Assembly (NCBI GenBank): GCA_030272155.1
Contig: CP126204.1
Location: forward strand, 3,401,501 to 3,465,500
Length of the DNA stretch: 64,000 nt
Direction of reading: 5' to 3'
Origin: Tetradesmus obliquus
Lineage: Eukaryota > Chlorophyta > Chlorophyceae > Sphaeropleales > Scenedesmaceae
Below are positions 1 through 64,000 of this stretch, one piece after another; position 1 is the first letter of the stretch; every line of letters begins with the position of its first letter. The notes under the pieces are model-generated. The model ran no database searches, had not been told where the DNA came from, and saw only the letters and a list, made by a program, of their open reading frames with translations. Made by a program: the position numbers and the translations under genes.

Positions 1-229
1 GCTGACCTATCTGTTCCAAAACTCTCCCTCTCTTCCTGACCCGTTGTGTGTTGCTCTTCTCAGTGCTTCCCGCAACCGTGTGCATGCTTCCCGCAGCCTC
101 ACTGCTACTCTCACTGCTTCCAGCAGCCGTGTGCACGGCACCACCTTCAGCTGCATGGCGCTGTCATGCACGATTCGCTCACTGCTCGCACCAGCTGACT
201 TTTGTATCACTGCTGCTCCCTGCCTGCAG
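1..229 (+). repeat. Intron of POLD1 with partial copies of the next exon start
   Basis: This stretch lies before the first resolvable POLD1 exon and ends in the acceptor TGCCTGCAG at 221-229. It holds decayed copies of that exon's beginning. At about 127-156 a CAG is followed by sequence that matches the exon start (CCG.GTGC, then GCACCACCTTCAG) with several changes. A shorter copy lies near 69-90. It is not an independent gene. The open frames here (44-395) exist because exon copies are partly open. The upstream part of the gene is outside the window. Confidence 0.6.
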
Positions 230-3200
230 CCGCGTGCGCATGCGCGACACCACCTTCAGCAGCAAGGCGTACGGCACGCACGAGTACAAGGACCTCACCA
301 TCGAGGGCCGCGTGCAGTTTGACGTGTACATGGCGCTGCAGCGAGACCACAAGCTCAGCAGTTACACACTCAACGCGGTGAGCTCACTCGAGTAATATGT
401 TTTTTGTAATTTTTGACATGTCAGCTATTATCCGAATGCAGTGATTGCGACAAGCTCCAGCTTCTCACGGCAGTGAGTGCTTGAATATGTGTAGCCATAT
501 GCTGGGTTTCAGCAGTTGTCCAGTTTGACGTGTACATGGCGCTGCAGCGAGACCACAACCTGTTCAGCTACACGCTCAACGCGGTGCGTGACACTGTGGC
601 TGATATTGCTGTTGATGCTGCTTGCAGTGAGCGCAACAAGCTCTGCAGCTGCAAGTTTGAAAGCGACATACGCGCTGATACCATTCTCATGTGTGTTATT
701 ACCCATGCAGGTTCGGCGCACTTTCTTGGGGAGCAGAAAGAGGACGTGCACCACTCAGCCATCAGCGACCTGCAGAATGGCAACGCGGAGACGCGCCGCC
801 GCCTGGCTGCTTCTGACACATTTGTATGCTTTTCTGCGTACCTTGTGTTCTTGCAGGTGTCGGCACGCGTCCTGGGCGAGCAAAAAGAGGACTTGCATCA
901 CTCAGCCGTCGGACTTGCCGAACGGCAAGGCGGAGGCCAACATGTTGTGGCTGCTTCTGACAATTACGTATGTTTGTGTACCGTGTCTCTCTGCAGGTGT
1001 CGGCGCAGTTTCTAGGAGAGCAGAAAGAGGACGTGCACCACTCAGCTATCAGTGACCTGCAAAACGGCAACGCGGAGACGCCCCGCCGCCTGGCTGCTTC
1101 TGACACATATGTATGCTTTTACGCATACCTTGTGTTTTTGCAGGTGTCGGCACACTTGACCTGGGCGAGCAGAAGGAGGACGTGCACCACTCCGCCATCA
1201 GCGACCTGCAGAACGGCAACGGCAGACACTCATATCCAACATTCCTGACTTTGTGCAATTGTGCTTGGCTGCCTGTCTTCCTGTGCAGGTGTCGGCGCAC
1301 TTCCTAGGCGAGCAGAAGGAGGACGTGCACCACTCAGCAATCTCTGACCTGCAGAACGGCAACGCGGAGACGCGCCGCCGCCTGGCTGTGTACTGCCTGA
1401 AGGACGCGTACCTGCCGCAGCGGCTGCTGGACAAGCTGATGTACATGTACAACCACATCGAGATGGCCAGGGTTACAGGGGTGCCTGCGAGCTACCTGCT
1501 GACCAGGTGCGCATGGATGTCAACACTTTCAAGCGTGTTTTATGACAATATCACTTGATTTCTGGCGTGCAAGTCACTGGTAGGATATGAATGCCTATTC
1601 TTCGATATTGGGTTGACTCACAGCGAGTGTGCGCAGCGGCTGCTGGACAAGCTGATGTACATGTACAACCACATCGAGATGGCCAGGGTCACAGGCGTGC
1701 CTGCGAGCTACCTGCTGACCAGGTGCGCATGATCGCCAACACTTGCTCAGACGTGCAGCCATCTGCTGCGTGTTCACCGCTGCTCCGCTCATGTTGAAAT
1801 CGCTGCTACTTCGCACCTTTTTCATACCATATGCAGGGGCCAGTCTGTCAAGGTGTTCAGCCAGCTGCTGCTTAAGTCACCATACACGCACTGCTGCTGA
1901 TGTTCAGCTGTTCACATGCTGCCTCATGCCATGCAGGACCATTCCATCAAGGTGTTCAGCCGGCTGCTGCGGCATTTAGCTATACCTCACTATATGCACA
2001 GTATACATACCTCATCATATGCGGCTGTTGCTGCGTCATGCCTGCAGGGGCAAATCCATCAAGGTGTTCAGCCAGCTGCTGCGCTGTTGCCCCCGCAGGG
2101 CCGGCCTACACAGGCACAAACCATCACGGGTCACTACACATGCACTGCTGTGCTCAATGCCATGCAAATGTAACTTCAAATGGTGCTGCCTTGTGCGTGC
2201 AGGGGCCAGTCCATCAAGGTGTTCAGCCAGCTGCTGCGTAAGGCGCGCCAGCGTGGCTTCATCCTGCCCTTCATGAAGGTGGGAGGGGCGGCAGCTGGCC
2301 AGGATGGCGTGGCCTACGAGGGCGCCACCGTGCTGGAGCCAAAGATCGGTGAGCGGCCATCTCATGGAGGCATTTGTTTGCAGTCTTTTACTACACTTGT
2401 GCGTGCCTTTCAGGGCTGGACACTTTCATTGGAATCAATGCATTTCCCTGTATGTTTCCTGTTTTATCCTTCCCCCAGGCTTCTACAAGGCGCCCGTGGC
2501 CACGCTTGACTTTGCCTCGCTGTACCCTCCAAACATGATGGCGCGCAACCTGTGCTGGACCACGCTGCTGCTGCTGCTGCTGCTGCTGCTGCATCTCTGC
2601 AGACTTCTACAAGGCGCCCGTAGCCTCACTAGATTTCGCCTCGCTGTACCCTTCCATCATGATGCCGCAAAACTTGTGCAACACCACGCTGCTGCTGCTG
2701 CTGCTGCTGCCGCTGCTGCATCTCCGCAGGAATTTACAAGGCGCCCGTAGCGACGCTGGACTTCGCTCGCTGTGGACAACCTGTGCTACACCTCACCGCT
2801 GCTGCTGCTGCTGCATCTCTGTAGGCTTCTACAAGGCGCCCGTAGCCACACTAGATTTCGCCTCGCTGTACCCCTCCATCATGATGGCGCACAACCTGTG
2901 CTACACCACGCTGCTCAGCAAGGAGGCGGCGCAGCAGCTGCCCCCAGAGGCCTACGAGCGCAGCCCCAGCGGCGATATGTTTGTCAAGTCCAGCACAGCG
3001 CGTGGCATCCTGCCAGAGATTCTGGAGGAGCTGCTCGCAGCACGCAAGCGGTGCGGCAATGTGCTGTGAAGTATGTTGATCTCTTTGTTTCCGTCCCTTC
3101 TTTCATAGAGCTAGTCTTCCGTGTATCCGTGCATGTTGTTGGTGCCCTACATGCCGCACGGCAGTGCTGCCGCCCGAGGCGTACGAGCGCAGTGTCAAGG

Positions 3201-5654
3201 CCAGCACAGCGCAAGGCTGTCATCCTGCGGAGATTCTTTAGGAGCCGCTCACAGCACGCAAGCGGTGCGGCATAACTTACTTTCCCCTCCATTACTACCC
3301 ATGATAATTCGGAAATAGTTCAAATGACATTACACGAGACTGATTGTGCACGGCCAAGGCTGCTTTCAAGGCAGCATCTGACTCTTCAAGGCACGGCAGT
3401 TACTCTGGAACAAATGTTTGTGCACAACATGTTGATTCCTTGCAGGGCCAAGGCTGACCTCAAGAAGGAGAGCGACCCCTTCCGGCGTGCCGTGCTGGAT
3501 GGGCGGCAGCTGGCGCTCAAGATCTCCGCCAACAGCGTGTACGGCTTCACAGGTGCGGCGACAGCAATGTCAACATACCAAACAAACGCCATTGACATCA
3601 ATACATAAAACCTATCATGGCGCTCGAGGTGTTCGCAAACAGCGTGTACGGCTTCAGAGGGTGGGATAGTAAACGTGTGATACGCAATGGGCGATCAGCA
3701 AAGGATCACAGAAGGCTTGCTAGTTGATGTGATGCTTGTTTGCCAACAGAGCATTGGCAGCGAGCTGTAAGATTAGCTGCACAGAGCTGTATCAGCAACA
3801 GTGTGTAGGCTGCATTGTGGAAGTGCACCACGCAAGTACTGCTCCTGCCTGACAGGCTGCCTGGTGTCTCGACGTGTAATTTTGCATCTGATTTATCATC
3901 CACGTGCTCAGGCGCCACTGTGGGCAAGATGCCCTGCCTGGCCATCAGCTCCACCACCACCGCGTACGGCCGCCAGATGATCGAGTCCACACGCACCTGG
4001 GTGCAGGTGGGTGGGGTGATAGGGGTTGCCTCATGCAACCGCATCTGTTTGTGACGTGCTTACACATGTTATTCAACGCCGGTTGGGAATGTATGTTCAG
4101 CATTGGAGCGCGCGCGAGCCACCGTTCTGACAAGTGTTTTGCAGCCGCTTGAAGAGAGCAGTGGCCTGCCACCAGCAATGAGGGCTGCTATGCTGAGAGT
4201 CTGCATTTGCCTGTGCCGTGCTGTGCTGCATTTCTCATACTGTGCAGGCGGAGTTCTGCACCGCCAAAGGCTACAAGGCGGACTGCGAGGTCATCTACGG
4301 TGACACCGACAGCGTCATGGTGAACTTCAAGGTGGGAATAAGAGCCAACAGCTCAGCAGTCACTCTTTGCAGCAACATCCCCGTGAACTTCAACATAATG
4401 GGCATTATCATTGTGTTGACACTGACGGTGGTGACGTATACGGTGCTGTGCAGACGCCTGACGTGGCGGAGGCAATGGAGCTGGGCTGAAGGCAACTGCA
4501 CTTCAAGTTGTAGTACAAGCACCTATTCAGCTGCTGGTCAAGCTGCTTTGCTTTCGATTGTTTCCATAATTTGATGTCTGACTAATGGTGCTGTGCAGAC
4601 GCCAGCAGCGTGTGGCAGAAGCCATGGGCAGAAAGCAGCAGCACTGATTAGCACCAAGTTCCCAGCTGCGTCAATATTACTCCTCAACACTGTTGTGCGT
4701 TAACACTGCTATGTGTCTCCATGTGCTGCGCAGACGCCAGATGTGGCGGAGGCCATGGAGCTCGGGCAGAAAGCAGCTGCGCTGATCAGCACCAAGTTCC
4801 CAGCTGTGTCAATATTACTCCTCAACACTGTTGTGCGTTAACACTGCTATGTGTCTCCATGTGCTGCGCAGACGCCAGATGTGGCGGAGGCCATGGAGCT
4901 CGGGCAGAAAGCAGCTGCGCTGATCAGCACCAAGTTCCCGCCACCCGTGAAGCTGGAGTTTGAGAAGGTGTACTTCCCCTACCTGCTCATGAACAAGAAG
5001 CGCTACGCGGGGCTGCTATGGACGCGGCCCGACAAGTGGGACAAGATGGACAGCAAGGTGCGCTGGGAAGTGAAACTCAGTGATTTGAACTTCCTGACTG
5101 CACTGCTTGCTGGTTGTTTTTTTATGTCTGGGCCAGTGTTGTGGCACCTGCTGGACTGGCCTCCGCGTGGTCATGTGTGTGCCCAGCGGCAGCGGCAGCG
5201 CCCGCAGGGATGATATGCATTTGATGGCATGGCACGTTGTACTTCCCCTACCTGCTCATGAACAAGAAGCGCTACGCGGGGCTGCTGTGGACGCGGCCCG
5301 ACAAGTGGGACAAGATGGACAGCAAGGTGAGGCTCTTTTTAGGGGTGCTTGCGGTCGGTGTTAATTTTGTGACATAGCGTTCTGTGCTGCATGCTGTGCT
5401 TGCTGGCCATTGATTGTGGGGTTTATTGGGTGGGGAGATCCTATTGCCTTGAGATGCGGGGCTGCTGCTGCTGCTGCGGCAGGGCTAGAAGGTGAGGCGC
5501 AACAATATGCTGCTGCTGCCGGCTTCCGTTGCTTTCATCTCGCTTCAGGTTTGCTTTCTGCGTGCAGGGCATTGAGACGGTGCGCCGCGACAACTGCGAG
5601 CTGGTGCGCAAGATGGTGGCTGCCTGGACAAGATCCTGATTCGTGTACACCTTG

Positions 5655-5686
<32 letters not shown>

Positions 5687-6596
5687 CAGGGCATCCAGAC
5701 GGGTGCGGCGCGACAATGTGCCACTGCTGTCGCTTGTGTCGGCTTTCATCTCACTTCCCATGCATGTTTGTTCGCCGCATGCAGGGCATTGAGACGGTGC
5801 GGCGCGACAACTGCGAGCTGGTGCGCAAGATGGTGGCCACCAGCCTGGACAAGATCCTCATCGAGCGGGACGAGGCGGGGGCCATTGAGTATGTGAAGGG
5901 CGTGATCCGGGACCTGCTCATGAACAAGGTGGACATGAGCCTGCTGGTGGTGACCAAGGTGCGGCTTTGCAGTATCATATTATACAGCTGGATGTTTTGG
6001 TGTCTATTTGACATGTGACGCGTGGGTTTGGGACAGTAAATCTGCTGATGAGCAAGATGGACATAATCCCGCTGGTGGTCACCAAGGTACTCTTTTCATG
6101 CTACTGCTGCTGCTGCCGCAGGCGCTGGCACAAGAAGCAGAGGACTACAAAGTGAAGTCAGCACACGTGGAGCTGGCAGAGAAGATGCGCAAGCGCGACC
6201 CTGCTACAGCACCTGCCATTGGGGACCGTGTGCCGTACGTCATCATCAAGGCAGCTAAGGGTGCGCATGAATGGTGGATGTACTCTTTTCAATGCTTGTT
6301 TAGTACTCGGCTCTTTGCCAGCGCTGGTCATTGGGGACCGCATGCTGTATGTCATCATCACGGCAGCCAAGGGTGCACGGCAGTGTGGGGCCAGTGTGGG
6401 CTGGAGTGTTCGTCTGGATGCGTCAGTGGTGTGTCGTCCTGTGGTGGTGATCGCTGCTGCAGCACGTCTGCGCTGCTTGCATGATGCTTGAGGCTGGATG
6501 CCCGCCCGATGTTCAGGGCCAAGGCGTGCGAGAAGGCGGACAATCCTAACTGAGCGCTGGATGACATCACAGAATGCTGACCCTGCTGCCGCCGCC

Positions 6597-6630
<34 letters not shown>

Positions 6631-6840
6631 ACCCACATAGGCGCCAAGGCGTACAAGAAGGCGGAGTACCCCATCTATGCGCTTGAAAACAACCTGCCCA
6701 TCACAACCACGACAATCACAACACAAGTCACTGAGTGTTGACACTTGTTCTGCTGTTGTGTGCATGCGCCAAGGCATATGAGAAGGCGGAGGACCCCATC
6801 TACGCGCTTGAGAACAACCATGCTGCTGCTGACGCTGCTG

Positions 6841-6897
<57 letters not shown>

Positions 6898-7717
6898 AAC
6901 CACCATTCTACCAGGCGCCAAGGCATACGAGAAGGCGGAGGACCCCATCTACACGCTGGAGAACAACCCTGCTGCTGCTGACGCTGCTGCTGCTGCTGCT
7001 GCTTGTGCTGCCGCTGCTGCTGCTGCTGCTGGCGCCGCTGCTGCTGCTGCTGCTGAACCACCCCCATTCTACCAGGCGCCAAGGCGTATGAGAAGGCGGA
7101 GGACCCCATCTACGCGCTGGAGAACAACCTGCCCATTGATGTGCAGCACTACCTGGACCACCAGCTGGCGCAGCCGCTTATGCGCATCTTCGAGCCGGTC
7201 TGCAAAGATGTAAAGGCTGAGCTGCTCAGCGGTGAGTTGACCTGAACTAAAGCCTGAGGCGTGAAGAGAAAGTCCGCAGAAAAGGGCTGCACAGAAAACT
7301 GCATATGTTGGACTTGTGGTGTGTGGTTTGCAAGCAGACGAGGGCAGAGCGGCTCAGAGGTGAGTGCTTGTTACAGCCGGAGGCTTGAGGAGAACGCATT
7401 GATGTGCAGCACTGCCTGGACCACCAGCTGGCGCAGCCGCTCATGCGCATCTTCGAGCCGGTGTGCAAGGACGTGAAAGCGGAGCTGCCCAGCGGTGAGT
7501 CTAGTTTTAGCGCCTGAGGCTTGAAGGGGCTGCAGTGTCGGGATTAATGGATGAGCCGCAGTGGCGCAGCCGATCATGCCCAACTTAGATTAGACTTAGA
7601 GTTTTAATTTGAAAGAGATATTTTTGAACCGAGCAGGTTGCACAGTAAGGGTGCAAAGGCAGGTTGCTCAAACGGGTGTGTGTCTGTATGTGTAAGTGTG
7701 AGCTGATGGAACGTTTC

Positions 7718-7770
<53 letters not shown>

Positions 7771-8735
7771 AGGGGCGCACACGCGCAGCATCAGCGTGGC
7801 CACGCCCTCCACAGCCTCTGGTGGCATCATGCGCTTCGCCAAGGTCAAGCCAACCTGCCTGGCCTGCAGGTGAGCTTCTTGTGGCATACCGCGGATTTCG
7901 TGTTATTTTCACGTTAGGTCACATAAGCGTCTACCGCTTCTGCCGGCATGCGCTTCGCCAAGGTCCAGCCCACCTGCCTGGCCTGCAGGTGAGTGCTGAC
8001 ATGCAGATCTTATACGTTTATTTGAGTGTTCTGCCACAACAGCAACGTGACAGCGCTGCAAATGCAAGCCCACTTAGTTGTTCAGGGCCGTTGCTGACAG
8101 CAGCCGCCAACATAATCATCTGTGGACGATGCCGGATGCGCTTCAGCTGCAACTGCTCATCTATTTGCTGCCGCGCTGCTGCTGCTGCTGCTGCTGCTGC
8201 TCTGCTTCTCCCAACCTCTGCAGAGCCACGCTCACGGCCAAGGAGGCCAGCGGCGCCGCCGGCAGCAGTAGCAGCCTGTGCAGCCACTGCGCCAGCAGAG
8301 AAGGGGAGATCTACACACGCAGCCTGGCAGCAGTCAACAGCCTGGAGCAGCAATTCGGTGAGTGCTGTTACCAGTGCTGTTAACTCAAAGACGGAGCTGA
8401 GGTGCCGCTGCACACTGGTCAATCAATTATCCATGCTTAGCAACTGCAGAATCATATGGACCCAGGATGCTACAGAACAGCAGGTGATAGCAGCCGATAG
8501 CTGCACTACCAGTTGACATGACGCAAGTGGCGCCTGACTGCAGTTTTGTGCCTCCGGCCCCGCTGCTGCTGCTGCTGCAGGCCAGCTGTGGTCCCAGTGC
8601 CAGCGCTGCCAGGGCTCGCTGCACCAGGACGTGCTGTGCACCAGCCGCGACTGCCCCATCTTCTACCGGCGCAAGAAGGTGGCAAAAGAGCTGGACGAGG
8701 CACACGCCACACTCAGCCGATTCACCGACTGGTAG
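230..8735 (+). CDS. POLD1: DNA polymerase delta catalytic subunit, 5'-partial, 14 exons
   Basis: Replicative B-family DNA polymerase, the catalytic subunit of nuclear Pol delta (lagging-strand synthesis and 3'-5' proofreading). Exons: 230-377, 1289-1506, 2203-2348, 2825-3050, 3446-3552, 3912-4006, 4248-4331, 4872-5057, 5785-5958, 6122-6260, 7076-7231, 7773-7869, 8224-8357, 8581-8735. Phases agree at every junction and give 687 residues, against about 1,100 for the whole family protein. Visible landmarks in order: the latter part of the exonuclease domain with Exo III-like YCLKDAYLP; motif [12 protein letters not shown]; motif [14 protein letters not shown]; motif [27 protein letters not shown]; the CysA pair CLAC with CSHC; the CysB iron-sulfur motif CQRC...CTSRDC followed by PIFYRRKKV; stop TAG at 8733-8735. 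The N-terminus and Exo I lie left of the window. Eleven of the 13 introns contain partial copies of a neighbouring exon; I see none in 4007-4247 or 8358-8580. The identity is certain. The choice among duplicated splice sites rests on frame and completeness. Confidence 0.96.
515..1288 (+). repeat. POLD1 intron made of exon-1-end copy and four exon-2-start copies
   Basis: The copy at about 519-582 repeats the end of exon 230-377 with its donor (GCG then GTGCGTG). Four truncated copies of the next exon follow, starting after AG at 711, 857, 997 and 1144. The complete exon starts at 1289. The spacing is 146, 140, 147 and 145 bases. Each unit is an intron tail ending in GCAG plus roughly 90 bases of exon. 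Three of the four stop at the CGCCGCCTGGCTG position, or close to it in the 857 copy, and run into the same TTCTGACA-type intron sequence. The 1144 copy ends differently. It has also lost the frame near its start (CACTTGACC for CACTTCCTA). The copies are decayed, not additional coding exons. Confidence 0.9.
1628..2202 (+). repeat. POLD1 exon-2-end copy and three exon-3-start copies
   Basis: Bases 1628-1721 repeat the end of exon 1289-1506, through CTGCTGACCAG and the GTGCGCATG donor, almost without change. Three copies of the start of the following exon then begin after AG at 1837, 1937 and 2048. Each has the CATCAAGGTGTTCAGCC core and then diverges. The complete exon begins at 2203. Both sides of one intron were therefore enlarged by copying its flanking exon edges. 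Confidence 0.88.
2479..2824 (+). repeat. Three copies of the POLD1 motif-A exon start
   Basis: Copies of the exon encoding polymerase motif A begin at 2479, 2603 and 2730, and the complete exon begins at 2825. The first two keep an open frame through a motif-A-like segment: [11 protein letters not shown] in the first and [11 protein letters not shown] in the second. The third has lost bases in this segment. Each copy is cut at ACCACGCTG or its equivalent and runs into a CTG tract. The 2603, 2730 and 2825 copies are preceded by TCTGCAG, CCGCAG and CTGTAG. Only the last continues into the rest of the exon ([11 protein letters not shown]). A transcript using an earlier acceptor without removing the later segment would meet the CTG tract and lose the enzyme core. 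Confidence 0.88.
3163..3659 (+). repeat. Copies of POLD1 exon-4 and exon-5 ends
   Basis: Bases about 3163-3264 repeat the end of exon 2825-3050, from CTGCC.CC.GAGGC to CACGCAAGCG plus GTGCGG, with several deletions. Bases about 3615-3659 repeat the end of exon 3446-3552, including AACAGCGTGTACGGCTTC. Both lie in the introns just downstream of the exon they copy. A short GGCCAAGGCTG stretch near 3353 may be a trace of the exon-5 start. Confidence 0.75.
4453..4871 (+). repeat. Three copies of the POLD1 exon-8 start
   Basis: Copies begin after CAG at 4453, 4599 and 4734, and the full exon begins at 4872. The last truncated copy (4734) and the start of the true exon are almost identical over about 139 bases, including the preceding intron tail, so this duplication is recent. 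The two earlier copies are clearly decayed. The array therefore shows a gradient of age, youngest next to the functional exon. Confidence 0.9.
5230..5784 (+). repeat. POLD1 exon-8-end copy and two exon-9-start copies
   Basis: Bases about 5235-5326 repeat the end of exon 4872-5057 (TACTTCCCCTACCTGCTC to GACAGCAAG plus GTGAGG) nearly perfectly. Copies of the exon-9 start (GGCATTGAGACGGTGCG) follow at 5568 and 5690 before the complete exon at 5785. A CTG tract precedes the 5690 copy. A copy of the exon-9 end with its donor also occurs downstream, at about 6039-6087. Confidence 0.85.
6330..7075 (+). repeat. POLD1 exon-10-end copy and four exon-11-start copies with CTG tracts
   Basis: Bases about 6336-6372 copy the end of exon 6122-6260 (ATTGGGGACCG to GCAGCCAAG). 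Copies of the exon-11 start (GCCAAGGCGTA.GAGAAGGCGGAG) occur at about 6517, 6641, 6766 and 6915 before the complete exon at 7076. Three of the four run into CTG tracts. The translated copies read [16 protein letters not shown] or close variants. The 6766 copy lacks an AG at its edge, so its acceptor is dead. Confidence 0.87.
7390..7989 (+). repeat. Copies of POLD1 exon-11 and exon-12 ends
   Basis: Bases about 7396-7492 copy the end of exon 7076-7231, from GATGTGCAGCAC to CCCAGCG plus GTGAGT. A further decayed trace is near 7550. Bases about 7943-7989 copy the end of exon 7773-7869, which carries the first CysA cysteines, up to TGCCTGGCCTGCAG plus GTGAGT. A (CTG)n tract at about 7722-7770 ends directly in the exon-12 acceptor CAG. 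Confidence 0.85.
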
Positions 8736-8799
8736 AAGAGTGATGTAGAGCAATGATGAGCAGGACTGTCAGTGTGGCAGGTTTGCAGCCGGCTGCTGG

Positions 8800-9225
8800 T
8801 GGGCTCTGCGCAAGGTGGCCAAGGAGCTGGATGAAGCACCTGCCACACTCAGCCGCTTCACCGACTGGTAGAAGCGGCGATACGAAACAGCATATCGCAC
8901 TGCTGCAGCAGCAGCAGCAGCAGCAGCAAAAGAGCTGGACGAGGCGCACGCCACGCTCAGCCGCTTCGCCGACTGGTAGATCCTGCACCTCGAATAGCCT
9001 GATGCACCGCGGCAGCAGCAGCAGCAGCAAAGGAGCAAAGGAGCAGCAAAGGAGCAAAGGAGCAGCAAAGGAGCCGGGCGAGGCGCTCGCCACACTCAGC
9101 CGCTTCACCGACTGGTAGATGCTTCACATTGAAACAGCACAATGCACCGCGGCAGCAGCAGCAGCAGCAAAGGAGCTGGACGAGGCGCACTCAACGCTCA
9201 GCCGCTGCACTGACTGGCAGATTTG
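8800..9225 (+). repeat. Four copies of the POLD1 terminal exon end with stop codon
   Basis: After the stop at 8733-8735, the last roughly 60 coding bases ([19 protein letters not shown], stop) reappear four times. They end near 8871, 8979, 9118 and 9220. The first three end in TGGTAG and the last in TGGCAG, so its stop is lost. AGCAGCAGCAAAGGAGC-type runs separate the later copies. They are probably in the 3' untranslated region. Any mRNA ending after each copy would still end in the same peptide if spliced there. Confidence 0.85.
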
Positions 9226-10379
9226 GCAAATCGGACAGCCTAACACACAGGGCAACTGCTGCAGCAGCAGCTTGCAGCTGTGGCAGCTCAGGCAACAGCT
9301 CTAAGTGAAGCTACGTGAAGTGCTGGCTCGCTCCACGGGCTGCTGCACAGTAGCTGCTGGGCGGGCACTCAGTTGGCTGCAGGGCGCTGCCGCACAAGTC
9401 ATGTTGTGGCGCAAGGCAGGTGGCCAAGGCAGGATCTGGGACAGATGCCACACCAAGGCATGCATGGAGGGATGCACATAGGTTTAGCTTGCATGTTGTG
9501 TTGCTCAGCGGTTATGCTGCATGTTGCAGTGGGCTGCATCAGGCACGGCAGTAGCGTTGGTTGCTTGCCTCTTTTTTGTACATTCAAGAGTCTCGAGTGT
9601 CGTGCCGTTGGTGGTAGTCTTTCTTGTTTGTGCATGGTTCCTAAGCAGTTCATTGCTGCATGTGGTGGGAATGTTTAGTGCTGCATCCTTCGCTCGTGCT
9701 GGAACCACTGCTACACGCATTGATATCAGTTCTGCCTCACAGCCTAATGCACGAGCCAGTACATGCTCATAGCTTCAATCTTGTCTGTTATCAGAGCACA
9801 TGCCTATGTACGTGTGCTGTCACAGCGTGCTGTGCACAGGATGGTTTGCTGTGTGTGCACCAGCTGCTGAAGAAGCAGCAGAGCTTGTCAAAAGTTCAGA
9901 CGGCGTCCCCGCCCTGCTTGTCTTGCATCTCATGAAAATTGATACCTTATGCTGCGGTGTTGTTACCCTGCTTGCACTTTGACTGCAAGATCATGCCTCC
10001 CGGGAGGCGCCTGAAGGGCAGGGCCTGCAGGAATGTGTGCTGACCTGGTAACCTGCGACTGTGCATCAACAATTGTGCGGTACATTCTAACCAAGTTTTC
10101 AACAATGATCATCAGCAACTCGTACATAACTGCGAGCTGCGCATTTGGGTGCGAAGGCGAAAACGGAGCGGAAACGGCCACCACCATGACAGCTGCTGCC
10201 TGTCTTAAGGCTCTGTATCTCCAAACCTCAATAAATATGCAAACTTTCATGCTGAATGCAGCAGTAGACCGATGACACGGATGTCCGACGCGCCAAAACA
10301 GGAGCAGAGCATGCACCAGCCGAATGAGAATATTGTAGCGCAATCAAAGTCGTTTGTCAAACTAATAACGACTTACATC
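9226..10379 (+). other. Intergenic region, no gene seen
   Basis: This is the interval between the POLD1 3' copies and the metalloprotease start. Open frames are short and show no family signature. It presumably holds the POLD1 3' untranslated region and the promoter of the next gene. I recognise no specific control element. Confidence 0.5.
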
Positions 10380-10853
10380 ATGAGTTTCTCTAGGCTTGCC
10401 TCTTTGGCACTGCTGGTAGCTTTTAGCACTGCTGCATGTAGGGCTTGCCAGCAGCAGACTCAAACACCCCAGTTGCAGCCGTGGGACAAGCTAGCAGGTT
10501 CTGCCAATGGTAGAAGAAGATCGCTTCTGTCATTAAAAGCGAGAAGGTGAGGTAGTGCATTGCATACAGCAAGACTACGGGTCGGTGCTGCAGCAAGCAC
10601 ATGCTGGTGGAGATGCATGCGTGAAGATGCATCAGCATACCATGCTCGACACAATCAAGAAATGTGCAAGAGCTTGGGGTGCTGCAGAAAGTAACAATGT
10701 TGCTTAGTCAGATGGCACCCTGATGTAATGCTGCCATTGCATGATGTGGCAGGTGCGCTACGGAATCACCACATCCAGATACACGGCAGCAGCTGCAGCA
10801 CCAGCAGCATGCAGCTCTGTCAGCTCAGGAAGCAGCACGAAGACCTGTCACTC

Positions 10854-10884
<31 letters not shown>

Positions 10885-10954
10885 TGCCTCCCCAGGGCAC
10901 AGCAGACCAGCTGCTGCCAGGCAGCGCATGTCTGCGCTACAAGCAGCAGGACCC

Positions 10955-10990
<36 letters not shown>

Positions 10991-12068
10991 CAGGAGCCCT
11001 GGACTCACACCATCCCTGTCCACGTCCACATAATCTCCGTAGTAGACAATGACGGCATTGGATTTGGAGATATAGATGATGCCCTCGTACAGCGGCAGAT
11101 ATCAATCCTGAACGCAGCATACGCAGCACCCGAGGCGGCTGCACAGTCCGGCGTGCAGTTACAATTCAAAGCAGTCAACATCAGCAGATCCACCACGAGT
11201 CCAGATGAGGACATGTGTGATCCGAGAAGTGAACGCAAACTCAAGGCTAAACTCCGGACAGGCGGCGCAGACGTGTTAAACCTGTATATAACAGATCTGA
11301 GTCCCTGTGGGGTGTATGGGTGGAGCACTTGGCCTTGGGATATACAAGAGAAGGGGTTGGAGAATGATGGAGTGGTGGTGCATTATGACACTCTGCCTGG
11401 CGGGCAGACGCTGCAGTACAACAGGGGAGCAACTGCTGTGCATGAGATAGGGCACTTCCTCGGTGAGTCAGCATGGGGCTTGAACAGAGTTGCTGATGTA
11501 GAGGGATTTGCAGGACATCAGCGAGCTGCGACCAGTGGCAGCTGACACGCACAGCTGCCGTTGCTGGCCATCATCCTGCAGTATGCGGTGTTGCGGCAGG
11601 TGCTGGAAGCATGCATGTTGGCTGACCTGTTCATGACATCCATGCACCTGCAGGACTGTACCATACCTTTGAGAACGGCTGCGCATCCCCAGGCGATAAA
11701 GTGGCTGACACGCCAGCCTGCCAAACTGTGCAGCATGCTGTCGCCAATGTCAATGCCACTGCCCATGCTGCTAACCTGACCTTGAATTGAACTGTATCTT
11801 CGATGTTGCAGGACTCTACCATACCTTTGAGAATGGTTGCGCATCCCCAGGCGACGAAGTGGCGGACACACCAGCCTGCACAGCCCCGATAGATGAGACC
11901 TGCTCCACAGCTCTGCAGGCTGCTCGGGACTCCTGCCCAAACAGCCCTGGGGTGGACCCGTCATCTAATTTCATGAGTTATTCGGTTGACAGCTGCCTGA
12001 AGAATTTCACGCCTGGGCAGCTGAGGCGCGTTGAGAAGATGTGGAGGCTTTATAGAGCAGCAGGTTGA
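10380..12068 (+). CDS. Secreted M43 (pappalysin-like) zinc metalloprotease, 3 exons
   Basis: Extracellular metzincin-type endopeptidase. Exons 10380-10546, 10753-11462 and 11812-12068 join in frame to 377 residues. The start gives a signal peptide (MSFSRLASLALLVAFSTAAC). A linker with a 13-residue Gln run follows, then the catalytic domain from about residue 137. The split zinc site HEIGHFLGLYH is restored exactly across the second junction: H286, E287, H290 and H296, the HEXXHXXGXXH of metzincins. It is followed by TFENGC...GDEVADTPAC, as in the M43 family. The Met-turn is M347 in SNFMSYSVDSC, and FTPGQLRRVEKMW closes the domain. Many cysteines suggest disulfides. The substrate is unknown; cell-wall or matrix proteins are plausible for a secreted algal enzyme. 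The second intron carries a decayed copy of the exon-3 start, and the 3' region carries a copy of the exon-3 end. Confidence 0.93.
11640..11811 (+). repeat. Copy of the metalloprotease exon-3 start inside intron 2
   Basis: After CTGCAG at about 11654, the sequence GACTGTACCATACCTTTGAG and the next 60-70 bases repeat the start of exon 11812-12068 (GACTCTACCATACCTTTGAG), with about one difference in ten, then diverge. A second repeat of this gene lies at about 12133-12198 and copies the end of exon 3 (CAGCTGAGGCGCACTGAGAAG to GGTTGA, stop included). Confidence 0.85.
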
Positions 12069-13594
12069 AGTTGGGTTGTTCAACTGGTCGGCAGCAAGGC
12101 ATCATCAGCAGCAGCAGCACCAGGAGTAATAGCTCACGCCTGGCCAGCTGAGGCGCACTGAGAAGATGTGGAGGCTTTATAGAGCAGCAGGTTGAAGCTG
12201 CTTGTCGGTGTGGCAGCAGCAGAGAAGCCAGCAGCAGCAGCAGCAGCAGCAACCATAGCAGCAGATACTCCCTTCGTTGAGCTGTTACGCGGGCTTGTTG
12301 CACACCACCTGGTGTGCACATCATGTGCACAGTGTGGGTGCCCTATGCCTTGGGCAGAGGTTCTCGTGACTGGATCTTTTCAGTAAAAAAGGCTGCATAC
12401 CCGCTGACACAATGTTTGCAGTACTCATGTTCACTCACAACCCCTTGACGTGGATTGGTTTTCTTTAAGCAATTCTTGCTCAGCCATATGGCATGCATTA
12501 TTCCGTGATGATCAGATGCTCAAGGTCTGCCTTACTCAACGCTGTTCAGCAGCTGCAGCGGTAGCAGTGCTACATAAAGTCGGCGCCCTGCAGGGCAGCT
12601 GCCATCATGCCATGATGGCTGCTGCTGTGCGACCTAGGTGCACAGCACAAGACCAATCACGCTGTGCACTGCACCCGGCTGACGGGCTACAGTGCAGCCG
12701 CTACTACATTGGGGGCGTATCCACCCTCAGGCCCTGTAGGCCACTGGGCGTAAACCCGACTTGCTTACGGTGCGCACTGGTCACGTCGGTGGGTAGTTAG
12801 TTTCTTCAGTGTGTTTCATCGCCTTTGAAACATTTGCGTTGTCCTGTCGAACAACTTGCAGCTGCTCTCCACCTTACGTATACGGACATTTCGCTGCCTT
12901 TGGAGCTGACCCGAACGACCCGAAAGCGTTTTGGATTACATTCTCATCTGGTTTGGTGAACTATACATTGCCTTCGATGCTGATGCCAGCAGCAAGTGTG
13001 CAGACCTGCCAGGTCAGGCCTGGCTGGCCTCAGTAGCAGGACATAAAAGCGACTTGTTGCGCAGCAACAAATTTTTCATATAATATGTTCATCCTTTTCA
13101 GCGGCTGAAAGACTCCCACCCTGCGACAGGTGCCTGTCGTGAAGTGCTGCTGATTACGCTCCTCCGCGAACGCGTGCTCCTGCCACTTCTCCTTCCTTGC
13201 GGCCTCGAAATAATAAAAGTTTGGGCTGCAGGTTGGTTTGATGACAAGAGCTAGCCTATTCGTGGTGATCAGGCGCTGCTTCACTTTCCACCCAACTCAC
13301 AGCGCCAGTGTCAGTGATGCCAGGCGCAATGGCGTGGCAGCAGTCAAGTGTGTAAGCAGAAGAACGCTTGTTAGATCAGGTGTAAAGCAAAGCCATTTGC
13401 AACGTGCTATGCAAGGCCACCACCACAAGAAGGGGATGTGTAGCGACTTAAATCATCAAAGCACCTGCTCCCCCTCAGCAGTCGTGCCATGATGGGTCAT
13501 ATGCATCAAATCATCTCTGCACAAGTGTGTCACGTGCAAGGCAGCCTTACTATAATTTCAATCAAAGCACTGCAGAGAGTTTAATGCAGGCATC
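12069..13594 (+). other. Intergenic region, no gene seen beyond the terminal-exon copy
   Basis: Apart from the exon-3 end copy at about 12133-12198 and a short CAG run at 12229-12250, I see no recognisable coding exon, RNA gene or repeat family between the metalloprotease and the sulfatase. Short open frames here lack family similarity that I can recognise. Confidence 0.45.
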
Positions 13595-26636
<13,042 letters not shown>

Positions 26637-29525
26637 GCTTGCATCAGTGTGAGCCGTACGGTATGCCGCCCAGACAATATCCATGTTCTCCTTGATCCAT
26701 AATCCGGTTATAAGCCTGGCGGGCTTACACGGATGCAATGACCGACCACCTTTCCTGAAGATGCACCAAGTTGCTTGGTTTCAGTTTGGTGCTGGGGACT
26801 TGTGACAAGGTGTGGATTGTGTTGTAGCGCCGTCTGTGCTTTGTCGTTTGGTGTGTTGTCTCGAATGAGGTAGCTAAGGTTAGCCATTGAGCTAATGTTG
26901 CCAAAGAAAATGTTGTCCCGCATGTGGCTGGCATGTGTTGTGCTGTTTTGTTTGCTGTCCGACAATCTTCACCACGCATCATGCATGATGCATTTGCTTA
27001 AAATGCCTCAGGAGTCCAACGTTTTTCACGCATTATGCAGCATGCATGATGCATTTGCTGGCAGATCTTCAAAGGTGACTCTTGTGACTTTCCTGTTCAG
27101 CGCTGCAGCCTAGCATATGGCTGAGCACGTGCACGTGTGCCATTTCTTGACCGCCTTTTCTGAAAGGGCACCGACACGACTGGCTGGAAATCTGTTGCTG
27201 GGGACGCATGTCAAAGTGTGAATGGGGCGGCTGGCACTGAGTGTCCGTCAGGTATGTGAGACATGCAAATGAGTTGCAGCACACCAAGGGGGATGTGGGG
27301 GGCTCAATTCCTCTGCTGTTTTTGGTCCGGGTGCTGGGCACGTCCTGTATAGGGGTGTCTGCGTGTCTTGCTGGTGACGGCAGTGCCGTAGGCCTCTGGC
27401 ATTCAGGTTTGCTTGACTGCTGTGTATGGCCAGCCAGTAGGGTTCCACTCCCCCTGGTAGCAAAAAAGGGTGTGAATGCATATGGTGGGTGGCGGGTGGT
27501 TGCTTGCTGGCCCAAAAAAATATGGTGTGTGGTTGCAGTACCGTACAGGCATTGTTGTTGTGTTGTCTAAAACGAAGCAGCTGCGTCAGGCTCTACAGCC
27601 ATATATGGCCCATATGCGGCATTGGCTCATGCCTTCAAGCGTACGGGTGGCATCAGCACAGGCGCTCCATTCTGGACTTCGTGTTGGACTCCAAACTTTG
27701 GGTGGCACCAGCGCACAGACCGTAAGTTGTGGACTTCAAGAGTACAGCACACATAATGTGTCATGCATGTCCATGTACATGCTGGCAGTATCTCAGGCGA
27801 AGTTAACCTGTACCATTGACTGCTGTGACCTTATTAACAATACATTGCTAAGTGCTGGAGCCTGGCAAAGGTTGAGCAAGTGCACGTGGTGCCGTTTTTG
27901 CAGGCCTTTTCTGAAAAGGCACCCAGACGACTGATTTGAGTTTTGTTGCTTGGGACACATGTCAAGTTTGAATATATAAGGTGGGTGTTGCAGCACTGCA
28001 CATGCGTCGTTGGTGTTGTAAAGGGTCACCCTTACGGTGAGTTTGTTGCGTTCAGCACTGTTGAAGTGACTTCTGGACTACAGGGGGGCAACTGAGTTGG
28101 CTATTGAGCCATTTTCAGCACATGTGTGGGTGGCCGCTGATGCCATGGCATCAGCACACAGACCTTCCACTTTTGACTGCAACATTTCAACACGCATATA
28201 CTTGTGCTTGTGGATGTTGGCGGTATCTTTGCAGCTGACGGGTGTGCACTTCATGTCTAGCGATGGGGCCTGGCAATGGTTTGCAGCAACTATGCGCGCG
28301 CCTGCATACCCATCATGGGCGCATGGCATGCGCCAGCCGTTTGATATGTGACCGTCACCGTGGTACGGCACCTAACAACGCATGCAAAGCAATGCATGCA
28401 CTCTACATGAACTTCATACAGTGTATGCTGCACAGGTGTGAATGCTGGTGTAATTCTATCACAGAATACAGTTATGAGCGGATGGGACAGCCCAAGCAAT
28501 GTCATTTGCAGCATGTTGCCAAAGCTCAGCACGCAGCGGCACAGCTCAGTGCATGCACACATGCAGCACACGCACAAGTACGCTTGTTTGAAAGCAGTAT
28601 ATATGCAGCGGCAGTGGTGTTACAAAGCGATACCGATGTCTGCTGCCTGCCTCTTCTGCAGGTGCAGCACAACAGACACGCAACAAGGCACACACACAGA
28701 CTCATCCCAGAAATACAATGCTTGTGGCTGTCTCGCGCAATCCGATGATTCTGTCCAGCTGAATGCTTGTCGTGCTTGGTGCACGCCTGAAAGAATTCAC
28801 GGTAGCTGACAGAATCACCCCTGCAGATGAGCTCGCAAGCACGCACCTGTGCCACTCACACCCAGCGCATGCATTTTGCACCGTCAATACCGTATCAACA
28901 ACGTCAACCAGCCACACCTGATTAGACGCCAGCACTGACTAGTCCGGCGCCTACATGACAGGATGGCAAACAGGGTGTCAAATTCATCAACCGCAAGCAC
29001 ACCACACAACACAAGCTTGCCTCGCAGCTGGATTTTGATTCCAGTGGCTGCAACCCACGCCCCTTCACAATTCAAACACTTGATCTCGCTGAAGCAAGCA
29101 CGCCAACAACCTGTATGCAGAATGAGTTGAATGCACCAATGCACATGTGTTAAAGCTACAGCCCTGCAACATACAGTACTTTTGTACAGGCAGAAGGCAG
29201 CCCTACATCTGCCCACCTCCCGTCAGTGCCTCGCCACACATCCACGCTTTCTTGCAATTGCGTTATCTGACCTGCAGCCACTGTCAAGCTCCATTTGCTG
29301 CCATAGCTGCAGCTCCTGGTGAATCTCAAGTTGCACTGCTGCTGTTCAGCGTGATAGTTGCAGCCGCTGTGGGACTCCAATTGCCTCCACCATCATCTTT
29401 CAACCACATGCCGTCAGCAGCTGCTGGGCTGCCGGCCGTAACAGAGCAGCAGCCTTCTGACGCAGGGGCACACACAAAGTTAGTGCCATTGAGCTCTGAT
29501 GGCACCTGCACCTCACGTCCACTTC
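26637..29525. other. Convergent intergenic region with diverged repeats, no gene seen
   Basis: This lies between the 3' ends of the sulfatase (+) and the SEC14-like gene (-). Three related segments of about 100 bases occur at about 26735-26830, 27122-27240 and 27873-27990. They share CTTTTCTGAAA.GGCACC and GTTGCTGGGGAC.CATGTCAA. A GCATGATGCATTTGCT motif is doubled at 26980-27060. No open frame shows a recognisable domain. Confidence 0.5.
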
Positions 29526-29526
29526 A

Positions 29527-29923
29527 CTTCCATCCACAGCTCGTCAGCAGCTCCCGCTGCCTATCGGAGCAGAAGGCCGTCTCATACGGATTGAAAACGG
29601 CCTGAAGCAGCCCTTGCCGCCATCCGCAGGTGGCGCCTCTGTCAGCACCAGTGCTGCCGTGGTCGCGCCTGCCGCTGCTGCTGCTGCTGCAAAGGGCTTG
29701 CTGCCTGCTGTGGCGGAAGAGCGTCTCGCACAGCTACAAGAACGCTTTCAAACCCCAAACCCATGCTGGCATGCCACCTTACTTCCAGCCGCAGCTGGTC
29801 AGCAGCTGCCGCTGCCTGTCGTAGCAGAACGGCGTCTCGTACAAACTCAAAAACGGCCTGAAGCAGCCTTTGCCGCCATCCGCAGGCGGCGCCTCCGCCA
29901 GCACCAGTGGTGCCGTGGTCGCC

Positions 29924-29958
<35 letters not shown>

Positions 29959-30047
29959 AAAGGGCTTGCTGCCTGCTGCGGCAGAAGAGCGTCTCGCACA
30001 GCTGCAAAGATCGCTGTCAAAGCCCAAACCCATGCTGGCGTGCCACC
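29527..30047 (-). repeat. Two copies of the SEC14-like terminal exon beyond the stop codon
   Basis: Downstream of the stop at 30048-30050 on the minus strand, the end of the last exon (GGKGCFRPFL..YETPFCYDRQRQLL) recurs twice, with its edge near 29782 and near 29529, about 255-265 bases apart. The 29782 copy keeps the TAA stop. An intervening segment (GCAAAGGGCTTGCTGCCTGC) is copied with it. Confidence 0.85.
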
Positions 30048-31366
30048 TTACTTCCATCCACAGCTGGTCAGCAGCTGCCGCTGCCTGTCGTAGCAGAACG
30101 GCGTCTCATACAAATTCAAAAACGGCCTGAAGCAGCCCTTGCCGCCATCCGCAGGCGGCGCCTCAGCCAGCACCACCTCAGCATCTGTGCTGCCGTGGCT
30201 GTTTCCTGCTGCTGCTGCTGCTGCTGCTGCTGCAGCTGCTGTGGCCTTGCTGCTGCTGCTGCTCTTCGTGTGGAACATGCTGCTGGCCCAGGATCCCCAG
30301 GTGCCCTCTGCTGCTGCTGACTTGGCGGGCGTGGAGTGGTAGTCCTTGGTGTTGACAAACTCCGCCTTGCTGCGCGTGACAGGGTCGATGAAGGGCTGCA
30401 GCACCTGCAGACACCACAAAAAGGCAACGGCAGTACCATATGTGTTATGTTTTGAGAAGTGACAAACCTTGCCTTGCTGCGCGTGACAGGGTCGATGAAG
30501 GGCTGCAGCACCTGCAGCAATTCAAAGACAGCCCCAACAGAGGCAACGGCAGCATTAGCTACGGGATTTGTGATTGGGAACGACAACGAATTCCGCCTTG
30601 CTGCGCGTGACGGGGTCGATCAAGGGCTGCAGCACCTGCAGCCAACCAAACACAGCACGCGAAGAGGCACCCACCCGCAGCGTTAGCAGCCGTTGTCAGT
30701 AACATGAGAAAGTGACAAACGCTGCCTTGCTGCGCGCGACGGGGTCGATGAAGGGCTGCAGCACCTGCAGCTAACCACAGACAGCGCGCAGAAAGGCACC
30801 GGCAGCGTTAGCAGCAGTTGTCAGTCACATAAGAAAGTGACAAACGCTGCCTTGCTGCACAGGGTTGATGAAGGGCTGCGGCACCTGCAGACAGCACAAG
30901 GACAAGTATGCAGAGAGGCAACGGCAGTGTGAGCAGCCGTTTGCAGTAACATCAGGTGGTGTTGACAAACTCCGCCTTGCTGCGCGTCACGGGGTCGATG
31001 AAGGGCTGCAGTACCTGCATGTATATAGCACAGAAAAAACAATGACAGCATCAGCATGGTTGTCCTGTCAACGCATGACTGAGCGACAGCAGCCGGCATG
31101 GCCTTCTGAGCCCTCCACAACCTGCCAATGCAGAGTTGACAACACGCATGCAGCACAGCCTATGCCATGTGTATGTTTGCACGCAGACAACAGGCACAAA
31201 CTCAAGTTGCACGCACCTTCCAGGCCATCTGGAAGATGCTGGGTGCGTTGACCACGTAGGCCTTGTACAGCCGCTCAGGGTAGTGGTTGGCCAGCAGCGA
31301 CAGCACGCCCAGCGTCACACTCAGCGCGGGTGCGTTGCTGGGCGAGTACACTGCAGCAGCAGCAGC

Positions 31367-31403
<37 letters not shown>

Positions 31404-32147
31404 CAGCAAGGCAGCAGCACAATCAGTCGGCAAGTCAAGGCTGTGAGGAGCAGTGCGCTGTCTGTGGACTTTATGCAAAGCTGGCTGCAGCCCGCCGCCT
31501 GCTGCTGCGCAGTTTCAGCAGTCAAGTCGGAACTTGTCAGTTGTGTGACTGCACAAATGCTTACACCCAGACAACATGTAGTGAACTACAAGCAGGCAAT
31601 GCAGCAAGCAGCTGCAGCAGCCGCACCTGCCAGGTCCAGCATCCACACCCACTGCTCCTGACCGTTCTTCATGTTCTTGATGGCTGTCTCCACCACAAAT
31701 GTCATGTAGCGCAGGTACTGCAGCAGCAGCAGCAGCAGCAACAGCAGCAGTGTCAGTAGTGTCAGCTACAGCCGATGTACTTGCACACACTGCCGTGTAG
31801 GCCAAAAGTAAGAACGCGTGCAGAAGGCAGGTTATAGCCACATGGATAAGCGCCAACTTGCTGTGGGGTTATGGCCGTAACGTCCCTTTGCTGGTGCTGT
31901 GGCGCAGCAAGCAGGCAGGCTCTGCTAGCTAATAGCTACACACCAAAAAATGACCAGGGAGCCGTCATGCATGCCTGCTGCAGGGGCCTGCTGCAGCAAC
32001 AGACCCAGCTGCTGCTGCTGCTGCTACTGCTGGCAGCGAGGCAAGATCTGATCAGCCTGTGCGCTGCAGCATGCAGGACAAGATTTGCATGCAGGAACTG
32101 TCACAGGTCTGCCTTGCACTCTTCAAAGCCGCCTCCTGATGCTGCTG

Positions 32148-32189
<42 letters not shown>

Positions 32190-34017
32190 CCTGCTGCTGC
32201 TCACTAGGTCGTGCTCGTCCACTGGCACTGGCCGAACAAGTCATGCATGAAAGGGTTGAAACAGATCTTGCCTTCTGTTCTTCAGAGCTGCCTGCTAATG
32301 CTGCCGCCTGCTAATGCCACTGCCTGCCTGCTGCTGCTGCTGCTGCCCCTGCTGCTGCTCACCAGGTCGTGCTCGTCCACTGGCACTGGCCGAACAAGTC
32401 ATGCATGAAAGGGTTGAAACAGATCTTGCCTTCTGTTCTTCAGAGCTGCCTGCTAATGCTGCCGCCTGCTAATGCCACTGCCTGCCTGCTGCTGCTGCTG
32501 CCCCTGCTGCTGCTCACCAGGTCGTGCTCTTCCACTGGCACTGGCCGAACAAGTCATGCATGAAAGGGTTGAAAAAGATCTTGCCTTCTGTTCTTCAGAG
32601 CTGCCTGCTAATGCTGCCGCCTGCTAATGCCACTGCCTGCTGCTGCTACTACAGCCTGCTGCCGCTGCTGCTGCTCACCAGGTCGTGCTCGTCCACTGGC
32701 AGCCGCTCCTTGCGCTTGCGGAACACCTGCAGACAAAGATGAACACACAGCAGCAGACAACAACACAACATGGTCAATCACAGCCCATAGGCAGCACACA
32801 GTCAGGTCAGCGCACATTCGGCTGCCACCAAGCAGCTGGTGTAGCCGTTGCCGTCTGCTGACATATCTGCTAGAGTGATGGAGACGCAACTGCAGACATG
32901 CGCGTGAGTTTAGTTAGCGCCCATGCTGCCGGTCGCATGCAACCTTGGCCACACTGCTGCACCAGGACCGCACTGCGACGGGCATCGGTCCTTCAGGAAA
33001 CACAGCCGCACATGTTGCCTGCCAAAGTTTGCTTATACTGCGCCACCGCACTGCTGCTGCTGCTGCTTGCTGCTGCTCACCACGATGGACCGGCCCTGTG
33101 CGTCGTTGCCGTCCACATAGACCCAGCCGTCACGCATGTAGCGGCTGCTGGCAAACTCCTCAATGGTCATGTCATCTGCAGCCACCAGCAAGAATCAGCA
33201 AGAAGTCAACAAGAAGTCAACAAGCAGTCAACAAAACTTGGATGCGTAGACACTTGCAGGAAGTGCATGCGGTGTGTTGACCAGAAGCTGATGTGCTGCT
33301 ACTATCCGAGACGCTCAGCCGAAGTACACTTTACAGCTCACATGCGGGAGAGCAAGCGGATGCATAGCTGAATGACAAAGCAGCAGCACAAGATGCACAG
33401 ACTTGGGTTTGCTTGCGCAGTGGATTTGGCGCCCAGGAGTTGCACACGCAACTGAAGCTTGTTGAAGCTGTGTCATGAGCAGCGCACACAGCCTGCAACA
33501 TCGTGTTTGCTACACCAAATGGAACCAGCTGGTATTGCAGCACCCACCAATCTTGTTTTCCTTCCTCCACTCCAGTGTATGCTTCAGCATGGCACATGCC
33601 TTGCTGCAGTGCAACAACACGCAAAGCATGTTCAGGCAGTTGCAGGGCCATGTCTGGCAGTTGTTTGAGGTTGAACTGACCTTCTGATACTAGTACAGCT
33701 GCATGAACTTAGACAGGGCCTCCCTGCGCAACGGTTGCCAAGGCCACCTAGGCTACCACTACTACAGCACCAGCCATGCCGCAGAAGTTGCAACTCACGT
33801 GACATCCATGTTGCGGGCGCGAAGGTACCTCTGAAGGCATCCTTCGTCGCAGACTGCATGCAGCACGAAATCCGGTGAGCACTGAAAGTCTCCCACCACC
33901 CCGTGCACGCATTCAACCTGTTTACGCACATTGCTCCGCATAGCTGTCCCAGCAGCCAGCCTCCTTCAGCGCATTCCTCAGCTCCTCAGATGTTCCGGTG
34001 TGGTGCGGGTGCTTCAT
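30048..34017 (-). CDS. SEC14-like CRAL-TRIO lipid-binding protein, 8 exons
   Basis: Phosphatidylinositol/phosphatidylcholine-transfer-type protein, probably acting at membranes. Exons on the minus strand: 34017-33930, 33853-33799, 33603-33548, 33175-33081, 32726-32679, 31717-31627, 31350-31217, 30404-30048. They join in frame to 307 residues. The start ATG is at 34017 (MKHPHHTGTSEELRNALKEA). The CRAL-TRIO N-region is DEGCLQRYLRARNMDVTKAC and MLKHTLEWRKENKIG. The lipid-binding core follows: SSRYMRDGWVYVDGNDAQGR, YLRYMTFVVETAI, WVWMLDLA, NHYPERLYKAYVVNAPSIF, then LQPFIDPVTRSKAEFVN. The usual segment after this (containing LP-ELGG) is absent; an Ser/Ala-rich tail ending in LLTSCGWK replaces it. 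The intron before the last exon consists of five truncated copies of that exon. The gene is divergent from the reticulon gene. Confidence 0.92.
30405..31020 (-). repeat. Five truncated copies of the SEC14-like exon-8 start
   Basis: On the minus strand the segment CTGCAG + GT.CTGCAGCCCTTCATCGAC begins at 31014, 30884, 30764, 30635 and 30511 before the complete exon at 30404. The spacing is 130, 120, 129, 124 and 107 bases. Every copy but the first (CATGCAG) is preceded by CTGCAG. Each encodes LQPFIDPVTRSKA.FV or a variant and then enters intron sequence. The 30884 copy has lost bases in GACCCCGTGACG. Confidence 0.92.
32200..32678 (-). repeat. Three copies of the SEC14-like exon-5 end, period about 155 bases
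   Basis: Exon 32726-32679 ends CCAGTGGACGAGCACGACCTG plus GTGAGC. The same edge recurs downstream at about 32520, 32364 and 32206, each with CTG-rich sequence (GGGGCAGCAGCAGCAG in this orientation). Each unit also contains a nearly identical ATGCATGACTTGTTCGGCC block that is absent from the exon. The units are highly similar, so this array is young. Confidence 0.9.
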
Positions 34018-34933
34018 TGCTCTACGTGGCTCTCGACAGCGGTGAGAAGCTACGCGCGCGCTGCTATTACTTCACTGTGTAGTCTGAACGTGAGCACGGC
34101 TGTAATGCAGGTTCAACAACTGATAAAATAACTGAGCAGCATCGCCATACATATGGACTACGTTCGAGTCCGCCAGTAGGAAGGTTGGGCTCAACACATA
34201 ACTGTTTTTTGGGCTAACCCCGGCTCAGCCTTGATTCGCACGCAAACAACAATCTGCAAGTGAGAGACGCACGTCGGTGTTGTTGATGCTGCAGCGCTTC
34301 GTCCTAGGCGGGATGCCGGTGCCAATGGCTGATGCTGCAATCAGTCACCTGCGAACGCCAATCAGCAGGACACGTTTGGATTTTTGATTTCTGACTTGTT
34401 ACAAAGTAGTAAGTCAGGTGTCGCTGCAGCTGGCGAGGTGAAACGCACTGCAGGTCCAAGGCAGCAGCGGAGCAAGCAGCAACAGTAAGCGCACCCAGGC
34501 CATGCAAGGACAGGAACACGCGTGTGTTGTAACCATCACCTTCAAGCTCACGTTGCAGCTGCATATAATATGCCATGCATGTTGCAGTGGCTGCTCCAGC
34601 GCACCTATGTACAGTGCTTCATGCGTTTGTACTGCATCTTGCCATGCTCCACTCTGCTCACCCCTTTCTGGTCTCTGCTGCCATGTTTCATGCAGTGTAT
34701 GAGTGTCTGTGCGGTTTCGCAGCGGCTACGGCCACTGCCATGCACAAGCATTTGACTTCACCTGAGGTTCTGGGTGGGTGCTGCCACGCCTTCCAATCGA
34801 ATCATCAGCATGCAAACAGCAGCAGGCAAACAGCTGTCACGGCTCCACATGCTAGAAGCATCGTTATCAACAAAGGCTCTGAGCAGCAGCAGCAGAAGCA
34901 GCAGCCGCAACATGCAGCATGCACTTGAAGGCT
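34018..34933. promoter_or_regulatory. Divergent promoter region between SEC14-like and reticulon genes
   Basis: About 0.9 kb separates the SEC14-like start (minus, 34017) from the candidate reticulon start (plus, 34934). I recognise no specific promoter motif. The role is inferred only from the head-to-head arrangement. The true first exon of the reticulon gene might also lie here. Confidence 0.4.
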
Positions 34934-37900
34934 ATGCCGCACCAAACTGAGCTGTGCCATCATTGCAGCTTTTCCTGCAAGGCAGCCGCTGTAGGTCAAG
35001 CTGCTTTCGAAAATATGCATGCACAAGCTGTCGATAATTGTCTTATAATCCCGTGTCTGCCGTCATGGTCTCCTGCAAACATGCACTCTGTTCCTGCAGG
35101 AGCCAGGCATGAGCACAGGCTGAAAACCACGCTGCTGTCAAAGGCCAGCAGCGGCAGCCAGCAGCAGCACAGCCAGCAGCAGTACAGCCAGCAGCAGTAC
35201 AGCCAGCAGCAACGGCATGGAGGCAGCAGCCCGCCCCTGCACACGCTTACAGCAGCAGCTGCAGGAGGTGCAGCAGGCAGGACTGGCGGGGCTGCGGGTA
35301 ACAACCCTAGTGCTGTTCAGGGGGTGAGTCAGCCAAGCATAGCTTGCAGTCCTTTGGGCTTTGCGGCAGCAGTTTTAAACAGCAGCTGCAGGCAAAGCAC
35401 TCTTGCTCAAGCGTGTTGCATCAGGTACCTTTGTTGTTCATGATGTGCTTCTGAGTATGTTGACTCAACTTGGCAGAGGCAAGGCCTGCAGGAATGTGGG
35501 TGCATGCAGGCGGGTGTGTCATCAGCGCTGCTTATGCGTTGCGCTGATGCTGTCGAGCTCACAGCTGCTGCTGCTGCACCTGCCTCTGGTTCCTGTTCTG
35601 CTGGGTTGCAGTATGCTGCGGTCACTGGCTCAGCATCAGTTGACTTTGGCTACCAGCAGGGCTGGGAGTCTGTTGACCGCCATTACACAAGTCAGCAGCA
35701 AGGTGAGGCGATGAGCTATTCAGCACAAGCCTGCTCCTGTAAATCGTGGTCACACAGCATGTCTGCTTGCAGGAGTCGACACCTACATCTCTGTTGTGTG
35801 TGGTGGTGGTGGTGGTGGCACTTGGTGCTTGCTCCAGACCTGCTGCTGCTGTCGTCATGTGCAGCTGCTGTTGCAGTTGCTGAGGAATCGTTTGATGTGG
35901 CCTCGTAGCCTCACCACTCCTGCTGCTTCCTGTCCTATTCCTGCAGAGCTGCCAACCAGCAGGCATGCCAGCAGCACAGCAGCAGGCATCAGCGCACGCA
36001 TGGATGTGGTGGCTGCAGCAGCGGTCAACACCTCGCCCAGCAAAACACGAGCAGGCAGCTCATACACTGGCCAGCAGCAGCAGCAGTACTTCTACGCCAC
36101 AGAGCAGCAGCAGTACACTGAGCAGTCCATGCAGGATATCCGGCAGCAGGGCAGCAGGCAGTACCCGAGTGTACCTGCTGCTATCCAGCAGCAGCAGCAG
36201 CAGCAGCAGTGTAGTGCTGCTTACGATGATTATGACGGTGATGCATATGCTTTCCCTGAGCAACTACCAGCAGCAGCAGCAGGACAGCCAGGCACTGGCT
36301 CAGGGTATGCAGCCCGGCTGTACAAGTCGACCAGCAAGAAGCTCAGCAGCAAACATGGTGGCAGCGGCAGTGGCAGCAGCACAGTGCGCAGCTCAACAAC
36401 AGCAGCAACTGGACAGCTAGCTGCTGGCGTGTCTCTTGCTGCCGAAGTTGGATTCGTACAGCAGCAGCAGCAGGAGCAGCAGCCATTGGCGATTCCTTCT
36501 TCCCCTCCCAAGAAGCGCAGCAGTTCCAAGCAGTCTAGTGATCAGCAGCAGCAGCAGCAGCAGCAGCAAGAGAGCCCAGCCACGTCATCATTTGGCGTCC
36601 GCATCAGCGGCTCAGTCATGGCTGCATTCAACGGCTGGATGGTCAACCAGGCGGTCAACGCAGCCACTGCTGCAGTGACAACTGCCCTGGCGGGCGACAG
36701 CCCCTCCGCTTCCTCGCCAGCAGCAGCAGCAGCAGCAGCAGATGCCAGTGGGCGAGATGGGCCTGTCAGGTGGTCACTTGGAGGGTTCCTGCGGCAGTCA
36801 GTTAGCCCATCAGTGGCTGGAAATGCAGCAGCAGCAGCAGCAGGCGCTGGTGGAGGTGGCAAGCGGTCAAAGTCAAAGCTGGCAGCGGTAGCTGCAGAGG
36901 ATCCTTACATGAACTATCTTGTGGGCAGCGGCAGCAGCACGGATGAGGCGGCAGCAGATGGAGCTGACTTGCAGGATGTGGACCTGGTGGGCAGCAGCAG
37001 CGAAGAAGAGGATGAGGTTGAGCACAACCAGCAGCAGCAGCAGCGGCGGCAGGGTGAGGCAGAGGCGGATGCTTTGGGGCCGCTGCTCAGCAGCGAAGAC
37101 GAGGGTGCTGGAGCAGCTGCAGCAGCAGCACGCCGCAAGGGCGCCAGGCGCCGGCGGCAAGCAACAGCAGCAGCAGGAGGCAGCATTGCTGCAGCTCGGC
37201 AGTGGGCAGCTGGGGGTGAGGTTACAACGCAGGGCGAGGCGGAGGGTTCAGGGTTTGTGTTTGTGGGGCGGCCTGGCGTCGGCAGCAAGGTGAAGGTGCT
37301 GCGGGGGCTGCTGCTGTGGCACAGCAAGGCAGCGAGCGTGAAGGCGCTTGGCTTCGGCCTGTACATGGTGCTGCTGTTGGGCAGCATTCCGCGAGGTAAG
37401 GGGCGTGGAGCATTTTGCTGTTTCTGGTGTGTTTTGCATGCTTGCAGCAGAAGCCTGGTATTTGTGTATTGCTGTCGTAGAAAAGCGATAACAATCAAGC
37501 TGCGCGTGTGCGGAATGGTGAATCATCTGGTGTGTGAATGAGCATCAGGTGCTGGTGTTGTGCGTCGTGCATTGTGATGCCAGGAGACAGATAGAGGGGT
37601 TACACAGTGTGTTCATGCGGCATACGCCACTACAGAGGCCTGGTAAGATAGGAAGCTGCAACGAGCTCAGCTCGGGCTGTCACTCTGAGGTTGTGATGCC
37701 AGGAGACTCCCCCATGACTGCCGCGCCTGGTCGAAGGCTTGCCTGCCTCTGCTCCTTAGTTGCTGCTCCTCACTTGCTGCTCCTTACTTGCTGCTCCTCA
37801 CTTGCTGCTCCTTACTTGATGCTGCTGACTTGCTGCTCCTTACTTGCTGGTCCTTACTTGCTGCTCCTTACTTGCTACCGCTTGCTTGCTGCTCCTTGCT

Positions 37901-39717
37901 TGCTGCTCCTTACTTGCTGCTCCTTACTTGGTGCTCCTTACTTGCTGCTCCGTACTTGCTGCTCCTTACTTGCTGCTGCAGGCCTGGACTACATGCAGCT
38001 CACCACGCTGCTGCCTGGCCTGGCGCTGCTGTACCTTGCGTACAACATGGCCAAGCCCTGGGCGATACGGTGAGCCTGGCATGAGCCTGATGTTGCTTCC
38101 ACCCTTTGTTGTTTTGAATGCTGCCGTCTGCTGTACCTTGCGTACAACATGGCCAAGCCATGGGCGATACGGTGAGCTTGCGCTTCGCTGTGCTATGATG
38201 AGTCCAAAAGCATGGGTCGGATGGATAATGGGTCGGATGAATAAGGGAGCATGGGTCATGGGCCAAATTGAATAAGGGAGCATGGGAGCATGGGCCAAAT
38301 TTATGGGTCGAATGGAGCATGGGTTGGATGAATGAGGGAGCACAGGGATGACTCACCAAAGCCCGTGCAAAGCTGACCGCGGCGCGTGGCCGTCACGCGT
38401 TGCTGTGCACAGCTGGCATGTCAAGTTGCCAGCACATGCATCGCCCTGCACTGGCACACTTTTGCCTGGCAGCCGTTAGCTGGACTCACCCCACCAGAAC
38501 CAATACTCAACACTGCTGCCATCTGCACAATGTTCGTCTCTCCTTCTTGCTTCTTTTCTACACGCAGGGGCTACTGCCGCGCCGCCGGCAAGAGCGCGGC
38601 GCAGCTCTCAGCCCGGCTCGCCACATTCGAGGCCTCGGCAGCAGACAGGCTGATAGCCTTGTGCTGCAGGCTTGCGGCTGAGGCGGGGCTGTGGGCCCTG
38701 GCAGCGCTGGCGCTGGGCCACCGGGCACTGCGGGGACGAAAGTTCACGACGAGCTGCTGGACGGTGCTGAGTTTGTGGCTGCTGCTGCTGGTCAGCGAGC
38801 TGCGCATCATGAGCCAGGTGTGTGGCGTGTAGGACAAACTGCAAAAGGGCTGCTGTTTTGGCAATATGTTCGCGGCTGCTGCCTTGGCAGCGCATGTCAT
38901 TGCCCCGTTTTGATGGTGTGCTGTAGTGTAATCGCCGTGTTTGTTGGCCTTGTTTGTGGTGGGGATGGCTGGGCCACTGTGCGCTGCGGGGGCGCAAGTT
39001 TACGACGAGCTGCTGGACGGTGCTGAGCCTGTGGCTGCTGCTGCTGGTCAGTGAGCTGCGCATCACGAGTCAGGTGCATGGCGGGCAGAGCCGTCGCAAG
39101 CAAAAACGCCGCTGTTTGTGTACCGTGTTGGCGGCTTATGTGGCTGGTGTCAGCGCGCATTGGTTGATTCAATGCGTTGTGGTGTGTTAGTGACCTGGCT
39201 TCGTTGTCGGTGGTGGTCATGGCTAACAGCCGTCAGCACTGCCGGCCAACACCTCTCTTGCTGCCGATGGTTGCCTGGTTATACAATGCCCGCCTACTGC
39301 TGCGTATGCTTGCTGCCCCTTACGACGCTGCTGGCAATGCTGGCATGTGCCGGCCTCTTCAGCGTGCCCTCGCCAACATCGATGGTGCTGCTGTTGCCCC
39401 TGCCTGCTGCATTGCCTCCATGTCTGCAGACGCTGCTGGCGATGCTGGCATATGCCGGCCTCTTCAGCGTGCCCTGGCTCTACAGCAAGTTCAGGCCAGT
39501 TATTGACGCCGTCGTGTACGATGGCCTGCACCTGCTGACGCTGCTGGTGGTGCATGCGGAGCGCTGGGCCTACGGGCTTGCCGCGCTGGCTGCTGCGCTG
39601 GTGTGGCAGATGATGGCCAGTGCGGATGGCAGCGGCAGTTTGGTGGTGCAGGGCAGTGCGGCGGCGGGGGCGGGGCTAGCTGTGCTGGTGTGGCGTGTGG
39701 CTGTTGCTGAGGTTTGA
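34934..39717 (+). CDS. Reticulon-domain protein with long low-complexity N-terminus
   Basis: ER-membrane-shaping protein of the reticulon family, by its C-terminal domain. Well-supported exons: 35100-35323, 35492-35702, 35947-37395, 37982-38069, 38568-38817, 39430-39717; phases agree. The first exon is uncertain: ATG 34934-34994 fits the phase but has a weak GTCAAG donor. With it the protein has 856 residues. Residues up to about 600 are Gln/Ser/Ala-rich, with an acidic part (SSSEEEDEVEH) and a basic patch (RRKGARRRRQ). The reticulon domain follows: LRGLLLWHSKAASVKALGFG, a first hydrophobic hairpin (LTTLLPGLALLYLAYN), a loop with SAAQLSARLATFEA, a second hydrophobic pair, and LFSVPWLYSKFRPVIDAVV, matching the reticulon TVP-LY-KY signature. 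Copies of exon edges lie at about 38131-38169, 38965-39073, 39325-39375 and 39767-39810. Confidence 0.85.
37740..37981 (+). repeat. 14-base tandem repeat in reticulon intron
   Basis: About 16 units of CTTGCTGCTCCTTA with small changes run directly into the acceptor TGCTGCAG of exon 37982-38069. The pyrimidine-rich units form an extended tract before the splice site. Leu/Cys-rich open frames here are an effect of the repeat. Confidence 0.9.
38125..39430 (+). repeat. Copies of reticulon exon edges in the last two introns
   Basis: Bases 38131-38169 repeat the end of exon 37982-38069 (CTGTACCTTGCGTACAACATGG to GCGATACG plus GTGAGC). Bases about 38965-39073 repeat the end of exon 38568-38817 (GGGCCAC.G.GC.CTGCG to AGTCAG plus GTGCAT). 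Bases about 39325-39375 repeat the start of the last exon (ACGCTGCTGGCAATGCTGGC). Confidence 0.88.
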
Positions 39718-42700
39718 AGCAAGACCTGCAGTGCTTGTATGGCAGCTGATGGCTGGCCATGTTTTTGCAGGGCAGTGCAGGGTCAGGGGTGGCGGTGCTT
39801 GCGTGGCTGTAGCCGAGGCTGAGGCATGATGCAGCAGGGGTGTCGCAGCGGCATGCTGTGCGGCTTGCAAATCAGCAGCACCTGATGCACCTGCAGTGCA
39901 ACAAGAGAGCAACGCAGCAGTGAGGCTGCTGATGGGGCTGATTGTGAGTGGGGGCAGGACGTGTACAGGGTGTCGTTGTGTTGATGTGCTTGTTTGTGAG
40001 TAGCAGCAGGGCAGCTTTTGCTGCATGGGTCGCTTAGTTAGGACGTAGTCAGGATGTTCACAGAGAATTTTATATGATGGATGTGTGCGAGTGTGTGTGT
40101 GGTTAGGTAGTCAGGCAGCTTGGTAGGAAGGGCGGCATTGTGTTGCAGATGGTGAACTTGGTATGCTATGCCGTGTGGAAGGTACATGCTCAATCTTTTC
40201 ATTGTTCATTTGTGTGACAGTGGAATTGCTTTTGGGATCAAGGTGCCGTGTGAACAAGCAGCACCTGCCTTTAACGTGCCTGTGGGTCAACTTGTGTAGC
40301 AGATATGACGTGCTGTCATTGCCACAGTCCCTTTTGGCTTTGTTTCAATGTACCCTGCGCTGAATGCTCTGGTCTGCGATATGCAGCTTATGTGCCGTTT
40401 TGTGCCGCTCCACTGGTTGAGCAGAGTGCTCCCATACTGCGGTTGGGTGGGCTTGTAATCTTTAGTGATATGCAGTGTATGCGTGCGACAATGCGATCCG
40501 GGTCTGTTTATGTATGTGGCCGTGAGCTGCGTGTGTGATGTTTACGATGGCCTCCCCAACAGGCCAGTTTACCTGTGTGTTTTTTGATGTACTACAGAGT
40601 CACACAGCAGTGCTGGCGTGGGTGTTATGGACTGCAACCAACAGGAGAGTGACTACAGCTATGGTGTATGGTGATGTGCGTGTCGTGGGCAAATGCTGAT
40701 GGCATTCTTGACTTAGAACATACTAGATGGCATCCAGTTCTAACCTGACTGTCATGCAGCCTTTTCAGTATGCGGTTGTCCAGAGTTTTGTGGCATGTGC
40801 CGTGGTTCATTGTCACTCCGCAGCGTGCCAGCTTGTAGACTTGTGCATGCACCTTTCGGCGGCCATGTTGATGCGCTGCAGTTGCGTAAACAGCTTCAGC
40901 CCGCTGAACCCACTGAACCGTGGGTCTCTGTTTGTAACATACTCTTACACAACCACAGAACAAATTTGTTGTCGCTTCGAAGCCAACCTCAGTGCAGGTG
41001 CTGGGCACTGTTTTTCGAGCCGACATCTTGCTCCAAGTGCAAAGTACACCAACAACTAGCATTCATGTATGATGGTTGGCCGAGCATGTGCGCACAGTGC
41101 CTGCTGCGTCATCACCACCCTGTGTATGTGCTGTGTTGCATACATATGTCAGAATTGTCACCACCACACTGGCCACTGGCCTGGTAGTGACTACCAGCTG
41201 CGCCGCAGCAGGAAGCTTGGCATATGCAGACATGCTACCAGCACCAATCTGCTGCGAGTACATGCAGCAAACAACCTGCTGCCCCATGATGTTAAGTTCG
41301 GCACAGCTGCTGATGCATGATGTGAGGACAAAGCAGAGCCCGAACCACTGCTGACACAGGTGATGATGGTGCTCTTCATGAAAAGACGCAGGGACCAGCT
41401 TATGAACAATAGCCTGAGGGGCTGCGCCACAGCCTCTAGGTGAGGACACAGAAGAAACCGAACCACTGCTGACACAGATGGTGATGGTGCTCTTCATGAA
41501 AAGACGCAGGGCCCAGCTGACAACCAATGGCCTGAGGGGCTGCGCCACAGCTGCAGCTGTGGCACGGGGACAGTATCAATATCAGCTGCAGCATATGACG
41601 CACTGTGATCAATAGACCTGTCAAGTTGCACGCACTGCTGGCACAGTTGATGACGGAGATGAAACAGACAGAGGCAGTGCCCTGCTGAAATACGATGGCC
41701 TGGAAACTGCTGTTGTGTTGTCTGCAAACAACCAGTCATGCGGCACACACAAACCATCTGAAGTTCTGGACACTGCTCAACATGCATCAGCCCTTCAGCA
41801 CGTGCCCTGGCCACAGCAGCACACCACATGGTGCGCTGCTGACTACTGTGGAAGCTGCACACACACACGGTCAACTTCATGTGCGTGTTTAGCTGGAACA
41901 ATATGCATGAAAGCTTGCGGCGGCTTCTTACAGCCACACAACTGGCTGATAAGTATCAGATACAACACAGCAAAACCCTACACTAGTCATGTTTTAACAA
42001 GGTGAATAGATACACAGAGTGAACGTCAACCCCAGTTCTGCGTTATGGACTCCTGGCACCTGTGCCTGCAGCACCTCTTAATAAGTATTCTGCGTTATAT
42101 AACAGGGTTTTTGAACCCTGAACCCTGCAACATATATGGGCTCCTGGCACCTGTGCCTCCAGCACCTTGTAGTACATATGCCACGCCAACTGTGCAGCGT
42201 CCAAGACGACACCCCAAAGACAGCTCAACCATAACAACCGCAGCGCGATTCTCAGCGTGCCCTGCCGCGATGTTCAGCGTGCCCTGCAAGCAGCAATCAT
42301 CAGCGTGCTTCACAAGCTGCCACAGGGCGATCTGCGCCCTTTTAATCAACGACAGCACCCCCCCAGTCCCCAGTCCCCAGGTTGGTTCCGTGCCCCGCAG
42401 CCCCTGATCACATACCATACATCAGTACTGCCACCACCACCACCAGCAGCAGCATCAGCATCAGCATCAGCATCAGCATCAGCATCAGCATCAGCAGCAG
42501 CACAGCCTCGCCAGAGCTTCTGCCACTGCAGCCATGACCACACGTCACACACTGGACTGGTCAAAAGCCAAACAAAGTCTAAAATATAACTGACATTGAA
42601 CGATACCTTGATGCTGCTGTCTGGATACCTGATCAGCTCAACACAGGTTTTACCCCCCCCCCCCCCCCCCCCCCCCCGCCCCAAACAACCTAGAAAGGGA

Positions 42701-42993
42701 GGCATAGCACAGCACAGCACAGCACAGCCACCTTACCCAGAAGCAGCGCTGCCTTCAGTAACAACATGGGTCCCCATCAGCCAGTGTGCCGTAAGGTAAG
42801 CCACCATTGTATCACTCACATGTCCCTTTCACGTGCAAGTGTGATTGTATCTGTACCCAGCCTGCTTCGAGTGTCACAGTTGATGCATGTACAACACGTC
42901 GACCGCAGTCTGTCAAACAACATGTGCAACATTAACGTAATCAAGGACTAACAACATGTGCAGCTCGCAACCCTAAAGAAGGCAACCAGTACA
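39718..42993. other. Convergent intergenic region, no gene seen
   Basis: This lies between the 3' ends of the reticulon gene (+) and the alginate-lyase-like gene (-). Bases 39767-39835 copy the reticulon terminal exon end. A segment of about 120 bases (CCGAACCACTGCTGACACAG to GGGGCTGCGCCACAGC) occurs twice, at 41338-41440 and 41458-41560. GCATCA hexamers occur at 42450-42500 and a poly-C run at 42653-42677. Nothing else is recognised. Confidence 0.5.
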
Positions 42994-43197
42994 TCAATCC
43001 ATGGCATTCAAGTTTGCATCTGCGGGTGTAGGTCCACTGCTGGCTGTCGTCACACCTTGCTCCAAAGGAACATCCACCGCCACCACCGCTGCAGCAGCCT
43101 TGTCACTGCTGCTTGTAACACTTGTCACACTGTCAGAGACAGCAGGTTCCACTGCAGCAGCAGCAGCAGCAGCCGGGGCTGTACTTTCGTCACCTGG

Positions 43198-43236
<39 letters not shown>

Positions 43237-44595
43237 GGGCACTGCCGCCTGAGTGGCTTCATTGCCACTGACAGCCGTCACCCCGGCAGCAGCCTGTCCA
43301 GCTGCCGGCTGATCAGCAGCAGCAGTTGCCACCCCTGACGCAGCAACCGTCGCCTGGCCATCTACCGGCTGATCACCACCAGCAGCAGCAGCAGCTGCTG
43401 GTTCAGCTGTCCCTACAGCCGCAGAATCTGTTGTGATGCCGTCTGCTGCCGCTCCTCTTGCTGCGCGCCTTGTTGCTTTGTTGCAGATGGCTATTGAAGT
43501 GACGCCGGTTCTCCACAGCTGCTGCGCAGTCTCTGCGTGTGTGAGGGTGCCGGAGCCCCAATGGAACTCCTGCATAAAGCAGCAGGCAGCAGCAAGCAGC
43601 ATGCAAGATGTGGGTCTAGGCCTGATGCTGTCACATGTGCCGGGGCCCAGTAGAACTCGTGAATATGCAGCAGCAGGAGGCATCAGGGAGCAGGCAGGGA
43701 GCACCTCTCACCTGCCACTCGAGCCAGCTGCGTGCCAGCATGGCAGCAGTTTTAGGCACACCTCTGGCTCAGCTTGTAACAACAGCACTTCTGCAGTCTA
43801 TTCAAAAATAAGCATTCAACACAAAGACATGCCTCTCACCTGCCACTCCGATCAGCTGCGCTCCAGCACGACGGCAGTCTTGGACAGCCGCATGCCCAGC
43901 CAACCACTCAGCAGCAGCAGCGGCAACACATCTGCCTCTCACCTGCCACTCAGGGCAACTGCGTGCCAGCATGGCCGCAGTCTCCTGCACGCCAGTTGGC
44001 TCAACACACAACAGTGCTTGCGCAGACACAGCCAATCAGTGAGCATCCCACACAAGATGAACATGACTCACCTGCCGCCCCGGCCAGCTGCGCGCGAGCA
44101 TAGCAGCAGTCTCCAGCACGCCGACTTGCTCCCTTTTGCAACACTAGCACTTGAGCAGGGTGATTACCAAACAATTCCACGGCAGCAGATCTCACCTGCC
44201 ACTCCGGCCAGCTGCGTGCCGGCATGGCGGTAGTCTCAGGCAGCCGCATGCCCAGCCAACTACTCAGCAGCAGCAGCAGCAGCAGCAGCACCACCACCAC
44301 CACCTCCACCACCACCTCTGCCTCTCACCTGCTACTCGGGCCAGCTGCGTGCCAGCATAGCAGCAGTCTCCTGCTCGCCAACTGGCTTACCACACAACAG
44401 TGCTTGCGCAGACACAGCCAATCAGTGAGCATCCCACACAAGATGAACATGCCTCACCTGCCACTCCGGCCAGCTGCGCGCCAGCATTGCAGCAGTCTCA
44501 GGCAGCTGCATGCCCAGCCGCCCCACGTAGTGGTTGTAGCCCATCTCCCAGCCAGTGGGCAGGAAGCCTGGCCAGCAGCAGCAGCAGCAGCAGCA

Positions 44596-44669
<74 letters not shown>

Positions 44670-44780
44670 CTCAGCAACAGGCAAGCGCAGGAGGAAGCCT
44701 GCAACTCGATGCGAGATCACCAAGAAAGGCTGACATAGATGTGGAACACCTAGCATGAGCCAGCGTACTCACAAGCGGCT

Positions 44781-44818
<38 letters not shown>

Positions 44819-46932
44819 TCACCGATGCCCAGCATATACTTGTTGCCGTCCATCAGCTCATAGTTCAAGCTGCCGTTCGCAGTCCACACCGCCTGCCACA
44901 GCTGCCGCCCCATGTTGAACTGCCAGGAGCAGTTTGCAGGCGGCTTGGGCATCTGGGTGTTAAAGTATTTGAAGGTGGGTGGAAGCATTGCCGTGCTTTT
45001 GTTGGCCGCGAAGGCATTGGTGACGCGCGCGTGCAGCTCCATTGCTGCAGCTAGGGCATAGCTGCTGGCGCTGTAGAGGTCCTCGTCCTGCAGCAGCAGC
45101 AGCAGCAGCAGCAACTGTGTCAGCTCCATGGCTGCTGCCAGGGCGTAGTTGCTGGAACTGTAGAGGTCCTCGCCCTGCAGCAGCAGCAGCAAGCCTGTCA
45201 GCTTGCAGTGAGTGGCAAGGGTTGGCGTTAGCAGGCACACCTGGTGGCATGCAGCAACACCCATATACACACTGTTCGCTACAGCTTGCATTACACAAAC
45301 CACCATCATGTACTGACTACAGCCGCCGAGTACAGCCGCCGTACCTGCTGCCACGCAATCTTAGCCGCCTGCAGCAAGCCCCCCAAGCCAAACTACGAGT
45401 GGTACATGTCGCGCATCGTCTACACCTTGTGGGTTGGACACTGTAAGCAAGCACCGTCTCACCTGCTGCCACGCAATCTCAGCCGCCTGCAGCAAGCCCC
45501 CCAGGCCGAACTGGCTGTGGTACATGTCGCGCATCGTCTACAGCATGCATCTGATACACTACGTGCTGTTGTTCTCACCTGCTGCCATGCAATCTCAGCC
45601 GCCTGCAAAAGCCCGCCCAGGCCAAACCGGCTGTGGTACATGTCGAGCATGGTCTTTACTTTGAGCATTGGAATGTAAGCAAGCACCGCCTCACCTGCTG
45701 CCTAGCGATTTCGGCCGCCTGCAGCAAGCCCCCAAGGCCAAACTGGCTGAGACACACAAACCACACACCGCACCTGTTGCCACGCAATCTCAGCCGCCTG
45801 CAGCAGGCCCCCAAGGCCGAACTGGCTGTGGTACATGTCCCGCATCGTCTCGCTGCACTCGCCCGGCAGCCTGCTGACGTTGCCGTACTGCGTGGCAAAA
45901 CTGCCTTTGCCCCATTTGAGGTGGTCTGCGACTGTCGCAGTGAACGTCGAGACGCCGGAGTTGTACATGGTGCGGTTGTTGCCGAGCACGCCGAGCGCCA
46001 TATAGGCCTCCGCCAGTGTGCTGTGCCCTGCAGGGTGCGGCGGGAGAGGATAAGATGGCAAGTCAGGGAGTGTGCTGTGTAAGTGTGTAAGAGCATGAAC
46101 ATGCTTGTACATGGTGCGGTTGTTGCCGAGGACCCCGAGCGCCATGTAGGCTTCCGCCAGCGTGCTGTGCCCTGTGGGGTGCAGCAGGAGATGACAAGAC
46201 GGCAGGTGAGGGTTGGGCCATGGGGAATGCCATTTCCAATAAACTGTCTGGCACCTTAAGGGCGATGTCAGCTTCTGCAAGCGTGCAGTGCCATGAACCC
46301 ATTCAACAGGGTACAGCGGTATCATAGGGCTTGAGAAAAAAAATGCCAATTGGAAGTCAGTTCAGTTGCGCTGATGCAGTTGAAGTAAGGAGTTGTCTGG
46401 CATCCTGTGATCCTATTGCGCACGTGACACGACATGATGCGCGTCTGCTGCTGCTACACCACAACTGCGTAAAAACCGCTCCAGCCGCAGACTCACAGTT
46501 GGGCAGGTTCTTGCTGGTGAGGGTCACCGTGCAGTACAGCATGTCTTGCTTGATGGCTGTCACTGCTATTCCCCGACAGTCGCAACACGAGACATCGCCC
46601 ACATCCTACTCACAGTTGCTGGACTGGTTAGGCAAATTCTTGCTGGTGAGGGTCACCGTGCAGTACAGCATGTCTTGCATGCTTGGCTGTCCATTGTATG
46701 CCGGAACCCCACAAAAGCCCTAGCCTCATACTCACAGTTGCCGTACTGGTTGGGCAGGTTCTTGGCTGTGAGGGTCATCGTGTAGTACAGCATGTCTTGC
46801 ATCGGCACTTTGTTGACCCAGCTCAAGAACTTGCCAATGACGTTGCTTGTGTCCCGAGACCGTACCAGCTCCAGTGCCCGGGCCATGGCAGCGATGCCCC
46901 AGCCGGCTTCAAGAGGCCCATTCTCCCTGCAA

Positions 46933-46964
<32 letters not shown>

Positions 46965-47076
46965 GTGTTGATGGGAGGCGTTGTTCACAGTGGCAGCAGT
47001 GATGTTGTTCAAGATGTTGACTAGTGAGTGCACGCGTGGCAGGACCAGCGGACACAATACAAAAGTGGCGGCCACG

Positions 47077-47112
<36 letters not shown>

Positions 47113-48699
47113 GCTAAAACTGCTCACCAGTGCCAGCCCCAGTCCGTGTTGGTGGTGGCCCAGGCGTTGATGATGCTCAGCACTTGAGTAGCGTAGCGGG
47201 CATCTCCTGTGGCGTACCAAGCAAGGGCCATTTTGTAGACCATCTGCGCGTCCATCTGCAAGCAGCAACAGAGAGATGGCATGTGCTTGAGCAGAGAGTT
47301 GTGAAGGTGAGCACAGGCAAGCGAGCGCCATCTTGTAGACCATCTGCGCGTCCATCTGCAGGCACAATGGGTTTAGCAGGCAGATGTAAGAATCAGCAGA
47401 GGTTGGCGGGCATAGCCGCAGGCCAGTAGAGAGTAGGCGTACCAAGCAAGGGCCATCATGTAGACCATCTGTGCGTCCATCTGCAGGCAAGGACATGGTG
47501 GCACATGGATCAGCAGAGCCGTGCGAGGAATAGCAGGAAGTACAACAGCTGCAGAGGCATGCATGCTGGCATTACAGCAGTACCCTGTGACAAATGAAAT
47601 GGCCAGCGATCAAGCAGCAGCAGCAGCAGCAGCAGTACACACAGCACACGCAGCCGCACTCACCTCTACAAAGCTCACATGCCCACAGATGCTGACGGGT
47701 GCCCGTGGGTCGTACGCTGCTTAGCAGTCAATCCACACAACGCACACACCACAAACATCATATATCAGACTGCCAAGGGCATCTGCCATAGCACATACAC
47801 ACACTCACCTCTACAAAGCTGACATGCCCACATATGGTGATGGGTGCCCTGGGATCGTACGCTGCCGAGCAGTTGATGCCAGGCGCATTAATGCCTGAAT
47901 AACGGATCTGCACATTGGGCATCGCCAGCGATCCTGCAGCCTGATACCCAGTAACAGGGCAATTCGTAGGTGGGGCCCACACTCCGCCCCCTTGGGCTGC
48001 CGGTACGGCCCTATTCTTAGGCACTACACCTGTACCGTCGATGAGTGTGCTGCGTGCTGCCAGCTGCACGGCGCTGCTGCTGTTTCTGAGCCGGTTGAGT
48101 AGTAAGGCCAGCTCCGAGGCCCCTACTGCACTGCCAGGGTGGATAATGCCGCTGCTGCTGTGCACGCTGCGTAGGCCGGTGATGTTACCGCGCACTGCTG
48201 CTGGCAGCAGGGCCTGTGCGGCGGTTTTGATCTTCTGGATGAGTGTTCTGTTGAGGCTGGGTGCAGTGAAGCTTGTCATTGTGTATTGAGTGGCGCCGTT
48301 GACCAGCGAGTAAACTGGCACGCTGGCGAGTTGCGAAGGGATGCCGCAGGTGCTGTAGGGGTAAGCTGGCGGTGCTGACAGGTAGCCTCCTGAGAGGTTT
48401 AGGTCGTTGCGGGGGATTCCTGCAGTCACATTTGTTTGCTGCGCCACTGCAACTGACGCGATGGATACTGCAGAAGATGGCAGTGTGATGCGCCTGTACA
48501 TCCTGCAGCATGCTGCTCTGGTAGCCCTGAAGCGGCGAGTGAGCGGGATTTGACCGCAGTTGACTATCTGCTGCTCGGAGCTGCAGCTGCGCCATGCAAC
48601 AGCAGGCTCTACTCCTGGCTCTGCTACTGCTGCTGGAAGCTGCTGCTGCAGAAGCACCAGGCCTGGCAGCAGCAGCGCCAGGATCGCCGAAACCCGCAT
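42994..48699 (-). CDS. Secreted alginate-lyase-family (PF05426-like) protein, 7 exons
   Basis: Probable polysaccharide lyase with the alpha/alpha-toroid fold of alginate lyases. Exons on the minus strand: 48699-47809, 47255-47128, 46926-46736, 46027-45774, 45087-44823, 44567-44458, 43569-42994; all in phase, 804 residues. The start gives a signal peptide (MRVSAILALLLPGLVLLQ). A roughly 280-residue N-terminal region, not recognised, precedes the domain. Family-like landmarks: MVYKMALAWYATGDARYA, NGPLEAGWGIAAMARALELV, NWHSTLAEAYMALGVLG, SETMRDMYHSQFGLGGLLQ, AAEIAWQQDEDLYS, TGWEMGYNHYVGRLGMQLPE and EFHWGSGTLTHAET. The tail from about residue 640 is Ala-rich low complexity. The substrate could be a uronic-acid polymer of the algal wall or of other organisms; this is inference. 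Every intron holds copies of exon edges. Confidence 0.88.
43640..44457 (-). repeat. Six copies of the alginate-lyase exon-6 end with donor
   Basis: The exon-6 end, encoding ETAAMLARSWPEWQ, plus GTGAGG is complete at 44458. It recurs with donors near 44327, 44196, 44070, 43939, 43837 and 43711. The spacing is mostly 126-131 bases, with one at 102. GTGAG is kept in every copy. A copy of the exon-7 start (GAGTTC.A.TGGGCCC) lies at about 43640-43657. Confidence 0.9.
44597..44669 (+). repeat. (ATG)n microsatellite
   Basis: About 24 perfect GAT/ATG units in an intron of the alginate-lyase-like gene, just next to a CAG run. It is not coding in the gene model. The Met and His runs in open frames are effects of the repeat. 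Confidence 0.97.
45088..45773 (-). repeat. Copies of alginate-lyase exon-4 end and exon-5 start
   Basis: The end of exon 46027-45774, encoding MYHSQFGLGGLLQAAEIAWQ, recurs at about 45696-45745, 45575-45650, 45460-45530 and 45345-45412 with CAG plus GTG.G donors where kept. One copy of the start of exon 5 (GAGGACCTCTACAG) lies just before 45178, preceded by CTGCAG. Confidence 0.87.
46028..46735 (-). repeat. Copies of alginate-lyase exon-3 end and exon-4 start
   Basis: Copies of the end of exon 46926-46736 (ATGCTGTACTGCACGGTGAC to ACTGTGAGT) lie at about 46614-46680 and 46494-46552. Copies of the start of exon 4 (GGCACAGCACGCTGGCGGAAG) lie just before 46172 and, more decayed, near 46290. Confidence 0.85.
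47256..47808 (-). repeat. Copies of alginate-lyase exon-1 end and exon-2 start
   Basis: The end of exon 48699-47809 (GTACGA.CC.. to AGCTTTGTAGAG plus GTGAGT) is copied at about 47664-47722. The start of exon 2 (CTGCAG + ATGGACGC.CAGATGGTCTAC) is copied at about 47482 and 47358 before the complete exon at 47255. Confidence 0.88.
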
Positions 48700-51600
48700 G
48701 TTGACTTGTTGATAGGATGGTTGATGGCTTCCGTAGCTGGTTGGGCTGCTTTACGTTCACAAGGATGCAGACGGAAGTGCTGGGAAGCCCTGCCATGTGG
48801 TTGTACGCTATTACCGATACTATTACCAATACTATCCTTTATCGTCCAAAGATACCACTAAATATCAATACGCCGGTCTTCAAAAGTATAATGACGAACT
48901 GCAGAACATCTCTGCTGCAGCCCCTGTGCGGCGACCAATAGCCATATGTGGGGGTGCGATGCACCTGGGACTGTCCTGGGCGGTCGCATGGCTTTCTGAA
49001 GTAACGAAAGAAGCAGGTTCAGGTGTAAGATACGATACCAGCTGTGTCGCAGGAACCACACGCAGGTGCACTGTGACAAAGGCTGATCCACAGACAGTCC
49101 ACTCACTGTCCAGTGGGGGGTGTTTGGGCCATCCACAGCACCTGCTGTGGATCACTGTGAGGGCGAGTAGCTTGAACGGCTTGCGCTGTCTCAAAAACTG
49201 TTTATTAGATTGAAAACATGATCGGGTGTGGCAGAACCTGCGCTAGGGCATGCTCATGACCCCAAACCAGCAGGTGGTCACCCATGGACACCCTTGACCC
49301 CCGGCAGTGACATTGGCGTCCTGTTCACTGACCAAACAACAGAAAACCAACTTCCGTTCAACGATAATGCTACTGCAAGAACGTTGATGATCGCAGAGTG
49401 GACTTGCGCAGAACAAGTCAAGTAGATCGCCTCAGTGCACTGCCGGCAGCGTATCGCTGCTGTTACTTATCTTAACGAGAAGAAACTATATAAATATAAA
49501 CCTTACCTTAGTAGCTGATCACTCAGCCATCGTTTAACCTCTGCCCTGACAAGTAACAGAACTCAAACAGCCTGTCAACTTCTGTGGGCCAAGCATGGGC
49601 GTCTAAATGTTGCAATGAGTGTTCCTTGATCACTGGGCCGCAAATCTGTACTTTGTCAAAAGATCACAGCCCCATGAGACCAACCACAGGTGCAGTTAGT
49701 TCGCAACCAGCGGCCTGTGTTCGTCCGGCTGCTATTCTGATGTCTCGAAAGTAGTATACGACGTTTTTTTGGTCCCTGTTGCACATTACATGGGAACAGC
49801 TTGCAGCAGGAGGCGCAAGGAGGCGCTGCCAGGTGCTGCCAGTGGCAGCCCCCCAGCAACCCTGCAACAGAACTGCACGAGCAGCTTCGATGAGGGAATC
49901 GTTGATCTACGTGGAAACATGCGAGCTGCTTTCATGAACGGAATGGTGTGAGCTGGCCACAGGTGAACACCAGGGACTCCAGCGCAGAGACGCTGCTGCT
50001 GCAGCAGCAGCAGCAGCTGCTGCCAGCGACGCCTGCAGCAAACAGCACCTAGACTGCCAGCAAACCACATTTGGTTGGTATTTATGGCACTCAATGTGCG
50101 TATCTGACCGTCGCTGCATGCCATGGCATGTTGCCAGCAGTCTCGCACGCATCGCCATGCATGCAACTCCTGCCTGTCGACCCATCCAAGTTTGCCGCAC
50201 TGCAGGTGTATGATAACTGCGCTGCGCCGGAGAAGGAAGCCAGCCACAGCAAATCAAGTGGTCAGTGCCAGGCCTAATGTAGTGCCGGAGGCAGGGACAA
50301 CTTCAGCAGGTGCGCGGCTGATTGTTGCTGCTGCTGCTCTGCTCGATCTGCATGATAACCTGCTGCAGCAGAACACCAGCAACGGTGGTGCTAGCATGAC
50401 TGCAACAGCAGCGCTGTAGGGGCAGCCGCAGCAGCGGTGGCAGGGGTGCTTCAGCTCATGTAAGGAAGTGCACGCAGAAGTACATTGTTGCCGGCAAGCT
50501 GATTGGCGGTTGCAGCTAGGATCTCATTTGGGGTGATGCAAGCACACTACACGTTGCCAGAAGAGCTTCACTCAACACTACAGCATGGCAGACTCGCACT
50601 GCACACCCATCTACGTGTACTCAACTCATACTTTGCTTGCGTGCGTATTGCAGGGTTCAAAGAAGGGGGCATTTTCCAGGACGCAGCCATGGAACATGCG
50701 TTATCGGCAGGCTGCTGAGGAGGCGCGAGGCTCAACCACAGCGCGTGCGCATGACGACAGGGTGAGTTGCAGGCAATGCAACGTGCAGTCAGGCAGCAGG
50801 GATCAGCTGGTGTCCTACGCTTTTGCAGGCATTGCAGGTCCTGTGCATGACGGCCACAGTGTATTGCATCATTCCTGCAAGCACAGCAGTGTGTGCCTGG
50901 CCTCAGCAGTTGCCTGTTGTCTTCTGCTGGTTTTGCTGATTTCTGCAGGTGTTCAAGGCGTCGTTGGCAGTCAACTGCTGTATCCCCGCACATGCCAATT
51001 GGCTCCAGCAAGGCAATCATCACGCTGCTGGGACAGCGCAACCAAAATGGTCCAGCGGCTTATGAAGAAAGCTTCCAGGCAGCTCAACTCAGGGGCAGTC
51101 GCATGGCAGCAGGTGCAGCAGTGCAGAAGGATGCTACGTCCAATCACCACAGTGCAGGCAGTAAGTAGAAGGTGCTACCAAGCGAGGACAACATGCGCGT
51201 CATGGAGGTGTAGATTGCAGCGAGGATTATGCGCACCCAGCTGGGGCAGCAGCAGTAGCAGGGTATGCTGTCAGTGCAACAGGCGGGCATGGGTGCAGCA
51301 TCTGCTCAGCGACCGGTGTGCCGCAGCGCTCGGCCGCTTCTGTACCAGTCATGCAGTAGCTGTGGGCTTGCCTTCATTGTTTGCTGTATTGTCTTTGATT
51401 GCAGATGGTTTTGCAGATGTTGTGTGTGGCACTGTGCTGTGTGTGCAATCTCTGTGTGTACAAGGCCAACACACAGCTGGAGGTGTTGGAGTGCTTATGT
51501 GGGCCCATTGCATCCTCTGTGTTGTGCATATTGATCCAGAAATATGATATTTCATGGTTGCATTCAGTCTGGTAGACTGTTTGCACTTGTGCAGTACCTT

Positions 51601-52354
51601 CACTGTATGGGGGGTGCAGCCCCGAGCTCGAAGTTCGCCCTGCAGCTCTGCCACTGTGCTCGATGAGCTGATGCGCCTCATATGATGTTTATAATGTTAT
51701 TTTTACAATATAGTATACGTAACTCAGCGTTTTGGCACTGTTCTGGGTCATCCACGAGTTCATCCACTGATCGCAGCAGCCCATCCACGGCTCACTGGAT
51801 ACGTGCCCTCTGTGGATGGCCACTGGACGTCATCCACAGGCCCACTGGACGGCCGTCCGTGGACGCTCAGTGGACGCTGTGTGGATGCGCCTTTGTCACA
51901 GTTGTGACTGCGTCCGCAGACCGTCCCGGTTTCTGGTAATGACATATCACTGATACGTGGACTGCCAATCGGCCAACAGCAGATTAAAAATGCAAAACCG
52001 TACAATCTCAACAGCTGATGCAGTCAACCAGGCGTCCATACCAAAGTTGGCAGCCCTGCTCGCTGCATCCCCACAATTGCATACTCGCAGGCAAGTGCCT
52101 GACCAGGCTCTCACAACTGGAAGGAGAGGTGGTGCGCGATTGACAGCCAGCAGCACATGGGCTTTTCTGATTATGCAGCTGATCAGCCAGCTCAATTTCA
52201 TTCTGCTGCCTTAAAGCAGGTCTTGCTGACAACTAAGACGAAGTGGCAAGTTGAGTCTGTCGTGTGCTCTGTGGTGTATGCCTTTGAGGTCGGGTGTTGA
52301 ATCGGTCACAGCACTGCTGGAGTTGAACTCCAGCTGCTGCCTCAGCGTCCTTGG

Positions 52355-52397
<43 letters not shown>

Positions 52398-53604
52398 GCT
52401 GCTGCTGCCGATAAGAGTGCCTTAACAGCACCCCGATGTAGGCGCATTCTGACCAGCCTGGCAGGCCGGTTGTCTCCCGCACTCGCCCAAGTCTCAACGT
52501 GCTAGCAGCAGGCATAGCAAGTGATGAGGCAGAGGTTGGCCCTACATAGATGTAAGGGCAGTCTGCAGAGAGCTGCAATGGCTTCAGTAGAGGCACAGCA
52601 ACACCAATGCCACCATGGCTACAGCTTCTCACCAGGCTCGCTCCTCACCAGGCTCAGCGGCTCGTAGTAGTCAAATCGCCCTGCCCATGGGCCACTGGAC
52701 ACTGGCATGATGATTCCATACAACTTGCACTGCCCACTGGCCAGCAGCGGCACTGTCGGGTGACATGACGCATGCCCTGCATGCAGCTGCGCAGCTGTAG
52801 TACTGCTGAAGATTGCTGGGGTTGCGCTCATGTGGTGCAGTACACCTGCTGCCATCACAGCAGAGAGACAGAAATCGACGTGGAAGCAGTTGAGCTCGCG
52901 ATGAAGCTTTCAAACCACTGAACATGAAGACTCAGCAGACCGTCCAGATGCAGCTGAGTGTGGTGCCACGCTGCCCATCGCTTGGTTGCTGCTCTTGTCC
53001 CTGAGGCGTGCAGCAAACAAGGTGGCCACTAATGTACGTGGTTGCCCAAGATTTTCACGTGTGTGGCAGTGCTTTGTCTGCCAGTAACAGACAACCCGTT
53101 TGTGAGACGTTGACAGGGCATCCTGTTCATGCTGACTTATCACGATGGCTCTTCGTACAGTCCAAAACTATACAGTGCTACGTGCGTATAGGTACAACTT
53201 GATGCCGACTGCGTGCTCGGTTTGAAAAGGGGCTGACTTCCCTCAGCGTTTGCCTGTGATTTGGTCGTCCGTACTGGACGTTCATCCACGCTCGGCCGAT
53301 GTGTACGTCATAAAAACATCTTGTAAAAGGTTTTGAGCATAACAATGCAGAGTCACACCAGAAAGCGACGACTTTAAGGCTGGCTCTTTTTCGCCCAGCG
53401 AAGTTGATGTTGGCTTCACTTCACAACCCAGCACCTCGTCGCTGGAGTTGACACCTGTTTCCTAAATCTATGTTTGATAATCAGTCGTCTGCGCTACGTC
53501 GGTCGCTTAGTCTGCAATATCTAGCCCGTTTGCCCACTGATGCCCAAGCCTGTTGAGCCAAGCTCGCCTGCCAGGCATCGTGCAGGGCATTTAGGCACCA
53601 GGAA
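48700..53604. other. Intergenic region, possible gene fragments only
   Basis: Five kilobases between the alginate-lyase-like start (-) and the ankyrin gene (+). Exon-like open stretches on the plus strand (about 49861-49948, NCTSSFDEGIVDLRGNMRAA with a GTGAGC donor; about 50950-51118, IGSSKAIITLLGQRNQNGPA) look coding-like, but I cannot join them or recognise a family. A cluster of CATCCAC/TGGACG motifs lies at 51740-51930, with a related segment on the other strand at 49060-49150. The rest shows nothing identifiable. Confidence 0.4.
51735..51935 (+). repeat. Candidate short dispersed element rich in CATCCAC and TGGACG
   Basis: Within 200 bases, CATCCA occurs at least five times, and CACTGGA/AGTGGA and GTGGA many times, forming several short inverted pairs. 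The end, CAGTGGACGCTGTGTGGATG then CGCCTTTGTCACAGT, resembles 49060-49110 on the opposite strand (CAGTGGACTGTCTGTGGATCA then GCCTTTGTCACAGT). A third trace (TACTGGACGTTCATCCACGC) is at about 53270-53292. It could be a nonautonomous transposon; no terminal repeats or target-site duplication were established. Confidence 0.4.
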
Positions 53605-54624
53605 ATGGTTTCCGCTTCCTGGAGCGAGCTGCCTCTCCGGGTTGTGCAGCAGATGACCAGGCACCACGAGGACTGCAGCGAACAGCTGCTTATTGCTCGA
53701 GCAGAGCTAGGCGACGTGCAGACGGTAGTATGGCTGCTACAAAATGGCTGCCATGCAAGCGAGGACGCAACGGAAGCAGCAGCAGCACAGGGACATATAG
53801 CAGTGCTGGATGTTTTGCAGGCTCACGGCTCTAATTTAGATGAAGCCACCTGCTGTGCAGCAGCTCGTGCAGGTGAATGGTGCTATGCGTCTGCGCTAAC
53901 TGAGTGCTTTTGGAACATGTGGTTGCCTTCGTGAAAAGGCATCACCTCCTGCAGCAGCATTAGCAGCAGCATGCTGTTGCAGCCTCATCACATTCCCAGC
54001 CAGCCCCTTCTGGTGCTTGCACACCTTGCAGGAACCGTTTCTGTTTCTTTGCAAGCTGTCTGCCAGACCCTGCAACTCAATCAACTCATTTGCTGCCAAT
54101 CACTCCCGACCCGTCCCACTTCCCTGCTGCTGCCCCAGTGCAACGCAACAACACCCACTGCAAGTCAAACTTCGCCGTTGACCAAACTCCTGCAACTGCT
54201 GCCTCCTGCTCCTCTTGCCACCTACAGGGCACCTGCCGACTCTGCGGTGGCTCATAGAGCAAGGTATCCCTGCGGAGCGCCGCACATTAGCAGCAGCAGC
54301 AGCCTCTGGCAACACAGCAGTGCTGGCATACCTGCGGACAGTTGTGCCAGTAGACACGTGGGACACATGGACGTGCCGAGCAGCAGCAGCGGCAGGCAGG
54401 CTGCAGACCCTCGTTTGGCTGCAGGAGCAGCAGCCACCGTGCCCAATGGACCTCCAGGTGAGGCTGCTGGCCAGTCGGCTCTATGTAGCAGCAGCAGCAG
54501 CCTACAGTGCTGACAGACCTCCAGGTGAGGCTGCAGGCCATCCGGTATTGCTGGTAGCAGCAGCAGCAGCCGCCATGCCCAATGGACCTGCAGGTGAGGC
54601 TGCTGGCACTCGGGTCAGGGTGTT

Positions 54625-54657
<33 letters not shown>

Positions 54658-56203
54658 CCCAGCAGAGATCGCAGGGGCAGAGGCACAACGTCGCGGCTGA
54701 AATTGGCTGCGGTAGCAGCAGCAGCAGCAGCGAAGTCCTGTGTGCCATTGATGGCCTCATGCAAGGGCAGTGTTGACTGTTGTGCTGATTCGGCTTTGGA
54801 AGCAGCAGAAGTGGGCGCGCGGCGACCATAGACTCCGTCCCGTGATGCCCTGTGCTTCTGTTGTTGGTTTCAGAGCAGCGCACAGCATGGGAGGTGCTTG
54901 CTGCATCATGGTGTCACTTCCATTACAGCATACCCCTTTTCGGGCAGGACAGTGAACAATGCAGCACCATGCCTGTGTCCCTCTGTACTATCAAACGCCA
55001 TCCAAACATCAAGCAACTCTCTCACCCGCGGCGTGTGTGTTGTCTGTCCACAATTTCACTGCGTTCTCTCTGCTGCCGCAATATTGCAGCTGTGCACGCA
55101 AGCTGCAGCCCAGGCAGGGCGCCTGCAAGTGCTGCACTGGCTTGGGCAGCGAGGCGCAGTGTGGGACAGTGAAGCCTGCAAGTAAGCAAGCAGTGTTTGA
55201 AGTTAGTACAGCTGCAGGGTTTGAAATTGGTTGCGTGGATAAGAGACAGTGCTTTTGCAGGCAACCGTTGTGCCAATGGCTGTGCTGCTGCATTTAAGCT
55301 GTCACTCCTAAGGCCGCAGCATGTACAGAACACGCCCACTTTTCGCTGTTGAGCACCCGTAGCTTGCAGGAAGTGCCACGACAGTCAACACCTGGTCAAA
55401 CGTTCCTCATATCATCTGCTGCCTGCATGCCTGCCCTGCCTGCTCGTCTGCAATTTTTCCGCTTCCTTCCTCAGTGCTGCTGCTGGCGCTGGCCAGGTCC
55501 CCGTGCTGCAGTACCTGCACGCCTGCCTGATCAGTCCGAACACCTGATCAACTTCTCATGACACGTCTGCCTCCCTGCCCGCCTGGTTGTTTCGATTCAA
55601 TGCAGCGCCGCTGCTGGCGCTGGTCAGGTTGCCGTGCTGCAGTACATGCAAGCCTGCATGATCAGTCCGAACACCTGGTCAAACTTCTCATGACACGTCT
55701 GCCTTCCTGCCCGCCTGGTTCTTTTCATGCAATGCAGCGCCGCTGCTGGCGCTGGCCAGGTTCCCGTGCTGCAGTACATGCATGCCTGCAGCTCCAGCAG
55801 CTGCTTTAATGACCTCACCGCTGCTGCTGCAGCAGCAGCAGGCGAGCGCAGCACCCTGCAGTGCCTACTGCAGCTAGACCCTCCCTGCCCCACCTCCGAG
55901 TGGACCATCGCAGCAGCAGCAGAGGCAGGGCACTTGGACATCGTCCACTACCTGCGCCAGCAGCAGCCACCATGCGAGTGGGGTGTGCTGACCACACGTG
56001 CAGCAGCAGCAGAGGGGCATTTGGCAGTGCTGCATTGGCTAAGGAGCCAGCAGCCGCCGTGCCCTTGGGACCGCAGTGCATTTGAGTCTGCAGTAGCAGA
56101 AGGCAGGGTTGAGGTGTTAGAGTGGCTGGCGGAGCGGGAAGATCAGCAGGGCTGGACCAAGCAGGAGTGCGAGGCGGCACTGGCACGAATGCAGCAGGAC
56201 TGA
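53605..56203 (+). CDS. Ankyrin-type repeat protein, 4 exons
   Basis: Protein of repeated ankyrin-like helical pairs, presumably a protein-binding scaffold. Exons 53605-53872, 54228-54457, 55090-55181 and 55738-56203 join in frame to 351 residues. The start MVSASWSELPLRVVQQM is short and helical, and could be an F-box-like remnant; this is not certain. About nine repeat units follow, with the pattern AA..G....LQWL or similar, for example AAAAQGHIAVLDVLQAHGSN, AGRLQTLVWLQEQQPPCP, AEAGHLDIVHYLRQQQPPCE and AEGHLAVLHWLRSQQPPCPW. Such Leu-Trp-rich units are common in algal and protist ankyrin families. The stop is TGA after ALARMQQD. Introns carry copies of exon edges (near 54504 and 54597 for the exon-2 end; near 55477 and 55607 for the exon-4 start). 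The binding partner is unknown. Confidence 0.88.
54458..54612 (+). repeat. Two copies of the ankyrin-gene exon-2 end with donor
   Basis: Exon 2 ends TGCCCAATGGACCTCCAG plus GTGAGGCTGCTGG. This junction recurs at about 54524 (GACCTCCAG plus GTGAGGCTGCAGG) and about 54596 (CAATGGACCTGCAG plus GTGAGGCTGCTGG). Each is preceded by a CAG run. Confidence 0.88.
55470..55737 (+). repeat. Two truncated copies of the ankyrin-gene exon-4 start
   Basis: Copies begin after CAG at about 55476 and 55606, and the complete exon begins at 55738, with a period of about 130. Each carries GCTGCTGGCGCTGG.CAGGT and CCGTGCTGCAGTAC.TGCA, then ends at GCCTGC and enters ATCAGTCCGAACACCTG intron sequence. Confidence 0.9.
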
Positions 56204-56212
56204 GGCGCTCCT

Positions 56213-56251
<39 letters not shown>

Positions 56252-56580
56252 CTGAGGCATTCCTGCAGCAGCAGCACTTGCAGCTGCAGCAGCTGAAGTG
56301 GGGTGCTCCTGCAGAGCAGCAGCAGGAGTGAGACGGTCCTGCAGCAGCAGCAGCGGCAGCTGGAGTGAGACGCTCCTGCAGCAGCAGTAGCAGCAGCTGC
56401 AGAACAGACGCGCTCCTGCAGCAGCAGCAGCAGCAGCAGCAGGACTGAGGTGCTCCTGCAGCTGCAGCAGCTGCAGCAGGAGTGAGACGCTACTGCAACC
56501 GCAGCTGAAGCGGAAGCAAGCTGATCCCGCAGCAGCAGCAGCAGCAGAAGGAGCAGCAGCAGCAGGGTTGCAGCAGTGCT
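56204..56580 (+). repeat. Copies of the ankyrin-gene stop region within CAG runs
   Basis: The terminal sequence GCAGCAGGACTGAGGCGCTCCTGCAG recurs at least five times (about 56245, 56325, 56360, 56440 and 56480), as GGACTGAGG or GGAGTGAGACG..CCTGC separated by CAG runs. The TGA stop position is kept in these copies. Confidence 0.75.
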
Positions 56581-56710
56581 GAAGGCAGCTTAACCTGCAG
56601 TACTAGCAGCACGCTGCAGCTGCACAGCTGGTGTCGGCCTAGCTGTACCTCTGCAGGGCCTGCTGCTGCTGCAGCAGCAGCAGCAGCGATGCAGCCAGGA
56701 TATTGTCCAA

Positions 56711-56742
<32 letters not shown>

Positions 56743-58635
56743 GCTGTAGCTGCAGCTGGTGACGGCTGGGTTGCACTTCTGCAAAGCCTGCTGCAGCAGC
56801 GGCTGCTGATGCTGACTCAGCGTTGACCAGTTTGACTGGTTTGACTGCCAGGTGTACATTTCCTTGCTGCTTGCTCACTTGGCTGGCGTGCTGGCTGGCT
56901 GGCTTGCATGCTTGCTTGGCTTGTGACCGCTGGCATGCTGGTGCGCCTGCTCGCTTCCTTGCTTGGCTTGTGACTTTTTGCATGATCCGACCGCTGCACC
57001 TTGGGTGCAGACTCGTTGAGCAGGCTGGCGAAGGTCTTGTAGTGTGCTCTTTGGGTGCACCTTGCTTGATGAAACTGCAGCCTAGCAAGGCGCTTCATCG
57101 GTGGCTGGCTGGCTGGCTGGCTAGCTTGGTGCAGGCTGGCTGGATGGCTGGATGGATGGCTGGCTGGCTAGCTGGCTCGATGGCTGGCTCGATGGATGGA
57201 TGGATGGATGGCTGGCTGGCTAGCTGGCTCGATGGCTGGCTAGATGGATGGATGGATGGATGGCTAGCTGGCTGGCTGGCTAGCTAAATGGCTGGATGGA
57301 TGGCTGGCTGGATGGCTGCATGCATGATTGCATAACTGCAGAGGCCACTGCGCTGCAGGGGCTCATTTGGCTGTTTGGTTGCTGCACCAGACGATAGTGC
57401 AGCAGTACCATGCCCAGCTTGAGATCATGCTTTACCTCATCTGACTTGGCGCAGCTTATGTAGGTGCTGTGTGGTCTTATTTTATTCATCAGCTTATGCA
57501 TTGTCGGGCATCATGAAGAGCTTTGCAGTAGTCATACATAAGCATGCAGGCGTGCATCAGCAGAACTGGCTTGCCTGCTTGTCAGAGGCCACGCATGTTG
57601 CGCGCCTCTAAATATCTATAACACGCTGGACTGCATGCATGCACATGTGCGGTGGCGTTTGATAGGTGCACTGTGGATGGAGTAAAAAGCGCTCTGCAGG
57701 CCAGAGTGCTCCACTGTAAATCTGCTGGCAAGAGTGCCTGCAGATCTAGAGCGTTGAGCTGTGCACTTTGAAGTGCTGCATGCACGCATGCCCTGCATCA
57801 AACCCACAACAAAGCACAGCATCTGCATAACCGCGACATGTGGCAACATGTTACACGTCACATGCGACAACATGTGACAACACAGCACAGCATCTGCATC
57901 TTTGTGACGTGTGCTTTGCCTCTGCCTTGCTGCTACTTTTGATTTGTGGCGGCAGATGCGAGAGCGCACCGGAACCTATGTGTGCTGAACACGCACCCGT
58001 CACCACTAGCACACCATATGCTTGCTATCTGGCATTATACTATCGGCTGCGCTTGGCTTTGCATGCCCTTCTGTGCGCTGCGCATGTGGCCAAAAAGCGA
58101 GGCAACATGTCAGCAACGCAGCATGAGGCGCAATTTTAAGTTTGAGGGTTTGACCGACTGGCTATCCACTGCTCGCAACACAGTTCACATCACTTGCTTG
58201 CGTTGAGCAGCATGAGGTGCCATCTCAGCTGTGCACTGAGTGAGCCGGCTTGCCCATCATCTGCCAAATTCTTGAAGCACAGCTTTTGGCAGCAGTTGGG
58301 CAGTCAGCAAGACGCATCAGTGCCTCCCATGTACATCACCACACTTGTGTTTCCTGGCGCATATGCTTTGGCGGCAGGAACGGTTGGGTTCCATGCTGAG
58401 ACCAGTGTGTGTTGTCTGGTCATTGGGGTCTGGCTGAAGCCAAAACAGCCTTGTGTGTTATGACTGCTTGGGGGTTGTTGCAGGTGGAGCAAACACGTTT
58501 AGGCGCATAAAAGGGCATCGGCTGGTCACAGGGGTTGGTGCCGGGTCACATACCTTCCCTTACAATCATGATGCCGGGTCACATACTTTCCCTTACAATT
58601 ATGTTGCAAGCAGCACTTGCCGTGCAGGTGCGTGT

Positions 58636-58720
<85 letters not shown>

Positions 58721-61700
58721 GTGGCTGACCACAAGTACCTGAAAGGGCATGGCAGTCAGCAGCAGGAGCAGCCGCCAGAAAGCAGCAGCGGCAGCAGCAG
58801 CAGCAGCAGCAGCAGCAAAGAGCACCCTTTCAGGGTGAGAACGTGGGTGCTGCACTCTCTGGCTGCGCTACATTCACAGGCACACCAGCCTTGCATACAT
58901 TTGCTTACCCTTCGTACTTGCGGTAGAAGTACTAAAAGTCGGTCAACGGTCTCAGGGTGCCGGCTGTGTGTGCACTCACACACAGGCAGACTTGGGGGGT
59001 TGCATGCGGTCTGCAAGCAGTGCATATGATGGGCGCTGGCAACTCAATGAGGTGGCAGGTCAGCTCTGTTGTGCTGCCTGGGCTCCACATGGCAGCAGCA
59101 GCAGCAGAACATATAAGGTGGCAGGTCAGCTCTGTTCTGTTGCCTGGGCTCCACGTGGCAGCAGCTTGCGGAGGGGTTGTTACTGGTACCGTGCTTACAG
59201 CAGAGGTGGTACCGTGCTTACAGCACAGGTGGTACCGTGCTTACAGCACAGGTGGGGAAAAAAACAACAGCCGCTTGGTGGGCTTCCTTTCTGGCGGATT
59301 TCTGTTGGGGGAAAACGGGGTTGGTTCCACAGTGTGTGGATGTTTGCGTGTGGGACTACTATCCCGGCTGAAGCCACAGCTGGTGGTTCAGCGCTCTGGC
59401 TTGCCTGCAGTGCGGTTTGTTTGGCAGGCGCTGCTACACCCTGTCGCCTGACGCTATTTTAAGATGCCTTTGGCTGCTGTTAGCGGCATTTGGAATTCCC
59501 GCGTTCTCTGCCGTTGGTGTGCTGGCTTCATCAAGAACTGCTGGTCCCCAGGTTATGCATTTACTGTGTCAAGCCGGCAGGTTGTTCAAGTGTGTGTTCA
59601 GTGAGTGGGTGTTATGATCTGCCGCCGCTCTCTCGTCATGCAGCGAACAGCATACCGGCGGCACAAGGCAGCGCAGCGCACGGGCGGCACAGGTTATGTC
59701 GAATGCCCTGTGGCGACTGATGCATGTGCCGTTGCACACGGCGCCATACAGTGCTGCGGAGCTGTTGGTTTGTGTTACACTTTGCACGCTGCTTCTACGT
59801 GTTCCTTACTGCTGGGCGGGGTGGGTATGAGTTCACAGCTGGCAGTAGTTGCTGTCACTGTCATGCAGGCTGCGCCACGTTGGGGTGGTGAATTTGGCGC
59901 TGGTCAGGGTATTCCAGCGTGTTTTTACAGCTGGACGGGGTGGAGTTGGGTGGAATACAGCTGGACGGGGTGGAGCCCCTCTGCACATTTACCAGTAGCT
60001 TATGTTGCTGTCATGCCGGCTGCACATTTTGGGTGGTGAGGTTTGACGCTGGTCAGCAGCCTGGCTTCTGCTGCTGCTGCGGCCTCCAGTGTTATGGAAG
60101 TTCTGGCCTCAAGCAGCTGTTTTGCATTCTTGTTGTTTCGTGTACTGCCCTCATTGCACCCCTGCTGGGGTGCTGTCCTTACTGTCTGCTGTCACAGGAT
60201 ATGGTAATGAAGTCTGACAGCTGTGCTTTCTTTGTGGGTGGTTGGCAGGTTGTGCAATGCGCATGTTGCTGCATCTGACAACGCTGTGTTGTGTTGGGGC
60301 CTCATCATGCTGCAAGCAGCGCTGAAGCTGCTCTTTGGGCTGCTTGAAGCAGTAAATGTGTGGCCTGTAGCCGTACTGCAATGCAGCTGTTGTTGCTGCA
60401 GCGGCATACTGCAATGCAGCTGCTGCTGCTTCGTGTGTTCCTGTGCTGCTTCCTGCAGTGAGCAGGGCCGCGTCAGTTGGCACCAGCTCTCCTCATCTCC
60501 GCTTTCTGAGGCTTGGATGGAACCAGCATAAGCCAGCAGCGTGTGTATGGGGCTTGCTGCTGTTTTAGCTTGGCCCCATGCCGCAGTTAGCAGCAGGGGC
60601 TGCCCTAAATCTGTCTGAGGCAAGGTCTCTGTACTGCTTGTGAGCACGGCAAAAGCTGTTCAGGTCAGCGCTGAGCGCGCTTTGCTGTTGTGTCACATCT
60701 TGCACTGTGTGTTTGGGGCTTGCGCTGTTTGCTTGCTGCACACCTCAGCTAGCAGCACAGCAGTCCTCGTCTTGTGGCTGCGGCAAGGTCTCTGTACTGC
60801 TTCTGAGCACGGCTGTTTGCGTTTGCGCTGTGCGCGCTTTGCTGCTGCTGTGGTGCTACTTGGTTGGTTATTTTTGTCGTCAATGCCGTGTTACCGGCTA
60901 GCCGTGGCAGCGGCTACAGCTGGTGACAATGGCAAGGGCTGAGTCCGTTGCTTTGCACAACTTGTTACTGTTACAATCAAAAACTATCATATCGTCATAC
61001 GTTGCAATTGGTGCCAGCAATACCATTTATGACCATCAACGCCCAGTGAATGTGCTGTGCTATCCTATGCTGTGCTGTGTTGTGCCAACATGGGTCATAA
61101 GTTGGCATGTAATTCTGATCCTGGCAGCTGTGGACAAGGCGCGTGCTTGCTGTTTTGGTGTCTTGCAAGCGCAAGGCAGCATTCTGCTGCATGCCAGATC
61201 CCGTGCATGAGCCTTTTGGTTGAGTTGGTATGTGGCAGTTGCCTAGCTTATGCATTTGTTGTGCTTGAGTTGGTGTGTGGCAGTTGCCTGGCTTATGCAT
61301 TTGCTGTGCTTGTGCGGACAAAGGATCCTTTGTGCCACCTGCATAAATCACATCTGTTGTCATAACCTACAAGCGTACTCACAACACTTGAGTTTACATA
61401 CATGAAAGGCTGTCCACCGGCAGGCCATACTGCAGGCACTGCTGTAAAGGTAGAGTTTACAGTATACAACATGTGCTGTGCTGTGTGGACACGCTGCATG
61501 CAGTGTGGTGCTCTAGAGATATGCTGCACATCACGACATGCTGGCACGTGCAGGCTTCAGTCTGAGGCACAGCAGCACTTGTGCGCGCCATATATTGGGT
61601 TTGTAGGTGTGGCATTTGGTCCCCTTCAAGCCTTACATCAGGCTATTATATGTTGGCTCTCGATAAAATACTTCACCCCTGTTTTGGGTGGAGCGTGTAT

Positions 61701-62152
61701 AACATTGTCAAGTGCAAGCACGTTTGGCTGTGCAAGGCGCCTGCTTCACTGTTTGAATGACGTGCTGTAACACGATTCAGCATTTGCGCGCTCAGATTGC
61801 CACAAAAAAAATGGCAATTACGGCCCCGCAAAGCCGTTCTTTTTGACGTGTGTCGTTGCAATTGACAGTGAACGGCAGGCGCACAACCAGGGTGTAAAGC
61901 TGCCATGTGCGCAAGGCTTTTTCCTGATAGAACTAGCAATTATTATTCTAGTTACTACAAGCTGAGGCCATGTCTCAGCGCAGGTGCCACTGCCGCGATG
62001 ACGCGGGCGATCGGCGTTAGGATGTTGCGGCAAACCTTGGATCGCTACCAATGGCCGTTTGGCCTTTATATCTGATGCTCGACCGCTTGGAGTTCACCCA
62101 TCAACTTTTGCTGCGACTCTTCATCATCCGCTGGTCGGTCGCCTATCACGAA
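56581..62152. other. Intergenic region with simple repeats, no gene established
   Basis: It holds TGGC/TGGA tetranucleotide arrays at about 57095-57320 and a (CTG)n tract at about 58633-58720. A doubled GTGGCAGGTCAGCTCTGTT.TG segment occurs at 59052 and 59118. Three units of 24 bases (GGTACCGTGCTTACAGCA) occur at 59186-59255, and a GCTGGACGGGGTGGAG doublet at about 59932-59972. One exon-like open stretch with a donor (about 58722-58832, VADHKYLKGHGSQQQ, then Ser-rich, GTGAGA) is unassigned. I recognise no family in either strand. Confidence 0.45.
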
Positions 62153-62821
62153 ATGATGCAGCTTGTAGCTTGTGCTCGTGCAAGCAGCGGCCGTGCTGCT
62201 GCAGCTGCTTTCAACGCGCCAATCATCACTAGCAGCTCGTGGAAGCCTCTTTCGTCTCGGCAGATCCCTTGCTCCTCCTCTGCTGTCCAGCAGCAGCAGC
62301 AATGCACCCAGCAGCAGCAGGAGCAGCAGCAGCGGCAGTTCTCCAGCAGGGCAGGATCTGGTGATTCCGGCTCTTCCCAATTCACATCTTCCCCCGAAGC
62401 AGTCACGAGCAAGGGCGACCCAGCATCCAACGAGACCAGCAGCAGCAACAACCAGCCTGGCCACACAACATTCACAGGCACAGCAGATGTCTTCCAGCCC
62501 AGCAGCAGCAGCGGCACACAGCAGCAGCAGGAGCCATCTGTCGCCACAGATTCAAACCGCAGCTGGATGTCAGGCGACGACCTCGGCACTCGCGTGAAAG
62601 CTGCAACCAGCGACAGCAGCACCGCTACAGCCAGCCCCAACCAGCAGCAGCAGCAGCAGCAGGGTGAGGGGGCAACGCTAGGTGTGGATGCAGCAGTCCC
62701 GGAGTGCCACCCTGCAGACCCCTACTGCCAGGCTGGAGAGCAGGCTCCAATGCCTGACGGCTTCCACGAGCCGGAGCCGGGGGATGACCACATCCCTCCC
62801 TCATCCGGCTTCCCGGCGTGA
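62153..62821 (+). CDS. Hypothetical protein with presequence-like start and Gln/Ser-rich body
   Basis: An open frame of 222 residues from ATG 62153 (MMQLVACARASSGRAAAAAF). The frame is also open from 62051 upstream. The first roughly 45 residues are rich in Ala, Ser and Arg without acidic residues, as in mitochondrial or chloroplast transit peptides. The middle is Gln/Ser/Thr-rich. The end is Cys-containing and acidic (ECHPADPYCQ, then FHEPEPGDDHIPPSSGF). I do not recognise a family. An overlapping minus-strand frame (62640-62146) is less plausible in composition. The coding end and following bases are repeated in decayed form at about 63004-63170, the same pattern as the terminal exons of the other genes, which supports this frame being a real gene end. 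Confidence 0.5.
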   Translation: MMQLVACARASSGRAAAAAFNAPIITSSSWKPLSSRQIPCSSSAVQQQQQCTQQQQEQQQRQFSSRAGSGDSGSSQFTSSPEAVTSKGDPASNETSSSNNQPGHTTFTGTADVFQPSSSSGTQQQQEPSVATDSNRSWMSGDDLGTRVKAATSDSSTATASPNQQQQQQQGEGATLGVDAAVPECHPADPYCQAGEQAPMPDGFHEPEPGDDHIPPSSGFPA

Positions 62822-64000
62822 ACGTCAAGCTGAATTCGGTGTTAGAGATGTGGCCAGAGTGCATTGCAGTGCGCCTGCGCAGCACCTCGACGCAGCTGCA
62901 TGCTGCATACTCAGCCGTGTTCGATTCACCATGCATGGCTGCTGCCACGCATGCATCAGACAGTTGGGCAATGGTGTTGTGGCTGTGCCATGGTGGCACA
63001 GTATGCCTGACGGCTGCACGAGCCGGAGCCCGGGGTTGACCACACCCCTGCCTCATATGGCTTTTCTTTGAATTTTGCAGTGACGTATAACTCTGTGATT
63101 GCGTGGTGGCCAAAGCTTCACTGTATTGCGCCGCCTTCATGCAGCTGCATGCGTCACACATCATGGCTTTGTTGTTGCCAGCAAGCTGCACTGCAGCGGC
63201 GCCGCAGCTGCGTTGGAAGTTGGCCACCTGCCGTATGCGCGCTGGTGCACCACGGGCGCCATGGCGTGGCCACGAGCGAGGCAGAGTTTGCTATCACAAC
63301 GTTGTTACAGTGTAACTTTACAAGCCGAATCCTCTTTGGGATTACAGGCGGTGCGGGGTGAAGGTGAAGATAGTGCGGCAAAAAGTTGAGGGGTCAGTTG
63401 CATGTTTTACAGATTATGCCAGGATGGGTGGCAGTGCGACGTTTCCAAGCCACCTGACTAACCCACTCAGTGTAAGCTACACTGCACCCTAATACTAAAC
63501 CCCTGGCCAACATCCCGCAGCAGGATAAGCACCTCAGTCTGCATGAGATGTCAATCCAATGCAAGTTAAGATACAGCAGGTTCTGCTGAGCTCGGATAAG
63601 TCATGACGCACCAGATTTACCTAGCGGATGCGTTGCTGCGCAAAGATGCACAGGGAACAGATGCGCAAAGATGCACAGGGAACAGATACAGATGCACTAG
63701 GAACCATGCATTGCACAATGTCTTTGTCATATGTGTTGCTGCGCAAAGATGCACAGGGAACCATGCATTGCACAATGTCTTTGTATTTCATCAGTCACTA
63801 GGCTGCAGCAGCAATGGCACTGGATCACCTTGAGCAAAGTTTCCTCACAGTACAACAGCTGCTGAGGATGAATGCATAATCATTTCTTATGCAAGTGTGG
63901 CAACACCAGCCTTCTGATGTGCTTGCATCCCACAACAGCTAACTGTCCACAAACCCAAGCATAGCGGCCGACCGCAACCATGAAAGACCACCAGACGACG
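62822..64000 (+). other. 3' region with decayed terminal copy and 44-base-type repeat
   Basis: Bases about 63004-63170 are a diverged copy of about 62752-62945 (GCCTGACGGCT..CACGAGCCGGAGCC and GCAGCTGCATGC). Bases about 63640-63785 hold tandem GCGCAAAGATGCACAGGGAAC units with a repeated CCATGCATTGCACAATGTCTTTGT. No gene is seen up to the window end. Confidence 0.55.

Follow-up and report, generated by a model that had tools for sequence, protein, structure and literature searches.

Background

How introns lengthen without mobile elements is an open question. The window studied here is the whole stretch of 64,000 nucleotides that was analysed from the green alga Tetradesmus obliquus (assembly GCA_030272155.1, contig CP126204.1, positions 3,401,501 to 3,465,500 of the forward strand). 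A reading of the window from the sequence alone had noticed that most introns of its multi-exon genes contain tandem partial copies of the adjoining exon edge. Here we ask how often such copies occur and how far they extend over the genome, which copy is used in splicing, where the match between copy and exon ends, and which process could set that limit. The alga is culturable and shows this form of intron lengthening in about half of the modelled introns. Its older splice sites are still legible as relics, which makes it possible to work out the sequence of events and to compare strains.

A process of this kind has been described in birds under the name of exon stuttering, in which fragments of exon edges together with their splice sites are copied through introns on the dot chromosomes of the chicken (Hron et al. 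2026, Genome Biol Evol, PMC12954441). In the part of that report used here, stuttering is given for 236 introns in 115 genes and for 190 of 5,572 dot-chromosome introns (3.4%). The source lies at most 1 base from the exon border in more than 90% of cases, the exon part measures 20-187 bases, lengths differ between individuals, and intron-only stuttering is found too (PMC12954441). According to the same part of the source, stuttering is seen in birds and also in some genes of gerbils, the latter given as data not shown.

Methods

Exon models were built with our own spliced protein-to-genome aligner for six genes with 46 introns on five contigs. The query for POLD1, P0001, is the EukProt entry GHUV01012659.1.p1, taken by its name to be transcript-derived, and the query for the alginate-lyase-like gene, P0121, is the annotated T. 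obliquus protein OEZ85_004592. The first exon of the latter gene lies about 4.2 kb further away, and its first intron is excluded from the 46-intron counts. UBA3, SNU114, glutamate-cysteine ligase (GCL) and a MAP kinase (MAPK) came from random stretches and were modelled from PDB chains, with outer ends that are approximate and a doubtful start for one exon of SNU114. Two further proteins bear on the window: P0150, which reads as made from spliced RNA, and P0132, a translation of 223 residues from short contigs of another source (labelled 'lgn', taken to mean assembled public reads) that runs through an intron and an exon.

The survey sample of 284 kb consisted of the window and the two stretches next to it, together with 20 stretches drawn from all 17 contigs. 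Plain duplication was simulated as tandem duplication followed by neutral decay on the donor side, with 120 runs a level.

Results

Exon-edge copies in the window

The POLD1 model has 17 exons, three of them upstream of the window, and aligns all 773 residues of P0001 with GT-AG borders at every intron. For P0121, 520 of 553 residues aligned to the alginate-lyase-like gene, in 6 exons and with 6 mismatches. In the list that follows, a head copy repeats the beginning of an exon and a tail copy repeats its end.

230..377, plus strand: POLD1 exon, the fourth of the model, by spliced alignment of P0001; tail copy in the next intron at 518-586
706..1288, plus strand: array of head copies, in units of about 143 bases, of POLD1 exon 1289-1506, in the preceding intron
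1289..1506, plus strand: POLD1 exon by spliced alignment; tail copy at 1632-1744
1832..2083, plus strand: three head copies of POLD1 exon 2203-2348 with unrelated spacers between them
2476..2824, plus strand: head copies of POLD1 exon 2825-3050
3166..3272, plus strand: tail copy, in two pieces, of POLD1 exon 2825-3050
3618..3660, plus strand: tail copy of POLD1 exon 3446-3552
4443..4871, plus strand: head copies of POLD1 exon 4872-5057, the inner unit identical over 68 coding bases
5238..5329, plus strand: tail copy of POLD1 exon 4872-5057, 98.9% identical, with homology ending 3 bases into the intron
5461..5716, plus strand: head copies of POLD1 exon 5785-5958; tail copy of the same exon at 6042-6088
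6329..6376, plus strand: tail copy of POLD1 exon 6122-6260
6514..7075, plus strand: array of head copies of POLD1 exon 7076-7231 with CTG-rich spacers
7343..7526, plus strand: tail copies of POLD1 exon 7076-7231
7947-7993, plus strand: tail copy of POLD1 exon 7773-7869
8581..8735, plus strand: POLD1 terminal exon with stop codon, by spliced alignment
8812..9221, plus strand: four copies of the end of the POLD1 terminal exon, matches stopping 1-3 bases past the stop codon
17113..17461, plus strand: head copies of sulfatase exon 17462-17560
17679..18170, plus strand: head copies of sulfatase exon 18171-18308
30347..31019, minus strand: array in a SEC14-like (CRAL_TRIO) gene, repeat blocks starting at TGCAG/GT
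31972..32701, minus strand: second array in the SEC14-like gene, exon borders approximate
45121..45749, minus strand: fourth counted intron of the alginate-lyase-like gene, with tail copies of exon 45774-46027 and a head copy of exon 44823-45087
46105..46212, minus strand: head copy of alginate-lyase-like exon 45774-46027, also in P0132
46498..46680, minus strand: tail copies of alginate-lyase-like exon 46736-46926
47436..47728, minus strand: alginate-lyase-like intron with a tail copy of exon 47809-48420 (47640-47728) and a head copy of exon 47128-47255 (47436-47489)

The sequences on either side of the tail copy at 5238-5329 (5058-5237 and 5327-5440) had no other match in the genome. Repeat arrays also lie in the reticulon-like and ankyrin regions, the reticulon match being below Pfam's cut-off.

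Frequency and controls

Over the six modelled genes, direct copies of the adjoining exon's edge occupied 24 of the 46 introns, on the donor side in 18, on the acceptor side in 13 and on both sides in 7. The sequence-only reading had placed such copies in most introns of the POLD1, metalloprotease, sulfatase, SEC14-like, reticulon and alginate-lyase-like genes and in the ankyrin gene. Exact exon models bear this out for 13 of 16 POLD1 introns and 3 of the 5 counted introns of the alginate-lyase-like gene, and the sulfatase gene carries two acceptor-side arrays. The SEC14-like, reticulon and ankyrin regions do contain repeats, including the SEC14 array at TGCAG/GT, with exon borders that are approximate. 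The claimed copying of terminal exons together with their stop holds for POLD1. So does the claimed geometry in the modelled introns with copies: head copies stand upstream of their exon and tail copies downstream, with the intact exon innermost, an arrangement for which duplication of whole exons followed by truncation was rejected.

Copy frequency differed between the six genes (chi-square p 0.001). GCL had copies in 5 of 6 introns and SNU114 in 3 of 8, and the exon-edge comparison found none in UBA3 (0/6) or MAPK (0/5), so the supposed breadth over genes stands as wide occurrence, though not in every gene. The roughly 4.2-kb first intron of the alginate-lyase-like gene likewise contained no exon-edge copies. 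Introns with copies had a median length of 510 bases against 290.5 for those without (46 introns; Mann-Whitney p 4.5e-6), and 29% of all intron bases were copies. The proposal that introns absorb the surplus is thus upheld as far as introns go, but copies also lie after stop codons. In the part of PMC5966456 used here, the mean intron measures 462 bases in T. obliquus and 230-302 in four other green algae; this difference fits, without proving, intron growth by edge copies.

Chance is excluded as the source of these copies, because exons matched non-adjacent introns of POLD1 and the alginate-lyase gene in 0 of 441 comparisons and introns drawn from other genes in 0 of 230 swapped pairs, and an inverted match occurred in only 1 of the 46 introns. 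A purely intronic repeat was likewise present in a single intron of the 46. The copies are strictly local and the exon itself is intact, P0001 fitting POLD1 over its full 773 residues.

Spread over the genome

In the 284 kb of the survey sample we counted 117 local arrays of any kind, which were present in 14 of the 20 random 10-kb stretches. A detected coding segment was touched by 52 of the 117, compared with 28 +/- 4 when the arrays were shifted (500 shifts, largest 46), and none of the 117 lay more than 90% inside coding sequence. The other 65 lay away from detected coding sequence, where detection is incomplete and copies may be included. A near repeat accompanied 64 of 140 coding segments, with 25 of 51 for the segments of modelled genes and 39 of 89 for the rest. 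The repeats are not confined to exon edges, because 65 of 250 random non-coding segments had a near repeat as well. Non-coding arrays were only slightly more coding-like than controls (p 0.01), and about 15 of the 38 listed end, by eye, at a splice-like site.

Repeat pairs separated by a unique spacer can be assessed without gene models. Of these, 42 of 103 ended at a splice-like junction, compared with 9.6% of 1,997 displaced ends, and outside the six modelled genes the count was 27 of 76 (p 9e-10). Within the random stretches 18 of 46 pairs ended in this way, and such splice-limited repeats were found in 10 of the 20 stretches; together with the arrays in 14 of 20, this agrees with the suggestion that the window reflects a genome-wide property. 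Array density was not linked to GC content (rho 0.23, p 0.31; 21 stretches).

The copy used in splicing and the relic splice sites

No trace of the copies is present in P0001, along its full length, or in the aligned part of P0121; both proteins join the innermost exons, and P0150 uses the innermost copy at both sulfatase exons preceded by arrays. P0132, in turn, contains the copy at 46105-46212 together with its spacer and exon, 95% identical overall; judged by eye, copy and spacer agree with the window and the outer intron differs. Its presence in a separate assembly indicates that this copy is no assembly artefact and that it predates the split of the two strains.

The splice sites carried by the copies are well preserved, with the GT kept in 20 of 26 copies and the AG in 25 of 27. 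Among the relics with unrelated flanks, pyrimidine content was 0.68 at 20 relic acceptors, 0.70 at real acceptors and 0.49 at other intron AGs (p 3e-8), and the GTGNG donor form was present in 76% of relics (n = 17) and 98% of real sites (n = 46), compared with 13% of other GTs (n = 1,093). The relics come close to real sites in quality, which is what exchange between copies would predict if each relic had at times been the working site. Alternative protein isoforms were considered and rejected: copy offsets keep the reading frame in 20 of 53 cases, where about 1 in 3 is expected, with no enrichment of multiples of three.

Where homology stops

Among the 44 of 58 pairs whose spacer is unique, the matching stretch comprises a median of 53 coding bases (17-100) and a median of only 7.5 non-coding bases (quartiles 3 and 22) of the approximately 166 available. 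The unit of intron tail, AG and exon head described from the sequence is therefore found mainly among the inner units of arrays, whereas the copied part is mostly coding. In the 11 pairs with at least 92% identity, the match runs 3 to 27 bases into non-coding DNA, and in SNU114 intron 3 a copy is 100% identical over 54 coding bases beside an unrelated outer flank. Some similarity further into the flank was seen in 19 of 53 copies, and in 14 of 34 with identity of at least 0.90. Loss of the non-coding homology is common, not universal.

Plain duplication with decay is insufficient to produce a match limited to coding sequence, because the non-coding part was lost at 21 of 31 real borders (outermost copies) and in less than 1% of simulated cases up to 12% divergence. 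In the simulation nearly all of the non-coding part was kept up to 8% divergence, and at 16% the loss reached 17%; the real figure was 13 of 15 among borders with at least 88% identity. This result runs counter to the suggestion that segments of 100-160 bases are simply duplicated across exon-intron borders.

Terminal exons offer a test of what sets the limit, since a limit set by splicing predicts that their copies run on into the 3' untranslated region. The match ends 1 to 3 bases after the stop codon in the four copies behind POLD1, 4 bases after it in the GCL terminal-exon copy, and 1 base after it in a copy at L015, an exon without a gene model that is known by the residues GANHGAGYEALEQWCQGQL-stop and a relative. 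In this small sample of three terminal exons, the limit of the match is the end of the coding sequence and not splicing, because the matches stop 1-4 bases past a stop codon where there is no splice site. What marks the border is selection on the coding sequence, which we infer because nothing else can mark a stop codon.

Array anatomy and change in the copies

Arrays of several copies alternate edge and spacer and have a coding edge at both ends. At inner positions, full units of edge plus spacer occur (POLD1 intron 10, SNU114 intron 3). In GCL intron 5, divergence among the inner copies is 2-4% for the edge and 0-5% for the spacer, and the outermost copy differs by 0-4% in the edge beside an unrelated flank. 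Two spacers and one flank were searched against the genome, with simple repeats and very common words skipped, and matched only their own array; with 3 of 3 giving this result, the spacers were rejected as mobile elements.

Identity between copy and exon edge ranges from 73 to 100%. The 53 copies carry gaps and 299 changes, of which 154 are silent, 138 replacing and 7 to stop. A free copy of a constrained exon should have a silent share of 0.412, and the observed share of 0.515 is higher (p 2e-4, with changes shared within an array counted repeatedly); with one copy per border the excess is weak over all borders (78 of 166, p 0.085). The share depends on age as read from identity. Below 0.85 identity, 34 of 82 changes are silent (expected 0.425); at 0.85-0.92 the count is 85 of 157 (expected 0.411, p 7e-4); and at 0.92 or above it is 35 of 60 (expected 0.395, p 0.002), or, when each border contributes a single copy, 25 of 43 (p 0.006). 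Change in the oldest copies resembles that of free and not of protein-coding sequence, and the younger ones give the appearance of having lately belonged to the working exon or been reset by it. Selection on the copies, our first reading of the silent excess, was dropped, as the excess fits equally well with silent change in the real exon, with resetting through exchange or with an origin from another allele. Mismatches were not significantly clustered within copies (p 0.11), though recombination might leave such clusters. The alginate-lyase search gave no recent paralogues close enough for comparison.

Discussion

A proposed mechanism

The account that we tentatively prefer, at a probability somewhat short of even, is that these are old duplications of exon edges whose similarity has been maintained by recurrent unequal exchange, with the coding edge under selection as the place of exchange. 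An array would begin with a local duplication that reaches from inside a coding exon into the adjoining non-coding DNA and leaves an extra copy of the edge. The extra copy would be harmless, either sitting behind the stop codon or being passed over in splicing, which takes the complete innermost exon; proteins show this innermost splicing for POLD1 and the sulfatase, annotation gives it for the alginate-lyase-like gene, and for the rest we infer it. Exon definition is probably the reason for it. Direct repeats of the coding edge may then recombine often, by unequal exchange or slippage, so that units of edge and spacer are added or removed and the edges are reshuffled and stay alike. Spacer and outer flank would never pair together and could drift apart without limit. 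Selection would hold the edge used by the gene, and the recognisable repeat would come to stop together with the coding sequence, whether at a splice junction or at a stop codon. Such arrays would lengthen introns, and duplications wholly inside introns, having no anchor, would fade.

Concerted evolution by unequal exchange is a known process in which repeats stay alike and unpaired flanks diverge. The algal arrays differ in that one member is a selected coding edge and the remaining ones are relics that no longer code. When unequal exchange was simulated, with contraction to zero omitted, the edges stayed partly alike and spacers and outer flank diverged. In the highest run, with 100 exchanges per junction per substitution time, the outermost edge was 73% identical after 2 substitutions per site. 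Many real outermost edges stand at 90-100% identity, and by extrapolation exchange would have to be faster than simulated. Gene conversion of the tract type was also simulated and set aside, as it never gave a coding-only repeat. The birth of a new edge copy was not caught in progress, and the one relative available, P0132, has the same unit as the window with no difference in copy number. The silent excess in copies of 0.85-0.92 identity, its weakness once each border counts a single copy, and the lack of significant mismatch clustering also weigh against this account.

Alternative explanations

The simplest alternative holds that plain local tandem duplications arise everywhere, that those crossing a border survive with the innermost exon spliced, and that all copies decay neutrally. 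With short introns, crossing a border would be the commonest tolerated outcome, and this view is favoured by the full edge-plus-spacer units inside the arrays of POLD1 intron 10 and SNU114 intron 3, by the flank similarity in 19 of 53 copies (14 of 34 at identity of at least 0.90), by the 65 of 117 arrays away from detected coding sequence and by the near repeats of 65 of 250 non-coding as against 64 of 140 coding segments. However, it is contradicted by edges that are 99-100% identical beside unrelated flanks. The loss of the non-coding part at 21 of 31 borders against less than 1% in simulation up to 12% divergence, the restriction of pure-intron repeats to 1 of 46 introns and the splice-like ends seen by eye in about 15 of the 38 listed arrays without coding sequence also speak against it, and we consider it unlikely. 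No likelier, though a rival to be taken seriously, is an origin in diverged versions of a gene, from old haplotypes or a hybrid ancestor, template switching having joined the exon edge of one to the intron or untranslated region of the other. Such a birth would explain without tuning why the match is limited to coding sequence, and would account for functional splice sites on both sides, for spacers without other match in the assembly and for the silent excess in copies of at least 0.85 identity. Yet the relative's intron still aligns easily (P0132, 95% over 223 residues), a single hybrid event misfits edge identities ranging from 73 to 100%, and duplications on the same chromosome should be no rarer.

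The strength of the relic sites, and the agreement of P0132 with the window (by eye) in copy and spacer where the outer intron differs, might suggest that copies are kept as decoy or alternative splice sites that regulate splicing. We find this improbable in view of the 7 changes to stop among 299 in 53 copies, the gaps, the copies after stop codons that have no evident splice role, and frame-keeping offsets (20 of 53) near the 1 in 3 expected. The pasting back of splicing products or RNA copies, by reverse splicing or through cDNA, would place copies ending at splice junctions in introns, as is seen; but most copies retain GT or AG, none of the 26 listed joins the next exon, and terminal-exon copies end at stop codons, so that this idea is practically refuted. 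Repeats are a known assembly hazard, and yet an assembly or sequencing artefact is hardly credible here, with copies that differ from their exon by 0-27% and one of them (46105-46212) read also from a separate, non-identical contig (P0132).

Relation to known systems

The feature had been thought new in this form, which the published account of exon stuttering in the chicken contradicts (PMC12954441). Both systems have partial copies of exon edges with donor or acceptor site, lying in the adjoining intron, strictly local and with the exon intact. The kind is therefore already published; the novelty lies in how widely the copies are spread through the genome of an alga, in how frequent they are and in their limit at stop codons. 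As compared with the part of PMC12954441 used here, copies occupy 24 of 46 modelled introns in the alga against 3.4% of dot-chromosome introns in the chicken. Arrays lie on most sampled contigs with no link to GC, whereas those of the chicken lie mostly on dot chromosomes; GC-rich dot chromosomes are the location of stuttering in birds and not part of its definition. Imperfect tandem blocks of tens to hundreds of bases are seen in the alga, where intron-only repeats, present in the chicken, occur in 1 of 46 introns. Copies with stop-codon ends occur in the alga, and the words 'stop codon', 'UTR', 'alga' and 'plant' are absent from the main text of PMC12954441. Among the results listed by searches of the open-licence literature, there was no report of the same feature in algae.

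Intron gain by tandem duplication of an AGGT site, as given in the part of a review used here (PMC3443670), likewise involves local border-crossing duplication with inherited splice signals. That model places the next exon's head first and the previous tail last, whereas algal tails lie at the 5' side and heads at the 3' side, and the algal copies sit inside existing introns, each beside its own exon. The inner units of some algal arrays are typical of minisatellites and ordinary tandem repeats. Unlike those, they are anchored on and bounded by a coding edge, with a spacer mostly unrelated to the outer flank. Insertion of introners or transposons would put the spacer elsewhere in the genome too, whereas the 3 of 3 searched match their own array only.

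These comparisons link a peculiarity known from chicken microchromosomes with a distant lineage and so speak for a general mechanism. As a sharp test, the rule of ending at stop codons takes splicing off the list of causes and points to selection and recombination. A bolder form of the exchange hypothesis can be stated, in which a genome-wide accordion bounded by selection anchors self-renewing arrays on coding edges, both those at splice sites and those at stop codons, and would be a main route of growth for introns and 3' ends, bird exon stuttering then being one local outbreak of a general eukaryotic process. We regard this wider version as conceivable and rather doubtful.

The copies also bear on annotation. 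Gene finders may go astray on them because the copies resemble exons, and the ab initio finders that we tried as gene models were dropped when they drifted or mistook copies for exons, a part of their proteins being kept as search queries.

Distribution of exon-edge copies among genes and introns

Partial direct repeats of the adjoining exon's edge were found to be unevenly distributed among genes, being present in 18 of the 22 introns of POLD1 and the glutamate-cysteine ligase gene combined, versus none of the 11 introns of UBA3 and the MAP kinase gene, which were modelled in random stretches sampled elsewhere in the same genome (L022 and L010, respectively). The same search returned no repeats in the long first intron of the alginate-lyase-like gene; arrays are not obligatory in long introns.

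Window 48421-52630, minus strand: alginate-lyase-like gene, intron 1 (~4.2 kb)

Other repeats, elements and acceptor-associated tracts

Additional features comprised two tandem repeats in the window and a coding stretch in another random stretch (L019).

Window 21116-21524: minisatellite, 40-base unit, ~10 copies, 96% matches
Window 24360-24969: tandem array, ~4 units of 152 bases
L019 7160-9963: coding stretch

The first 152-base unit contains an entire 78-base exon-like stretch plus AG and GT, and this array may represent whole-exon duplication rather than edge copies. The L019 coding stretch, judged from the appearance of its sequence, presumably resembles a hAT-type transposase. CTG triplet tracts frequently lie immediately 5' of acceptors, with CTGCTGCTGCAG abutting the exon (e.g. 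window 7761-7772 and 8569-8580, among other places), and may substitute for the pyrimidine tract.
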